This document shows, one piece after another, positions 1 to 60,955 of a DNA stretch of 60,955 bases; position 1 is the stretch's first letter, and each line of letters opens with the position of its first letter. The stretch lies in NCBI RefSeq assembly GCF_016775155.1, contig NZ_JAEUGD010000016.1, positions 111,794 through 172,748 on the forward strand, written 5' to 3'. The notes below the pieces were generated by a model. That model was not told the origin of the DNA. It saw only the letters and a program-made list of their open reading frames with translations, and did not search any database. Source of the DNA: Fulvivirga marina. Lineage in GTDB: Bacteria > Bacteroidota > Bacteroidia > Cytophagales > Cyclobacteriaceae. The position numbers and the translations under genes are program-made.

Positions 1-1795
1 CTGTTGCAGAAATAACAATGTCTGTACCCTGCTCAAAGCTGCTGCCATTTGAAGGACTTGAAATGCTTGCCACAGGTGAGGTATTAGGGCAGTTTGGAGC
101 ACACCCACCTGCCATGATACCTTCGTAGATCTTATCTATAAGGGAATTAGATCCGGAAGCCACATCTTGTGTAGACTCCCAATACATGGCTCCTGCGAGA
201 TTATTACCATGTATATAGTCAATTTTATAGCCCAAAGACTGATTATCCTCATAAGAAATGAAGTGCCCCCCCATCTGGTTAGGGTTATACAAGTAAGGTA
301 CCTTCGCTACATCATCCCAATAACGGGTATACCCATTTTTGTTGATAAAACTTGATACCAGGTCTTTATAATCATGAACCCCTGAAGGCTGCCCCGGCTC
401 ATCCCAAGAGCCTGGAGGTGGCTGAGTAGCCGTTGAAGGCTGGTATAATCCATGAGAATCTCCTGCCTGTACATTACGCCACTCTCTGCTATAAATAGGC
501 AAACCCGCAGTAATCTTACTGGCAGGAGCTCCCTTGCTCAAGTAGTGTGTAATGGCCGAGTTAACATTGAATTTAGGATCTATAATTGGAGTTCCATCAG
601 GGTGAGTCCCTACGCCATCACCGGCACTGTTATGTAAAGGTGCATGATGTCCGGTGTAATTCGCCCATGCGCCATTCATATCATACGTCATGATGTTGGC
701 CCAATCCACCACATCAAAAAAACCTGGAACATCCATTGCATCGATCTTTGAAGTACCGGCTCCCAGTGCAGCGGTGATGTAATAGTAGTTACCATCAATG
801 GCTTGCTGAGCATCAAGTTCCGCACGGATGGCCTGTACCAGTTTGGTATAGTTGACTCCATCTTCAGGGCCACCTTTACCGGCATCATTTCCTCCGCCTC
901 CCGGATACTCCCAGTCAAGATCTACACCATCAAACTTATACTTCACTAAAAACTCCCTAACAGACTTCGCAAAGGCCTGACGGTTGGCGGCTGTTGCTGC
1001 TGCTTCGTAGAAATGTGTAGACCATGTCCACCCTCCTACAGATATCAGTGTTTTCAGGTGCGGGTAATACTGCTTTAGTTGATAAAGCTTATCAAAACTT
1101 CCTCCCTCCTTTTGCAGATCAGCATACGGATCACCCACTACAATCTCGTAGGTTGATGGGTTAATGTTGGCAAATGCAAAATTGATGTGCGTCATCCTGT
1201 CTGCTCGTATGTTTTGAACATGAAAGTTTCTTCCATATACACCCCATGAAATATAGTATGCAATAATCTTTTGAGAAGGATCATAGCCTGACGCGGGGGC
1301 ACACTGTGGCTGTCCGCAGGGTGAAGGAAACAATGGGCTCAGGTTTTCTACTTCAAACCCTGAGCCACTGATATTGGAGCCATGGATAGTACCATTAAAT
1401 GGTGGTATGGATATACCTACATACTTGGCATTAACGGATATACTCACAGAGGCATTTGCTCCCAGCGAAGTACCTCCTCCCCAGGAAGGTGGTGTCCACT
1501 TGTACCTGTTATTGCCTAACGATGAAATGGTACCTGAATAACTGGTAACCTGAGAATAATAAGGATCGAGTTCAAACTCAATATAGTAGTCTTCAATGGT
1601 TGTTGATGTATGGTTAGATACCTTCAACGTTCCTGTAAAGTCTGGTGTAAGTCGCTGCCCCTGTGTCCATGAAGCAGAAAAATCCTGGGCCACTGCAGTT
1701 CCGAGTCCCATAAAAAAGATTAAAGCCAAAAGTAAATGCTGCTTAAAGCAAACTTTAAGTAATAGACATAATTTTTGGTAGGTCAATTTGGTCAT
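1..1795 (-). CDS. Secreted GH18 chitinase, C-terminus outside window
   Basis: Hydrolyses beta-1,4-linked N-acetylglucosamine polymers outside the cell. Reading from ATG at 1793-1795 the frame stays open to the window edge (598 codons seen). Residues 1-36 form a signal peptide ending AVA-Q. Residues about 37-135 look like a CBM2-type carbohydrate-binding module rich in aromatic residues. The GH18 barrel runs about 168-558 and holds the catalytic DGVDLDWE motif (908-931), with Glu at residue 296 as proton donor. After about residue 567 a bacterial Ig-like domain begins (P-V-A-S-I-S-S-P pattern). More modules, and probably a type IX secretion signal, are expected beyond the left edge; that part is inference. 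No operon partner is visible, and the next gene is 171 bp away on the same strand. Confidence 0.93.
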   Translation of the reverse strand, partial: MTKLTYQKLCLLLKVCFKQHLLLALIFFMGLGTAVAQDFSASWTQGQRLTPDFTGTLKVSNHTSTTIEDYYIEFELDPYYSQVTSYSGTISSLGNNRYKWTPPSWGGGTSLGANASVSISVNAKYVGISIPPFNGTIHGSNISGSGFEVENLSPLFPSPCGQPQCAPASGYDPSQKIIAYYISWGVYGRNFHVQNIRADRMTHINFAFANINPSTYEIVVGDPYADLQKEGGSFDKLYQLKQYYPHLKTLISVGGWTWSTHFYEAAATAANRQAFAKSVREFLVKYKFDGVDLDWEYPGGGGNDAGKGGPEDGVNYTKLVQAIRAELDAQQAIDGNYYYITAALGAGTSKIDAMDVPGFFDVVDWANIMTYDMNGAWANYTGHHAPLHNSAGDGVGTHPDGTPIIDPKFNVNSAITHYLSKGAPASKITAGLPIYSREWRNVQAGDSHGLYQPSTATQPPPGSWDEPGQPSGVHDYKDLVSSFINKNGYTRYWDDVAKVPYLYNPNQMGGHFISYEDNQSLGYKIDYIHGNNLAGAMYWESTQDVASGSNSLIDKIYEGIMAGGCAPNCPNTSPVASISSPSNGSSFEQGTDIVISAT

Positions 1796-1966
1796 AATAT
1801 TGGTTTTAGGTTGTAAATCGCTTGGTGTGTTAGCACCAATAAGTCATGATTTATCAAAACCAACATCTAATTCCAACTTTATTAGCTGAATGGAGGTAAA
1901 GTGTAGCTAAGTGCGGAGAGTAATCATCCACAAACTATCAAAACTACCTAACAAACAGCAAAAACG

Positions 1967-3175
1967 TTATTTTAGCTGCCCTGCCAAATAGCCTGTTGTC
2001 CAGGCTACCTGAAAGTTAAAACCACCTGTTACACCATCAATATCAAGCACCTCTCCTGCAAAATAAACACCGGGCATTTTCCTGCTTTGCATGGTATTAA
2101 AATCTACATCCTGTAAGCTGACACCACCACAGGTAACAAACTCCTCTTTAAAAGTAGTTTTGCCCCTAACTTCATAGATATCATTGATGAGAATATTTAT
2201 AAGCCTATTATGCCCTTTTTTGCCTAGCTCCCCCCAGGTAATATCTTCCCTGAGTTCAATCTTATTCAGCAGAAAATCCCAAAGTCTGGAGGGTATATTG
2301 AAGGGGTTAGCATTCAGCATCTTCTTTCGGGTATAGTTAGCAGCCTGACCAGACAACACTTCCCTGATGTCTGTCTCTGTATGATCACCAAGCCAGTTGA
2401 CCTGAATTTTGAAGTTATAATTCTGCTGATATAAAACCCTGGCACCATAAGCTGAGAGTTTAAGAATGGCCGGCCCACTCATTCCCCAATGGGTTATCAG
2501 TAATGGCCCCTCTCCTTTCAATTTTGTACCCTGTACCCTCACAGATACATGGCTTACCGAGACACCCATAAGTTTCCTGACAGGTTCCTCTGGCATATTA
2601 AAGGTAAATAAAGAAGGTACCGGTGATTCTATAACATGGCCCAACTGCTCCAGCCATTTAAACCCCTCAAGCTTGGGGCTACCTCCGGTGGTAATGATTA
2701 CTTTTTCAACATATAAGGTTTGGTTTTCCTTGCCTGTCAGTTTATACCCTGAGTTATCGGGTTGAATACTGTGTATTGGAAAATCTTGAATGATCTTCAC
2801 TCCCAATTTCCCTGCTTCCCGTGTTAAGCAGTCAATAATAGTTTGAGAGCTATCGGTAATGGGAAACATTCGATTGTCCGGCTCAGTTTTCAATTTCACA
2901 CCACGCGTTTCAAACCAATTGACAGTATCTCCGGTAGAAAAACTACCAAAGGCTTTTTTTAATTGCTTCGATCCCCTTGGGTAAAACTTCACCAGTTGAG
3001 AAACATTGTAGCAGGCATTTGTGACATTACATCGCCCTCCTCCTGAAACCTTGACTTTGGCCAGAAGCTTACTCGTCTTTTCATATATCGTAACACCCGC
3101 GGCCGGGTGATGCTGCTTCGCTGATATAGCTGCAAAAAAACCTGCGGCTCCGCCGCCAATAATAGCTATTTCCAT
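1967..3175 (-). CDS. HI0933/BaiN-family FAD-dependent oxidoreductase
   Basis: A 402-aa flavoprotein of the HI0933-like (YhiN/BaiN) family; substrate unknown. The N-terminus carries the Rossmann dinucleotide motif GGGAAGFFAA (residues 7-16) followed by the acidic end of strand 2 (YEK). A GGGRCN motif lies at about 46-51, and the family's E-P-D-N-R-M-F-P segment is present near residue 98. The C-terminus has the second FAD-contacting stretch F-A-G-E-V-L-D-x-D-G-x-T-G-G-F-N. Length is normal for the family. The start is ATG at 3173-3175, next to the dinucleotide-binding strand, so no upstream extension is expected. Probably monocistronic; a role in quinone, bile-acid-like or enone reduction is possible but not shown. 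Confidence 0.9.
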   Translation of the reverse strand: MEIAIIGGGAAGFFAAISAKQHHPAAGVTIYEKTSKLLAKVKVSGGGRCNVTNACYNVSQLVKFYPRGSKQLKKAFGSFSTGDTVNWFETRGVKLKTEPDNRMFPITDSSQTIIDCLTREAGKLGVKIIQDFPIHSIQPDNSGYKLTGKENQTLYVEKVIITTGGSPKLEGFKWLEQLGHVIESPVPSLFTFNMPEEPVRKLMGVSVSHVSVRVQGTKLKGEGPLLITHWGMSGPAILKLSAYGARVLYQQNYNFKIQVNWLGDHTETDIREVLSGQAANYTRKKMLNANPFNIPSRLWDFLLNKIELREDITWGELGKKGHNRLINILINDIYEVRGKTTFKEEFVTCGGVSLQDVDFNTMQSRKMPGVYFAGEVLDIDGVTGGFNFQVAWTTGYLAGQLK

Positions 3176-3356
3176 TCACAAAAAATTCAACCTTAAAGCA
3201 AGCTAATAAGTTACACAAAAACCACACATTGCAGAAGAAAACTACCCGTCGGGAAAACAATATAAACCCTCATAAGGCTCAGTGGCTCTTTATAAAAGGA
3301 ACTCATGTAGAAGTCGCTCGATGCCAAAGCTTACTCCGACATCAAGGCATAAAGCT

Positions 3357-4340
3357 TTAATCAACGCTTAGTATGATCTTACCTATATGGTTACTACTCT
3401 CCATCAGTCTGTGGGCTTCTGAAGCATCTTCTATAGGAAAGGTCTTATAAACAACCGGCTTAATTGCTTTATTCGCAAGGTGAGGCCATATATGTTGCTC
3501 TAATTTTTGGGCTATCTCATGTTTAAAAGCATTATCGCGTGGCCTTAACGTAGACCCCGTAATTACAAGTCTCTTTCTCATCACCTGAATCAGATCCACT
3601 TCTGCAACTCTTCCTTTCATTGCATTGATCATCACTATCCGCCCCTCTGTTCTAAGCAGATTTATATTTTTTGGCGTATAGTCTCCTCCTATCATGTCCA
3701 GCACAATGTCGATACCTTCATTATTTGTGGCAGCCATCAGCTCTGCTTCAAAATCCTGCTCTTTGTAATTTACAGCTCTTTCAGCACCAATTTCCTCGGC
3801 AAACCTACATTTATCACTGCTCCCGGCGGTTGTATAAGCCTTTCCGCCCATGGCTTTCACCATTTGGATCGCAGCCACACCAATACCGGAAGTACCACCA
3901 TGAACCAATACATTTTCCCCTTTTTTAAAACCTGCCCGATCAAACACATTTGTCCAAACCGTGAAAAACGTTTCAGGCAGTGAAGCAGCTTCTGCAAAGT
4001 CAAGCCCTTCTGGTATTGGAAGGCATTGTCCTGCCGAGACCACCGCATATTCAGCATATCCGCCTCCACCCAGCAGTGCACAAACTTTATCTCCCGGCTT
4101 CCATCTTGAGCCCTCTCCTTTCGCTTCCTTAACTATCCCCGCTACCTCCAACCCCGGGATATCGGCAGGTACTCCGGGAGGTGCCGGATAATTGCCCTTA
4201 CGCTGAAATATATCTGGTCGGTTAATCCCTGCTGCCTTAACTTCAATCAGTACCTCTCCCTCGGATATTTCTGGCATATCCCGGTTTTCAACTTTCAACA
4301 CCTCCGGACCGCCTGGGCTTGTGATTACTATTGCTTTCAT
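3357..4340 (-). CDS. NADPH:quinone oxidoreductase, MDR superfamily
   Basis: A 327-aa zinc-independent medium-chain dehydrogenase/reductase of the QOR/PIG3 type, which reduces quinones or enones with NADPH. The N-terminal GroES-like domain has the typical A-A-G-I-N-R-P-D and D-I-P-G-L-E-V-A-G segments. The Rossmann domain has V-H-G-G-T-S-G-I-G-V-A-A (about residues 145-156). The zinc-ligand cysteines of alcohol dehydrogenases are missing, as expected. An in-frame extension to 4409 exists, but the conserved MKAIV start at 4338-4340 matches the family and is used here. It is divergent from the EamA transporter, leaving about 200 bp for both promoters. Confidence 0.9.
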   Translation of the reverse strand: MKAIVITSPGGPEVLKVENRDMPEISEGEVLIEVKAAGINRPDIFQRKGNYPAPPGVPADIPGLEVAGIVKEAKGEGSRWKPGDKVCALLGGGGYAEYAVVSAGQCLPIPEGLDFAEAASLPETFFTVWTNVFDRAGFKKGENVLVHGGTSGIGVAAIQMVKAMGGKAYTTAGSSDKCRFAEEIGAERAVNYKEQDFEAELMAATNNEGIDIVLDMIGGDYTPKNINLLRTEGRIVMINAMKGRVAEVDLIQVMRKRLVITGSTLRPRDNAFKHEIAQKLEQHIWPHLANKAIKPVVYKTFPIEDASEAHRLMESSNHIGKIILSVD

Positions 4341-4543
4341 AATTATAGTTATTCTATTTCTATCAGCTTTCTTTTGTATAAACTTACTGTACTTGGCATA
4401 AAGCAACAACCCATGCGATTTATTCCGTGATGAATTTATTTAATGGATATGATTAGAAATCATCAATATCATATTTCGTTTATATACATTGAATATCAAT
4501 ATATTGCAACTGCATTTTAAGTCCTTGTCATTTACCATTACCC

Positions 4544-5524
4544 ATGCAAAATCTTCAAAACTCAAGTAAATTGCTTATTGTATTATCCTTTGCTGCCATA
4601 TACCTTATCTGGGGTACAACTTACCTAATCATCGCCATTGGCCTGGAAGAACTGCCTCCATTTTTAATGGCATCCCTTCGCTTTATCATAGCAGGTGTTA
4701 TGCTGATCGGGTATTGCTTGATTAAGAAGGAGAAACTACCATCAACTTCGTCTATTCTCAAAAATACCTTTTTGGGGTTGATTGTACTCGTAGGCGGACA
4801 GGGGCTTTTGATTTGGTCGGAACAATACATCGCCACAGGCTACGCTTCAATATTAGTAGCCACGTTGCCCATATGGTTTGTTATCATAGATAAGAGCAAC
4901 TGGAAAATATACTTTTCAAATCCTTATATCATTATGGGAGTTGTACTTGGCTTTCTTGGTATATTGCTTCTATTTCAGGACACACTCAACTCATCCAGTT
5001 TTTCAAATGATGTAGCTCAACAGCTCTATGCCTCAGCTGCAGTCTTGCTGGGTGCCGTCTGTTGGGTGTTCGGCACCTTGTACAACAGAACAAAGCCTGC
5101 TCCTGGCTCAATATATTCTAATCTCGGATGGCAACTCTTAATGGCTTCTCTCATATGTGTTGCTATTAGCTACTCAACAGGAGAACTCTCCGATTTTAAC
5201 TTTGCCCATGTTACTTATAAGGGCTGGTTATCCGTTATATACCTTTCTGTTGCGGGTTCAATTATTGCGTTTATCACCTATACGTGGCTGTTGACAAAAA
5301 TGCCCTCTGCCATTGTCGGTACTTATGCATATATTAACCCTGTAGTAGCAGTGGTTCTGGGCTGGTATCTGGCTGATGAAGTGATCAGCAATAACCAGCT
5401 CATCGGTATGGCTGTAATTCTTGGAAGTGCCATACTCGTGAATATTACCCGAAGCCAAGTGCAATCGAAAAACCATGAGGAAGAGGACACTGAAATTGAA
5501 GCTTCAATGAAATTGAAATCATAG
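4544..5524 (+). CDS. EamA/DMT-superfamily transporter
   Basis: A 326-aa inner-membrane protein with about ten hydrophobic helices in two tandem EamA halves. It begins with the family's A-A-I-Y-L-I-W-G-T-T-Y and has P-P-F-L-M-A-S-L-R-F in the first half. The second half has Y-I-N-P-V-V-A-V-V-L-G-W-Y near residues 265-277. DMT exporters of this kind move small metabolites or drugs out of the cell; the substrate cannot be read from sequence. The C-terminus is charged and cytoplasmic (E-E-E-D-T-E-I-E). It stands alone, 127 bp before the MATE gene. Confidence 0.88.
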   Translation: MQNLQNSSKLLIVLSFAAIYLIWGTTYLIIAIGLEELPPFLMASLRFIIAGVMLIGYCLIKKEKLPSTSSILKNTFLGLIVLVGGQGLLIWSEQYIATGYASILVATLPIWFVIIDKSNWKIYFSNPYIIMGVVLGFLGILLLFQDTLNSSSFSNDVAQQLYASAAVLLGAVCWVFGTLYNRTKPAPGSIYSNLGWQLLMASLICVAISYSTGELSDFNFAHVTYKGWLSVIYLSVAGSIIAFITYTWLLTKMPSAIVGTYAYINPVVAVVLGWYLADEVISNNQLIGMAVILGSAILVNITRSQVQSKNHEEEDTEIEASMKLKS

Positions 5525-5651
5525 TAGTCGCGAATTACGTTTATATAAAAAATACATTATGTCGCGAGCAGCCCCTAATTTGTCAGACACTGCACCGGTT
5601 TATCATTGATGGAATGGCTACTTTTACCATTAAACGACTAACCAAGGTATA

Positions 5652-7085
5652 ATGGAAAGCAAAAACCTAAACATTACGCCCCACCAAAAGTCTCTTAGCA
5701 AACAATCGGTTTGGCAGGCACTAAAGGATGCTGTACGTGGCACCGAAGCCGACTATACGCAAGTAAGCCTTAGAAAAGCCATATTCTTGCTGGCGGTTCC
5801 TATGATCCTGGAGTTAGTAATGGAGTCTACTTTTGCTGTTGTAGATATATATTTCGTAGGTAAACTAGGAGCATCGGCTGTCGCGACTGTTGGGCAAACA
5901 GAAACCTATCTATTCTTATTGTATTCGGTAGCTATGGGTTTATCCATGGCCATTACGGCAACTGTGGCCCGGCGAACAGGTGAAAAGAACAAAGAACAAG
6001 CTTCTCGCTCTGCCGTTCAGTCTATTTTTCTGGCACTATTGATTTCCCTGCCATTCGCTGTCGCAGGAATATTCTTTTCTAAAGATTTGCTGATGCTCAT
6101 GGGAGCAGATGACTGGAGCATCACTTATGGTTACAAGTATACCCGTTGGATGTTGGGTGGAAATGCTATCATCGTTCTCTTGTTTGTTATCAATGCCGTA
6201 TTTCGTGGTGCTGGCGACGCGGCCATAGCCATGCGCGTGTTATGGGTAGCTAATGGTATAAACATTATACTTGATCCCATTCTTATCCTTGGCTTTGGAC
6301 CAATTCCCGCCTTAGGCATAGAAGGTGCTGCCATAGCCACCACCATTGGTAGAGGTATAGGAGTAGCTACCCAGCTATGGGCATTAATAAAAGGGGGTAA
6401 ACACATCCGTGTATCTATGAAACACTTAGCCTGGAACGCAAAAATACTGATCGGTATAATTAGAACCTCATTAGGTGGCGTTGGCCAAATGATAGTAGCT
6501 ATGACTTCCTGGGTATTTCTGATGCGCATACTGGCAGGAATAAGTAGTGAAGCCGTTGCTGGTTCTACCATAGCTATGAGAATTATGCTCTTTACACTTA
6601 TGCCGGCTTGGGGCTTATCAAATGCCGCTGCCACTTTGGTAGGACAAAACCTGGGAGCAGGAAACCCGGACAGGGCAGAATCCGCCGTTTGGAAGATTGG
6701 TTTTTATAACATGATCTTTTTGATCGCAGTATCTCTGATCTATTTCTTCTACAATCGCTCCCTGATCGGATTGTTTACTGCTGACCAAGAGGTCATTGAA
6801 ATTGGTTCGGAATGGCTCAAAATCCTATCCTACTCATACTTTGTATATGGCTGGTGGATGGTTGCGACACAGGCCTTTAACGGTGCTGGTGATACCAAAA
6901 CGCCTACAATGATCAACCTGGTGTTTTTCTGGCTTATTCAAATTCCTTTGTCTTATTTTCTGGCAATCACATTAGGTTGGGAGCATTCAGGAGTCTTCTG
7001 GGGAATATTTTTTTCAGAAACGTCAGTTGCACTATTTACTTTATACCTGTTTAAACGAGGTCGCTGGAAGTTGGCAACCATATAG
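5652..7085 (+). CDS. MATE-family efflux transporter
   Basis: A 477-aa multidrug/toxin extrusion protein with about twelve transmembrane helices in two homologous bundles. MATE proteins exchange cationic compounds for Na+ or H+. The first bundle opens with L-A-V-P-M-I-L-E-L, and V-D-I-Y-F-V-G-K-L-G lies in TM2, as in NorM/DinF-type proteins. The second half has the matching T-L-V-G-Q-N-L-G-A-G-N loop at about residue 330-340. A hydrophilic leader of about 45 residues precedes TM1. The end is convergent with the nitrilase gene. Confidence 0.92.
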   Translation: MESKNLNITPHQKSLSKQSVWQALKDAVRGTEADYTQVSLRKAIFLLAVPMILELVMESTFAVVDIYFVGKLGASAVATVGQTETYLFLLYSVAMGLSMAITATVARRTGEKNKEQASRSAVQSIFLALLISLPFAVAGIFFSKDLLMLMGADDWSITYGYKYTRWMLGGNAIIVLLFVINAVFRGAGDAAIAMRVLWVANGINIILDPILILGFGPIPALGIEGAAIATTIGRGIGVATQLWALIKGGKHIRVSMKHLAWNAKILIGIIRTSLGGVGQMIVAMTSWVFLMRILAGISSEAVAGSTIAMRIMLFTLMPAWGLSNAAATLVGQNLGAGNPDRAESAVWKIGFYNMIFLIAVSLIYFFYNRSLIGLFTADQEVIEIGSEWLKILSYSYFVYGWWMVATQAFNGAGDTKTPTMINLVFFWLIQIPLSYFLAITLGWEHSGVFWGIFFSETSVALFTLYLFKRGRWKLATI

Positions 7086-7147
7086 GTTCCTTAAGGGATG
7101 GCAGCTCTTTACGCGATGCTGTTGTCTTCGACTTTTCCTATAATTAT

Positions 7148-7900
7148 CTAAATCGCTTTGCCATGAGGCTGAATTACTTTTCCCTCCCATTTTCCATTTA
7201 CTCTTTCTGCTATAACAAGCTCTTCTCCTGAAGCAGAAGCTTTCACCACCTGTTCTCCTTCTACATTCCAGAAACCACTTTGCCCTCCTGAGTGACTGCC
7301 CCAAGAATCGCCACCGAAGTTTGACATGAGAATTGCGACATGATAAGCATAGGCATATCTGCTCAATAATTGGTGAGCTCCCTCAATACCACCAGGGGAG
7401 TAAAAGATACTGGCCAAGTAAAGAGTTGCACCACTACCTACAGCTTTCTCCAGATGCTTTTTATTCTCAATATCTGCACATATCGCCAAACGAATGGTTT
7501 CACCTTCCAGGTTTATAACAGGGTCATGATCAAAGGATGATGCAAAGAACTGCTCCTCCCCATCATGCAAAAATTGCTTGGTATATAAGGATGATTTCCC
7601 ATCTGGAAAAATGACAAATGCCCCAATGAATAAAATACCTCCTATACTCACCGGTGCCCCTGCCACAATAATCATTTGGTGTTGCTCTGCCATTTCACGC
7701 AGCTTATTCAGTCTTTTATCATCAGGAGTAAATGCAACTCCTGGGGCTAGTTTTCTTTCATATCCAGTAATAGAAAGCTCAGGAAAAACGAGGAGTTGAA
7801 CGCCATATTCGGATGCTTCACGAATTAGCTTGTAGTGATTTTCCAGATTAGTGATTACATCCTCCCTTACGGGAACTGTTTGAGCGGCAGCTATAATCAT
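7148..7900 (-). CDS. Carbon-nitrogen hydrolase (nitrilase superfamily)
   Basis: A 250-aa single-domain amidohydrolase; members cleave non-peptide C-N bonds in amides, carbamoyl compounds or nitriles. The Glu-Lys-Cys triad is visible: Glu41 in F-P-E-L-S-I-T-G-Y, Lys108 in Y-T-K-Q-F-L-H, and Cys141 in L-A-I-C-A-D. The conserved glutamate pair E115-E116 follows the lysine. The start ATG at 7898-7900 leads straight into the first beta strand. The substrate is unknown. It is transcribed toward MATE, with about 60 bp between the stops. Confidence 0.9.
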   Translation of the reverse strand: MIIAAAQTVPVREDVITNLENHYKLIREASEYGVQLLVFPELSITGYERKLAPGVAFTPDDKRLNKLREMAEQHQMIIVAGAPVSIGGILFIGAFVIFPDGKSSLYTKQFLHDGEEQFFASSFDHDPVINLEGETIRLAICADIENKKHLEKAVGSGATLYLASIFYSPGGIEGAHQLLSRYAYAYHVAILMSNFGGDSWGSHSGGQSGFWNVEGEQVVKASASGEELVIAERVNGKWEGKVIQPHGKAI

Positions 7901-8149
7901 AATGAATAGCGTTAAATTTCTGAGCGAAATAAAGGATTTTTCACGATCTAAAAGCCACCAGTTAAAATTATCTTTTCAAGACACAAAGTATGTCCTAATT
8001 CATGCTCTGAACTCTGTATTCTAAATTATACTCTGCCAGTGCTTCTGAACGGTAAGCTTTACCGAACGTTTAAAGTTTAGTCAGGCTAATATTTACAAAT
8101 TAATCATTCACTATAGAGAAAAATGAGTCGTATTGTGTACATATCTCTA

Positions 8150-8157
8150 TACCTTTG
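8150..8157 (+). promoter_or_regulatory. Bacteroidota -7 box of helicase gene
   Basis: TACCTTTG fits the TAnnTTTG consensus of the Bacteroidota primary sigma factor. It ends only four bases before the ATG at 8162, so the transcript would begin at or next to the start codon. No good -33 TTTG lies at the usual distance. Confidence 0.45.
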
Positions 8158-8161
8158 AGGG

Positions 8162-9484
8162 ATGAAGATCAACAACACTGACATAGAGAAGTTTCTCACT
8201 CCTCTCAATATCGATAAACTTAATAGTATTCAGCAGGCTTCTCTTGAACAGTATACATCAGAAAAAGACATGATGCTGCTAGCTCCTACTGGGACTGGTA
8301 AAACTTTGGCTTTTTTATTACCAGTGTTAGGTCAGGTACGCCCTAATTTAGATAAAGTGCAGGTATTAATACTTGTACCATCACGTGAGCTGTCAATACA
8401 ATTGGAGCAAGTATTCAAAGCCATGAGTACCGGTTTTAAAATTAACTGTTGCTATGGTGGTCATTCATTTAAAACCGAAAAAAACAACCTGCAACACCCT
8501 CCTTCTGTATTGGTTGGTACTCCAGGCCGTATTGCAGATCATTTGAATAGAAGAAGCTTTGAAACCGATAGTATTCACACTATTATACTTGATGAGTTTG
8601 ATAAGTCTCTGGAATTGGGCTTTGAAGAAGATATGGAATCCATTATCAGAAGAATTCCACATTTAAAAAGTCGCATACTAACTTCAGCTACGGAGATGAA
8701 AAAAATACCGGGCTTTGTTAAGTTTTCAGACCCTGTATTGATCAATCATCTTTCACAACACCCAGCACCCAAAATTGAGTTGGTTCATTTACCTACTGAC
8801 TCGGCCAGTAAACTGGAAACACTTTTCCAATTGATCTGTCATATTGGGGCTCAACCCATGCTGGTATTTTGTAATCACCGGGAAGCGGTGGATAGAATCA
8901 GTGACCTGCTTTTTGAAAGAGGTATCATCCATGAAATATTTCATGGGGGCATGGATCAGGAAGAACGTGAACGAGCACTTTTGAAGTTCAGGAATGGCAG
9001 TCATTATCTACTTGTAACTACTGATCTGGCCGCTAGAGGCCTGGATATTCCACAGATCAGACATATTATACATTACCAATTGCCTTCAAAGGAGGATGCC
9101 TTTATTCACCGCAACGGAAGAACCGCAAGAATGAATGCCTGTGGCACTGCATACCTGATAACTACAGAAAACGATGAGATTCCGGCTTATATTCACAAAG
9201 ACGTACCTGAAATGCCTTTGACGGCCGATGCTCCAATACCTGACGAACCTGAGTGGGAAACACTTTTTATTAGTGCGGGCAAAAAGAGTAAGATTAACAA
9301 AATCGATATTGTTGGGCTATTTCTGAAAGCAGGAGGCCTACAGAAAGATGATCTCGGATTGATAGAGGTTAAAGATCAATTTGCCTACGCTGCGGTAAAA
9401 CGCAATATGGTGAAGGCCCTTCTTCCAAAAGTCAACAACCAAAAAGTTAAAAAACAAAAGCTTCGCATTCAGGTAGCCAAGTAA
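8162..9484 (+). CDS. DEAD-box-type RNA helicase (DEFD variant)
   Basis: A 440-aa superfamily-2 helicase with both RecA domains. Motif I is A-P-T-G-T-G-K-T (residues 41-48), motif Ia is P-S-R-E-L, motif II reads D-E-F-D instead of DEAD, motif III is S-A-T, and motif VI is H-R-N-G-R-T-A-R. The C-terminal about 90 residues are basic and lysine-rich at the end, probably binding RNA. It likely unwinds structured RNA during ribosome assembly or cold stress, like other small bacterial DEAD proteins. It is one of two such helicases in the window (the other is 23840-25570). An ABC-F translation factor gene follows 86 bp downstream with its own promoter box. Confidence 0.9.
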   Translation: MKINNTDIEKFLTPLNIDKLNSIQQASLEQYTSEKDMMLLAPTGTGKTLAFLLPVLGQVRPNLDKVQVLILVPSRELSIQLEQVFKAMSTGFKINCCYGGHSFKTEKNNLQHPPSVLVGTPGRIADHLNRRSFETDSIHTIILDEFDKSLELGFEEDMESIIRRIPHLKSRILTSATEMKKIPGFVKFSDPVLINHLSQHPAPKIELVHLPTDSASKLETLFQLICHIGAQPMLVFCNHREAVDRISDLLFERGIIHEIFHGGMDQEERERALLKFRNGSHYLLVTTDLAARGLDIPQIRHIIHYQLPSKEDAFIHRNGRTARMNACGTAYLITTENDEIPAYIHKDVPEMPLTADAPIPDEPEWETLFISAGKKSKINKIDIVGLFLKAGGLQKDDLGLIEVKDQFAYAAVKRNMVKALLPKVNNQKVKKQKLRIQVAK

Positions 9485-9540
9485 TCACAACTATGCAGAA
9501 CCAATTTTAAGTATTCTTAGTTTAAGGGTAATTATTTAGC

Positions 9541-11187
<1,647 letters not shown>

Positions 11188-11198
11188 GTAAATAAGAC

Positions 11199-11231
11199 TA
11201 AACCATGCTGGCTACTAGCTGGCATGGTTTA
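11199..11231. terminator. Bidirectional hairpin between convergent genes
   Basis: TAAACCATGC (11199-11208) pairs with GCATGGTTTA (11222-11231), with short A/T tracts on both sides. It lies between the ABC-F stop and the stop of the sensor kinase, so it can serve both. Confidence 0.7.
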
Positions 11232-11236
11232 ATTTC

Positions 11237-14200
11237 CTAATTCATGACCACCTCAAATACTGTGAGGCCTTCATCACATTCTTTAATATTAAGACTACCC
11301 CCTAATCGATCTGCTATTAATCTGGACTCATAAAGTCCCAGCCCCGAACCTTTCGAGGCGTCAGACCCAACAAAGAACATATCAAAAACCCGACCTCTTT
11401 GTTGCGCAGGAACACCAATTCCATTATCTATTACTGATATTACCACCTGACCGGGGGCACTGCCTTTTGCAAAACTGATTTTAACCCATTTTTGCTTTTG
11501 CTCAGGGTCTTGAAAATGAACCGCATTGAGTACAACATTTTCGAGGAGAATCCTAAAAAGAAACTGATCTGACACCAAATCAACACTTTCATCTATATCG
11601 TACTCAAACTTTATATTATTTAAATCTTCCGTCTTGGAAATGGACTTTATAACCTGATCCAAAATCTCATGGATATTCAACTGACTTTTAGTTACAGGTG
11701 TTTTTTTATTTTGGTGAGTACGTAATAGTCTTCCTAGCATATGATCCATTTCAAAGGCTACCCTCTCAAGAAATTCCAGGTATTCCAACCCTTTTTTGTC
11801 TTCAACTTCAAGTTGCCCTAAGTGACACAAACCTAGTATCCTGGCTAGCGGCCCTCGTAAGTCATGAGCGGAACGGTATGCAAACTCATCAAAATTCTTA
11901 TTAGTAGTCACCAACTGTTTATAGGCATTATTCAGGTCACGTGTGCGCTCATTTACTTTAGCTTCCAGGGTTTTATAAGCATTAGAGTTATCAAGGCCTA
12001 TGGCTATATAAGTTGCCAATGCGCTGAGCAGATCAAACTGGTATTGGGAGTACTCATTTTCATTAGGACTCTGTATACACAATACACCTATAATACGACC
12101 TTCAACAAGCAAAGGAATACACATTAGCGACATTAATAATTCTCCTTTATACTGATCAACGGATTTAATGTAACTATGCCACTCTTTACCTATATTGCCC
12201 AACCAAACAGGCTTTTTATTTCTTATTGCCCAGGTAGCAAACCTATCACTGTAAACAGAGTCTTCAAAACCAGGCATTCTCTCCCCGTTGTTAATATATA
12301 AAGCAAAATTCACCTTTTTCTTCTCATCATCATATATGCCTATACCAAATTCGGTAGCATCCATTAAATTATTCACACGCTCATGTACCTTCTTTATGAT
12401 TTTATCAAAATCTAGCATAGACGAAATTTCCTGCCCTATCTCGCTTATGGTACGGATATTTTTGTATGATTTCTCCAGTTCCTTTCTCTGCATCTCCAAC
12501 TCCTCATTCTGAGCAAGTATTTCATCATTCTGGGCCAGCACTTCATCATTAATGAATACCACTTCTTTCTGTTTTTGCTGTAGTTGCTCATGAGCAGTTA
12601 TCAGCTTTTGATTTTTCTCCTCAAGGAGTTTACTCTTATGATCAATCTCTGCAGTTCTTTCTTCTACCTGCTTTTCGAGTTTCCTTTTTTGGTCTTTGAT
12701 GTTGTAAACCCTATAACGATGCAGTCCAAGTACCAACCCTATTAAAAAAAAACCTGACAATATTTTAAACCACCAGGTTTGCCAAAAAGGAGGTGTTATG
12801 ATTAAATTAACTATAGAGGGCTCCATTCGCCAAACCCCATCACTGTTCGATGCTTTGACTTTAAAGGTGTACTGTCCAGGAGGCAGGTTAGTATAGCTGG
12901 CAAATCGCAAATTACCTTTAGTGTAAATCCATTCTTTATCAAACCCCTCCAGAATAAATGCATACTGGTTTTTAGAGGGATTTGAAAAGTGCAAAGCAGC
13001 AAACTCAAATGCAACAGAATTCTGGTCATATGCCAGCTTCACACTATCTTTAAATTGAATATGCTTATTAAGGTAAAGCCCATTAGACGTGTCTCTGAGT
13101 TTCACAACTTTATTAAATAGCCGAATTTCTGTAATGACTACCCGAGGCAAGGTTTCATTATCGAATATCTCTTCTGGCCGGAAGCAATTAAGCCCATTTA
13201 TTCCTCCAAAAAACAACTCTCCATCTGGAGCTTTATAGAATGCCCCCGTATTGAACTCATCCCCTTGTAAGCCATCGTTACGATCATAATTCCTGAACAT
13301 TCCGGTAATAGGGTTAAGGCGAGACAGCCCTTTGTTGGTACTTATCCAAATATTATCTTCATCATCTGCCAAAATGCCATAAGTATGGTCGTTAGGCAAT
13401 CCCTCATTCACCGTATAATGCTCAAATATTCCATTTTCCCTATCTATCAGCTTGTTTAACCCACGACCTGCCGTCGCCACCCATACCGTGTTGTTGTGAT
13501 CAACCAAAACAGACTTCACATAGTTATCAGAGAGACTCTCGGGGTTATTCAGATCATAATAATAGGTCTTCCACTGTTTTGTAGATTTATTATAGACATT
13601 CAAACCATTCCATGTACCAATCCATAAATTGCCATCCTCATCTTCATCCATAGCATAATTCACCATAATACTACTAATGGTATTATCATTCGAACTGTCC
13701 GGTCTGTAGTTAATAAATCTACCTGTTTCCTTTTCATAGCGAAAAAGCCCCTCTTCGTTAGATCCTATCCACATGGTTCCATCACTATCTTCAAATATTA
13801 GCCGTACATCATTACTTTTAAAAGAGTATGGGTTATCAGGATCATATGTAAATCGCTTAAATCGGCCAGTTTTTGGGTTATATTGACTTAGCCCTCCGTC
13901 GCTTGTACCAATCCACAACATATCATCGCTACTATAACAAAGACTGCGCACAACATTACCATGCATACTATTAGTATCATCCGGATCGCTAAAAAAACGC
14001 GTGACCTCTCCTGTCTCCCTATTGATTTTATTTAAACCGGGGTCGGCACCAACCCAAACATACCCTTCAGAGTCTTTGGTTATGGCCCTAATTATATTGC
14101 TGGATAACGATTTAGGGTCGTTCTCCTTGTACTCCAAGGTTTTAAATTTTGAAGCGTAAAGATCAAATTTGTTTAGCCCACCGAAATATGTACCAAACCA

Positions 14201-15202
14201 AAGCACATTTGACTGGTCTTCATAGATGGTTGTTATCCAATTATTGCTAAGACTGGCCAAGTCGCCTTCATCTCTTCTGAATTTGGTTAGCAGCAGTCTT
14301 CCTTCAGTTTCTGTCAAGCGGTTTAAACCATCTCTGGTCCCCACCCATATATTATTTTTACTATCCTGAAATATTGCCGTTATCCTTGAGTCGGAAATTT
14401 TATTTCCTCGAAAATCGGACTCAAACCGTTCAAATTCACCCGGTTTGTCATGACATCTGTTAAGCCCATTTTGTGTACCTACCCATAGCCTTTTTTGATC
14501 ATCCTCATATATAGCCGTTACATGATTATGGCTTAGTGACTTAGGGGCATCCGAATGGTAATAACTTTGAAATTTATTATTCTTCCGTAAAAATTTATTT
14601 AAACCTCTCTTCGTCCCTATCCAAAGGTTATTTTCAGCATCCTCAAAAATTGTCGTAATTACATTATTGCTTAAGCCTGAAGAGCCACTCTTGAAATGCT
14701 CTACTACACCGCCCAAAGAATCAATGCGATCAAGACCATTGGTGGTTCCTACCCAAATTGCACCATAGCTATCAACAAACAGACAATTAATATCGTTGGC
14801 TGATAAATCATTCGGCCCAAGACCTGCTCTAAAATGGGTGAAATTGTCATTTGTAATATCTATAAGGTCAAAACCCACAATGGTACTTACCAGCAGTTTG
14901 TTTTGACCATAGTATAGAACATCCGATGTATAGTTATGAATGAGTGTGTTAGGGTTTTTAATATTGTTGGTGTAGGCCTTGAATTCATAGCCATCAAACT
15001 TATTAAGGCCATCTTGTGTACCAACCCAGAGAAACCCTTGCTCATCCTGAGTGATGGACATAATTGTATTTTGAGAAAGTCCATTATTAATAGTCAGTCT
15101 CTCAAACCTGATATTATTTATCTGTCCAAAAGTAGCCACATGGCATACTATTGCCAACAGTAAATTTATCAGAAATATCGCCACATAAGATGCAAATTTC
15201 AT
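11237..15202 (-). CDS. Propeller/Y_Y_Y sensor histidine kinase with GAF domain
   Basis: A membrane-bound histidine kinase of about 1321 aa. After a signal peptide or N-terminal helix come repeated two-component-regulator propeller blades (W-V-G-T-x-x-G-L-N pattern, at least ten copies, about residues 30-680). A Y_Y_Y domain ends near 790 and one transmembrane helix lies near 800-822. A long coiled coil, a GAF domain (about 925-1070), an H-box (S-A-H-D-L-R-G-P-L, His near 1114) and a HATPase domain follow, with D-N-G-I-G-V and G-S-G-L-G-L. Unlike classic Bacteroides hybrid regulators it has no receiver or AraC domain, so its output must be a separate, unseen regulator. The track start at 15208 is GTG; ATG at 15200-15202 is preferred. 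The signal is unknown, possibly a polysaccharide. Confidence 0.9.
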   Translation of the reverse strand: MKFASYVAIFLINLLLAIVCHVATFGQINNIRFERLTINNGLSQNTIMSITQDEQGFLWVGTQDGLNKFDGYEFKAYTNNIKNPNTLIHNYTSDVLYYGQNKLLVSTIVGFDLIDITNDNFTHFRAGLGPNDLSANDINCLFVDSYGAIWVGTTNGLDRIDSLGGVVEHFKSGSSGLSNNVITTIFEDAENNLWIGTKRGLNKFLRKNNKFQSYYHSDAPKSLSHNHVTAIYEDDQKRLWVGTQNGLNRCHDKPGEFERFESDFRGNKISDSRITAIFQDSKNNIWVGTRDGLNRLTETEGRLLLTKFRRDEGDLASLSNNWITTIYEDQSNVLWFGTYFGGLNKFDLYASKFKTLEYKENDPKSLSSNIIRAITKDSEGYVWVGADPGLNKINRETGEVTRFFSDPDDTNSMHGNVVRSLCYSSDDMLWIGTSDGGLSQYNPKTGRFKRFTYDPDNPYSFKSNDVRLIFEDSDGTMWIGSNEEGLFRYEKETGRFINYRPDSSNDNTISSIMVNYAMDEDEDGNLWIGTWNGLNVYNKSTKQWKTYYYDLNNPESLSDNYVKSVLVDHNNTVWVATAGRGLNKLIDRENGIFEHYTVNEGLPNDHTYGILADDEDNIWISTNKGLSRLNPITGMFRNYDRNDGLQGDEFNTGAFYKAPDGELFFGGINGLNCFRPEEIFDNETLPRVVITEIRLFNKVVKLRDTSNGLYLNKHIQFKDSVKLAYDQNSVAFEFAALHFSNPSKNQYAFILEGFDKEWIYTKGNLRFASYTNLPPGQYTFKVKASNSDGVWRMEPSIVNLIITPPFWQTWWFKILSGFFLIGLVLGLHRYRVYNIKDQKRKLEKQVEERTAEIDHKSKLLEEKNQKLITAHEQLQQKQKEVVFINDEVLAQNDEILAQNEELEMQRKELEKSYKNIRTISEIGQEISSMLDFDKIIKKVHERVNNLMDATEFGIGIYDDEKKKVNFALYINNGERMPGFEDSVYSDRFATWAIRNKKPVWLGNIGKEWHSYIKSVDQYKGELLMSLMCIPLLVEGRIIGVLCIQSPNENEYSQYQFDLLSALATYIAIGLDNSNAYKTLEAKVNERTRDLNNAYKQLVTTNKNFDEFAYRSAHDLRGPLARILGLCHLGQLEVEDKKGLEYLEFLERVAFEMDHMLGRLLRTHQNKKTPVTKSQLNIHEILDQVIKSISKTEDLNNIKFEYDIDESVDLVSDQFLFRILLENVVLNAVHFQDPEQKQKWVKISFAKGSAPGQVVISVIDNGIGVPAQQRGRVFDMFFVGSDASKGSGLGLYESRLIADRLGGSLNIKECDEGLTVFEVVMN

Positions 15203-15429
15203 TAACACAAAAGCTCAACTTGCTAAAAAACAATTTCTATTATAATAAATATAATCTTAATTCTTTTAATCACGAACTTGATGGCCATAGTTTGTTAATA
15301 ATTTAAAGATATATTCTCACCCTTATTAAGATATCTCCTACACATATTTTACCTCAAGGCAGAACATACTGTATGAGTTTTTTAAAACCAATCTTTAATC
15401 TGAGCCTGCCTGCTTAGAAATTTGGGCAC

Positions 15430-15455
15430 AAAAAAAGCCGGCATAAAGCCGGCTT
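15430..15455 (-). terminator. Rho-independent terminator of cold-shock gene
   Basis: AAGCCGGC (15435-15442) and GCCGGCTT (15448-15455) form a GC-rich stem with a 5-nt loop. On the minus strand it is followed by a run of T. It lies 35 bp after the cold-shock stop. Confidence 0.85.
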
Positions 15456-15489
15456 ATTATTAAATGCACTATATATTCTTATATATAAA

Positions 15490-15681
15490 TTAAGCAAGTT
15501 TTACATTCACTGCATTCAATCCCTTTCTTCCTTCTACAAGGTCGAAAGTTACTTCGTCATTCTCTCTGATTTCGTCAATCAGACCTGACACATGAACAAA
15601 GTACTCTTTGTTGTCATCGCTATCTTTAACGAATCCATAACCTTTAGATTCATTAAAGAATTTTACTGTTCCTTCTTTCAT
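15490..15681 (-). CDS. Cold-shock domain protein
   Basis: A 63-aa single OB-fold protein of the CspA family that binds single-stranded RNA/DNA. RNP1 (K-G-Y-G-F-V) and RNP2 (Y-F-V-H-V) are intact, and the opening M-K-E-G-T-V-K-F-F-N is typical. The leader between the -7 box (15705-15712) and ATG is only about 20 nt, so the long thermosensor leader of E. coli cspA is absent. It has its own terminator, so it is monocistronic. Confidence 0.95.
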   Translation of the reverse strand: MKEGTVKFFNESKGYGFVKDSDDNKEYFVHVSGLIDEIRENDEVTFDLVEGRKGLNAVNVKLA

Positions 15682-15704
15682 TATTAAATTTTAAAATATT
15701 ATTG

Positions 15705-15712
15705 CAAACGTA
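15705..15712 (-). promoter_or_regulatory. -7 box of cold-shock gene
   Basis: On the minus strand this reads TACGTTTG, a match to TAnnTTTG, about 23 bp before the start codon. The region upstream is A/T-rich without a clear -33 TTTG. Confidence 0.5.
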
Positions 15713-15937
15713 ATCAAAAAAACTTTCGTTTTTAAAGAATTACAAACTTTTAATTACTTGCTTTAACGCCACCCTAAGCAAAAAGTTATTGACCTGGCTC
15801 AATAATTTTCAATATATATTTCATGCATATAACCACAAAATCTCTATTCATCTCTTTCTGAGAAAGTTGGTTGATAGGGACTGTTTACAAATTATTTCAT
15901 TTCCGATGGAAAATTTTTACCACATTTTAGAATCCAC

Positions 15938-15945
15938 TATATTGG
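15938..15945 (+). promoter_or_regulatory. Likely -7 box of oxygenase operon
   Basis: TATATTGG sits 29 bp before ATG 15975, with TTTT 19 bp upstream as a -33 candidate. The 12-mer ACTATATTGGTC around it recurs before the kinase gene at 18644-18655. Confidence 0.4.
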
Positions 15946-15974
15946 TCGCTTAATTTTAATAATAATGCATCTAA

Positions 15975-17264
15975 ATGTCTAATAGCATAAAATGGTCTGA
16001 TGACTTTTTAGAAAGTAAAAGATCTGAGACCGACCCCATAGCTGACCAGGTGGTTGCAACAATCATTGAGTCTGGATATGAAGAGAAGATTAATGAGGTG
16101 TTTACCCACTTAGTAAGAAATTCAAGCTTCAATGCCAAAACTTTTTCATCCTTACCAAAAAAAGTCAGTGAAGTAGTTACATCATACTTTGAAGAAACAA
16201 AGAATCTTCCATCTTGGGCAGATGCTTCCTTAATGCGCACTGGTGAAGAAGTTTTTACGCTTTATGGCCCTGAGATAGCAATGATTCTGAATGTAAAATC
16301 GTTGCCATTATGCTATGCTTGTAGTAAAGGCGCTAAAGTCCTTTATATGACTGGCCGCCTGACTGAAAGAAGTGGATCGATTGACCCATTGGCTCGCAGG
16401 TTAATGGAAACTGCCCAAATGATCATGAATGCCCTTTCTCCAGGGGGTATGTCTCCGCAAGGTAATGGCATTGTCACTATTCAAAAAGTTAGGTTAATCC
16501 ATGCCTCCATCAGGTATTTTCTGTTACATGAAAAGTATAACCCTAAAGGTTGGGATACGGACTACTATGGCAAACCAATCAATCAAGAAGACCTCGCGGG
16601 TACATTAATGTCATTTGGGCCACTGGTAATACAGGGACTTAAACAGTTGGGCATTAATCTATCAAACAAGCAAGTATCTGGTTTTATGCATAGCTGGAAG
16701 GTTATTGGCTACTTAATGGGTGTAGATGACGAGTTTCTGCCGGACACATTCGAAGAAGGTTGGGACCTTGGTATAGCTATTATGAAGCATCAGGCTGCTG
16801 AATCAGACGAAGGTAAGGAATTAACCAAAGCCTGTATTAATTTTTTAAAACACATACTGCCGGGGACGGCATTTGACGAAGTTCCCGAGTATATGATATG
16901 GTATTTTGTACAGGATATATCAAAAGCTATTGATAAAGATCTTGCCCAGTTTTTAGGGGTACGTGGAGAGCACGATATCAGAAGCCGGATTGTATTTAAG
17001 CTATGCAGGCTTTTTATCATCGAATCGAACCGATTAGAAGAGCATTCAGATGTAATTGCCTTGATCAGTGGTATGATCAACAAAAAATTACTTCAGGGAT
17101 TCCTCTTATACTATAATGATCACAAAAATGTGCGTTTTTACATCCCTCCTTCCCTTCAAAAAGACTGGAAACTCCATGAGAAATGGGAGGATATGGTCGT
17201 AATCACTCCGAATATTTTTGGCAAGCGTCTGGTTATTCAAAAGAAAACAGACACTCTCATTTAA
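15975..17264 (+). CDS. MpaB/DUF2236-family oxygenase
   Basis: A 429-aa soluble protein that fits the DUF2236 family (rubber oxygenase Lcp, fungal MpaB). Members use a b-type haem to oxidise or cleave isoprenoid or other hydrophobic chains. Visible family features are the V-R-L-I-H-A-S-I-R-Y segment (His and Arg, about residues 175-184) and the H-S-W-K-V-I-G-Y-L-M-G-V-D-D-E segment (about 238-252), where the family's conserved histidine lies. There is no signal peptide, so it acts in the cytoplasm or at the inner membrane face. It is first in a tight unit with two membrane proteins (gaps of 13 and 12 bp), which suggests a membrane-lipid or terpenoid substrate; that is inference. Confidence 0.8.
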   Translation: MSNSIKWSDDFLESKRSETDPIADQVVATIIESGYEEKINEVFTHLVRNSSFNAKTFSSLPKKVSEVVTSYFEETKNLPSWADASLMRTGEEVFTLYGPEIAMILNVKSLPLCYACSKGAKVLYMTGRLTERSGSIDPLARRLMETAQMIMNALSPGGMSPQGNGIVTIQKVRLIHASIRYFLLHEKYNPKGWDTDYYGKPINQEDLAGTLMSFGPLVIQGLKQLGINLSNKQVSGFMHSWKVIGYLMGVDDEFLPDTFEEGWDLGIAIMKHQAAESDEGKELTKACINFLKHILPGTAFDEVPEYMIWYFVQDISKAIDKDLAQFLGVRGEHDIRSRIVFKLCRLFIIESNRLEEHSDVIALISGMINKKLLQGFLLYYNDHKNVRFYIPPSLQKDWKLHEKWEDMVVITPNIFGKRLVIQKKTDTLI

Positions 17265-17277
17265 ACAACTTACATAA

Positions 17278-17928
17278 ATGAATAAAAAAACCACCTGGTT
17301 TATAGTTATCTCACAGGCTATAATGGTACTCTGGTCTGTTATTAGTTCAATAACACATGCGGGAACCTCCTCGGTTTACATTATCACTCTTGGGTCTTTT
17401 GTAGTATATGTAGCCTATGCCCTAATCACTAAAAACATACTTTTACAAAAACTGCTGTTGTTTGGTTTTGTAGCTGGAGTGCTGGAGCTGTTTGCTGACC
17501 ATTACTCTGTATCAGTGATAAACACACTAATATACCCTACCGGGGAAAGTATGATCTGGACTTCCCCTTCTTACATGCCTATTTCCTGGACCATAGCTTT
17601 AACCCAACTGGGTTACTATGCTTTGTTACTAACTCGTTGGAAAGGAATTTGGGTGGCAGTAGTGGTTATTTCTCTATCTGGTGGTCTATATATTCCTCTG
17701 TATGAGCACCTCGCCAAAAATGCTAACTGGTGGTATTATGAAAACTGCTCGATGATATACTCAGCACCTTATTACATAATCACCTGCGAAGCCTTGTTAT
17801 CGGCAGCACTACCGTTCCTTATTCAGTGGACACAATCAAAAAAACTGGTATTTGCAGTCATACCTGGTGCCATACAAGGCCTATGGATACTTCTCAGTGC
17901 CATCATTGCTTATAACATTGCTCCCTAA
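17278..17928 (+). CDS. Polytopic membrane protein, function unknown
   Basis: A 216-aa hydrophobic protein with about six to seven transmembrane helices; I do not recognise the family with confidence. Polar residues sit within or beside helices: L-E-L-F-A-D-H-Y (about residues 70-77) and W-W-Y-Y-E-N-C-S-M-I-Y-S-A-P-Y-Y (about 152-167). Such conserved-looking acidic and aromatic clusters suggest an enzyme rather than a simple transporter. General size and layout recall small carotenoid hydratase or lycopene-cyclase-like membrane enzymes, but the match is only impressionistic. It is co-transcribed with the oxygenase (13 bp upstream) and the next membrane protein (12 bp downstream). Confidence 0.75.
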   Translation: MNKKTTWFIVISQAIMVLWSVISSITHAGTSSVYIITLGSFVVYVAYALITKNILLQKLLLFGFVAGVLELFADHYSVSVINTLIYPTGESMIWTSPSYMPISWTIALTQLGYYALLLTRWKGIWVAVVVISLSGGLYIPLYEHLAKNANWWYYENCSMIYSAPYYIITCEALLSAALPFLIQWTQSKKLVFAVIPGAIQGLWILLSAIIAYNIAP

Positions 17929-17940
17929 CCCTTAACTATT

Positions 17941-18630
17941 ATGTTCGATAGTCAAAAGCTATGTCAGGAATACCCTGATCTGAGTTCAATCATCAATTTT
18001 TGCCAATATACCGTAACTGAGTTAGCCCTTATTTTTGTTGGCACCATATTCTGGGTCATTGTTTACTTCATCATCATCCGTGATGGATTTAAAAACAAAT
18101 TTGTTGAAATGCCCGTCCCGGCGGCTGCCTCTAACCTGGCATGGGAATTTACCTGGGCTTTTTTAGTAACAACCGACCTCGGCGTTCTTTTTGTATGGGG
18201 CCTTCGTATATGGTTCTTCATGGATCTTTTGATATTTTATCAGGTTTTAAAGTATGGACATAAACAACTTTCAACACCTATGATCATTAAATATTTTAAG
18301 CCTATTGAAATCGCTAGTGTAGTATTGTGGACCATTGGTTTTTACCTTTTTATAGTAGAGGGGTATGATACGTCTATGGGAGCTACTTCTGCTTATATTA
18401 TTACAGTGATCATGGCTTCTCTTTATGCCATATTCTACTTATCAAGTAATTTTCGTAATTACTATTCTTTCACTGCCGCATGGTGCAAAATGGTGGGGAA
18501 TGCACTGATGAGTATTTATGTATTCATGCATTACCCTGAAATGTACTTCCTGCAACTTTTAACTGTCGTTGTTTTCATTCTCAATGTTTTATATGTTGCA
18601 GCGTTCAAATTAAAAAAAGGCACCGCCTGA
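17941..18630 (+). CDS. Seven-TM protein resembling Pyr4-type terpene cyclases
   Basis: A 229-aa membrane protein with about seven helices. Its pattern resembles the small integral-membrane terpene cyclases of the Pyr4/PaxB type: total length near 230, a helix followed by N-L-A-W-E (residues 65-69, Glu69 in the place of the catalytic acid), and a Y-P-E segment (198-200) just before the last helix. The second catalytic acid of that family is not obvious; the nearest position holds Asn215. So it may be a relative with other chemistry, or the resemblance may be superficial. Its place behind an MpaB-like oxygenase, itself a family known from meroterpenoid pathways, is suggestive. The kinase gene follows after 32 bp. 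Confidence 0.7.
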   Translation: MFDSQKLCQEYPDLSSIINFCQYTVTELALIFVGTIFWVIVYFIIIRDGFKNKFVEMPVPAAASNLAWEFTWAFLVTTDLGVLFVWGLRIWFFMDLLIFYQVLKYGHKQLSTPMIIKYFKPIEIASVVLWTIGFYLFIVEGYDTSMGATSAYIITVIMASLYAIFYLSSNFRNYYSFTAAWCKMVGNALMSIYVFMHYPEMYFLQLLTVVVFILNVLYVAAFKLKKGTA

Positions 18631-18645
18631 TTGATCAATTTTGAC

Positions 18646-18653
18646 TATATTGG
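18646..18653 (+). promoter_or_regulatory. Possible -7 box before giant kinase
   Basis: TATATTGG, nine bases before ATG 18663, within the same 12-mer ACTATATTGGTC found upstream of the oxygenase. It may give the kinase its own promoter. Confidence 0.3.
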
Positions 18654-18662
18654 TCTAGATAT

Positions 18663-21600
18663 ATGGAGCATGTTCTGAATGAATCAAAAAAGATAGCTGA
18701 AGGTGGTAGTTCACTGATTTATTTGAACGAACAAAGTGAGTTTGGCGGGCCGGTAATTATTAAGATTTATAAAAAAGATAATAATTCATACGCTGCTGAA
18801 AATCAGTTAATCAATGAATTCGATTTCTTATCTCGGATTAATATTGATGGTGTTCGAAAGCCGGTAAAAAAAATTGAAATTAACCACCAGCCTGCCCTTA
18901 TACTTGAATATTTTGAGGGCAGAACGCTTAAAGATTATATAAGCAGTCGACCATTTGACCTGGTAACTTTTCTTGAAATTTCAATAAAAATATGCCATAC
19001 TATCGGACTCATTCACGAACATGATGTTATTCATAAAGATGTCAATGGACATAATATCCTGATCAATGAGAAGAACGAAATAAAAATTATAGACTTTGGT
19101 ATTGCAACAAAGTTTAGACAACAAGCCCCCCTAAATACCAATATTGAGCATCTGGAAGGTACAATTTCTCACCTTTCTCCTGAGCAAACAGGGCGTGTTA
19201 ATCGAGTAATTGATAAAAGGTCAGACTTGTACTCACTAGGTGTCCTGTTTCATGAATGGTTAACAGGCAGTCTTCCTTTTACAGGTGATGACCCCATGAA
19301 AATGGTACATGCTCACTTGGCAGTCCCGCCTCCTGAAGTGAGTGAAAAAAAACCTGAAATCCCCCAGGCTCTATCTCACATTGTCAGTAAACTTCTGGCC
19401 AAAGATGCAAACGAAAGATATCAATCGGCCAAAGGGCTTAAGCATGACCTCAAGTTATGCCTGGGCCAGCTGAAAACAAAAGGAAGCATTGCCAACTTCA
19501 GGGTTGGGGAAAATGACTATTCTGACACCTTACGTATTACTCAAAAAGTATATGGCCGTGATAAAGAGATCATGTTTCTTCATTCAGTCTTTGAAAAGGT
19601 ATGCCAGGGAGACAAAAGAACAGTTCTAATATCAGGCAATCCCGGCTCTGGAAAATCCGCGCTTGCATTCGAGTTAAGAGGCAATGTTATCGAACGGGGT
19701 GGAAATTTTATTTTCGGTAAGTTTAATCAACTTCATCATGACAAACCTTATCATGCCCTTACACAAGCATTTAAGTTTTTTGTTGAGAACCTGCTAACCC
19801 AGAGTAAGCACCAACTTGCTAAATGGAAACAAAATATCATGGCAGCGATCAGTGATGAAGGTCGCTTGCTTACAGATGTAATCCCTGACCTAGAACTGAT
19901 CATTGGGCCTCAGCCGAAAATAATAGATCTGGACCCTGAAGAGACTAAAAACAGGTTCAACTATATTTTTAAGCAGTTTATAAACGGTATTACCTCGGTT
20001 GAACATCCTCTGGTCTGGGTAATAGATGATTTACAGTGGGCCGATCCTGCTTCAGTCGCTCTGCTACAGGCTATAACTTCAGACACTTCAGTTGCCCATA
20101 TCCTAATCATAGGCACTTATAGATCAAATGAACTAGGCGACCATTTATTACCTGATTCCAACGCTGAATTTTTGCTCATCAATGGGTTGTCCCCTCTCCA
20201 TTTAAGCGGACTTATTGGTGATGCCCTAGGCTGCAAACCAAAAGACGTTGTTGAGCTTGCTGAAATTACATTTTCTAAAACTCAAGGGAATGCATTCTTT
20301 GCTCACCAGTTCCTTCAGACTATTTACGATGAAAAATTGTTGTGGTTTGATCGTTCTGAATATCAGTGGCGGTGGAACCTAGGCAAGATTCGTGCACTGA
20401 AAGTAACTGATAACGTCATAGAACTGCTGACAAACAGAATTAAAAATCTGGATGCCGAATGTCGTAGCTTACTGGAAACCGTAGCTTGCTTCAATGAACA
20501 GTTCGATCTCCCGATGCTGGCAAACCTGCATGGCAAGACACCAAATGAGATCAAACATGCCCTATATCCAGCAATCAAACAAGGTCTGATTCAGGAGGTT
20601 ACTACTTCTAAAAAAAGAGGAGGCACTGGAAATAAGCCTGAAGCACAATATACCGTTGTTCATGACCGTATAGTTCAATCCATTTATTCATCTATAACCG
20701 AGTCAGATCGCAGAAAAAACCACTGGAGAATTGGCAAATACTTGTCTGAGAAAATCAACGAGCATGTGGATCCACTCATATTTGATATTGTTTATCATTT
20801 GAATAGTGGTGCAGGAAAGGGAACCGACAAAAACGACATCTACAAACTCATCAAATTAAACTTTGAAGCCGGGAACTTAGCCAAAGCTTCCGCTGCATAC
20901 CCCAATGCATTGGAATACTATGGAGCTGCACTCAGGTATTGCAGGGAGGACATCTGGACACACTATTATGATCTCGCCATCGCAGTACATACAGGCGCAG
21001 CAGAGGCCAGCTTCCTTGCTGGAAAATTTGATAAAGCTGATACCCATATCAAGCAGGTAATAAGTAATGCAACTTCAATCCTGGATCAGATTAAAGTTTT
21101 AAAGGTCAGCATTGAATCCTATATTGCACAAAATCAGGCACTCAGGGCAATAGAACTTGCAATAGATACTTTAAGCCAACTTGGAGAAGACCTTCCCACA
21201 AGACCAAGTAAAGCCTTAATAGCTAAGGAATTAATAAAAACCACGCTACTCCTCAAAAGTGTTGGTATCAAAAAGCTTGAGCAGCTTCCTATGATGACTG
21301 ACCCTCATAAAAAAGCTGCCATGAACATCATGGCAAGTATAGGATCCGCCATTTCCAGAACTACACCAGAGCTTTTGCCTCTTATGATCTTTAGAATGAT
21401 CCGTATTTCTATCAAATATGGAAATTCAATAGAATCCATTCCAAACTATGCAGGTTATAGTATAATATTGTCAGGGGTATTGGGCAACCTGGAGCAAGGC
21501 TATAAGTTCGGCGAGCTAGCCATGAAACTTCTTAAAAGATTCAAGGCTGAAAAAGTAAAAGCCAAAACATACTTGGTCCATCATTGTTTTGTCCACCACT

Positions 21601-23831
21601 GGAAGCATCACCTGAATTCAACCCTTGATCCTCTTATCGACACCTATCATTATGGTATGGAATCCGGAGATCATGAGTTTGCTGCATCTGCATTAATGGT
21701 TCGCTCATTTCATGGATATTTTTCAGGTAAAAACCTATTGAGACTCAATGATGAAATGAGTGCTCAAAGCAAAAAAATACTTCAACTCAACCAAGAACTG
21801 CTTTTTTATCAAAATGAGATTTTTCGACAAGCTGCACTTAATCTGACCGGCAAAAGCAAAAATCCGGCAATACTGGATGGAGAGGCATTTGATTCAACAA
21901 TATTGACCGAAGATTTCAAAAAGAATAATCCATCTGCATTATTTCATGCTTATTATCATAGTATGGTACTTGCATATATGTTCAAGGATTATGAAAAGGC
22001 TGAAGAATATGCAGAGGCTCTCGAAAACAAGCTTGAGTTGGTGGTAGGTTCGATCATTCTGACTCTGTACCACTTCTATAGGACATTAGTGCTCTTTGCC
22101 AGACTACCCTACTTGAGATCATCCCAAAAGGGCAAAGCAAAGCGAAAAACTCTAGATAGTATTAAGAAGATGAAAAAGTGGTCAAAGTATGCTCCAATGA
22201 ACTTTGAGCACAAATACTACCTGCTACAGGCGGAAAAATACAGAACATCCAACAAATTTGAAAAAGCCAGACTTTTTTATGACAAGGCTATTGCAAGTGC
22301 TTCGGCCAATAATTACCTAAATGATGAAGCCTTATGTTATGAACTTGCCGGCAGTTACTATGCATCAGAGCCCGACAAATTTCCTTATGAGATATACCTG
22401 CGTAAGGCTTATGAAAACTACCTCAGCTGGGGTGCTGTAGCTAAAGCGGAAGAAATATCAAGTAATTATCCTATTGTTGATATTAACCAGCTGGGAGGAA
22501 AAAGCAAACATACCGCATCGCTTTCGTCAAACTCAACCAATAATTATTCAACTCTGGAGTTATCGGCAATTCTTAAAGCAGCAACTGCAATCGCCAGTGA
22601 AATTAAATTGGCTAAGGTACTCGATAAGCTGTTGAGAATAGTTATTGAAAATGCAGGTGCTGAAAAGGGCGTCCTTTTACAGAAAAAGGATGGTGAAATT
22701 TTTGTGAGCGCTAAAGGAACAACAAATAACGAAAAGGTTGAAATTTTTGAAAACACCAAAGCTGAAGACCTGAATGACCTGCCTCAGTCTATTATACAGT
22801 ACAGTGCCAGGATAAAGGAGGCTGTCATCATTGATAATATCAATACAGACAACCGCTTCACTAACGACCCCTATATTCAAAAAGCAGATTTAAGATCAAT
22901 TCTCTGCTCTCCAATTCTTGTGCAAAACGAGCTTATTGGTATTATATACTTGGAAAATAACCTCGTGGTGGGGGCATTTACACCAAAACGCCTGGATATG
23001 CTCAAACTACTCTCCGGACAAATAGCAGTGTCTCTTGACAACGCTATACTCTACAATAACCTTGAACAACTTGTAGATGAAAGAACCAAGGAAATCGAAG
23101 CTCAGCAGGAAGTACTTAAGGATTATAACAATGAGCTCATAGCACTCAACGAAGAAAAGAACCATCTAATAAAAATTGTTGCTCACGATTTACGTAGTCC
23201 TCTCAACCAAATCAAAGGAGTGGTAAACTTGATTAAACTTACGTCCAGAGATACCTCTGAAGAGCAGAGCCAATATGTTAATAAAGTATTGGAAAGTACT
23301 GAAAGGTTAGGAGAAATGATCAGTCGTATATTGGATGTAAATGCCATAGAAGCTAAGGAAATAGATATTAAAAATGAGAAGGTTAACCTTCGACGCTTAC
23401 TCAATGAGTTGAAAAACAACTTCCAACTATCCGCTGACGAAAAGAATATCAAGCTTACCATTGAGCCGGGGCCTGATATATATGTATGGGTAGACAACAA
23501 CTACACTATCCAGGTATTTGAAAACCTATTATCCAATGCACTAAAATTTTCTACTTCTGACACGAAGGTAAATATCAATATTATAGAAAAGGAGAGAAAT
23601 GTATGTGTAACGGTCAGTGATCAAGGACCAGGAATTAATGAGAAAGATATGAAGAGGTTGTTTATGCCGTATCAAAAACTTACAGCCAAACCTACTGCTG
23701 GTGAAGAGTCTACCGGGTTAGGACTTTCTATTGTGAAAAAATATGTGGAGGCTATGAAAGGTAATATCCATTGTGAAAGTGAGGAAGGAAAAGGAGCCAC
23801 TTTTTATGTTGAGTTTAAAAAATGGCTCTAG
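18663..23831 (+). CDS. Giant Ser/Thr kinase-ATPase-GAF-histidine kinase
   Basis: A 1722-aa signalling protein with an HstK-type architecture. Residues 1-270 form a eukaryotic-like kinase: Gly-rich loop 13-17, Lys34, catalytic Asp126 in I-H-K-D-V-N-G-H-N, DFG 144-146, and an S-P-E-Q-T-G-R activation segment. Next is an ATPase with Walker A G-N-P-G-S-G-K-S (325-332) and Walker B V-I-D-D-L-Q-W (453-459), followed by several hundred helical, TPR-like residues. A GAF domain lies at about 1300-1460, then an H-box (A-H-D-L-R-S-P-L, His1508) and HATPase with D-Q-G-P-G-I and G-L-G-L-S-I. No transmembrane helix is seen. It may phosphorylate both Ser/Thr and His. It ends 9 bp from the convergent deaD stop. 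Confidence 0.92.
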   Translation: MEHVLNESKKIAEGGSSLIYLNEQSEFGGPVIIKIYKKDNNSYAAENQLINEFDFLSRINIDGVRKPVKKIEINHQPALILEYFEGRTLKDYISSRPFDLVTFLEISIKICHTIGLIHEHDVIHKDVNGHNILINEKNEIKIIDFGIATKFRQQAPLNTNIEHLEGTISHLSPEQTGRVNRVIDKRSDLYSLGVLFHEWLTGSLPFTGDDPMKMVHAHLAVPPPEVSEKKPEIPQALSHIVSKLLAKDANERYQSAKGLKHDLKLCLGQLKTKGSIANFRVGENDYSDTLRITQKVYGRDKEIMFLHSVFEKVCQGDKRTVLISGNPGSGKSALAFELRGNVIERGGNFIFGKFNQLHHDKPYHALTQAFKFFVENLLTQSKHQLAKWKQNIMAAISDEGRLLTDVIPDLELIIGPQPKIIDLDPEETKNRFNYIFKQFINGITSVEHPLVWVIDDLQWADPASVALLQAITSDTSVAHILIIGTYRSNELGDHLLPDSNAEFLLINGLSPLHLSGLIGDALGCKPKDVVELAEITFSKTQGNAFFAHQFLQTIYDEKLLWFDRSEYQWRWNLGKIRALKVTDNVIELLTNRIKNLDAECRSLLETVACFNEQFDLPMLANLHGKTPNEIKHALYPAIKQGLIQEVTTSKKRGGTGNKPEAQYTVVHDRIVQSIYSSITESDRRKNHWRIGKYLSEKINEHVDPLIFDIVYHLNSGAGKGTDKNDIYKLIKLNFEAGNLAKASAAYPNALEYYGAALRYCREDIWTHYYDLAIAVHTGAAEASFLAGKFDKADTHIKQVISNATSILDQIKVLKVSIESYIAQNQALRAIELAIDTLSQLGEDLPTRPSKALIAKELIKTTLLLKSVGIKKLEQLPMMTDPHKKAAMNIMASIGSAISRTTPELLPLMIFRMIRISIKYGNSIESIPNYAGYSIILSGVLGNLEQGYKFGELAMKLLKRFKAEKVKAKTYLVHHCFVHHWKHHLNSTLDPLIDTYHYGMESGDHEFAASALMVRSFHGYFSGKNLLRLNDEMSAQSKKILQLNQELLFYQNEIFRQAALNLTGKSKNPAILDGEAFDSTILTEDFKKNNPSALFHAYYHSMVLAYMFKDYEKAEEYAEALENKLELVVGSIILTLYHFYRTLVLFARLPYLRSSQKGKAKRKTLDSIKKMKKWSKYAPMNFEHKYYLLQAEKYRTSNKFEKARLFYDKAIASASANNYLNDEALCYELAGSYYASEPDKFPYEIYLRKAYENYLSWGAVAKAEEISSNYPIVDINQLGGKSKHTASLSSNSTNNYSTLELSAILKAATAIASEIKLAKVLDKLLRIVIENAGAEKGVLLQKKDGEIFVSAKGTTNNEKVEIFENTKAEDLNDLPQSIIQYSARIKEAVIIDNINTDNRFTNDPYIQKADLRSILCSPILVQNELIGIIYLENNLVVGAFTPKRLDMLKLLSGQIAVSLDNAILYNNLEQLVDERTKEIEAQQEVLKDYNNELIALNEEKNHLIKIVAHDLRSPLNQIKGVVNLIKLTSRDTSEEQSQYVNKVLESTERLGEMISRILDVNAIEAKEIDIKNEKVNLRRLLNELKNNFQLSADEKNIKLTIEPGPDIYVWVDNNYTIQVFENLLSNALKFSTSDTKVNINIIEKERNVCVTVSDQGPGINEKDMKRLFMPYQKLTAKPTAGEESTGLGLSIVKKYVEAMKGNIHCESEEGKGATFYVEFKKWL

Positions 23832-23839
23832 TAATACTG

Positions 23840-25570
23840 TTATCTTTTTCTCTTACCCTTTCGGTTGGAGCGATCTCCTCTTTTTTGACCTGATCGATGA
23901 TCGTGCAACCTTTTACTACTTCTGGAGTTTCTCTTTCCTCCAGTATCCGCATCATTAACTCGAATTTCACGGCCATCAATCATCATCCCCTTAAAAGGGG
24001 ACTCAACCGTACCTGCTACTTCAGTTTCCACTTCAAAGTACGCTCTCCGCTCCTCCATGGTAATAGGACCAACATTTGACTTAGAGATTCCAGTTTTTGT
24101 AGTTACCAGATCAATGAGTTCCTTTTTATTATAACCATCGATAGAACCAATATTGATGAAGAATCTTTTATAACGTCTGTTTGATGAACTCCTTCTTTCA
24201 GCCTTACGGTCGCCTTTACTATGACCATTGCCACTATCTTCAAACTCCTGCTCAAAATGAGGGACTGAAGTACTTATCCCCATATTATTAAGCTGGTGCA
24301 TGATAAGTTTTTCTACTAGTTCTGATTTAGATAAACTTTCAAAAATAGACTCTACATCAGTTCTATGCTCCTTCACCGCATCCATTTCTGTATTTATCTC
24401 AGCAATATCTTTTGCCCATAGCTGCAATTTTTCATTTTGTACTTTAACAGCACTGGGCAGTTCATAAGGAGTAAAATTGAGCTTTAACCTTTTCTCCAAC
24501 GATTTAAGCTTACGCTTCTCAGAGGTAGTAACTATAGCTAGCGAAATTCCCTTCTTTCCTGCCCTTCCAGTTCTACCACTTCTGTGAGTATAATATTCCA
24601 GATCATCAGGTATCGAGTGATGAATAACGTGCGTAAGATCATTAACATCAATTCCCCTGGCAGCAACATCTGTTGCAATCAAAAATTCCAGTGAATGATT
24701 TTTAAAACGCTTCATCACCTGGTCTCGTTGGTTTTGAGACAGGTCGCCATGAATAGCATCTACTGGCAGCCCCCTAAACTGCAACTGTTGCGCAAGTTCC
24801 TGGGTATCTCGTTTTGTTCTACAGAATACTATACCTCTCATATCCGGCTCCAGTTCAATGATTCGCTCCAGCAAACCGGCCTTATCCTTAGCTTTAGTAA
24901 CAAAGAATTGGTGGTTAATATTCTGGTTTACCAGCGTACCACTATCAATCTTTACTTCACTTGGATTAGTCATATACTTATCCACTATATCGCGTATCTC
25001 ATTAGCCATGGTTGCCGAGAACAGCCAGGTAGACTTATCTCCCTGGGCATGTGAGAGTATATCATCTATATCGTCACGAAAACCCATATTGAGCATTTCA
25101 TCAGCTTCATCGAACACTACATGCTTAACTGTACTAAGATTTATTGCTTTTCTTTTAATGAGATCAAGCAATCTACCAGGAGTAGCTATAATGATATGCG
25201 GGGTATTTTTCAAGGCCCTAATCTGTGGGGTTATAGCCGCACCACCATAAACCACCTGAACCCGTACTCCTTTCAAGTATTTTGAAAATGCTTGTATTTG
25301 TTGTGCAATTTGCTGTCCCAACTCACGCGTAGGAGCCAAAACCAGGGCTTGAGTACCCTTGGCATCAACATCCATGGCATCCAATAAAGGGAGTCCGAAA
25401 GCTGCGGTTTTACCTGTACCTGTTTGCGCAAGACCAATAAAATCCCTGTCAGCTTCATTAATAAGTATGGGAATGGCTTTCTGTTGAATCTTTGTTGGAG
25501 TTTCAAGATTTAACTCCGGAAGAACCTTCAACAATGATGGAGAAAGTCCTAAATCTGAAAAATTTGTCAA
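23840..25570 (-). CDS. deaD: DEAD-box RNA helicase DeaD/CsdA
   Basis: A 576-aa ATP-dependent RNA helicase for ribosome assembly and mRNA unwinding. The Q motif, A-Q-T-G-T-G-K-T (motif I), D-E-A-D, S-A-T and H-R-S-G-R-T-G-R are all present. A DbpA-like RNA-binding domain (about residues 455-530, R-F-F-I-N-I-G-S-I-D-G-Y) and a basic R/K/S-rich tail follow. No ATG is found near the conserved N-terminus. The start TTG at 25568-25570 is followed by T-N-F-S-D-L-G-L and sits about 22 bp after a TAACTTTG box, so TTG is the likely true start. Confidence 0.93.
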   Translation of the reverse strand: MTNFSDLGLSPSLLKVLPELNLETPTKIQQKAIPILINEADRDFIGLAQTGTGKTAAFGLPLLDAMDVDAKGTQALVLAPTRELGQQIAQQIQAFSKYLKGVRVQVVYGGAAITPQIRALKNTPHIIIATPGRLLDLIKRKAINLSTVKHVVFDEADEMLNMGFRDDIDDILSHAQGDKSTWLFSATMANEIRDIVDKYMTNPSEVKIDSGTLVNQNINHQFFVTKAKDKAGLLERIIELEPDMRGIVFCRTKRDTQELAQQLQFRGLPVDAIHGDLSQNQRDQVMKRFKNHSLEFLIATDVAARGIDVNDLTHVIHHSIPDDLEYYTHRSGRTGRAGKKGISLAIVTTSEKRKLKSLEKRLKLNFTPYELPSAVKVQNEKLQLWAKDIAEINTEMDAVKEHRTDVESIFESLSKSELVEKLIMHQLNNMGISTSVPHFEQEFEDSGNGHSKGDRKAERRSSSNRRYKRFFINIGSIDGYNKKELIDLVTTKTGISKSNVGPITMEERRAYFEVETEVAGTVESPFKGMMIDGREIRVNDADTGGKRNSRSSKRLHDHRSGQKRGDRSNRKGKRKR

Positions 25571-25592
25571 TGGATATTTTTTTATTAAGCTG

Positions 25593-25600
25593 CAAAGTTA
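25593..25600 (-). promoter_or_regulatory. -7 box of deaD
   Basis: Minus strand TAACTTTG, a full TAnnTTTG match, 22 bp before the TTG start. It supports that start because no upstream ATG is in frame. Confidence 0.5.
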
Positions 25601-25713
25601 CCCTTATTATATCGGATTGTGCTACTGTTAATGATATTTATATTCCCAAGCCAAGCCACCACCCATTAGCAAAGAGTAACAAGTCTGCAAAACCATTCTT
25701 AAGAAGATAAAGT

Positions 25714-27609
25714 TCACTTAACAACCTCATTAGGAACAGTAAATCTAAAAATACTGCCCTCGCCTACACCACTTTCTACTTGTAGTTCGCCTGCATTACT
25801 TTCTACAAACTCCTTACAAATGATCAACCCCAGTCCAGTCCCTACCTCTCCCAAAGTACCTTTTGTACTATTTCTAGAATCAATCCTAAATAGATTATCC
25901 AGAATTTCTTCGCTTATTCCTACCCCTGAATCCTCTACAGCAACTTCTATGAGACCTCCCTTTTCAACTGCACTAACCTCAATTGAATCTCCCGATCCGG
26001 AAAATTTTATGGCATTGCTCACCAAGTTCCTGATAACTGTTTCAATCTGATTTTTATCTGCAAATACTTTATGAGGTTGAGTTAACTGATTATGGATGCT
26101 TACCCCTTTTTCCCTGGCTTGATCAGCAAGTATCTCCAAAACATTGTCAACAACCTGATTAAGCTCAAAAACTACAGGGGTAGATTTTATGGCCGCCATC
26201 TGACTCCGTGCCCAGGTAAGGATGTTCTCTGTGAAGCGCAGAGTGTTAAGAATTGACTTGTGCATATCATCGAAAATTCGCCGAAGATCTTCCTTTGATA
26301 ATTTATCACCATGGTTCTTCAAAAATAGTGATGCCCCTAGTATACTATTAATTGGTGAGCGAAAGTCATGCGATATAATGGAAAACAACTTGTTTTTTGT
26401 TGAATTCGCCTGAGAAAGCTTTTCTGAAAGCCTTTTTTGCTTAATACTATTCCTTACAGCCACAAAAATCAAAAGCCCAGCCAATCCAATAGTTATTATG
26501 AGTAATATAATACTAAGCCTCTGCCTTGAAATAATCTCATCACTGAGAAACTTTTCCTTTTTTAGCATATCGACCTGGCTTCTTTGCAGACTATTCTGAT
26601 AATACCATTGAACCATCCCAAGCCTATTTTTCTGCTCAATATGTAAAATTGAGTCAGCCACATTAATAAACTTATTCATCATATCCCTGCTCCCCTCGAA
26701 GTTATGCTGCATTCCCAATAGGTTGAAACGACAGTAGTATGCTTTTTTGAGCAAATCAAGGTACCCATGAGCCCCCGCAGTTTCTATAGACTTTATGAGA
26801 TGTGTTTCAGCCTCCTCATACTTTTTCCTATCTATCATGATCTCGGCAAGCACAAGATGACTTTCCGTTAACGCCTGGGTATTTGCCTTTTCTTGTAGAG
26901 AATCTGATATCTGAATCACCATGTTTAAATATTTTTCAGCTTCAGGCAGGTCACCAAAGTGAACATATATAATGGCCAGTATCCTGTAATTGCTAGACAA
27001 CACCGCCTGATTTCTACTCCTATTTATTTTGATGGCTTCTTCGATATAATATTTAGCTGAATCATAGTTGCCAAGCTTCATATGGCTTCGACTAATATTG
27101 TTCAAAACAGCACCAAGCCGTTCCTGATTATTTTCCTGCGTGTAAAGTCTCAATGCCTGCAGCTCATACTGCTTTGATTTATCAAAAGCCTGACCTTTTT
27201 GATGAATCAGGCCTAACGACAAATAACAATTAGCGAGACCTATCACATCATTTTCCTGTTTGAAAATTTCCAGGGCATCCAGAAGCATCTTCACACCCTG
27301 CATATAATTTCTACTCTCACCCAGGGCTGATCCTAATGTCCTCAGGGCATGTGCCCTACCTAACGTATAATGAATGCTATCTGCTAACTCTAATGATTGC
27401 TTGGCATATTTGAAAGCCTGAAAGATGTCAATAAAAATATATTCCCTACCCAGCTCAGATAGAATTATAACCCTGTCCTCCGGAGATGATTCTTTTTGCA
27501 ACAGAGTTTTCAGACTATCCAGAACAGTACCACTGGAAGAATAAGCACTGGTAATCGATAAAAGAAAGGCTACAAGTATAGCAGGCAGTATATAGAACTT
27601 GTTGTACAT
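25714..27609 (-). CDS. TPR-containing sensor histidine kinase
   Basis: A 631-aa membrane kinase. A signal peptide (residues 1-25) leads to about 320 residues of tetratricopeptide repeats outside the membrane. One transmembrane helix follows (about 365-388, hydrophobic I/L/V run). The H-box is I-S-H-D-F-R-S-P-I-N-S (His near 413). The HATPase domain has N-box N-A-I-K-F-S and G-box motifs V-E-D-S-G-V-G and G-T-G-L-G-L (about 513-628). No receiver domain is fused and no response regulator is adjacent, so it is an orphan. TPR kinases of this kind are frequent in Bacteroidota; the signal is unknown. Confidence 0.9.
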   Translation of the reverse strand: MYNKFYILPAILVAFLLSITSAYSSSGTVLDSLKTLLQKESSPEDRVIILSELGREYIFIDIFQAFKYAKQSLELADSIHYTLGRAHALRTLGSALGESRNYMQGVKMLLDALEIFKQENDVIGLANCYLSLGLIHQKGQAFDKSKQYELQALRLYTQENNQERLGAVLNNISRSHMKLGNYDSAKYYIEEAIKINRSRNQAVLSSNYRILAIIYVHFGDLPEAEKYLNMVIQISDSLQEKANTQALTESHLVLAEIMIDRKKYEEAETHLIKSIETAGAHGYLDLLKKAYYCRFNLLGMQHNFEGSRDMMNKFINVADSILHIEQKNRLGMVQWYYQNSLQRSQVDMLKKEKFLSDEIISRQRLSIILLIITIGLAGLLIFVAVRNSIKQKRLSEKLSQANSTKNKLFSIISHDFRSPINSILGASLFLKNHGDKLSKEDLRRIFDDMHKSILNTLRFTENILTWARSQMAAIKSTPVVFELNQVVDNVLEILADQAREKGVSIHNQLTQPHKVFADKNQIETVIRNLVSNAIKFSGSGDSIEVSAVEKGGLIEVAVEDSGVGISEEILDNLFRIDSRNSTKGTLGEVGTGLGLIICKEFVESNAGELQVESGVGEGSIFRFTVPNEVVK

Positions 27610-27706
27610 TATTTAGTACCTAACATGTATATCAATCTAATATAAATACCTCATTTTATCAAATTATAATTAGGAGCAACTTAATAGTAATTACTAATAT
27701 TTTTAG

Positions 27707-27714
27707 TATTTTAG
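27707..27714 (+). promoter_or_regulatory. -7-like box of DUF763 gene
   Basis: TATTTTAG (near TAnnTTTG) ends four bases before ATG 27719, the same geometry as at 8150 and 54836, which points to a leaderless transcript. Confidence 0.35.
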
Positions 27715-27718
27715 CGAA

Positions 27719-28921
27719 ATGAAACGATCAGGTCATGCAGATTTACCCCTACACGGTGGCAAGGTACCATACTGGCTAGCTGAGCGTATGTCAAAACTAG
27801 GAGGGGCTATTACGGAAGCAATTGTTATCGAATACGGCAAATCGGCATTTCTGGCTCGACTAAGTGATCCTATGTGGTTTCAGTCATTCGGCTGTGTGCT
27901 TGGAATGGACTGGCACTCCTCCGGTATCACTACTTCTGTAATGGGCGCCCTCAAAAAAAGTCTTAACCCCATAGCTTCTGACCTGGGCATATATATTTGT
28001 GGAGGCAGAGGCAAGCACTCCCGTAAAACACCTGACGAGTTGATGCAGTTAGCGGAAAAAGTAGGTTTCAAGGGTGATGAAATGGTAAAAAACAGCAAAC
28101 TGAGTGCAAAGATAGATAATACCGCTATTCAGGATGGTTATCAGCTATACCTTCATTCCTTCATCGTGACCAATGAAGGTGAATGGGCAGTAGTACAGCA
28201 GGGCATGAACGGTGCCAATGGAATGGCCAGAAGGTATCATTGGCACTCCTCAAAAATAAGCTCATTTTCAGAAGAACCTCACACTGGTGTTTGTGGTATC
28301 AATAAAGGCAGCATACTGAACCTGACTGCTAAAGAAGCTTTCCAGACTAAACAGGGAATACTTGCCATATCCAAAGAACCTTCAAGCCTAATGATGCGTG
28401 AGGTCAGGAAAATCATACTTCCAAAGCATCATGATGTAAGAGCTGAAGATGTCAACCTCAAAAGGTTAGGAAGTGTATTGGCTCTCGCCAATAGCGGAGA
28501 AATAACCTCTTTTGATGATTTACTGATGATCAAAGGGCTTGGGCCCCGCACGCTACAATCTCTAACTCTGGTAAGTGAGGTTATACACGGTACACCTTCA
28601 AGATTCACTGACCCCGCACGTTATAGCTTTGCTCATGGCGGTAAGGACGGTCACCCCTTCCCTGTTCCTACAAAAGTTTATGACCAAACCATACAAGTAC
28701 TGAAAAACTCCGTTGAAAAAGCCAAAATTGGTCATTCTGATAGGCAAAAGGCCATTAAAAGTTTACATGAATTATCCATGAGATTAGAAAAGGGATTCAA
28801 ACCTTCACCTGAGAGATTTGATAAAATAATTCAAAAGGAACAAAACGAATCCTACAAATTTGGAGGCCGAACAGTATTAGGCAAATCCAAACCTCCAGGA
28901 GGACAGTTAAACCTGTTTTAA
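27719..28921 (+). CDS. DUF763 protein
   Basis: A 400-aa protein of the DUF763 family, recognised by its opening M-K-R-S-G-x-A-D-L-P-L-H-G-G-K and the D-P-x-W-F-Q-S-F-G-C-V-L-G-x-D-W-H-S-S-G segment (about residues 53-72). A helix-hairpin-helix-like stretch (F-D-D-L-L-M-I-K-G-L-G-P-R-T, about 263-276) suggests DNA contact. The family is common in archaea and thermophiles, and its biochemical role is not established. A structured catalytic-looking His/Gly core with no transmembrane segment suggests a soluble nucleic-acid enzyme; that is inference. Monocistronic. Confidence 0.88.
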   Translation: MKRSGHADLPLHGGKVPYWLAERMSKLGGAITEAIVIEYGKSAFLARLSDPMWFQSFGCVLGMDWHSSGITTSVMGALKKSLNPIASDLGIYICGGRGKHSRKTPDELMQLAEKVGFKGDEMVKNSKLSAKIDNTAIQDGYQLYLHSFIVTNEGEWAVVQQGMNGANGMARRYHWHSSKISSFSEEPHTGVCGINKGSILNLTAKEAFQTKQGILAISKEPSSLMMREVRKIILPKHHDVRAEDVNLKRLGSVLALANSGEITSFDDLLMIKGLGPRTLQSLTLVSEVIHGTPSRFTDPARYSFAHGGKDGHPFPVPTKVYDQTIQVLKNSVEKAKIGHSDRQKAIKSLHELSMRLEKGFKPSPERFDKIIQKEQNESYKFGGRTVLGKSKPPGGQLNLF

Positions 28922-29101
28922 CCAATTATTTAAATTAAAAATATAATCGCCCTCGGGCTAATATTTAGAATTGCTTAGCTACTACCCCCATGAAAAAGCT
29001 TAAATAATTAGAACAAAAGACGTACAAAAAGACTTTAATTAAGTACAGAAGCTCATGAATAGTGGCCTGTAAAAGAAATCGTACTAAATGAAATTAGCAT
29101 C

Positions 29102-29287
29102 ATGAAACAGCAAAAAGACCCCGAATTTGAGCCATCCAAACCACCGGAAATAACCCCTGAACCAGATTTCCCAGAAAAGTTTCCTTCGGAAGAGCCAGAA
29201 GAGGACCCCAATGAACCTATAACCAGACCACCAGAGGAACCAGATACTCCCTTCCCTGATAAGGAAGATGGTGCTGCTAAAACATAA
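29102..29287 (+). CDS. Small Pro/Glu-rich protein
   Basis: A 61-aa ORF made almost wholly of Pro, Glu, Asp and Lys (repeated P-E-x-P, E-E-P-x, P-D-x-P). It would be disordered and very acidic. No signal peptide. There is no clear promoter, and the coding call rests only on an intact frame and strong composition bias. It may be a real small linker-like protein found in Cytophagales or a chance frame. It ends 70 bp before the HutD frame. Confidence 0.4.
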   Translation: MKQQKDPEFEPSKPPEITPEPDFPEKFPSEEPEEDPNEPITRPPEEPDTPFPDKEDGAAKT

Positions 29288-29357
29288 ATATTACGATAAA
29301 CAAGGAGCACTAAACCTCCAAGGTATATATTTGGGAGCAAATACACCTATAAACCAT

Positions 29358-29940
29358 ATGAGTATAAAAGTATTGAATCAATCGCAATTCACAACTACCT
29401 CTTGGGCAGGTGGAACAACAACTGAATTGTTGATATACCCTGAGGACAGTACTTACAAAGCATTAAATTTTGATTTTAGGCTTAGTATTGCTACCGTGAA
29501 TACTGAAAAGTCTGTTTTCACTCCACTTCCTAGTGTATGTCGCACTTTGATGGTATTGGATGGAAATCTTGAGTTGATCCATGAAGGTCATCACTCAACA
29601 AAGCTTGGAAAATTCGAGTTCGATTCTTTTCTTGGTGATTGGACTACTACTAGCTTGGGTAAAGCCAAAAATTTCAACCTGATGACTACCCAAGGCTCTG
29701 AAGGCAAACTTGCCAGGATGAAGCTTTCTCCAGGAGAATGCATAAAAGTTGCCAGAAATAGCTGGTACATTTATAATTTACTATGTACTTTCCGGCTCAC
29801 TGGAAGTTGAAGAAATTATTCCTAAACAATTAGAAACAAGCGACCTACTGTGGATAAAAGATGATAATGATCAGACTCCCGTAATTAAAGCTATTCAGGA
29901 TAGTGAAATAGTAGCTGTAATCATCAATCAATCAGCTTAA
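29358..29940 (+). pseudogene. HutD/Ves-family protein with a frameshift
   Basis: HutD proteins are small double cupins linked to histidine use. The frame begins M-S-I-K-V-L at ATG 29358 with the family's W-A-G-G-T-T-T-E-L segment and runs to about residue 140. It then ends at TGA 29808-29810. The expected continuation (Y-Y-V-L-S-G-S-L-E-V) is in the next frame and runs to TAA 29940. One T too many in AATTTA near 29780 explains this; removing it gives a 193-aa protein of normal length. The window therefore holds either a recently broken gene or a one-base sequence error. No hut genes lie nearby. Confidence 0.75.
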
Positions 29941-29958
29941 GAGCATGTCCAGTGACTT

Positions 29959-30399
29959 TTAGCTTTCAGCATCTCCCCATAAATGATGTAGTTCTTGAGG
30001 GATTGAAGCTAGTATGCTCTGTACTTCACCCTCAGAGATATGCCTCCTGAGTACTTTTAGAACAGCCATGATCGCATTTTCCCCATCCTTAACCGTAGCT
30101 ATGTCATGATGCCCCACGGGGTAATCTTCGTGTATCACATTAGTAATAAATTCCCCAATATGCTTTATCCGAAAAGGCTTCTCCTGATATTTCCAGCCTT
30201 CAACATAAACACCTTTGAGCACTAAAGGCAATTGCGCCATTAGCTGAAAAGATTCTTGTATGGTAAGTCTCGCCCTAAGCGTATGTAACACAGCACGCAG
30301 TATTCTCCCTGCCAATTCCTTATTATCGGGAAAACCAAGTTCGACTGCTACTTCATTAAGTATATTGTTCCCTTTTTCTGCGTATTTAAGAAAGTCCAT
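29959..30399 (-). CDS. DUF2267 protein
   Basis: A 146-aa helical protein of the DUF2267 family, recognised by the repeated L-R-A-V-L-H-T-L-R-A-R-L-T and Q-L-P-L-V-L-K-G-V-Y-V-E-G-W segments. Its role is not established; family members often appear with stress genes. Soluble, no signal peptide. Its end is convergent with HutD. The 275 bases upstream (30400-30674) hold no other gene that I can see. Confidence 0.85.
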   Translation of the reverse strand: MDFLKYAEKGNNILNEVAVELGFPDNKELAGRILRAVLHTLRARLTIQESFQLMAQLPLVLKGVYVEGWKYQEKPFRIKHIGEFITNVIHEDYPVGHHDIATVKDGENAIMAVLKVLRRHISEGEVQSILASIPQELHHLWGDAES

Positions 30400-30674
30400 G
30401 ACTCATTCATTTTAGTTAGTATTAACGTGACTTCTATCTTAATATCCTAAAATCCCTGCAGTAATTCAAAAATTATTTTAATCTCGATAACAATAAAACC
30501 ATTTCTTTTTCACGATACCAAAGCAATTACCAGGCTAGAACCTCAGCTATAACATTGTCTTTCAGGCCTTAACAAGTAATTAAACCTTTTCAGCTGAAAA
30601 TCAGGAAATTTGTTCTTAAAACCAAATGTAAACCTGAAGCAAACTACCAACAATCAACACTCTAAAAAGTAGGT

Positions 30675-32081
30675 TTACTGCTCCTCTTGTTCAAGTTGTG
30701 CTTCCAGTTCCTGTATACGGGCAATATATTCTTTTTCCTTACGAGCCATTTCCTCCTGAGTAGCAGAAAGCTCCTCCATATTCTGGCGCATTTCTTCTTC
30801 CTGAGCACGCATTTCCTCAGTCATTTGCTGTGAGGAGTTAAGTAAAGTTTCCGTCCTGGCAGTCACTTTATTAGTAGAGACGGAAGCGGCTATCGACTCT
30901 CCTGCCTTTTCCAAAAACTCAATATAGTGTGATTCAAATGGTTTAAATGAAGCTAATTCAAGCACACCTTCTGTTCTTTCATTGACCTTCAAAGGCACAA
31001 TGATGATGCATGATGGTGTTGCTTCCCCTAAACCTGAAGTGATAGATATATATCCCTGTGGAACATCTTTAAGGTAAAGTGTTTCTCCCTCAAGAAAGGT
31101 CTGCCCAATGAGTCCTTGCCCCACTTCGTAGCTGTTGGAAACGTATTTTTTTCGGCTATATGCATAACTCGACACCAAGTCAATAGTTACTGCATCTGCA
31201 TCTTCATCATTAATGACATATAAGCCTCCTTGGTTGATATCCAGGTAATTGACAATATAAGAGATCAACCTGTCGTAAAGCTCTTCCTGATCCATTTTAG
31301 ATTGAAGCAAGGATGCCAGGTCAGCCAAACCTTTGGTAGCCCAATTACGCTTCTCATCCTCTGCTCTTGCTATTTCAACCTCTTTGAGTGTTTTCTTAAG
31401 CTCCTCTTCACTTTTTAGAGCCTCTTCATTCTTTACATTAGCCTCTTCAAGCAAGCTTATATTTTTCTTTTCATACATATTATTCAGGTTGAACAGAAAA
31501 ACAGACGAGCTAAGTAACATTACAATTGCCAGAAACATATCTTCATAAACCACTCCGTATTGGTCGGCGGTTATATTCAATTGCTCATAGGCTACCCCAA
31601 ACATTTCATGAATGGAGTCATAAAGCACTGAAACTACAATTATAACCACCAAGCCTACCCCCAACATGCTCCTCTCCTTAGTGGAAAACAACGTGAATGG
31701 TAAAACCAAACTGCTCGTAATAAGCATTCTCGGCGAAATATAATGAACGATCCCCACGTTTTCTGGTTGATCGATCTTAGTAGTAAGATTTATCCATAGA
31801 ACCGCCAAGGCTGGTATGATACTTACAAACAGACGCGAAACACTATGAAGTTTAAAGAAATTCAGTATCAATATACCCAAAGTAGAGATCAAAATAACAG
31901 CCATCAGCAAGAAATTGGTATTTTCCCGAAAGGAAAATATGATCATAAAAACAATGATCAGCAAACTAATAATTGCTCCTAATCGGTTTGAAAGGATCAC
32001 TCGGTGCTGCAATTGGAAATCCATCTCCTCATCCACTCCAATATTTGAGAGTCTGTTCCAGAGGTTACCGATATAACTCAT
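30675..32081 (-). CDS. Six-TM GAF-domain protein with coiled-coil tail
   Basis: A 468-aa membrane protein. Residues about 30-200 form six hydrophobic helices; a coiled coil (210-250, E/K-rich) leads to a GAF domain (about 260-405, G-Q-G-L-I-G-Q-T core). The last 50 residues are another Glu/Gln-rich coiled coil with repeated E-E-M. No kinase, cyclase or receiver domain is fused, so output must go through partner proteins docking on the coiled coil. GAF domains bind small ligands or sense redox. The layout is typical of Cytophagales sensor scaffolds. Monocistronic. Confidence 0.8.
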   Translation of the reverse strand: MSYIGNLWNRLSNIGVDEEMDFQLQHRVILSNRLGAIISLLIIVFMIIFSFRENTNFLLMAVILISTLGILILNFFKLHSVSRLFVSIIPALAVLWINLTTKIDQPENVGIVHYISPRMLITSSLVLPFTLFSTKERSMLGVGLVVIIVVSVLYDSIHEMFGVAYEQLNITADQYGVVYEDMFLAIVMLLSSSVFLFNLNNMYEKKNISLLEEANVKNEEALKSEEELKKTLKEVEIARAEDEKRNWATKGLADLASLLQSKMDQEELYDRLISYIVNYLDINQGGLYVINDEDADAVTIDLVSSYAYSRKKYVSNSYEVGQGLIGQTFLEGETLYLKDVPQGYISITSGLGEATPSCIIIVPLKVNERTEGVLELASFKPFESHYIEFLEKAGESIAASVSTNKVTARTETLLNSSQQMTEEMRAQEEEMRQNMEELSATQEEMARKEKEYIARIQELEAQLEQEEQ

Positions 32082-32187
32082 ATAATTCTAGTGATAGGTT
32101 GTTAATAGTAAGGGACAAAATAACGATTACTTTAAAATAAAACACCCAAAAAACAATAAATATTGTAACAGGAAGTGAGCATTACTT

Positions 32188-32910
32188 CTAAACTCCGACC
32201 AAGCGTAACAAGTAGCCAACGACTACTGCCATTCCAAAACTCAGGAATGTACCAATAACCAGATACTCAGTCTGGTTCTTTTCTTCAGTCTTTCTCAAAT
32301 CCCCAAACCTGAATATTGATTTTGCTGCTAAAAGAAACCCAATAGCAGCATCTTGTTTGGCTAGTATAAAAATAAGAATCAAAAAGCGCTCTATGACGCC
32401 AATCCACAGCCCAGCGTCCTTAAGGGTCTTTTTCTTATCATCTTCTACTTCCTGTCTCCACTTTTGGGTCGCTATTCCTATAAATATTGAAGCCGGTCTG
32501 GAGAGTATAACAAAAGCGGCAATCACATAAAGCCTTTTGGTATCGGAAATCATCGCAATGATATCCAGCTTAAAGTCCTCCACCAATAACCATCTCCATA
32601 CACACAAAATTATTACAACGTGGAGGGCCTGATCAACAATAAACCACAACGTATTGCGCCCTCTCTGATACGACTTAAACAGATCAATCAATAGATGTGA
32701 TGCAAATATGATTATTGCTACCTTCCAATGTTTGATATCCCATAACACCAACCAGGCTAAACTGGCGTGCACCAAAGCATGTAGGTACAATTTCGACGAC
32801 TTTAAATGTTTCTTATTACGATCCTTAACCCAGGCTTTGGGCTGAAGGAAAAAGTCTCCTATCAAATGGGCAATGAGTAATCTTAGCAGAATTCCAATAG
32901 ACGCTATCAT
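32188..32910 (-). CDS. DUF3307 membrane protein
   Basis: A 240-aa inner-membrane protein with about six helices and the DUF3307 opening (L-I-A-H-L-I-G-D-F-F-L-Q-P, residues 12-24). Its role is unknown. It overlaps the SatD stop by four bases (ATGA), a sign of translational coupling. The pair SatD-DUF3307 recurs across bacteria, so they likely work together. The region between it and the GAF gene holds no gene. Confidence 0.85.
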   Translation of the reverse strand: MIASIGILLRLLIAHLIGDFFLQPKAWVKDRNKKHLKSSKLYLHALVHASLAWLVLWDIKHWKVAIIIFASHLLIDLFKSYQRGRNTLWFIVDQALHVVIILCVWRWLLVEDFKLDIIAMISDTKRLYVIAAFVILSRPASIFIGIATQKWRQEVEDDKKKTLKDAGLWIGVIERFLILIFILAKQDAAIGFLLAAKSIFRFGDLRKTEEKNQTEYLVIGTFLSFGMAVVVGYLLRLVGV

Positions 32911-33569
32911 TTCAGGTTCCTGATAATAAGTTTTTGAAATCGGTTTAGAGCAGCTTGCACTGCATCAATATTTGCCGAGGCCAACCTTTTATGCACTGCA
33001 GGTTGGGAAATCTTCAATTTAGTAGAAAGTTCCAGTTGGGTAGCTTCTTCCTGAAGATATAAACAGACGGCTTCGGCCATTGCCGAAGACCATCGGTTAA
33101 TAATGGCATCCAAAAGTTTACAAACAACAGCAAGCTCATCATTTACATCATCCCACGGGGTACGAATCGCGAGCTCTATGCCGGCTTGCTTCATAGAATC
33201 CAGAAGCAGACCTGAATACTGAAATGCCTCACCATCAGATTCTACAACCTTATCGGCTTTATAACTTACCGTACCTATTCCAACACTTAGCCTGGCATCC
33301 GGAAGGTCATGCAGTGGTTTCGTGCCATTAGCACCAGCATAATTCCATGCCCGTAACCTGGCTCTGATAAGGATAGCCACCAACAAAGCCTTTGACGGAT
33401 CTTCTATAACTCCCTGGAAACTATCTCCTCGATATATTTCAAAGGAACCTGTTCGTTTGAGTACCTTATGATCGACAATATCAAAAGCACTTTTCAATAC
33501 TTCATTAAGTTGAGCCCGTTCTTCTATTTTTTTCGATGCTATTATATCTCCTGTAACTACAGCTACCAT
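32907..33569 (-). CDS. SatD-family protein with HTH
   Basis: A 220-aa SatD-family protein. The N-terminus starts V-A-V-V-T-G-D-I-I-A-S-K, with R-G-D-S-F-Q near residue 48; its middle resembles nucleotide-cyclase-like folds, with no proven activity. The C-terminus holds a clear helix-turn-helix (A-T-Q-L-E-L-S-T-K-L-K-I-S-Q-P-A-V-H, about 175-192). Four palindromic repeats lie directly upstream (33608-33726), so I infer self-regulation of this satD-DUF3307 operon. SatD in Streptococcus is linked to secretion and acid tolerance; the role here is unknown. Confidence 0.85.
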   Translation of the reverse strand: MVAVVTGDIIASKKIEERAQLNEVLKSAFDIVDHKVLKRTGSFEIYRGDSFQGVIEDPSKALLVAILIRARLRAWNYAGANGTKPLHDLPDARLSVGIGTVSYKADKVVESDGEAFQYSGLLLDSMKQAGIELAIRTPWDDVNDELAVVCKLLDAIINRWSSAMAEAVCLYLQEEATQLELSTKLKISQPAVHKRLASANIDAVQAALNRFQKLIIRNLK

Positions 33570-33589
33570 CAGCGTTTAAATTGATTATT

Positions 33590-33619
33590 CTAAGATAGCC
33601 TATTATTAATAACATCAAA
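33590..33619 (-). promoter_or_regulatory. Bacteroidota promoter of satD operon
   Basis: On the minus strand TTTG (33616-33619) is followed by 18 bp and TATCTTAG (33590-33597), a near match to TTTG-N19-TAnnTTTG. The -33 lies inside the first palindromic repeat, so a bound repressor would block it. Confidence 0.5.
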
Positions 33620-33726
33620 AGGTTATAAATATAAAAAATAACCATAAAAGGTTATTAAAACTGCTTTTGATATTAAAAAATAACCTTACAGAGTTATATG
33701 AGGTAAAAATAACATTAAAAGGATAT
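33608..33726. promoter_or_regulatory. Four palindromic operator repeats upstream of satD
   Basis: Four copies of AATAAC-N-TAAAA-GGTTAT-type sites begin at 33608, 33637, 33679 and 33708, i.e. spaced 29, 42 and 29 bp. The second is a perfect inverted repeat: AATAACC (33637-33643) and GGTTATT (33650-33656). The others are degenerate in one arm. The regular spacing suggests two pairs of dimers on the DNA. The likely binder is the HTH of SatD, by position only. Confidence 0.65.
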
Positions 33727-33820
33727 AGCTATTAAAACAACCGATCAGCGGTATCTAAACTAACAACTATTATAACAATAGCCCCCCTCATGTACCAAAG
33801 GTGTAAATTATTAATAAAAA

Positions 33821-33848
33821 GAAAACCCGGCTGAACAGGCCGGGTTTT
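33821..33848 (-). terminator. Terminator of trxB
   Basis: AAAACCCGG (33822-33830) and CCGGGTTTT (33840-33848) form a strong stem. On the minus strand the second arm runs on into TTTTCTTTTTATT. Confidence 0.85.
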
Positions 33849-33872
33849 ATCATCCTATATATGTGCTAAATC

Positions 33873-34823
33873 TTATTCCGCTATTTCCATCTCTTTTGCC
33901 TGCAAAAAGCGCTCTGCATCAAGAGCTCCCATACAACCTGTACCAGCAGCTGTCACTGCTTGTCTGTACACCTTATCAGCAGCATCACCGGTCGCAAAAA
34001 CTCCTTCAATATTCGTTTTGGAAGTACCTGGTTGAACCTTTAAGTATCCCACTTCGTCCATATCTAAAACACCTTTGAAAATATCGGTATTAGGCTTATG
34101 TCCGATAGCTACAAAAAAGCCTTGCACCTCAAGTTCTCTGGTTTCTTTAGTTTGGTTATTTATGACCCTTATTCCGGTTACCTCTTCCTCATTACCCAAT
34201 ACCTCTTCTGTCTCAGTGTTCCAAAGAATCTCAATGTTTTTAGTATTCTTTACCCTATTTTGCATAATCTGAGAAGCACGAAGCTCATCTCTTCTCACCA
34301 AGAGATACACTTTAGGGCAAAGGTTTGCCAGGTAAGTAGCTTCTTCAGCTGCAGTGTCTCCTCCACCTACTACAGCGACAGTTTTTCCTTTATAAAAAAA
34401 TCCGTCACAAACCGCACATGCAGAAACACCCTTATTATAATACTTCTCCTCAGATGGTAATCCCAGGTATTTTGCACTAGCACCCGTTGATACAATTACT
34501 GTATCAGCAATAATCTCATACTTATCATCAATCGTTACTTTATGAGGGTAACCTGAAAAATCAACTGCTGTGGCTAAACCATAACGAATATCAGTACCAA
34601 ACCTTTCTGCTTGCTTTTGAAAATCAACCATCATTTGAGGCCCGTTAATACCTTCCGGATAACCTGGGTAATTTTCAACATCATTAGTAGTGGTCAATTG
34701 CCCACCAGGCTGACCACCAGTTACCATAATTGGTTTCAACCCTGCCCTGGAAGCATAAATCGCAGCGGTATATCCAGCAGGTCCGGATCCAATAATCAGT
34801 ACTTTAGTTTTTTCTTGTGTCAT
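33873..34823 (-). CDS. trxB: Thioredoxin-disulfide reductase
   Basis: A 316-aa flavoprotein that reduces thioredoxin with NADPH. It shows the FAD motif G-S-G-P-A-G-Y (residues 12-18), the redox pair C136-A-V-C139, and the NADPH motif G-G-G-D-T-A-A-E-E. The C-terminal G-D-A-A-D-K-V-Y-R-Q-A segment is typical. An upstream TTG extension (to 34850) exists, but ATG 34821-34823 matches the family length. It has its own terminator and a -7 box at 34855-34862. Confidence 0.96.
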   Translation of the reverse strand: MTQEKTKVLIIGSGPAGYTAAIYASRAGLKPIMVTGGQPGGQLTTTNDVENYPGYPEGINGPQMMVDFQKQAERFGTDIRYGLATAVDFSGYPHKVTIDDKYEIIADTVIVSTGASAKYLGLPSEEKYYNKGVSACAVCDGFFYKGKTVAVVGGGDTAAEEATYLANLCPKVYLLVRRDELRASQIMQNRVKNTKNIEILWNTETEEVLGNEEEVTGIRVINNQTKETRELEVQGFFVAIGHKPNTDIFKGVLDMDEVGYLKVQPGTSKTNIEGVFATGDAADKVYRQAVTAAGTGCMGALDAERFLQAKEMEIAE

Positions 34824-34854
34824 TATTATTAATTCTGTTTTTCCTTCCAACTAA

Positions 34855-34862
34855 CAAAAGTA
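34855..34862 (-). promoter_or_regulatory. -7 box of trxB
   Basis: Minus strand TACTTTTG, a TAnnTTTG match about 31 bp before the ATG. No convincing -33 at the expected distance. Confidence 0.4.
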
Positions 34863-34920
34863 ACGATCCCGAAGTTTACATCCTCCGTATCTCATCATTT
34901 GTCATATACAATACAAAACT

Positions 34921-34952
34921 AAAAAAAATAGGCCCCACTACTAATGAGACCT
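34921..34952 (-). terminator. Terminator of rpoD
   Basis: AGGCCCCA (34930-34937) pairs with TGAGACCT (34945-34952) including two G-U pairs. On the minus strand it runs into eight T. It lies 26 bp past the rpoD stop. Confidence 0.7.
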
Positions 34953-34978
34953 AATTGATTTTGCTTATGCAATCATAG

Positions 34979-35842
34979 TTATCCTAAATAAGGTTTTAAG
35001 GCCTTACTTCTGGAAGTATGTCTTAGCCTACGAATTGCCTTTTCTTTTATTTGTCTTACTCTTTCCCTTGTCAGGTTAAACTTTTCTCCTATTTCCTCCA
35101 AGGTCATAGAATGTTCACCATTAAGACCAAAGTACAAAGATATTACATCTGCTTCACGCTGAGTAAGTGTCGATAGCGCACGTTGTACTTCCCTCCTTAG
35201 CGAGTCGTTCATAAGCTCTGAATCTGGCGTTTCCTCCAGATCATTCTCCAAAACATCCAGCAGACTATTTTCCTCTCCCTGAACAAACGGTGCATCCATA
35301 GACACATGGCGGCCCGAAATTTTCATGGTATCTACAACTTCAGCAGTAGTTACCTCGAGCACCTCTGCCAACTCATCAGGCGAAGGCTCTCTTTCATACT
35401 TTTGCTCAAGTTCAGAAAATGTTTTGGAGATTTTATTTAATGACCCTACCCGGTTAAGAGGCAATCGAACGATTCTCGATTGCTCGGCTAAAGCTTGTAG
35501 AATAGACTGTCTAATCCACCAAACCGCATATGAAATAAACTTAAAACCACGTGTTTCATCAAATCGCTGAGCCGCTTTTATCAACCCCAAGTTTCCCTCA
35601 TTGATCAAATCACCAAGTGATAACCCTTGATTTTGATACTGCTTAGCTACAGAAACTACGAAACGTAAGTTTGCCTTGGTCAGTTTTTCAAGTGCTAATT
35701 GATCTCCTTCTCTAATTCGCTGAGCTAGCTCTACTTCTTCATCTGGTGTTAATAAATCGACTTTACCAATTTCTTGCAGATATTTATCGAGTGACTGACT
35801 CTCTCTGTTCGTAATCTGCTTGCTAATCTTAAGCTGTCTCAT
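34979..35842 (-). CDS. rpoD: Primary RNA polymerase sigma factor
   Basis: A 287-aa sigma-70 protein. Bacteroidota primary sigma factors are short like this and lack region 1.1. Region 1.2 starts near residue 16 ([10 protein letters not shown]). Region 2 has [16 protein letters not shown] and the promoter-melting [12 protein letters not shown]. Region 4.2 has the [22 protein letters not shown] near the C-terminus. It would recognise the TTTG/TAnnTTTG promoters noted in this window. Monocistronic with its own terminator. Confidence 0.95.
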
Positions 35843-35930
35843 TCAGGTTATTTATAATTTTCACTATCGACCATTACGCAAACACCAATTTTATAAAATT
35901 TAGTTCCAAATGACAAAAGTCAGAGCAGAA

Positions 35931-38066
35931 TTAATTACTGCTCTGCTCCTTTTTTTCTGGTTTTGGCAACAGTACTTTTCTAGATAATCTAAATTTACCC
36001 GTTTTCTTGTCAATTTCAACCAATTTCACCTTTACTTCCTCCCCTACTTCCATTATTCCTTCCATATTCTCTACTCTTTCCCACTTGATTTCGGAGATGT
36101 GTAACAAGCCATCTTTTCCTGGCATAAACTCAATAAAAGCACCAAAAGGCATGATTGACTTAACTTTACCATCATAAACCTGACCTACTTCAGGTACTGC
36201 TACGATAGCCTTTATTCTTTTCAATGCCTCGTTCATAGAATCTTTATCAACAGCAAATACACTTACTACTCCCTTGTTATCCACTTCTTCGATAACGATA
36301 GTAGCACCAGTCTCCTTCTGTATTTCCTGAATCACTTTTCCGCCAGGTCCGATAACTGCACCTATCATTTCCCTTTCGATAGTAAGTACCTCTGACCTAG
36401 GTGCGCTTGGTTTAAGATCTGCATTAGGCTGAGCAATGGTTTTCTTCATTTCATTCAGAATATGAAGTCTACCGGCTTTTGCCTGCTCCAAAGCTTGTTT
36501 TAAAACATCATAAGAAAGACCATCCACTTTGATATCCATTTGAGTAGCAGTGATACCTTTTTCAGTTCCGGTTACTTTAAAGTCCATATCTCCAAGGTGA
36601 TCTTCATCTCCAAGGATATCTGAAAGGATTGCAAACTTACCCGATTCACTATCAGAGATCATCCCCATGGCTATACCTGATACAGGTGCCTTGATTTGGA
36701 TACCAGCATCCATAAGCGCCAGTGAACCGGCACAAACTGTAGCCATTGAAGATGAACCGTTAGACTCAAGGATATCAGAAACTACACGAATCGTATAAGG
36801 ATTTTCTTCAGGAAGCACCTCTTTAAGCGCTCTCCAGGCTAGGTTACCATGACCTACCTCTCTTCTACCCGGACCTCTGTTTGGCCTTACTTCTCCTGTT
36901 GAAAAACCTGGGAAGTTATAGTGAAGCATAAATTTGTTAGAGCCTTCAAACATTGCTCCGTCAATCATTTGCTCGTCCATTTTAGTACCGAGAGTAACCG
37001 TACTTAACGATTGTGTTTCACCTCTGGTAAATAATGCAGATCCATGCGTTGAAGGTAAAAAGTTAACTTCCGAAGCTATTGGCCTAACCTGATCAAGTTT
37101 TCTTCCGTCAAGTCTTTCTTTTTCATCAAGAACAAGGTTTCTACTGGCATTTTTTTGAATAGCCTTGAAATACCGTGCGAACATAAACTCATCAAGCTCA
37201 TAATCTTCAGGTAAGCTCTCAATGAATTCTTCTTTTAAATTTTTGAACCCCTCAGAACGCTCATGCTTTGACCCCTGAGCTTTCACTAAAGCATAGGCCT
37301 TATCATAAAGCTCTGCCTGCATTTTAGCTCTAAGTTCTTCATCGTCATTTTCGTGGCTGTACTCCCTCTTTTCAGTTTTTCCAACCTCTTCAGTAAGCTC
37401 AATCTGAGCCTGACATTGTACCTTAATTGCTTCGTGAGCCACTTTAATAGCTTCAAGCATGTCGTCTTCTGAAACTTCTTTCATCTCACCCTCTACCATC
37501 AGAATGTTATCTATGGTAGCGGCAACGATCAGATCAAGATCAGCCTCTTTATTTTGAGATAATGTTGGGTTTACAACGAATTCTCCATTAATTCTTGACA
37601 CTCTAACTTCTGAAATAGGTCCGTTGAAAGGGATATCAGAAACTGCAAGTGCTGCAGAAGCCGCAAGTGCTGCAAGAGCATCTGGAAGTGCATCCTCATC
37701 ACCTGAAATAAGTGATATAGCTATTTGAGTGTCAGCATGATAATCATCGTTAAACATAGGGCGAATAGCTCTATCAACTAATCGACTGATCAATATTTCG
37801 TAATCAGAAAGACGACCTTCTCTTTTCAGGAAGCCGCCAGGTATTTTCCCGGATGAGGCAAATTTCTCTTGGTAATCTACTGATAAAGGAAGAAAGTCAA
37901 CTCCTTCTTTAGCTTCAGGGCTTGATACTACAGTGGCTAGCAGCATGGTGTTACCCATCCTGACAACTACAGAACCGTCGGCTTGTTTAGCCAATTTACC
38001 GGTTTCTATAGTGATGGTTCTCCCATCAGGTAAGTTTATAGTTTTGTTAATAACGTTAAATTGCAT
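35931..38066 (-). CDS. pnp: Polynucleotide phosphorylase
   Basis: A 711-aa phosphorolytic 3'-5' exoribonuclease of the RNA degradosome. It contains two RNase PH domains (F-F-R-R/G-R-G-R-R-E-V-type segment [10 protein letters not shown] near the middle; conserved M-G-M and D-M-D-F-K-V), a KH domain (V-I-G-P-G-G-K-V-I) and a C-terminal S1 domain (G-Q-V-Y-D-G-K-V-K). The frame extends to 38117, but ATG 38064-38066 (M-Q-F-N-V-I-N-K) fits the family. It lies behind rpsO, the classic rpsO-pnp order, with a perfect hairpin between them (38143-38168). Confidence 0.96.
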
Positions 38067-38142
38067 ATTGTCTTTTTGTTTAAAATAATAGTTAGGTAGG
38101 CTGACTCGCTCGTGCAAAAAGCACCTTCCGGGATAAAGGCAG

Positions 38143-38168
38143 AAAAGGGAATCCGTGGATTCCCTTTT
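38143..38168 (-). terminator. Perfect rpsO-pnp intergenic hairpin
   Basis: AAAAGGGAATCC (38143-38154) pairs base for base with GGATTCCCTTTT (38157-38168), just after the rpsO stop. It may end part of rpsO transcription or act as an RNA processing site in the pnp leader, as the RNase III site does in E. coli. Which one cannot be told from sequence. Confidence 0.75.
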
Positions 38169-38171
38169 TCT

Positions 38172-38447
38172 TTATTTTCTAAGTTTTAATTCAGCTAATA
38201 TAGCCCTGTATCTTTCGATATCCGTTTTGTGCAAGAAGTTTAATAATTTTCTCCTCTTACCTACAAGCTTTAAAAGACCTTGTTGAGTAGAGTAGTCCTT
38301 CTTGTTCTTCTTCATATGTTCTGTAAGATGGCTGATCCTGTAGGTAAAAAGTGCAATTTGAGACTCAGGAGAACCTGTATCTGCCTTTGACTTTAACCGA
38401 CCATGATTCTCAAACAACTCTTGTTTCTTCTCTGATGGTAAATACAT
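38172..38447 (-). CDS. rpsO: 30S ribosomal protein S15
   Basis: A 91-aa all-helical ribosomal protein that binds 16S rRNA and S6/S18. Typical blocks [16 protein letters not shown]-x-N-K-K-D and [12 protein letters not shown] are present. The promoter at 38495-38526 is one of the best consensus matches in the window, and the gene leads the rpsO-pnp unit. Confidence 0.97.
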
Positions 38448-38494
38448 GCTTAGTTAAATTTTGTTTATGTTATGTGTAATTATTAAATAAAGCG

Positions 38495-38526
38495 CAAAGG
38501 TATCAAGCGACCGTGTAATTACCAAA
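38495..38526 (-). promoter_or_regulatory. Consensus promoter of rpsO-pnp
   Basis: Minus strand TTTG (38523-38526), 20 bp, TACCTTTG (38495-38502), a near perfect Bacteroidota housekeeping promoter. It leaves a leader of about 45 nt before rpsO. Confidence 0.7.
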
Positions 38527-38528
38527 TA

Positions 38529-40466
38529 TTACTTATGATCTGACTTCGTTTTTTTTCTATTGCCAAACCAGGTTTTAAACTTATCGATCATTACATTGTA
38601 GAAATCGGACTCAAAGAGCCTGGCATCATTTCGGGCTTGCCTCAGAAAAATAAGACCAACAGGAAGTAAAATAGCATTTGCAGCCCACATCCCAACAAAA
38701 GGCTCAATCACATCCTGCTTAGCCCACTTCTCTCCCATCATGCTTACAACATAGAAAATGATAAAGAAAATAATAGAAACTAAAACTGGTATACCAAGGC
38801 CTCCCCGCTTAATAATAGCACCGAGTGGAGCTCCTATTAAAAACATAATTATACAGGCCATGGAATTGGAAAGTATTTTGTGCCATTGCACATCAAAGGT
38901 GTCTTGTTCGTAGATCAGTCGTTCTATACGCTGATTACTGGTTTGCAGCTTGCTTTTAGTCTGCCTCACCATATTTAAAGCACTCTGAAGTTCACGTTCA
39001 TCATCCCTGTTACCCTCATCGGTCATCAGTTCATGAACAATATCTGCTTTTGTCTTTATTTTTACAGTATCTTTTACCTCCTCCTGTTGCTGAGCTAACT
39101 TCTCATCATTTTCATTCATAGGCCTAATACTCTCAGGATCAACCTCACCTACATTTTTATCCCTTTCGGATTTCGTCTTCAACTTTTCCCAATCGGCTAA
39201 CATTTGTTTTTTAGAAACTTTTTGTTCACTCTCGGCCTGAGATGCTTTGCTGTCCACCACTATTTTTTTAGGCTTGACTACAGGTTTAGGGGTTTGTTTC
39301 TTTGGGGCACTATCTAGCTTTTTCTTAGGGCTATTTTTATCCTTTGCAGACGCAAGCCTTTCTTCGTGTGCTTTGATCGCCTTTTTATCCGTTGTCAACG
39401 GATTTTCCTCATTCTTCTCCACCTCCTTAGCGGAGGCTTGCTTTATGCTATCTTCTTTAGCTTTTCTAACCAACTCCAAACGCTCTTTGGCAGCCGCCAA
39501 GCTATCATTATAGATTTTAAATTCCTTTAGCTCTCGTGGCATTGATATACTATCCTCTCGTAAGTGATAATAAAATGCATAAGGCACTTCTGAATATACC
39601 TGCAGCCTCTTCTCCATGATCTCATGCCCAACGGAATCTACATCGCCAGTAAGCTGAGAAAGGTTACGCATAATTCGGTTTCCTTTAAACAGATCTTTAT
39701 CCGTTCTGTCCAGCCCGAAAGAAGAAAGATCGAGCACAAATTCACTCTTGTCAAACTGAGCTCTTCTGAAAGTTTCCTTTTTATTGGTTGTAGCTTTGGA
39801 TGTACCTGATCCCTCCTCATAAGAATGGCCCCTAAACAAAACAAGCTTCAGATACCTATCATTATTTATAGTGTACATGGCCCCGGAATCAGCCAGGGTT
39901 ACATTTTTATTTCCGTTCTGATTGCGGTGATCGTAAATAATCACATCCTCTATGGTGTGTCCATCTTCATGTTTTTTATTGACCTTAATGCTGAAATCAG
40001 GTATCCCATTATAGAAGGTACCTTCTTTCAAATCAAGGGCAGGCTTCTTTTGCTTGATATCATAGAGCAAACTATATGCTTCAAGCGCTGCTTTGGGCAC
40101 AAAATAGTTATTGGAATAAAACGCCAGCACTGTGAGCCCCAAAACAAAGACAAATATTGGAAGTAGTGCTCTGAGCAGGGAGATCCCCGCACTCTTAATA
40201 GCAGTAAGCTCAAAATGCTCCCCTAAGTTTCCAAACGTCATGAGAGAAGATAGTAGCACTGCCAGAGGTATAGCTATAGGGGTCATGAACACAGCAAAAT
40301 AGAAAAAAAGCTGAGCAAGAACATCCCACCCAAGATCCTTTCCAACGATGTCATCAAAATACTTCAGCATATGCTGAGTGAGTAATATGAACACCACTAC
40401 GAGGAACGTAAGGAAAAAAGGCCCCAAAAAGGAGGATAAAATTAATTTGTCTAACTTCTTCATCAC
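38529..40466 (-). CDS. LptF/LptG-family permease with long insertion
   Basis: A 645-aa inner-membrane protein of the YjgP/YjgQ family, which with LptB2 extracts lipopolysaccharide for transport to the outer membrane. Three helices lie at about residues 12-130 and three at about 545-625, with the periplasmic jellyroll between them. In the periplasmic part a charged, low-complexity stretch (about residues 320-480, rich in Lys, Glu, Ala, Pro) has been inserted, making the protein much longer than the roughly 360 aa of E. coli LptF or LptG. Such linkers are seen in Bacteroidota homologs. The partner permease is not in the window. Confidence 0.85.
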   Translation of the reverse strand: MMKKLDKLILSSFLGPFFLTFLVVVFILLTQHMLKYFDDIVGKDLGWDVLAQLFFYFAVFMTPIAIPLAVLLSSLMTFGNLGEHFELTAIKSAGISLLRALLPIFVFVLGLTVLAFYSNNYFVPKAALEAYSLLYDIKQKKPALDLKEGTFYNGIPDFSIKVNKKHEDGHTIEDVIIYDHRNQNGNKNVTLADSGAMYTINNDRYLKLVLFRGHSYEEGSGTSKATTNKKETFRRAQFDKSEFVLDLSSFGLDRTDKDLFKGNRIMRNLSQLTGDVDSVGHEIMEKRLQVYSEVPYAFYYHLREDSISMPRELKEFKIYNDSLAAAKERLELVRKAKEDSIKQASAKEVEKNEENPLTTDKKAIKAHEERLASAKDKNSPKKKLDSAPKKQTPKPVVKPKKIVVDSKASQAESEQKVSKKQMLADWEKLKTKSERDKNVGEVDPESIRPMNENDEKLAQQQEEVKDTVKIKTKADIVHELMTDEGNRDDERELQSALNMVRQTKSKLQTSNQRIERLIYEQDTFDVQWHKILSNSMACIIMFLIGAPLGAIIKRGGLGIPVLVSIIFFIIFYVVSMMGEKWAKQDVIEPFVGMWAANAILLPVGLIFLRQARNDARLFESDFYNVMIDKFKTWFGNRKKTKSDHK

Positions 40467-40489
40467 ACTACGCGCATCAAAAAAGAAGC

Positions 40490-40497
40490 CAAAAGTA
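40490..40497 (-). promoter_or_regulatory. -7 box of LptF/G gene
   Basis: Minus strand TACTTTTG, about 24 bp before the ATG at 40464-40466; fits TAnnTTTG. The -33 is not clear. Confidence 0.4.
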
Positions 40498-40519
40498 CGG
40501 AATACTGATCAGAATTGAT

Positions 40520-40951
40520 TTAACCTCCAACGGTTTCTTTCAAATTATCGACCAGGCTATACCAGAGATCATAAAGTTCGTCATTATCATCCATATCTGA
40601 ATAGTCAGTAATTTTGATAAAAACACTCTGAGTTAACTCGTTCATTTCCAACCTTAGCTCAAAGTAAGCAGGGTCATCATTCTCCTCGTCGGTTTCCGGA
40701 AGAAATTCAAATTTAACATAGTGATTTGTACGGTGAGAAACCATTCGGGCTCTATGATCCTCCTCATCCCAAATAAAATTATAGACTTTGTCCTCATCAA
40801 CTGTTACATCATCGGCCATCCATTGTGCAAGGCCGCTGGCTGTACTCAGATAAGGATATAACATCTTTGTTGACGCATTGATTTCAAAGTCTGTTGTAAA
40901 CAAATGTCTACTCATATCCAGCGCGTTAAGAATTGATTTAAGATATGCCAT
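40520..40951 (-). CDS. START-like (SRPBCC) domain protein
   Basis: A 143-aa, or if the second ATG at 40913-40915 is used 131-aa, protein of the Bacteroidota START-like family (F-T-T-D-F-E-I-N-A-S-x-K-M-L-Y-P-Y-L-S-T, G-L-A-Q-W). The helix-grip fold holds a hydrophobic ligand or acts as an Aha1-like partner. The second ATG gives the usual N-terminus M-S-R-H-L-F-T-T. It lies upstream of and divergent from the tRNA, and 53 bp before the LptF/G start. Confidence 0.85.
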   Translation of the reverse strand: MAYLKSILNALDMSRHLFTTDFEINASTKMLYPYLSTASGLAQWMADDVTVDEDKVYNFIWDEEDHRARMVSHRTNHYVKFEFLPETDEENDDPAYFELRLEMNELTQSVFIKITDYSDMDDNDELYDLWYSLVDNLKETVGG

Positions 40952-40991
40952 TTTTATGAAACGACCAATTTAAATAAAAATTTAAAAAGTA

Positions 40992-41024
40992 TTTGGTAAA
41001 AATAAATCATTATTAGTAAGTTTG
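40992..41024 (+). promoter_or_regulatory. Probable promoter of tRNA-Met
   Basis: TTTG (40992-40995) and TAAGTTTG (41017-41024) are 21 bp apart, about 85 bp before the tRNA. This predates the island and stays on the chromosomal side. Confidence 0.5.
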
Positions 41025-41111
41025 CGCTCCATTTGAGAAACAGTTAAGCGAAATACAACTGTCTCGCGATGAAAATCAGAGACATAAATAAGAAGCAAAA
41101 CTGAGAAAAAT

Positions 41112-41185
41112 GGCGAGGTAGCTCAGTTGGTTAGAGCGCAGGATTCATAACCCTGAGGTCACGGGTTCAACTCCCGTCCTCGCTA
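41112..41185 (+). tRNA. tRNA-Met (anticodon CAT), island integration site
   Basis: A 74-nt cloverleaf: acceptor GGCGAGG/CCTCGCT (with G1-U72), D stem GCTC/GAGC, anticodon loop TTCATAA, T stem ACGGG/CCCGT with T-loop TTCAACT. The 31-39 pair is an A-C mismatch. CCA is not encoded. It is not the initiator type (no GGG/CCC anticodon stem); elongator Met is preferred, though tRNA-Ile2 with modified C34 is possible. The 3' part (41140 onward) is the attL repeat and is duplicated at 57721-57767. Confidence 0.93.
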
Positions 41186-41186
41186 C
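41140..41186. repeat. attL, left attachment repeat
   Basis: 47 bp from the anticodon-stem A to the base after the tRNA discriminator, identical to 57721-57767. It completes the functional tRNA, so integration did not destroy the gene. Confidence 0.92.
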
Positions 41187-41190
41187 ATAA

Positions 41191-41214
41191 AAAAGGCACT
41201 TTCGAGTGCCTTTT
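41191..41214. terminator. UUCG-loop terminator after tRNA, element-borne
   Basis: AAAAGGCACT (41191-41200), TTCG loop, AGTGCCTTTT (41205-41214), then TTTTC. It ends tRNA transcription on the plus strand and, by symmetry, integrase transcription on the minus strand. It lies inside the element. Confidence 0.85.
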
Positions 41215-41225
41215 TTCATTTGGTG

Positions 41226-42479
41226 TTAAGTTTTGGTGTTAAGTTCAGACAGAAATCCAAACAGCTTTTGCCCCTGAAGCTGCTCCATTATTTGCTTTTG
41301 CCCCAGGTAAAAATCAATTGTTGTAGACAAATTTTTATGCCTCTTTAGAGCCTTTGACTTATCACCCAACATATCCCATAATCTTGTTTCCAGTGTTTTC
41401 CTCAACGCCTTAAATTCTTTCCTGGTGTTGAATCCAGCTATCGACCAAAAATGCGAAAAGGCCTTTGAACATTGATCTTTTAATGTTTGCCGGTTTGCAT
41501 GGCATGGCTCTATAATATAATCATCGTCTCCCCCTCTTTCAAGTGTCAACAAGAAAGATGCTACATCTTCAGTTATTGGCAGATAGTGATGATCCTCAAT
41601 CTTCTGCTTTCTATTCACTTTAAAGTTTGGAACCTTAATATAATTCTCTTCTATGTGTTGCCATTTCAAAAGAAACACCCCATCTCTGCGCTCACCAGTG
41701 TAGAGCGCCAAAAGGATCGCATTCCTGAGCCATGGCCGATAGAAATTCCTTCTGGTCTTCCCTACCTGAGCCCAACCATTGTCATATGAAATCACCTTAA
41801 ACAATTGCTCCAGTTCTTCCTCGTAAACAATATCTGGGTTGTTTACAGTATATTTCTGAGTTATCCGGTTAAATGGATTACTTTCAGTAAAGCCTTCTGT
41901 AATGAAAGCATTGTACATGGTACGAAGTCCAACAATATGCTTATTGTAGGTCTTATTCGCGTACCCTTTATTTTCCAGGTAATTATGAAAGATACCAAGG
42001 TGACGTTTATTCAACTGGAAGGATTTTATCTTAACTCCTTTCTGAATCAATGCCTCACGAAATCGATTTATAAATCGTTTCTGTTCAAGGATATAATCTT
42101 CACTTAGATTCTTCTTTTCAAATTCTTCAACGTTCAAGTCTTTTAAGTAATCTAAATACCACGCAATACCCTGATCCAGATTTTGAGGGGACTCACCTAT
42201 TTCCTCATTATAATTCGCTTGTATAGCGCTTATATCGTATTCATTCTCAACAAGAAGCTGCTTCCATTCCTGATGATGCAGATATGCATCCTCAACATCC
42301 AAATTACTCCAACTCTTAATAAGGTCAGCTTGTTTAGTATTTGGATTCCAAACTCTCGATTGATAGACCATACTATGCCCAACACGCCTGCATGGACTCT
42401 TTGTAACCACCTTTTTGCAGGTATTGCACCATACGTGTAACCCAGTTCGCTTGTATTTGGCCGGTAACGTTAATCGCAT
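41226..42479 (-). CDS. Tyrosine integrase with N-terminal zinc-finger-like motif
   Basis: A 417-aa site-specific recombinase that inserts and excises the element at the tRNA. The catalytic domain (about 215-410) has the first Arg in Y-T-G-E-R-R-D-G, a second box L-R-K-T-L-E-T-R-L with the usual His position replaced, a later H in L-K-R-H-K-N, and the nucleophile Tyr in T-T-I-D-F-Y. A SAM-like core-binding domain lies at about 85-200. Residues 15-37 hold C-N-T-C, a further Cys and a His (C-x2-C-x9-C-x4-H), resembling a zinc ribbon, unusual among phage integrases. It overlaps the HTH gene by 10 bp, and they form one operon. Confidence 0.9.
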   Translation of the reverse strand: MRLTLPAKYKRTGLHVWCNTCKKVVTKSPCRRVGHSMVYQSRVWNPNTKQADLIKSWSNLDVEDAYLHHQEWKQLLVENEYDISAIQANYNEEIGESPQNLDQGIAWYLDYLKDLNVEEFEKKNLSEDYILEQKRFINRFREALIQKGVKIKSFQLNKRHLGIFHNYLENKGYANKTYNKHIVGLRTMYNAFITEGFTESNPFNRITQKYTVNNPDIVYEEELEQLFKVISYDNGWAQVGKTRRNFYRPWLRNAILLALYTGERRDGVFLLKWQHIEENYIKVPNFKVNRKQKIEDHHYLPITEDVASFLLTLERGGDDDYIIEPCHANRQTLKDQCSKAFSHFWSIAGFNTRKEFKALRKTLETRLWDMLGDKSKALKRHKNLSTTIDFYLGQKQIMEQLQGQKLFGFLSELNTKT

Positions 42480-42712
42480 AATCTATAATCTAAAGTTGCA
42501 AATTCAGATTTAGGCTGATACCCCATTTTTTTCCTCACTTTCTCCTCTATTGTAAAGGCTCTATTCAGCTCATTCACTGAAAACCAGGCTTTACCACCCT
42601 TTCTAATAATTCTTACCCCTAGCTTTTGTAAATTACCTATTATCGTTCTTTTATCCTTCCAATTATACTCCTTTCTCAACACCTCTACCGGATAGTATTC
42701 GATCCCATTCAT
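42470..42712 (-). CDS. Small HTH protein, possible excisionase
   Basis: An 80-aa basic protein with a winged or MerR/AlpA-like helix-turn-helix (K-D-K-R-T-I-I-G-N-L-Q-K-L-G-V-R-I-I-R, about residues 19-37). By position, overlapping the integrase start, it is a likely excisionase or recombination directionality factor. Sequence alone does not prove this. Confidence 0.6.
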   Translation of the reverse strand: MNGIEYYPVEVLRKEYNWKDKRTIIGNLQKLGVRIIRKGGKAWFSVNELNRAFTIEEKVRKKMGYQPKSEFATLDYRLCD

Positions 42713-42760
42713 TTCTTCAGCCCCTCCGTAGGCTGCTCCTTATTCAACTTCACACATAAA

Positions 42761-42786
42761 AAAACCGGGCTCTTAGTCCCGGTTTT
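42761..42786 (-). terminator. Terminator after 90-aa ORF
   Basis: AAAACCGGG (42761-42769) pairs with CCCGGTTTT (42778-42786). It separates the 90-aa gene from the HTH-integrase operon. Confidence 0.75.
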
Positions 42787-42818
42787 ATAATCAATATTTA
42801 AAAAGGTTAAAGCGCGAT

Positions 42819-43091
42819 TCACTCCATCACCCAATCAACTACCCCATTCCTAACCCTCCTTTCGGGTCTCACACTTAACAGCAAGTTTCTTGCATCTCCC
42901 ATTGTCTTTAAAGCCATTTCGCCAAGGTTCTTCATTTCCTGTATAGCTTGGCTCCTGAAAACTTCGTTATCTATACTTTTGAATGCCCCATATGCCATGA
43001 CCATATCATGACTAAGGTCTGTTACTGTTTGATTATCTGAGTGCTCCTTTGCTAACTCATCGTCGATAAATTGAAAGAAAAATTCAGTCAT
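42819..43091 (-). CDS. Unknown 90-aa element protein
   Basis: A small mostly helical protein (F-F-F-Q-F-I-D-D-E-L-A-K-E-H near the start). I do not recognise it. It is the first minus-strand gene leaving the shared control region, so it may belong to the lysogeny or copy-control side. It has its own terminator. Confidence 0.55.
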   Translation of the reverse strand: MTEFFFQFIDDELAKEHSDNQTVTDLSHDMVMAYGAFKSIDNEVFRSQAIQEMKNLGEMALKTMGDARNLLLSVRPERRVRNGVVDWVME

Positions 43092-43118
43092 AATTTGTGT
43101 TCTTATTTAAAGCCAAAT

Positions 43119-43519
43119 GGTCGACCACCCACTATAATTGCGATAGCCCGGGAGAACACAAAAGCCCAGACATTACAGAGGTAATCGACCCATTTTGTTG
43201 ATATTTTTTTCGTGTGTTCTTTTTAAGGATGTTATCGCAATCATCCGATGACACAATTATATGGAGAATAATTTTATAATAAAAACAAGATTATTAATTT
43301 TATTTCGATTTACAATATTATTAAAAAATATTGTAAAACGGCCTTAAAATAATCTATTGATAATTTTTAGAAATTTTGACGCAAGAAAAATAATTGCACT
43401 TATTCAATAATATCGCTATTATTGTAAATTGAAAGAGAGTGAAAAATATAACCAAGATTGATCCCTTGGTAGGTAAGAAAAAAAATACAAGGATACTTTA
43501 TTCGTGGGCACCATGGTGC
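43119..43519. promoter_or_regulatory. Control region with many inverted repeats
   Basis: The 468-bp gap between the divergent 90-aa gene and the Rep-like gene holds several palindromes. TGGTCGACCA lies at 43119-43128. ATTGCGATA...AGAACACA is inverted as TGTGTTCT...TATCGCAAT across 43136-43241. TTTACAATATT and AATATTGTAAA are perfect arms at 43309-43337. CAATAATA-TCGC-TATTATTG spans 43405-43424. ACCAAG/CTTGGT spans 43451-43470. GCACCATGGTGC lies at 43508-43519, 40 bp before Rep. The stretch 43240-43440 is very A/T-rich. They look like operators or origin sites; no binder is known. Confidence 0.65.
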
Positions 43520-43559
43520 GCGGATCAACCTGAGTTTAGCATCCTTTTAATCACTAATT

Positions 43560-44678
43560 ATGGGGAATGATATGAGAAGTAATGGACAAATTGAAAAAGT
43601 GAGAGGGAAAGTTGGTGTAGATGGTTTCAAAACGCTGGACAAGTATTACGATCCAGGGTTAAAACAATTATTCGGACAATTTAGCAAAGTTGAAAGACAA
43701 TTGATGGAAACTGAGCTGAAGGGGCAACCAAGTTTGATATTTTATTACGCTGTAATTAAGTGCTGGAGGCGACTTAAAGGTAAATACAAAAACATGGCAG
43801 TAGTAGCCGATACATTTTTGGAAAGTTCTAATCTAAAAGAATGTTATTCAGAAATATACTCATCAGATAAAAACATTGTCAACCGTAAAACGGTCAAGAA
43901 TTGGAGAAAAGAACTTGAATCCAGGGGTATTATTAAATGTCACGGCTATGTAGATGGTGGTCATCTTATTGAATTTATTAAAGAGCGAGAATTGAATTCA
44001 AGTGGCTATGAAGAGATCACAAAAAAAATGCTTTTAACTGATAAGCTAACATTAGCTGATAAGAAGTTTATTATTTCAATAGTCCCGTTCATTCTAAATG
44101 AGCGAGATGTAATAATTCTGAACAACAGAGAAATCGCAATTGCAACGGGGTATGACGAACATACAGTTGGCAGAATAATGAGAGATTTTGAACGCAGAGG
44201 AATAATTGCAGTAAACCCAACCAGCTCTGAGCGATTGTTTAATCTGACATGGCTAATGACTGGTCTGATGGATAATTACATTGAGGCATTAGCCAGAATA
44301 AATGAGCTAGAAGATGAAAACTTGAAATTGAGAAGAAGGATCGAGATGCTTGAAAGGCAACTGCAGGCCTTAAATGACTCTAAAAAAAATTCCTTAAGTG
44401 AAGTTTTAAGCACTCTCATTGAATCCGTAAAGAATCAAGTCGAAAGCAATATAGCACCTGAAAAACTTGATGAAATCCTTCTTATGATCGAGAATAAGAT
44501 TTTAAGTGCTGTGACTGATGAGAAAAATAAAAATATCGCTGGCATATTGATAGGTTTGTCTGATACTGAACTGGACGAACTACGAGAGCTGAAGGAGGAG
44601 GGCATGGAGCCTTTCGAGATCGCAAGAGAAACCTCTTTTGATCTGCAGGAGATAGAGTCGGCTTGGTCTATAATCTGA
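43560..44678 (+). CDS. Winged-helix replication-initiator-like protein
   Basis: A 372-aa protein with two winged-helix-like segments: N-R-K-T-V-K-N-W-R-K-E-L-E-S-R-G-I-I (about 107-124) and A-I-A-T-G-Y-D-E-H-T-V-G-R-I-M-R (about 199-214). A coiled coil (about 240-275) and an acidic tail with a possible third HTH follow. I do not recognise the family. Two winged helices plus four 17-bp direct repeats at 21-22 bp spacing beginning at the stop codon are the hallmark of plasmid initiators (Rep_3 type) with iterons, so I infer replication control. It may instead be a phage replication-organiser or repressor. The second ATG (43572) is an alternative start. Confidence 0.65.
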   Translation: MGNDMRSNGQIEKVRGKVGVDGFKTLDKYYDPGLKQLFGQFSKVERQLMETELKGQPSLIFYYAVIKCWRRLKGKYKNMAVVADTFLESSNLKECYSEIYSSDKNIVNRKTVKNWRKELESRGIIKCHGYVDGGHLIEFIKERELNSSGYEEITKKMLLTDKLTLADKKFIISIVPFILNERDVIILNNREIAIATGYDEHTVGRIMRDFERRGIIAVNPTSSERLFNLTWLMTGLMDNYIEALARINELEDENLKLRRRIEMLERQLQALNDSKKNSLSEVLSTLIESVKNQVESNIAPEKLDEILLMIENKILSAVTDEKNKNIAGILIGLSDTELDELRELKEEGMEPFEIARETSFDLQEIESAWSII

Positions 44679-44757
44679 TGTAGAAAAGTTCTTAGGTGTT
44701 GCACAAAAGTTCCCTATTCGTTGAACAAAACTTCCCTCATGTTGAAGAAAAGTTCCC
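44677..44757 (+). repeat. Four iteron-like direct repeats
   Basis: Consensus GTTGAAGAAAAGTTCCC occurs at 44698-44714, 44720-44736 and 44741-44757, with a weaker copy at 44677-44693. Spacing is 21, 22 and 21 bp, i.e. two helical turns. They begin at the Rep-like stop codon. Confidence 0.8.
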
Positions 44758-44762
44758 ACATA

Positions 44763-44798
44763 GTAACGCTACTAGTAAAGCTACGAATAAAGCTAACT
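44763..44798 (+). repeat. Three tandem 12-bp repeats
   Basis: GTAACGCTACTA, GTAAAGCTACGA and ATAAAGCTAACT follow head to tail. Such A/T-rich short tandem units are often the melting site next to iterons. Confidence 0.6.
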
Positions 44799-44808
44799 AT
44801 AGAGGATA

Positions 44809-44829
44809 GTTACTTTTAATAAAAGTAAC
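44809..44829. promoter_or_regulatory. Perfect 9-bp inverted repeat
   Basis: GTTACTTTT-AAT-AAAAGTAAC. No T-run on either side long enough for a terminator; likely a binding site or cruciform. Confidence 0.5.
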
Positions 44830-44898
44830 CAAAACAATAGGGTGCTTTCGCACTTTAACATTGCTAAAATTTAAAGTGAAATCTTCAGATATAGTTTG

Positions 44899-45093
44899 TC
44901 CCCACGATTAACCAGTATTCTAAACGAGGTTCCCCACGATTAACCAGTATTGTATCCAGAGATAACTAATAAGTTAAAAGCACTTTAAATGAACACTTCA
45001 GACTAATCTATATAGAATCTCTCAGTCAAACCATGTAAGAATACCGGTTAATCGTGGGGAACTAAGATGTTTAATACTGGTTAATCGTGAGGA
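44899..45093. repeat. Two direct and two inverted 21-bp repeats
   Basis: TCCCCACGATTAACCAGTATT lies at 44899-44919 and 44931-44951. Its reverse complement occurs at 45040-45060 (one mismatch) and 45073-45093 (one mismatch). Pair spacings are 32 and 33 bp. The mirror layout spans 195 bp. Confidence 0.85.
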
Positions 45094-45148
45094 CCACTCA
45101 GAACGAAAAGGTTTAACCAAGGGTAGATATAATTTACTATACTTAAAC

Positions 45149-45316
45149 ATGGAGGCAAAGACAGAAAGTGAGTTATTAGAAAGACTGAAAGATTTGGGAC
45201 TATCGTTTCGAATACAAGAGACTATCAATATGCGGCTTATACTGATTAATGTAGATGGCATTGAGACCACCATAGCCTTTCATAAGGGAACTGGTCAAAG
45301 ATTAGATTTATATTAG
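45149..45316 (+). CDS. Unknown 55-aa protein after the origin
   Basis: ATG 45149 to TAG 45316. The protein has a helical start (E-L-L-E-R-L-K-D-L-G) and a beta-rich end (I-L-I-N-V-D-G-I-E-T-T-I-A-F-H). The frame is short, but a good terminator follows 26 bp later (45342-45369), so it looks like a real one-gene unit. The last inverted repeat (45073-45093) sits 55 bp upstream and could repress it. Function unknown. Confidence 0.55.
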   Translation: MEAKTESELLERLKDLGLSFRIQETINMRLILINVDGIETTIAFHKGTGQRLDLY

Positions 45317-45341
45317 TAACTGTTTCATTAAATCTTGCAAG

Positions 45342-45369
45342 AACCGGCTTCATGGAGGTCGGTTTTTTT
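45342..45369 (+). terminator. Terminator of 55-aa gene
   Basis: AACCGGC (45342-45348) pairs with GTCGGTT (45358-45364, one G-U), then TTTTT. Confidence 0.75.
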
Positions 45370-45576
45370 ATTGATTCGAATTGGTTTTGATTGCCTGCTA
45401 AACAATCTATCTCCCTTTCAGATGTTACACATTTTGAGAAAAAAGAGGCAACATGTCGTAACCTCCCCCCTATCGTTTTTACTATACTTATTTGATTTTA
45501 ACATGATTGTTTTTTTGGTTGATACCTCATTGACCCTGTAAGGTCTTTGAGGTTTTCTTAAGGATGAATGTAACAT

Positions 45577-45831
45577 ATGAATGAAAAGATAAGAATAAAG
45601 AACTTCTGGTATAGAGTTATATACTTTCAAATCTTCCATGGAGCTAGCGTGGCTAGAGCAGTCGAATTGGCCAAGCAGGAATTAGGGAATCCACCATACA
45701 AATACAACAGAGCACACGCAGCAAGGATATTAAACAAATTTGATTATCAGTCTTATAAAAGAAACCTACTGGAAAGGCTATCAGAATTTGAGAAGGATAT
45801 AACGAATAGCATAGCCATTATTGAAAAGTAA
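45577..45831 (+). CDS. Unknown 84-aa element protein
   Basis: A basic, mostly helical protein with a V-A-R-A-V-E-L-A-K-Q-E-L segment (residues 26-37) followed by N-R-A-H-A-A-R-I-L-N-K-F, which could form a DNA-binding helix pair. I do not recognise it. The next gene starts 9 bp downstream. First gene of the rightward phage block. Confidence 0.5.
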   Translation: MNEKIRIKNFWYRVIYFQIFHGASVARAVELAKQELGNPPYKYNRAHAARILNKFDYQSYKRNLLERLSEFEKDITNSIAIIEK

Positions 45832-45840
45832 ATTAGGAGA

Positions 45841-46080
45841 ATGGATATAAAATTCAACAAATCGTACATCGAGTTTGACAGCAGAATATTCAAGCTGCCA
45901 TTCGCGGAAGTAACGAACATACCGTCTGGTTTGGAGCTTCAATTTGAGAATAAGAAAAATATTATCATCACCTCCATCACGGATATTACATCTATCACAG
46001 ATAACACATCAGGATCGCCTCAGAACATTTCTATTCCCGCTACCCTGGATGCACTTAAAAAGCTATTAATAGGATTTTAA
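45841..46080 (+). CDS. Unknown 79-aa element protein
   Basis: A small beta-rich protein with a Thr/Ile/Ser-repeated middle (I-T-S-I-T-D-I-T-S-I-T-D) and P-A-T-L-D-A-L-K-K-L-L at the end. Not recognised. Its stop codon lies inside a perfect hairpin (46075-46107). Confidence 0.5.
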   Translation: MDIKFNKSYIEFDSRIFKLPFAEVTNIPSGLELQFENKKNIIITSITDITSITDNTSGSPQNISIPATLDALKKLLIGF

Positions 46081-46107
46081 AGCAGTAAGTAGAGTACTGC
46101 TTTAAAA
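46075..46107. promoter_or_regulatory. Perfect 13-bp hairpin over a stop codon
   Basis: TTTTAAAGCAGTA (46075-46087) and TACTGCTTTAAAA (46095-46107) with a 7-nt loop. The stop TAA (46078-46080) is in the stem. No T-run follows, so it could act as a processing or stability site, or attenuate. Confidence 0.6.
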
Positions 46108-46144
46108 TACGACAATAATTATAATAGATTTAACAGTTTATAAC

Positions 46145-46801
46145 ATGCAAGAAGAGACAGAAAAAGAAGAGATAATTGTAATTACACCAGAAACCAAAAA
46201 AAAGGTTGAACAGAAAATCAAGCAGTGTCAATTACTGACAGAATTGATTTCTAAAGTATATGACTCATTACAGTTACTTGATGGTGTTGATTTAAATAAA
46301 GAATTTGTTTTAGGGATGCTTAAAGGGGCAATTAAGCTAGAAAGTACGGGAGTACCCACAAGTAACACCAATTCATTTTTGACGAAAATCAATGAAATCT
46401 ATATTAATTCGAAATATAATAATGACCCGAACATTGAATTTAGTATAGCAGAAGCCTTGAAGGTGTATCGCCTAAAACTACCAAAAGAGACTATTAGCAC
46501 AATTGATTCAATCTTCAGTTTACATGATGCTCTAGCTTACATAACAGTCTCAAATAATACTTTTGTTTTTTCTCAAGATAGTATTTACAGATCAACTGGT
46601 AAAGTATTTAAAGGTGATGCCGCCAGGAGATACAGCATATTAAAAGCGCTGGAAGAAAATATTAACGAAATGTTAAGTGAAGCCTTTAAAGGCCCCTTCC
46701 CTCCCATTGAAAAGATTTTTAACCAGACTTTATTGAATGCATATCAATCAACTGAGATTGGACAGGTAGAAGTAAATCTTCATTTGATAGAACGCTATTA
46801 A
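46145..46801 (+). CDS. Unknown 218-aa element protein
   Basis: A soluble, mostly helical protein starting with a Glu/Lys-rich stretch (E-E-T-E-K-E-E-I-I, then E-T-K-K-K-V-E-Q-K). No domain recognised; it stands where phages often place scaffold or assembly factors, before the protease, but there is no sequence evidence for that. Part of a tight co-oriented block (next start 8 bp away). Confidence 0.6.
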   Translation: MQEETEKEEIIVITPETKKKVEQKIKQCQLLTELISKVYDSLQLLDGVDLNKEFVLGMLKGAIKLESTGVPTSNTNSFLTKINEIYINSKYNNDPNIEFSIAEALKVYRLKLPKETISTIDSIFSLHDALAYITVSNNTFVFSQDSIYRSTGKVFKGDAARRYSILKALEENINEMLSEAFKGPFPPIEKIFNQTLLNAYQSTEIGQVEVNLHLIERY

Positions 46802-46809
46802 AAGACTCT

Positions 46810-47415
46810 ATGAGACAACGAGTACTCGAACTTAATTTAACAGGAACAATTGACAGAGCATGCTCTGAAGGCTTTGTTCAACAATTTAAAAAGCTTGAAG
46901 CTCAAAAGCCCGATAAAATCTATATTCGAATTAATAGCCCTGGCGGTTCGGTATTACATGGATGGTCAATGGTTGATGTAGTAATGAATTCCAAAATTCC
47001 AACTACCGCAATTGTAGTTGGAGTTGCGGCATCAATGGCAACTACAGTCATGGCAGCAGCCGACAAAGCCGTGATAATGGAACATGCTTCATTGATGATT
47101 CATAATCCATTCGATCCAACAGAAGTCACTGAACATTCCAGTCCACAAGTAAAAATATATGCCGGACAGATTGCCACACTGTATGCTAAGCGCTGGGGTA
47201 AACATAAAAGCCAAATCATGAAAATAATGGCCGGTGCAACCGGTGGTGACGGTACGTGGTATAATGCTCAACAAGCTCTCGACATGGGAATTGTCTCTAA
47301 TATAATAACGCTTCCCCATCAAACGTCAAGTCAAAGAACTCTTCCGGGCATGGCGGCTACTTTGTCGGACATAGAATCCCGAAGTAGTAATCTTTTAACT
47401 CAAATTAGAATATGA
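46810..47415 (+). CDS. ClpP-type phage prohead (head maturation) protease
   Basis: A 201-aa serine protease of the ClpP/crotonase fold. I-N-S-P-G-G-S-V (residues 41-48) forms the oxyanion strand, Ser75 in A-A-S-M-A is the nucleophile, and His98 in M-I-H-N-P the base. Phages use such enzymes to cut scaffold and head proteins during maturation. It is odd that no major capsid or portal gene lies next to it. The next gene overlaps by four bases. Confidence 0.85.
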   Translation: MRQRVLELNLTGTIDRACSEGFVQQFKKLEAQKPDKIYIRINSPGGSVLHGWSMVDVVMNSKIPTTAIVVGVAASMATTVMAAADKAVIMEHASLMIHNPFDPTEVTEHSSPQVKIYAGQIATLYAKRWGKHKSQIMKIMAGATGGDGTWYNAQQALDMGIVSNIITLPHQTSSQRTLPGMAATLSDIESRSSNLLTQIRI

Positions 47416-47696
47416 TCTATAAAGAAAAAGAACTTACCTCCTTTGAAATGAATGTTTTAAAGCTACATGTCTATCATGGGTATAACAAAATAAAGGCATT
47501 GCTTGAGGTTTTCAGTAAATACACCTCATTGAAGAATAGTGAATTGGACATTGTTAATTCTGGCTTTTGGGCTAGACCAAGTGTTCAACGACAATTGCGG
47601 AAGATGCAGGGTGATAATGACGCCGCAAGCCTGTGCGAACCAGCAATTGGCACATTATATAATCATAGTGAGGGTATTGAAATGATATTATTATGA
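47412..47696 (+). CDS. Unknown 94-aa element protein
   Basis: A soluble protein with no recognised domain; start overlaps the protease stop (ATGA) and its stop overlaps the next start (ATGA), so it is translationally coupled on both sides and is a real gene. Function unknown. Confidence 0.65.
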   Translation: MIYKEKELTSFEMNVLKLHVYHGYNKIKALLEVFSKYTSLKNSELDIVNSGFWARPSVQRQLRKMQGDNDAASLCEPAIGTLYNHSEGIEMILL

Positions 47697-48925
47697 AAGA
47701 ACTAGTTTTTAATACAGGGGGAAGAAAGTTATTTAATGAGGATTTTGAGGCTCTACAGGCCTTATCCAAATCTTTCGAATCATTTTACCTGACTGAAGAT
47801 CCTTTTGTAATCACCGGGGTAAATATAACTTCGGTCAGTGGTAATATTTACAATGTTTCCCCCGGCTATGTATGGTTAGGAAATAGGATCAGAAGATTTG
47901 ATGGAGCCACAAATACCGACCTCACAAGCGACTTATTTATTAATGTACGTGACACTGAAGAAAGTAAAGAATATTTTGATAATGTTTCTAGGGTATCAAG
48001 TCGTACCTATGGATCAATTCTTTCTAACACCAGTTTAGGTGGATCAAATTCACTACGTATATCAAGGACAACAGATGCAAGAAGATACGTAAAGGATGTA
48101 TTGGGAGGTAAGGTGGTATTATTAACGCCATTTACTACCACCCAGACTGTACAGAACAATTTAACCCTTCAGGGAGATTTAACAGTTAGTGGCTTTAAGT
48201 TCGGGGCATCTGGGCAAAAAGTGACGGCAATTAAAACTACGGTTACTGACAGCCATTCAGACCTGGCCACCAGTAAAGCGGTAAAAGATCATGTAGTTAA
48301 CCACGGGGCGCCAAAAGGTTTTATTGGCATGTGGTCTGGAGCAATTGCGGAAATACCTTCTGGTTGGGTGCTATGCGATGGCAGGGCGGCAGTTAACGGT
48401 CAGACCATACCAAACCTTAAAGGTAAATTTATAGTTGGCTACGATCCTAATGATAATGATTACGATGCTATAGGAAAGACTGGTGGAGAAAAGGAGGTGA
48501 CATTAACTGAAGCTCAGTTACCAGTCCATAAGCATGATATAAGCATGGAGAGTGCCGGTAATCACATTCACAATGCCTCAACTGGTAGTGCCGGTAGCCA
48601 TAGTCATACAGGATCAATCGGGTATGGAGGTACGCATAGTCACACGGTTAATAATGATCCATATCACACGCCGGATGGAACCGATTATACTCCTGGGGAA
48701 TGGGGTGGTACATCATCAGGAAATGGAGTTGTGGCAACAAGCTCTAATGGATATCATAATCACTCAATTACGATTAACAGTGTCGGTAATCACACTCACA
48801 CAGTTACAATAGGTAATGGAGGTAATCACATTCACACATTGTCAATGGGCAATACAGGCCAGGGCCATGCACACGAAAACCGACCACCTTTTTACACATT
48901 GGCGTTCATTATAAAAACTGTATAA
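47693..48925 (+). CDS. Tail-collar fibre protein with HxH repeats
   Basis: A 410-aa phage receptor-binding or fibre protein. Residues about 210-260 form a tail-collar domain (G-F-I-G-M-W-S-G, I-P-S-G-W-V-L-C-D-G, P-N-L-K-G-K-F-I-V-G). The rest (about 275-400) is Gly/Ser-rich with eight H-x-H motifs (HKH, HIH, HSH, HSH, HNH, HTH, HIH, HAH). T4 gp37 uses stacked HxH motifs to bind iron inside a trimeric needle, so a metal-stabilised trimer is likely. It ends R-P-P-F-Y-T-L-A-F-I-I-K, typical of collar proteins. Confidence 0.88.
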   Translation: MKELVFNTGGRKLFNEDFEALQALSKSFESFYLTEDPFVITGVNITSVSGNIYNVSPGYVWLGNRIRRFDGATNTDLTSDLFINVRDTEESKEYFDNVSRVSSRTYGSILSNTSLGGSNSLRISRTTDARRYVKDVLGGKVVLLTPFTTTQTVQNNLTLQGDLTVSGFKFGASGQKVTAIKTTVTDSHSDLATSKAVKDHVVNHGAPKGFIGMWSGAIAEIPSGWVLCDGRAAVNGQTIPNLKGKFIVGYDPNDNDYDAIGKTGGEKEVTLTEAQLPVHKHDISMESAGNHIHNASTGSAGSHSHTGSIGYGGTHSHTVNNDPYHTPDGTDYTPGEWGGTSSGNGVVATSSNGYHNHSITINSVGNHTHTVTIGNGGNHIHTLSMGNTGQGHAHENRPPFYTLAFIIKTV

Positions 48926-49288
48926 ATGAGAATAAATGAACATGCTGTAGACCTAGTACTCTGCTTATTCAATGAATGCGCTGACTACTATAAGACAAAA
49001 GGACACATGAATGGCTTTAAGTATTCCAAGGAAGTTATTAAGGGACTCCAGACGCTTTACAACGCCTCTGGTCTTAACCAGGACAGCTCCTTTGATGAGT
49101 TCCTGGTATTCGTTCATAACTCAGCTCTTCAGTGCGCCAACGACAGATATATTCGGGTAGCTGGATTAGCTTGGTTCCTCACAAGAACTCTTGATGTTGG
49201 GTTCCGCAATGCCAGAAATCAATTGTCCAAGAAAAATCACGACTGCATTAAAACAAATTTGTTAAAACTTCAACTAAACAACATCTAA
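48926..49288 (+). CDS. Unknown 120-aa element protein
   Basis: A soluble helical protein, start codon directly abutting the fibre stop (TAAATG). Not recognised; could be a fibre chaperone by position. Confidence 0.6.
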   Translation: MRINEHAVDLVLCLFNECADYYKTKGHMNGFKYSKEVIKGLQTLYNASGLNQDSSFDEFLVFVHNSALQCANDRYIRVAGLAWFLTRTLDVGFRNARNQLSKKNHDCIKTNLLKLQLNNI

Positions 49289-49295
49289 TAGGCTC

Positions 49296-49934
49296 ATGAG
49301 CGATACCAAAACCTTACTCTCTCCCAATGAACAAAAATTCCTTGACTATTACCTAAGTCAGGGGCTTAGGTCGTCTAAAAAGGTGAAGTGCTATCGCCTT
49401 GCATTTGGAGAAGAGGTCGAAGATGTCAAGGACAGTTCAATCAATACGTACTGCAAAGTCATTCTTGCGAAAGATGAGGCAAAAAAATATATCCAGAAAA
49501 AGAAAGTAACCAATGAAACTGCGGCTCAACATATAATGCAAAATATTGAAGAGCTGGATAGAATATACAAAGAGGATGTGAAATCAGTAAAAGACCGGAT
49601 AGAAGTCATGAAGGAGAAACGATTGACTTTAGACAAATTGCAAAGTATGATTGATTTTAAGGAGGAGACATTTGAAGATAAGTATATCCTGTCAGACCTT
49701 TTAATTAGTATTAATCCGGATATTACCATAGATGACCTTGACAGCAGCAAAGAAGCTAAAGAACTAGCGTGTAGCGCTTTAAAGATAGCAGGGCACGGAA
49801 GCCTGATAGTTATCGATTCAAAGGGAGCGATACGCAATATAACACCAATCAGCCGGGCATACAGTAAAGAATTACGTGAAGCAATTGAAAATGGATTATT
49901 TAAGATAGCAATTGATCGCCCCGAAAGTGATTAA
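49296..49934 (+). CDS. Small-terminase-like protein
   Basis: A 212-aa protein whose N-terminal 60 residues have the small-terminase pattern: L-S-P-N-E-Q-K-F-L-D-Y-Y-L, then a helix with S-K-K-V-K-C-Y-R-L-A-F-G, then S-I-N-T-Y-C-K-V-I-L-A-K-D-E-A-K-K-Y-I. This is the DNA-recognition unit. The rest is coiled coil and a small C-terminal domain. It would select element DNA for packaging. No large terminase is found, so packaging must use another phage or is lost. The match is by pattern only. Confidence 0.55.
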   Translation: MSDTKTLLSPNEQKFLDYYLSQGLRSSKKVKCYRLAFGEEVEDVKDSSINTYCKVILAKDEAKKYIQKKKVTNETAAQHIMQNIEELDRIYKEDVKSVKDRIEVMKEKRLTLDKLQSMIDFKEETFEDKYILSDLLISINPDITIDDLDSSKEAKELACSALKIAGHGSLIVIDSKGAIRNITPISRAYSKELREAIENGLFKIAIDRPESD

Positions 49935-50870
49935 CAAGTTTCGAGAACGACCCACTACATGGACCTTTTTTATTATCTGATATAATCGAATCTAGGTGGT
50001 AAAAAATAGTAACATCCAACCAAACCACTCCTAGTGCATAAAAGCCTCATTTCAACTTCTAAATAGATATTAAGGCTAAACCAATTTTCTTAGCACCTGG
50101 TAATAAATTGGTAATCTTAAAATTAAAAATACTCTTAGATACTAAGCATGAAAAATCTCCATTTAAATACAACACATAGAGAAAACACACTATAAAGATA
50201 CACTAAACCAGTGCCTCTGTAAGCAGTAATGATTTGTAACGAATTCAGGGGGTGTGGTTGAGACCGTTAGAAGAGTAGAGTGTGCCTTATTTGAATATTT
50301 GAGGCAATTTGAGGCGGAGGCATCAGGTTTAAGGTATAAGAATCCACAGGACAGATATTTAATAAATACCATTACCAGGAAATATCTGAGCAAACACCCC
50401 TCCCACCGGCAGCCACACCACTCACCAAATAATATTCTGTTTTTAATAAATTTATCATTACTTAAACGCCCGTTCAAGAAATGATAAGAGTGCAATGATT
50501 TTAAATTCTACTTAACATAATTAAAAATTATTGAACAATTGAATCAAAATAATAAATTGATTATCAGATAGTTAAAACATTGTACTATTTCAGAGATCAT
50601 TATTTAGCAGGCTTATATAAGTATTAGACAATAATTACTTCAGCGAGTATAATTTTATGGAAAGAATGCAGACTTCGAGAAGAAAAAACGTCATTCAGAA
50701 TATTATTTCGTTGGTAGAAAAAATTGACCCCGGCCCCACCCATGGCCGATAGGAAATATAACCTTTTATTACTCTTTTCAAATCCTCTGACTCCTGCTAT
50801 TTTACATAGACATGTAAAGAAAAACGACTCCCCACCCAGATTACCATTTTAAAATTCGTATTTTCAGGTC
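49935..50870. other. 936-bp stretch without a convincing gene
   Basis: A/T-rich. It holds a possible GTG-started 76-aa frame (50254-50484) and a 31-aa frame (50657-50752), neither with support. Several short palindromic A/T runs near 50510-50570. It separates the structural genes from the minus-strand membrane operon and may be a regulatory boundary or a place where cargo was lost. Confidence 0.5.
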
Positions 50871-50966
50871 ATGGGAAATGAAATAGTTTTATATGCTTTA
50901 GCTTTTTTTGTTGGTGCCGTCATTTATATGGTGCTTAGGATTGGGAGGGAAACTGGAGTTATTTAA
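50871..50966 (+). CDS. Putative 31-aa single-TM protein
   Basis: M-G-N-E-I-V then a hydrophobic helix (about residues 6-22) and a basic tail R-I-G-R-E-T-G. ATG 50871, TAA 50964-50966. Its stop overlaps by four bases the stop of the minus-strand gene. Size and shape fit tiny phage membrane proteins (holin-like or toxin-like), but coding is unproven. Confidence 0.35.
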   Translation: MGNEIVLYALAFFVGAVIYMVLRIGRETGVI

Positions 50967-51742
50967 TTTTTGCGTTCGTTTTGCCATTCTTGTATTTGTG
51001 AATCCAGTTCGTGAAAATTTGTTACTAAATCGAGAAAAATATTTCTAAAAAGCGTTAATTGGCTTTCTGCAGTGAGATAATCCAGGTCTTTAACATCAAC
51101 AACAGAATTTTTAAGCTTCTTTTCCAGCATAGCTAGCCTCTTTTCAACAGCATCTGCAAGATAACCGTAATAGTGCCCATATGAATAATAATAAAAGTCC
51201 TGAATCAACAATGCCAAATATATTTTGTCGTCTTTGAACATCTCCAATTTGCTAACACGCTTCATTAACATGCTAAGCTTGTTTACCGATGCATATAATG
51301 ACAAATGATAAGCTGTTTTATGAATAACTTCGTCACTATTAGGTGTTTTTAGTTTATTTATATACTGCCTAAGCGAATCTTGCCCAGTTTCTATCTGATT
51401 CTTTCCACTTTTGTATGTCAAATCATCAAATTCCTTTCTGCATAATTCAAGAAGCTTTAATGAACTGCTAAAGTTTTGTTGTTGGCGGTTCCGATTCCTT
51501 TCTCCATCTATAGCTCTTTCTTGCACCTTATTAGCTGCAATTTGCGCCTTAAATGATATGTAGACGAGTATTGCCCCAACCAAATTAATTATAGGTGCGG
51601 TAATACCACCAATTGTATCTCCAATAGGGCCGGAATTTGATAAATCAAAAAAGGGATGGAGGGCTGGTTTGGATAAAAATAAAACTGAACCGATGCAGCA
51701 AATAACCAGTCCTGTTAATAACAATAGATGACGCTTACTCAT
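50963..51742 (-). CDS. Two-TM protein of putative abortive-infection type
   Basis: A 259-aa protein. Two N-terminal helices (about residues 4-24 and 39-62) enclose the motif G-P-I-G-D-T-I-G-G-I-T-A-P-I-I-N, which resembles the membrane part of putative AbiC-like proteins (PutAbiC family). The rest is a helical cytoplasmic domain. It overlaps the upstream gene by 8 bp, forming a two-gene operon opposite to the phage genes, as cargo morons usually are. Phage-defence function is inferred from family resemblance and context. Confidence 0.65.
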   Translation of the reverse strand: MSKRHLLLLTGLVICCIGSVLFLSKPALHPFFDLSNSGPIGDTIGGITAPIINLVGAILVYISFKAQIAANKVQERAIDGERNRNRQQQNFSSSLKLLELCRKEFDDLTYKSGKNQIETGQDSLRQYINKLKTPNSDEVIHKTAYHLSLYASVNKLSMLMKRVSKLEMFKDDKIYLALLIQDFYYYSYGHYYGYLADAVEKRLAMLEKKLKNSVVDVKDLDYLTAESQLTLFRNIFLDLVTNFHELDSQIQEWQNERKN

Positions 51743-52697
51743 TATTTATGTTCAAAATTGCAAGTTGTTCCTCTGACTTTACCGAATATTTTCGAAGAAG
51801 CTGATTAGATTTTGTACGTAATTCGTCTTCTATTTTATTAAATTCCGAATAGTATTCTTGAAATGAATTAGCAAGTTCAGACGAATCAAGTTTGATGTTA
51901 CTGAAGGTGTGTGTCGCTTTCTTGACTAACTGCATAATTTCTGTACACTCCGGCAAATCCCTAAAATCGTTCATTATCGTATGCCCAACAGGTTTTACAA
52001 AAGCTTGTTGGACATAGGTTAGACTTGATGCATCTGTACGTTTAATATGATAACTACCTAATAATTGATTCAACGCCACCCATACAGGTATTTCGGTATA
52101 TGTTTCGAGATTCGACTTTCTTATATTCTCAATAAAAAGACCTACGTAATTTAATAATTTTTCCGCCTCATTCTTATACTGAAATCTTCTTTCTGTTATA
52201 TGCTTCTGCCCCAGCTCATTCTCACTTCTGGCAGCATCTATTAGGACATCTAAAAAGTCTAAATTAGAATAAATGGCCGTAAATCTATTGATGTCGGTAT
52301 CTTTCGATCCCATCTGGTCTAAATAAGCTTGATAAATCTCATGTTGATTCATTTTTTGAACACGCCTTATGTCGTGATTAACCCGATATCTTACTAAATG
52401 GGTCTCATAAGGCTTTGCCTCCAAGGCCTTAGCAAAATTTAAATAATCCTGCTTCTGCCCATTAGTAAACTTTAATATGTTCCTAAGCAAAGCACAAAAA
52501 TATCGCAACAGCTCTTCATCTCTCTGATTTTTTAGCTTTCTGGATTTCTTTCTATCAGATTTCAATGTTTGGTAAAAAATCCATATAGCCGCCCCAGAAC
52601 CTATAACAGCCCCAATAACAGCGATAAGTAGATTTTCGAAAAAAGAGGAGTTTCCACTAACTGGATACACATCGCCAAACTGAAAAATTAAATCCAT
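51735..52697 (-). CDS. Membrane-anchored helical protein, operon partner
   Basis: A 320-aa protein from ATG 52695-52697 (a TTG extension to 52718 is possible). One helix near residues 18-40 anchors it (E-N-L-L-I-A-V-I-G-A-V-I-G-S-G-A-A-I-W-I-F); the rest is charged and helical. I do not recognise the family. Its gene precedes and overlaps the Abi-like gene, so both probably act together at the membrane as a two-part system. Confidence 0.6.
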   Translation of the reverse strand: MDLIFQFGDVYPVSGNSSFFENLLIAVIGAVIGSGAAIWIFYQTLKSDRKKSRKLKNQRDEELLRYFCALLRNILKFTNGQKQDYLNFAKALEAKPYETHLVRYRVNHDIRRVQKMNQHEIYQAYLDQMGSKDTDINRFTAIYSNLDFLDVLIDAARSENELGQKHITERRFQYKNEAEKLLNYVGLFIENIRKSNLETYTEIPVWVALNQLLGSYHIKRTDASSLTYVQQAFVKPVGHTIMNDFRDLPECTEIMQLVKKATHTFSNIKLDSSELANSFQEYYSEFNKIEDELRTKSNQLLRKYSVKSEEQLAILNINNE

Positions 52698-52822
52698 AAA
52701 AGACAACAATAGATACAACCTTTAAGATAAATAAATTACAAGAAACATACTTGCTTTCTTTAAACCCTTAAACCCCCAGCTAAGTCATTTACTATACTTA
52801 ATCAGACAAGAAGCAAGATTAC

Positions 52823-54721
52823 GTGAACGAGACAGTACAGTTTAATATCAAGGTAAATGACCTGGGATCATCTGCCTTAGCCAAGTTTGCAGCCAATGCA
52901 ACCAAGCACGTTGCCAGGGTTCAAAAGGTCACACAAGGTCTGGAAAAGGGAATTGGGGGCACATCCAGAAAGGTTGATTCCCTAACACGCTCATTCCAGA
53001 GTATGAATAAGGGCACCTCCGGAATTAAACAACTCAACAAAAGCCTTAAGACAACCGAAGGCATGATGGATCGCATCATGAATCGGATTAATAGAGTAAA
53101 ACGCTCCTCCATAGCACAGCCAAGGGCAAGAGGCGGTGCCAGTGCCGGTGTGGGTTTAGGGCTTGGGAATTTAGGAGCTCTGGCGGGTGGTTTCCTTGGA
53201 TTCCAGGGGATGAAATCACTTGTTTCATCAGGAGCAGATTTAGAGCAAACAAGAGTAGCATTTTCAACCATGCTTGGCAGCGATGACCAAGCAAATAATA
53301 TGATAAATGCTATAAATAACATGGCCAATAAAACGCCATTTATGAATAAGCAATTATTCGATGCCGGTAAACTGCTACTGAACTTTGGATTAGCTCAGGA
53401 CCGCGTGTTACCTTCATTAAACATGCTTGGAGATGTTTCCGGGGGAAATGCTCAGCGCTTTCAGTCGTTAGCCTTGGCATTTGGTCAGGTGCAGAGCGCC
53501 GGAAAGCTCATGGGACAAGACCTTTTGCAAATGATAAATGCAGGTTTTAACCCTCTTCAAGAAATGAGCAAAATGACCGGTAAGTCTATGGCACAGTTGA
53601 AAGAGGAAATGTCCGAAGGAGCTATTTCTGCTGATATGGTTACTCAGGCCTTCGAACATGCCACATCAAAGGGCGGCAAGTTTCACAATATGATGGCCAG
53701 ACAAAGCAAAACACTATCCGGACTTTGGAGTACATTCATTGGTAAGTTACAATTGAAGTTCTCCCAATTCTCAGAAGGCACCTTAAGTGAAACTTTTAAA
53801 AAGGTGGTCAAATGGGGGATTGGTTTGGTTGACAGGCTGGACCCGGTTCTAAACCTTTTAGGTAGAGGTTTCCAAACTGCCACCAACTGGATATCCGGAT
53901 TGATATCTTTTGTAAAAGAAAATTGGAGCTTCTTAGCTCCTGTTACCGCTGGTATACTCGCTGCAGTAGTAGCTCTTAAAGCCTGGACAATCGCTCAGGC
54001 CGTACTTAATGCAGTAATGAGCGCTAACCCTATCGGGCTACTTGTTGTGGCCATAGGAGCCCTTGTAGGAGCTTTCATTTGGGCTTACAACTACTCTGAG
54101 AAGCTTCGTATGGTCTTGGGTGGATTATGGGGAGCCATTCAGTTAATCGGCTCTGGAATTGGCAAAGTATTTACTGACCCCATAGGAGCAATTAAAGACG
54201 CTTGGTCTGGAATTCAGAGTTTTCTATTTGATCAATTAAAGCCATTATTATCGGCAATTGATCTAATTCAAAAAGGAGAATATTTAAGTGCAGCCAAAGA
54301 AATTGGTAAAGCTGCTTTTAATCTTTCACCAGCTGGGCTGGCATTTAATGCCATAAACAAAGTTGTTACTTCTGATACCGTTCAGAAAGCTGCTAAAGAT
54401 GCTAAGGATTCACAAATAGGTTTACCCTCTTTCCTTTCTCCTGGTAAAATGACTCCAGTAGATATTAGCGATTTTCCCGGTACTTCCCTGCCAAATGCCA
54501 GTTCTCCTACTCTTGCAGATAAAGAAGCTTCTAAAGGTTCCGTCAAAAACTACAATGGCAATTCAACGGGTGGAAACTCAATTGTCATTAGCATTGAAGC
54601 TCTTATGAAAGACAATCACTTTGTCATGAATGATGGTAGTGACATTGAATCAGTTAAGGCTAAGTTATCAAAGGCTTTACTTGAAGTTGTACAGGACGTG
54701 GAAATAAGTTATAGTAGTTAA
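52823..54721 (+). CDS. Phage tape measure protein
   Basis: A 632-aa tail-length ruler. Starts with GTG 52823. Residues about 130-310 match the tape-measure N-terminal domain (T-R-V-A-F-S-T-M-L-G-S, M-A-N-K-T-P-F, L-A-F-G-Q-V-Q-S-A-G-K-L-M-G-Q-D-L-L-Q-M). Two hydrophobic segments lie near 365-425. At roughly 0.15 nm per residue it would set a tail of about 95 nm. It stands alone, away from other tail genes, with 125 bp between it and the membrane operon. Confidence 0.9.
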   Translation: MNETVQFNIKVNDLGSSALAKFAANATKHVARVQKVTQGLEKGIGGTSRKVDSLTRSFQSMNKGTSGIKQLNKSLKTTEGMMDRIMNRINRVKRSSIAQPRARGGASAGVGLGLGNLGALAGGFLGFQGMKSLVSSGADLEQTRVAFSTMLGSDDQANNMINAINNMANKTPFMNKQLFDAGKLLLNFGLAQDRVLPSLNMLGDVSGGNAQRFQSLALAFGQVQSAGKLMGQDLLQMINAGFNPLQEMSKMTGKSMAQLKEEMSEGAISADMVTQAFEHATSKGGKFHNMMARQSKTLSGLWSTFIGKLQLKFSQFSEGTLSETFKKVVKWGIGLVDRLDPVLNLLGRGFQTATNWISGLISFVKENWSFLAPVTAGILAAVVALKAWTIAQAVLNAVMSANPIGLLVVAIGALVGAFIWAYNYSEKLRMVLGGLWGAIQLIGSGIGKVFTDPIGAIKDAWSGIQSFLFDQLKPLLSAIDLIQKGEYLSAAKEIGKAAFNLSPAGLAFNAINKVVTSDTVQKAAKDAKDSQIGLPSFLSPGKMTPVDISDFPGTSLPNASSPTLADKEASKGSVKNYNGNSTGGNSIVISIEALMKDNHFVMNDGSDIESVKAKLSKALLEVVQDVEISYSS

Positions 54722-54835
54722 CTAAGTACTCTTTTCCTCACTTAATTGTTCTCCATTTTCTACTGACACTTTGATTACGCTTAAACCTTCATCGGTTTTA
54801 TATAAATTTTTCAAAAACAAAAGATATCAACCTTC

Positions 54836-54843
54836 TATCTTTG
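54836..54843 (+). promoter_or_regulatory. -7 box of 98-aa gene
   Basis: TATCTTTG, a TAnnTTTG match, ends four bases before ATG 54848, suggesting a leaderless message. Confidence 0.45.
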
Positions 54844-54847
54844 TATT

Positions 54848-55144
54848 ATGATATATAACATTTACGACGGAGAGCACCTTCATATTAAATACAATAAATT
54901 ACCATATTTGATCGAATGGAGGCAAACTAATCCATTAGAGCTAGAAGTTACTATTAATCCTAATATCCCTTCAGAAGAACTTAGGTCCCTCAGTACTCAT
55001 GATACCCTCACGTTTCATTGTGGCTATTTCATGACGACTAAAGAGAGTATAAGCTTCAATGTTGAAGGAAATCAATTTCTAACCTTAGTCTGTACAACCA
55101 AGCAACCACACCCTATTATTAAAACGGTTCCATTAAATATGTAA
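54848..55144 (+). CDS. Unknown 98-aa element protein
   Basis: A soluble, beta-rich small protein, no recognised domain, with a histidine-containing start (D-G-E-H-L-H-I-K). It has its own promoter box directly before the start. Convergent with the PLD gene. Confidence 0.6.
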   Translation: MIYNIYDGEHLHIKYNKLPYLIEWRQTNPLELEVTINPNIPSEELRSLSTHDTLTFHCGYFMTTKESISFNVEGNQFLTLVCTTKQPHPIIKTVPLNM

Positions 55145-55171
55145 GACGCTGAGTTAATCGGATACTAAGTA

Positions 55172-55861
55172 TTATATCTTTTGAAGCATACCTGAGTTTT
55201 TAAAGCACTTTGAGCATTGCGGATACATCATACTAGTCTTGCCATGTGTACTTCCACCACAAGTATGACAATATTTCTCGGGATACTCATAATCGCCAAA
55301 ATTCGCCCATGTTCTATAGTGGTTAAAGCATAGTGGTTTGCCCAAGTCATATGGAATTTCTCCATTGCAACGGATACAGTGGCCATTAATGGGCTCATCA
55401 GAGGTATCATGGTTATTTGACACCAAAGCCACTTCTAATCTATCACTTTTTAGAAGCGCCCCTACTTCCTCTACTCCATCCTCATAAACCTGTTTATCCT
55501 GAATAGCATCCAAAAGTATCGCCATTTCCACATTATTATTCTCACTATATTCATAGAAGTTCATAGAGCCAATAATCATCTCCCTTTCATTGAAATAACA
55601 TTTCGCATGCAAACTCGGAAAATAGAGAACGGTGAGGTTCCTTAATCTCTCAAGCTTTTTCCATTCCTGCACCTGCAAATCATCCTTGCCAAAAATTATA
55701 GTGATATTAATATTCTCTCGACTATCAGCCTGTATAAGCCTGTCAAAAAAACTACTAGACAATTTCAGGTATGGAGTTACTAATACCAAGTGATCCTTTG
55801 CCTGGATAATAATATCTTCTAAGTGTTTTGCTATGCCTTTAGTACGTAAAAATTTAGCCAT
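55172..55861 (-). CDS. PLD-like protein with zinc-ribbon tail
   Basis: A 229-aa protein. One HKD half-site (L-H-A-K-C-Y-F, then G-S-M-N-F) marks the phospholipase D/nuclease fold, which would dimerise to build one active site. The C-terminal about 70 residues hold several Cys pairs (C-x2-C, C-x2-C, C-x2-C), a zinc-ribbon array. Such proteins cut nucleic acids or phospholipids. In an island they may act in defence or DNA repair. Single gene on the minus strand. Confidence 0.8.
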   Translation of the reverse strand: MAKFLRTKGIAKHLEDIIIQAKDHLVLVTPYLKLSSSFFDRLIQADSRENINITIIFGKDDLQVQEWKKLERLRNLTVLYFPSLHAKCYFNEREMIIGSMNFYEYSENNNVEMAILLDAIQDKQVYEDGVEEVGALLKSDRLEVALVSNNHDTSDEPINGHCIRCNGEIPYDLGKPLCFNHYRTWANFGDYEYPEKYCHTCGGSTHGKTSMMYPQCSKCFKNSGMLQKI

Positions 55862-55972
55862 TCATTAAGTAATTTCAATTGACACCATTTCTTAAGCAAC
55901 CGAAACTTAAGATAAAATCATCTCTATGTCATAACGATGTAATATTTGTGGCATATAATTAAGTAAACATTA

Positions 55973-56003
55973 TTGCTAATTATTTTAGTATTTACTAAAT
56001 TTG
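55973..56003 (+). promoter_or_regulatory. Promoter of 110-aa gene
   Basis: TTG (55973-55975), 20 bp, TAAATTTG (55996-56003), five bases before ATG 56009. This favours ATG 56009 over the upstream TTG at 55973, which is the -33 box. Confidence 0.55.
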
Positions 56004-56008
56004 AAAGC

Positions 56009-56341
56009 ATGAGACTATTACCAGGTATTTATAAAATCAAGCTTAGAACTCTCATTGAAGAGTTCGCTGTATTACGTGTATACATGAAAGATGGAAAGAA
56101 AGTATATCAAGTCAATAATGGTCCTGAAACAGACTTAGATTGGCTCATGGATAGAGACCCATGCCAAGTAATTAAGCAAATAAAGCAGCTACAGGTACAA
56201 AACGCTCGGATCGATATCAAAATCACCGATTCCGATGGTGACTATTTTAGTTTTCCTGCATCTAGTGTGGAGGTTGTTAGGCAGATATTTCAGACATTTC
56301 CTGATGTAGGGAGGGCTTTGGGGGCAAAAGTAAACCAATAG
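56009..56341 (+). CDS. Unknown 110-aa element protein
   Basis: A soluble small protein with V-Y-Q-V-N-N-G-P-E-T and I-T-D-S-D-G-D-Y-F-S-F segments, no recognised domain. The start ATG 56009 is chosen from the promoter; a TTG at 55973 would add 12 residues. It is followed by the HEPN-like pair after 87 bp. Confidence 0.6.
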   Translation: MRLLPGIYKIKLRTLIEEFAVLRVYMKDGKKVYQVNNGPETDLDWLMDRDPCQVIKQIKQLQVQNARIDIKITDSDGDYFSFPASSVEVVRQIFQTFPDVGRALGAKVNQ

Positions 56342-56428
56342 GCATTATGAAATACTTTTAGTACATTCATTCTCCTATAGATATACAGCTGACTGAATTA
56401 AACTATTACCATAATTACAGCTAAAACA

Positions 56429-57013
56429 ATGACAATGGAAACGACTCATATATTATCTCATTGGCGATATTATCTTGCATTAGAAAGTGATCTTGAAAAA
56501 ATTTCACGCTATATAGAATTTCATCCTTCTAACAATAAAACTTACTCGATTGAATTAGCACATCTTTTCCTTACTTCATGTTCCGAAATTGATGTTCTTT
56601 TCAAGTTAATTTGCACCAAATTTGACCCATCGAGTAAAGCTTCGAACATCAACAACTATCAAGATGAACTATTAAATCATCATTTTGAGATTGTACATGA
56701 ATATGTTTATTTAGATAGATTCAATTATGGATTTCAGCCATTTAACCAATGGCATGAGTTTAAAGTTCTTGACTGGTGGTCGGCCCATAATAAAGTTAAA
56801 CATACTAGGGATCAACATTTCCCTAAAGCAAATTTAATAAATACTTTAATGGCCATGGGTGCTCTTCTAATTTTGAACATATATTTCTATACAATAAATA
56901 CAAATAGCGAATTAACAATTGTATCCATAAAAGAAACAATGCGAAAACTACGCCCAATGTCTCACTTTCTATCACTAAAAAGTCAATACTATCCGGTATC
57001 AATAATTGCATAA
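56429..57013 (+). CDS. HEPN-like helical protein
   Basis: A 194-aa helical protein. Its middle (W-W-S-A-H-N-K-V-K-H-T-R-D-Q-H-F, about residues 116-131, followed by A-N-L-I-N-T-L-M-A) recalls HEPN-like hypothetical proteins with a W-W-x-x-x-N-x-x-K-H-x-R signature. The canonical R-x4-6-H RNase motif is not clear. Six bases later a membrane protein begins, so they form an operon near attR. Toxin or defence role is inferred only. Confidence 0.55.
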   Translation: MTMETTHILSHWRYYLALESDLEKISRYIEFHPSNNKTYSIELAHLFLTSCSEIDVLFKLICTKFDPSSKASNINNYQDELLNHHFEIVHEYVYLDRFNYGFQPFNQWHEFKVLDWWSAHNKVKHTRDQHFPKANLINTLMAMGALLILNIYFYTINTNSELTIVSIKETMRKLRPMSHFLSLKSQYYPVSIIA

Positions 57014-57019
57014 AATTTA

Positions 57020-57622
57020 ATGGAAGACAGTAGTTTTAAATCAGTACGAAAGGGACTAATTGCTCTTTGTTTACTAATTATATCTCTTTTCTTATTAAAG
57101 ATCGAAATTACAGACTCTAAATTAAGCCTTCCTTTTTTGGGTGGAGCAAAAATCCAAGAGCCATTCTGGATTTTCAGAATTATCTATATTTTTTTCATTT
57201 ATTATTCTTGGAAATACTATCAATACATGATGCATGAACACACAGAGGGAAACCTAATAGAAAAAGCTAAACAAAATTTTGTAAACACATATGGCAGGTT
57301 CCATACCAGCCAAGCGAGATTAATAGCCACTCAGGAGCTGGGACATGAAAACGTAACCAGCGATATAAGTTATGAGGCTAAGAACGGCTTTGTAGCAACT
57401 TTTACTTGTTATTATATAGACCCAAGAACCAGAAATCGATTTCCGTATGCCGTTGATTTGAAAATCCCTTTTTATAAACATCTACTACATTACATGTTCT
57501 CAAATCCAGAATTTACCATTCTCTTCTTACCCATTATTTTATGGTTTTTTGTAATTTTCGTTGTCCTATTTCCTAAATGGGATGGTGGATTAAGTCTTTG
57601 GCCATACATTATCAATTCATAG
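57020..57622 (+). CDS. Membrane protein paired with HEPN-like gene
   Basis: A 200-aa protein with helices near residues 13-30, 50-66 and 162-182 and a cytoplasmic or periplasmic middle domain. No family recognised. Paired with the HEPN-like gene (6-bp gap), it could be an effector that acts on the membrane when triggered; that is a hypothesis. Confidence 0.6.
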   Translation: MEDSSFKSVRKGLIALCLLIISLFLLKIEITDSKLSLPFLGGAKIQEPFWIFRIIYIFFIYYSWKYYQYMMHEHTEGNLIEKAKQNFVNTYGRFHTSQARLIATQELGHENVTSDISYEAKNGFVATFTCYYIDPRTRNRFPYAVDLKIPFYKHLLHYMFSNPEFTILFLPIILWFFVIFVVLFPKWDGGLSLWPYIINS

Positions 57623-57720
57623 TGTTAAGTTCTATGTCAAGTTTTTGCAGAAAATTGATGTATATCCACTATTAAACGACTCATATAATATTGATTTTCA
57701 ACATTTTAATTACAAGCATT

Positions 57721-57767
57721 AGGATTCATAACCCTGAGGTCACGGGTTCAACTCCCGTCCTCGCTAC
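57721..57767. repeat. attR, right attachment repeat (tRNA 3' fragment)
   Basis: 47 bp identical to 41140-41186. It is the chromosome's original tRNA 3' end, displaced by the element and now without promoter or 5' half. Confidence 0.93.
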
Positions 57768-57768
57768 G

Positions 57769-57803
57769 AAAAGCCGATTATCATAAGATGATCGGCTTTT
57801 TTT
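57769..57803 (+). terminator. Displaced original tRNA terminator
   Basis: A 14-bp stem with ATAA loop (57783-57786), then a T run. It sits just after attR, where the tRNA gene's own terminator stood before integration. Confidence 0.8.
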
Positions 57804-57829
57804 CTGAAAGCCTATCTAATCCATATAGA

Positions 57830-58135
57830 TTACAATTCATTTTGAAGGCTATTTATCCACTCGCTATCTTTCTTGTTGGTCTTGTGTCCAGGAACGTTCT
57901 TAATGTGACGGGCATTCACAAGAAACTCTTCTAGAATATGATAAACAGGCTTCCTATATACTCCGGTACCTTCCATGGCAATATGGGTAATGCCCTGATT
58001 TTGGAGCCAGCCTACTAGCATATAAAGATCATCGGTAAAGGTGGAAAATGTCTGAGTTTATGCTTCAACATCCTTACCCTTTGATAGAAGCAACTACAGT
58101 GTCTTTGTAGACATCAAGCTCACAACCACATGATA
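57830..58135 (-). pseudogene. IS110-family transposase remnant
   Basis: An N-terminal fragment of an IS110 transposase. The intact part (57830-58021) encodes A-M-E-G-T-G-V-Y-R-K-P-V-Y-H-I-L-E and V-P-G-H-K-T-N-K-K-D-S-E-W, family hallmarks of the DEDD nuclease part. Upstream, C-E-L-D-V-Y-K-D-T-V-V-A-S-I-K-G is in another frame, and a stop (TAA) lies before T-Q-T-F-S. So there is at least one frameshift and one stop, and the C-terminal half is gone. Not active. It lies outside attR. Confidence 0.8.
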
Positions 58136-58261
58136 ATAATATAGGAAGGAAGTTCACCAACAGCCATGATACAAGTCGTTAAGTTTTATTGGTACAAAGG
58201 TACCGCCCGGCTAAAAGCCTCAACTTTCATAGCTGTTAGTGATTCCTAAATCATGTATGTT

Positions 58262-59659
58262 TTATTGATAAAATACTATTTGCACCCTTCTGTTTTCGCT
58301 TGCCCCCTGTTTTGTAGAATTATCTGCAATAGGTTCCTTTTCCCCTTTACCAATAGAAATCACCCTTGATGGATCAATTCCCTTTTCGAGCAGTGAATTG
58401 GCAATTCGCTGCGCTCTTTTTTCGGAAAGCTGTAAATTGAAGGCCTCATCACCCGAACTACTGGCATGCCCGATAACTTTAACTTTAAACGCAGGCTCTT
58501 CATTCAAAATTTGCACTACCTGGGTAATTACCCTAAACTGATTATCAGATATTACCTTGCTGTCAGACTCATTTTCAAACCGTATGAATTGATCCCTGTT
58601 ACCAAACATAAGATTTGCAGACTGCAGTTTACTTGTTTGATCTACCTCAGGAGCAACCTCCCCTGCCGGAGCCTCTTCAGGTAGAGTCCGAACTGAATCA
58701 GGTTCAGGTTCCGATACCACCTGAGTAGGTTTTGATTCCTCAAGTATAAGTTTAGGGCTTGGATTAACGGGAGCCGAATCAGGTATTGCCTGCGTTGATG
58801 ATTTCCTACAAAGCTTAATCCCCAACATTATACCATGAGATACCCCTGTTGTATTCTTACCACCAAAATCGAAACTATATGCCATTGAAAACTTGTCATT
58901 TAACATAAGTTCTGCCATAGCAACCATTCCATAGTGGGACCTATAGATCATCCCCATTCCAATTATGTTTTTCCACCTGGCCCGAGCCCCAGTCTCTATT
59001 TGATCGTTCTGAGTAATGAGGCTTCGGTATAACACAGAAGTTTCGACCATCCATGTAGGACTGGAAAACCACTGATAAGAAGCATACATATTAGCCCTCT
59101 CACCACTCCCTATTTTTTGTGCCAAATTAATAGGTTGAGGCAGAGCTACCCCTAGCTTTAAATGAGGAGAAGTAAACATTAGTCCGGTACCAATGGCAAG
59201 TTCAGAACCATTCTGATTTTGCTCCATTAAGATACGATCCGAATAACTGGTAGCAACAACATCATCTAAGTTAAACCGTTGATAGTTTATACCTCCGGAA
59301 ACCCCCGCATGCAAGCTACTTTCTTTCGCAATTTTGATATGATAGGCATAAGATAGTTTTCCGGAAACCTGAGATAATAATCCGGCATTTACCATTTGTA
59401 GATTAAGGCCTAAACCATGCGCCTTGAATACACGGCTATCCATGGTAATACCAGTAGTTGCAGGAGCATTGTTAACACCGGACCACTGCATTCGTTGATT
59501 AATAAAGCCCCGGAAACAATTATCCATACCCACAGAAGCAGGGTTGATCAGATATAAGTTCTGATTGTAAAAATTGTTGAGTCCCAATTGCTGAGCCTGA
59601 CCCGAAACACCTACAAGAAGGGTGCTTACGATTAGAAATATGTTATTGAAGTTACGCAT
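58262..59659 (-). CDS. PorP/SprF-like protein fused to OmpA domain
   Basis: A 465-aa outer-membrane protein. A signal peptide (1-23) is followed by a PorP/SprF beta-barrel domain (N-L-Y-L-I-N-P-A-S-V-G near residue 34; about 25-290), a proline-rich linker (about 290-340), and an OmpA peptidoglycan-binding domain (about 355-465; L-S-E-K-R-A-Q-R-I, G-K-G-E-K-E-P-I, E-N-R-R-V-Q-I). PorP/SprF proteins pair with type B substrates of the type IX secretion system. It lies 10 bp downstream of such a substrate gene in one operon. Confidence 0.9.
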   Translation of the reverse strand: MRNFNNIFLIVSTLLVGVSGQAQQLGLNNFYNQNLYLINPASVGMDNCFRGFINQRMQWSGVNNAPATTGITMDSRVFKAHGLGLNLQMVNAGLLSQVSGKLSYAYHIKIAKESSLHAGVSGGINYQRFNLDDVVATSYSDRILMEQNQNGSELAIGTGLMFTSPHLKLGVALPQPINLAQKIGSGERANMYASYQWFSSPTWMVETSVLYRSLITQNDQIETGARARWKNIIGMGMIYRSHYGMVAMAELMLNDKFSMAYSFDFGGKNTTGVSHGIMLGIKLCRKSSTQAIPDSAPVNPSPKLILEESKPTQVVSEPEPDSVRTLPEEAPAGEVAPEVDQTSKLQSANLMFGNRDQFIRFENESDSKVISDNQFRVITQVVQILNEEPAFKVKVIGHASSSGDEAFNLQLSEKRAQRIANSLLEKGIDPSRVISIGKGEKEPIADNSTKQGASENRRVQIVFYQ

Positions 59660-59669
59660 GTCAAAAAGG

Positions 59670-60955
59670 TTATCTTAATAATGTAATTGCACCCGTTCGG
59701 CTTTCTTTACCGCTGCAGGAAATACTGTAGTAATAGGTACCTTCGGGCAGCTCATTGCCTTTGTAGGTGCCGTTCCAGTCATTGTTATATCCGGTACTTT
59801 CATGCAACAAATTACCATAACCACTAAAAATTCTAATGGTGCAGTCGTCAAGGAGCCAATTGCCTTTTATCTCCCAAGTATCATTATCCCCATCTCCATT
59901 AGGACTCATAAAATTGTTGATTTCAATGTTTTCGTTGACTGTAATTGTTATGTCTGCTGAAGAACTACATCCTTGACTATTCGTAGCGGTTAAGGTATAT
60001 ATGCTTGTTGCAGTAGGGGATACTAAAGGATTTTGAATAAATGGATCATCCAGGCCAATTCCAGGACTCCATTCGTAACTTACAGCATCATCTACGGAAA
60101 CATCCATTTGGTGAGAGAAACCAGCATCAATCTCTGCATCAGCACCCATATTAATTACCGGCATTGGATAACGAGTAATATTAAAACTACATGTAGCGGT
60201 ATTACCAGAAGGATCAGTGGCAGTATAAACATTGGTTGTTATCCCGACAGGAAATACCGAACCACTCTTTAGGCCGGAGGTCAGAACGACAGTAACTCCT
60301 GCACAATCGTTGGCAACAGGTTCACTGAACACTATTACCTGGTCGCAACTTTGAACGTCAGCAGGACAAGTAATTGTCGGAGCAATGACGTCAAAAGGTA
60401 TAACATTAAAACTACATTGTGCACTATTGCCGTTGCTATCCTGAGCGGTAAGCGTAATAACCTGTGTAGTCGATATAAATGTTCCCGCTGCCGGTGATTG
60501 GGTTACAGTAGTTATAGTGCAATTATCCGTAGCTGTAGCTAAACCTGTATAATCCGGCAAGGTATATTGGCAAGAACCATCAAAACTTACATTCTGGTCA
60601 CTGGGACAGATGATAACCGGGTTCGTGTTATCCACAGGAATTACATTGAATGTACATTGTGCTGTGTTTCCATTGGCGTCCTGTGCTGTAAGTGTTATCA
60701 CTTGTGTGGTAGTAATTATTGTTCCTGCCACTGGAGATTGGGTTACGGTAGGCACACTACAATTATCCGAAGCTGTAGCCAGACTTGTATAATCAGGTAA
60801 TATAAACTGGCAAGAGCTATCAAAACTCACATTCTCGTCACTGGGACAGGTGATAACCGGATTCGTGTTATCCGCAGGAATTACATTAAATGTACATTGT
60901 GCTGTGTTTCCGTTGCCGTCCTGTGCTGTAAGTGTTATTAATTGTGTGGTAGTAA
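59670..60955 (-). CDS. HYR-repeat adhesin with type B T9SS C-terminal domain, N-terminus outside window
   Basis: The frame is open at the window edge, so the start lies beyond 60955. Visible are tandem HYR domains (about 81 aa each, V-D-N-T-N-P-V-I-x-C-P...), one more diverged HYR, a PKD-like domain (Y-E-W-S-P-G-I-G-L), and at the end the gliding-motility type C-terminal domain (N-F-M-S-P-N-G-D-G-D-N-D-T-W-E-I-K-G ... G-T-Y-Y-Y). Exported by the type IX system and probably a cell-surface adhesin. The PorP/SprF partner follows. Confidence 0.9.
   Translation of the reverse strand, partial: TTTQLITLTAQDGNGNTAQCTFNVIPADNTNPVITCPSDENVSFDSSCQFILPDYTSLATASDNCSVPTVTQSPVAGTIITTTQVITLTAQDANGNTAQCTFNVIPVDNTNPVIICPSDQNVSFDGSCQYTLPDYTGLATATDNCTITTVTQSPAAGTFISTTQVITLTAQDSNGNSAQCSFNVIPFDVIAPTITCPADVQSCDQVIVFSEPVANDCAGVTVVLTSGLKSGSVFPVGITTNVYTATDPSGNTATCSFNITRYPMPVINMGADAEIDAGFSHQMDVSVDDAVSYEWSPGIGLDDPFIQNPLVSPTATSIYTLTATNSQGCSSSADITITVNENIEINNFMSPNGDGDNDTWEIKGNWLLDDCTIRIFSGYGNLLHESTGYNNDWNGTYKGNELPEGTYYYSISCSGKESRTGAITLLR
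60410..60955 (-). repeat. Tandem HYR-coding DNA repeats, period 243 bp
   Basis: The block at 60652-60714 is nearly identical to 60895-60955, and less so to 60410-60470. The offset is 243 bp (81 codons). High similarity of the outer copies suggests recent duplication or gene conversion. The array continues past the edge. Confidence 0.85.

What the first reader, a model, noticed from the sequence alone, without database searches (positions are those of the whole stretch)
41140..57767. 16.6-kb tRNA-Met island mixing replication, tail and defence-like genes without capsid genes
Exact 47-bp att repeats and an adjacent tyrosine integrase define the ends. Inside are a Rep-like gene with iterons, ClpP-type protease, collar fibre, TerS-like and tape measure genes, but no recognisable portal, major capsid, large terminase or tail tube. 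The combination fits a phage satellite or an unusual plasmid-phage better than a random prophage remnant, because the phage genes that remain are intact and packed with ATGA overlaps.
Basis: partly seen in the sequence, partly recalled or inferred. Interest (0 to 1): 0.82.

Follow-up and report, generated by a model that had tools for sequence, protein, structure and literature searches.

The report
Capsid-less phage-satellite island with tape-measure gene
A 16.6-kb piece of mobile DNA in a bacterial genome seems able to copy itself but lacks genes for its own virus shell; it probably hitchhikes in another virus's particles, supplying its own tail-length ruler and tail fibre.

Summary
The island is real: an exact 47-bp repeat (41140-41186 / 57721-57767) overlaps tRNA-Met, with an adjacent tyrosine integrase, an initiator-like gene, two iteron sets, a ClpP-type head protease, a collar fibre and a 632-aa tape-measure protein (TMP). 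HMM scans of 20 of its 21 named ORFs found no terminase, portal, capsid, sheath or tube; the TerS label is unsupported. New: a 32-bp two-box element (TAAMC-N14-TTTACTATACTTA) precedes a small ORF, the protease/fibre operon and TMP; in the 6.78-Mb genome it is exact only at these three places, suggesting co-regulation, not debris. The three phage genes resemble genes of contractile-tailed prophages; no fragments of other phage structural genes were found. Another genome of the family carries a 15,564-bp Mu-like element in two identical copies, also with ClpP protease and TMP and without recognisable terminase, portal or capsid. Best reading: a phage satellite that puts its own TMP and fibre into helper particles, as published for cholera PLEs (PMC12987554), with fibre and protease added. 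No helper, excision or transfer was shown; a prophage remnant or phage-plasmid remains possible.

The parts
41112..41186 (+). tRNA-Met (CAT), integration target
   Evidence: ARAGORN, Rfam RF00005
41140..41186 (+). att repeat, left copy (47 bp, inside tRNA-Met)
   Evidence: family D1
57721..57767 (+). att repeat, right copy (47 bp exact)
   Evidence: family D1
41226..42479 (-). tyrosine integrase, 417 aa; 67% identical integrase at the same tRNA-Met site in congener G036
42470..42712 (-). 80-aa protein overlapping the integrase start; relative beside a related integrase in G042 (30%, E 6e-5); candidate excisionase (inferred)
42819..43091 (-). 90-aa protein, unknown
   Evidence: no significant family match
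43560..44678 (+). putative replication initiator, 372 aa (winged-helix/RepL/DnaD-like, sub-threshold)
   Evidence: iterons directly downstream
44697..44761 (+). iteron set 1: three 21-bp repeats (TGTTGAACAAAAGTTCCCTCA)
   Evidence: TRF
44900..45092 (.). iteron set 2: four copies of CCCCACGATTAACCAGTATT (two direct at 44900 and 44932, two inverted at 45040 and 45073)
   Evidence: 0 in 100 shuffles
45114..45145 (+). 32-bp two-box promoter-like element, copy 1 (3 bp before ORF 45149)
45149..45316 (+). 55-aa ORF, unknown, not scanned against families
45459..45490 (+). two-box promoter-like element, copy 2, 86 bp before the 45577-49934 operon
45577..45831 (+). 84-aa protein, unknown
45841..46080 (+). 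79-aa protein, unknown
46145..46801 (+). 218-aa protein, unknown
46810..47415 (+). ClpP-type head maturation protease, 201 aa; protease domain only, without the C-terminal extension of prophage relatives
47412..47696 (+). 94-aa protein, unknown; 4-bp ATGA overlaps on both sides
47693..48925 (+). tail collar fibre, 410 aa: N-terminal ~82 aa shared with prophage fibres, collar-like C-terminus
48926..49288 (+). 120-aa protein, unknown
49296..49934 (+).
50963..51742 (-). 259-aa protein with membrane segments (read by eye), phage protein family of unknown function (phrog_8999, 8e-13); possible cargo
51735..52718 (-). 327-aa protein with N-terminal membrane segment (read by eye), unknown; possible cargo
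52769..52800 (+). two-box promoter-like element, copy 3, 22 bp before TMP
52823..54721 (+). tape measure protein, 632 aa
   Evidence: PF20155 1.2e-23, phrog_9959 1.8e-57, TIGR02675 3e-8
54848..55144 (+). 98-aa protein after TMP, unknown
55172..55861 (-). phospholipase D-like protein, weakly DrmC-like; phrog_9329 9e-40
55973..56341 (+). 122-aa protein; relative (28%) among chromosomal genes of G036
56429..57013 (+). 194-aa protein, unknown (phrog_19461 2e-6)
57020..57622 (+). 200-aa protein with membrane segments (read by eye)
   Evidence: no significant match

Best explanation
The island is an integrated phage satellite. Shown by sequence: it sits in tRNA-Met between exact att repeats with its own integrase, carries an initiator-like gene with iterons, and carries full-length TMP, baseplate-type fibre and head-protease-domain genes but no recognisable terminase, portal, capsid, sheath or tube; three copies of an island-specific promoter-like element precede a small ORF, the protease/fibre operon and the TMP gene. 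Inferred: when a contractile-tailed helper phage grows in the cell the island excises, replicates from its own origin, and fires its three promoters together. Its TMP and fibre then replace or supplement those of the helper, giving chimeric tails, while the protease acts on the helper's procapsid. Helper capsid, sheath, tube and terminase carry the satellite DNA out. The right end carries accessory, possibly anti-phage, genes.
For: att/tRNA/integrase; iterons; TMP, fibre and protease matches and absence of other structural families in 20 of 21 ORFs; no further ORF of the size of a large terminase or portal. The 32-bp element has 0 mismatches at only three places in the 6.78-Mb genome, all on the + strand of the island before genes; none at 1 mismatch, one at 2, and the weaker sites are at background (36 sites up to 3 mismatches against 48 for the reversed control). 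blastx of the island against 429 proteins from nine fetched regions with prophages or the Mu-like element hits only protease, fibre and TMP. The nearest TMPs (562 and 637 aa) lie in prophages, one of which has terminase, portal, protease, sheath and baseplate hub (G084, 10 proteins scanned). A second mobile element (Mu-like, two identical 15,564-bp copies in G071) has the same ClpP+TMP pair and no recognised terminase, portal or capsid. Precedent: PLE11 puts its own TMP into chimeric tails (PMC12987554, passages seen).
Against: No helper phage, excision, packaging site or transfer was shown. The resident C61 Mu-like prophage has a TMP that shares HMM families with the island's (PF20155; phrog_9959) but gives no blastp match, so no close helper is known in this genome. 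TerS, a common satellite gene (recalled), is unsupported. The full island was found in one genome only; rep and the 94-, 120-, 212- and 218-aa proteins have no convincing relatives in the collections searched (one marginal match, E 8.8e-4, to a 72-residue stretch of rep in G390), so conservation of the set could not be tested. A 13-mer three times on one strand was reached in 1 of 200 shuffles, and with up to 2 mismatches the motif is not enriched in the window (5 found, 3.9 expected). The protease lacks the C-terminal extension of its relatives, which could also be read as truncation.
Confidence: 0.55

Rival explanations
1. A decayed temperate phage: capsid, terminase and most tail genes were lost and a few intact genes remain by chance, with cargo inserted between the fibre operon and TMP.
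For: A ~1-kb stretch without a credible gene (49935-50962) and opposite-strand genes separate TMP from the operon; the island was found in one genome only; relatives of the three genes lie in prophages; the protease is shorter than its relatives.
Against: TMP and fibre are full-length and no fragments of sheath, tube, portal, terminase or capsid were found (against nine regions only); one regulatory element precedes both the operon and TMP; att sites, integrase and iterons are intact; the ClpP+TMP pair recurs in an unrelated mobile element.
Confidence: 0.22
2. An integrative plasmid or defective phage-plasmid that replicates by Rep and iterons and carries phage genes as passengers.
For: Rep-like gene with two iteron sets; no packaging genes recognised; another island with a related integrase, in G133, looks like a type I restriction cluster (ORFs read by eye).
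Against: No match of nine island proteins and the fibre N-terminus (one concatenated query) in 72,556 plasmid records; no mobilisation or conjugation family among the matches; virion-assembly genes under one regulatory signature are hard to explain as passengers.
Confidence: 0.15
3. A defence island: TMP, protease and fibre serve to poison assembly of infecting phages and the element does not travel in particles.
For: PLD protein and unknown membrane proteins at the right end.
Against: Own origin, integrase and a fibre with a conserved N-terminal domain are not needed for pure defence.
Confidence: 0.08

Closest known systems
PLE satellites of Vibrio cholerae (PLE11; PMC12987554, passages seen)
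   Same: A satellite that encodes its own TMP; the paper reports chimeric contractile tails with helper parts.
   Different: PLE11 is reported to encode TMP, tail assembly chaperone and baseplate hub; here TMP, fibre and a head protease, with no chaperone or hub recognised. No PLE sequence was compared; helper unknown here; nothing shown experimentally.
cf-PICIs (capsid-forming PICIs)
   Same: Some are reported to carry putative tmp genes (legend of Extended Data Fig. 10 in PMC12987554).
   Different: cf-PICIs make their own capsids (recalled); this island has no recognised capsid, portal or terminase.
15,564-bp Mu-like element of G071 (found here)
   Same: Mobile element with ClpP head protease and a TMP of similar length (680 aa), no recognised terminase, portal, capsid or sheath (16 of 20 ORFs scanned).
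   Different: Carries MuA/MuB-type transposition genes, no fibre or rep recognised; only TMP and protease are clearly related.
Prophages of the TMP/fibre relatives (G084, G132, G617, G520, G351, G376)
   Same: blastp-related TMP of 562-650 aa in five of the six (not G376), protease in four (not G132, G351), fibre N-terminus in four (not G084, G132).
   Different: G084 has terminase, portal and sheath; the others look complete by ORF layout only. Their proteases are 355-389 aa with a C-terminal extension.
MiniFlayer/MulchRoom satellite viruses (PMC10690885, start of abstract and passages seen)
   Same: Satellites with structural genes of their own, one with a tail fibre.
   Different: They are described as encoding encapsidation machinery and lacking key replication genes, the reverse of this island.

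Membership tests
Phage satellite (general; features recalled) | Integrated mobile element with integrase and att sites | tested here: met
Phage satellite (general; features recalled) | Lacks a full set of virion genes | tested here: met
   (20 of 21 ORFs)
Phage satellite (general; features recalled) | Own replication module | tested here: inconclusive
   iterons clear; initiator only by sub-threshold matches and a low-confidence fold
Phage satellite (general; features recalled) | Mobilised in particles of a helper phage | not testable with these tools
   needs induction or infection
PLE-like tail-pirating satellite | Encodes a TMP | tested here: met
PLE-like tail-pirating satellite | Encodes tail assembly chaperone and baseplate hub | tested here: not met
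   no significant PHROG/Pfam match of that kind; a diverged chaperone is not excluded
PLE-like tail-pirating satellite | Sequence relation to PLE genes | not tested
   no PLE sequence was fetched
PICI / cf-PICI (features recalled) | TerS, or capsid-packaging operon | tested here: not met
   no terminase or capsid family match; PF03592 gives no match in the own genome
Complete prophage | Terminase, portal, major capsid | tested here: not met
Decayed prophage | Fragments of further phage structural genes | tested here: not met
   (429 proteins from nine regions only)
Phage-plasmid / plasmid | Relatives among plasmids | tested here: not met
   no match for nine proteins and the fibre N-terminus in 72,556 records; TMP alone matches 79 records below 60% identity

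The most novel reading that the evidence does not exclude
Tail piracy is a convergent way of life for satellites in this bacterial family: unrelated 15-17-kb elements, one integrating in tRNA-Met and one transposing like Mu, have each kept a head protease and a TMP (here plus a fibre that could change host range) to build chimeric virions from a helper. The Mu-like one would be a transposable phage satellite.
Probability: 0.3. Interest if true: 0.85.

Novelty: new variant of a known kind. Interest (0 to 1): 0.62.

Why it matters
Satellite-encoded TMPs and chimeric tails were described as new in 2026 for cholera PLEs (PMC12987554, passages seen). A capsid-less island in a different bacterial group with TMP, fibre and protease under one regulatory signature, and an independent Mu-like element with the same pair, would show that building hybrid tails is general. 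A satellite-encoded fibre would let a satellite choose its next host independently of its helper, which is directly testable.

Tried and rejected
Searches for relatives of rep and the 94-, 120-, 212- and 218-aa proteins in phages, plasmids, IMG/VR (rep, 212 and 218 aa only) and genomes gave nothing convincing. Exceptions: the fibre N-terminus in two phage records and in nine other genomes of the order, seven of genus g96 and two of g119, and one marginal match to rep residues 224-295 in G390 (E 8.8e-4). In one search only two candidates per genome were scored because the query was long, so weak relatives may have been missed. Single-sequence AlphaFold of the 212-aa protein and of rep gave pLDDT 45.7 and 46.6, too low for a fold search, which was therefore not run. 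I considered that the 84-, 94- and 212-aa proteins share a fold; the two pairs compared (84 with 94 aa, 84 with 212 aa) gave no alignment. The promoter-like pattern in viral contigs gave five single hits without a significant island relative. A short TMP is not itself a satellite sign: related prophage TMPs are 551-650 aa. Two of the other genome sites of the 13-mer (C37, C38) lie inside chromosomal ORFs; the third (C42) is on a short contig that looks RHS-like by eye. TMP relatives in phage records (342) and plasmids (79) are all below 60% identity. MuA and the 212-aa protein of the G071 element had no relative in IMG/VR.

Left undone for lack of searches: a survey for ClpP+TMP without terminase, and a search of G071 for a Mu-like helper.
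Full report
Observation. The island runs from the tRNA-Met gene to a 47-bp exact repeat: ARAGORN places tRNA-Met(CAT) at 41112-41186, and the direct repeat 41140-41186 / 57721-57767 is identical over 47 bp. An integrase reads toward the tRNA next to it. I named 21 ORFs covering 81% of the 16.6 kb. Pfam and PHROG scans of 20 of them (the 55-aa ORF was left out) recognise integrase, ClpP-type head protease, collar fibre, tape measure protein, a PLD protein and a few phage proteins of unknown function, and no large terminase, portal, capsid, sheath or tube. Only five ORFs exceed 259 aa: integrase, rep, fibre, TMP and a 327-aa protein with a membrane segment read by eye. The terminase small subunit label is not supported.

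Origin. Downstream of the 372-aa initiator-like gene lie three 21-bp iterons (44697-44761) and four 20-bp iterons, two direct and two inverted (44900-45092; no copy in 100 shuffles). The initiator itself has only sub-threshold matches (RepL 0.0026, DnaD-like 0.0025).

Shared regulatory element. The 13-mer TTTACTATACTTA occurs exactly three times in the window, all on the + strand of the island, and three more times in the whole genome. In the three island copies a second box, TAAMC, stands 14 bases upstream; the 32-bp two-box pattern has no other site in the genome at 0 or 1 mismatch, one at 2, and background numbers at 3 (36 sites in all up to 3 mismatches, 48 for the reversed control). The copies end 3 bp before ORF 45149, 86 bp before the operon starting at 45577, and 22 bp before TMP. 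Against this: with up to 2 mismatches the 13-mer is not enriched in the window (5 found, 3.9 expected), and a 13-mer three times on one strand was reached in 1 of 200 dinucleotide shuffles. The case rests on the exact copies, the second box, the genome-wide rarity and the position before genes. The pattern was derived from these three copies, so the genome count is not an independent test. I read it as a promoter or operator that ties TMP to the operon although opposite-strand genes lie between them.

Where the phage genes come from. TMP relatives were found in 12 of 295 genomes of the family, own included. The nearest are TMPs of 562 and 637 aa in G132 and G084. G084 has terminase, portal, head protease, sheath and baseplate hub (10 of its proteins scanned); the other prophages were judged by ORF layout only. 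The fibre's first ~82 residues and its collar part match fibres of regions in genus g96 of another family of the order; one search found the fibre N-terminus in 9 other genomes of 390 searched (7 of g96, 2 of g119). The protease matches prophage proteases over its catalytic domain, with the Ser and His aligned and the third residue uncertain, but has no C-terminal extension. Bacteroides phage BS-TP1 and record MT835494 carry relatives of both the protease and the fibre N-terminus. blastx of the whole island against 429 proteins from nine fetched regions hit only these three genes.

The site in relatives. The gene next to the tRNA was found in 15 of 15 genomes of the genus, own included; regions of 13 of the 14 others were fetched (G204 was dropped because its match lies at a contig end). 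ARAGORN found tRNA-Met beside it in 11 of the 13. Nine of the 13 give 17 kb or more beyond the tRNA and G285 gives 6 kb; G269 and G275 end too soon and in G217 no tRNA was found, so these three could not be judged. G036 has a 67%-identical integrase at the same site but no other island gene, apart from a relative of the 122-aa gene 34 kb away among chromosomal genes; in the others tblastn of the island proteins found none (E up to 1e-3). In one search, 4 of 148 genomes of the family (own included) have a close integrase; those of G042 and G133 are 41% and 36% identical, and G133's island looks like a restriction cluster by eye. So the integrase family is not specific to satellites.

A second capsid-less element. 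G071, of the same family, holds a 15,564-bp element in two 100% identical copies with different flanks and, read by eye, 3-4-bp target duplications. Of its 20 ORFs of 50 aa or more, 16 were scanned against PHROGs or Pfam: MuA-type transposase (phrog_310 1e-41), MuB-type ATPase (phrog_296 4e-44), HTH repressor-like protein, IrrE-like protein, ClpP head protease of 300 aa, and no terminase, portal, capsid or sheath. The 680-aa TMP is named from its match to the island TMP (37% over 130 residues, E 2.7e-15) and was not itself scanned, nor were three small ORFs. Apart from transposase, TMP, IrrE-like protein, protease and MuB the ORFs are 284 aa or shorter. The ten Porphyromonas phage records with a related transposase that were listed are 33-35 kb. 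In shuffled alignments only TMP and protease stand out as shared with the island (z 25.6 and 23.0; next 6.1). Its 128- and 212-aa proteins were found in G071 itself and, weakly (E 5.6e-4), in one of 389 other genomes.

Mechanism. I infer a satellite that replicates itself and uses a contractile-tailed helper for capsid, sheath, tube and packaging, while providing TMP (tail length or evasion), fibre (adsorption) and protease (procapsid step). The TMP part follows what is reported for PLE11: passages seen in PMC12987554 report a satellite-encoded TMP in chimeric tails, call PLEs the first family known to do this, and mention putative tmp genes in PLE-like elements and cf-PICIs. In the listings of eight library searches (satellite with tape measure, Bacteroid-, tail and capsid terms, tail fibre, Mu-like and others) I saw no title or abstract start describing such an element in this group (open-licence papers only).

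Limits. No reads, no helper, no induction data. The own genome's C61 prophage is Mu-like with transposase, terminase, portal, major head protein and a TMP (10 proteins scanned); that TMP shares HMM families with the island's but gives no blastp match, so it is not an evident helper.

Noticed in passing
G071:C1:2400499-2416062 (L059/L060) and 5736813-5752376 (L140/L141): 15,564-bp Mu-like element in two identical copies: MuA, MuB, ClpP head protease, TMP, IrrE-like protein, no recognised terminase, portal or capsid; a candidate transposable phage satellite.
   Followed up: partly
G000:C61, about 197115-221273 (L020, L021): Mu-like prophage with transposase, terminase, portal, major head protein and a 795-aa TMP in the window's own genome; ends not determined.
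   Followed up: partly
G036:C1:3397295-3398332 (L111): Integrase 67% identical to the island's at the same tRNA-Met site, followed by small unknown genes; a cousin element or its remnant.
   Followed up: partly
window 57830-58021: 63-aa ORF that looks like an IS110-type transposase fragment just outside the right att site (read by eye).
   Followed up: no
window 49935-50962: About 1 kb without a credible gene between the operon and the opposite-strand pair; could hold a packaging or regulatory site. No Rfam match.
   Followed up: no
G000:C42:424-455 (L133): The nearest other copy (2 mismatches; the first box one base closer) of the 32-bp element, on a 7.8-kb contig that looks RHS-like by eye.
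   Followed up: no
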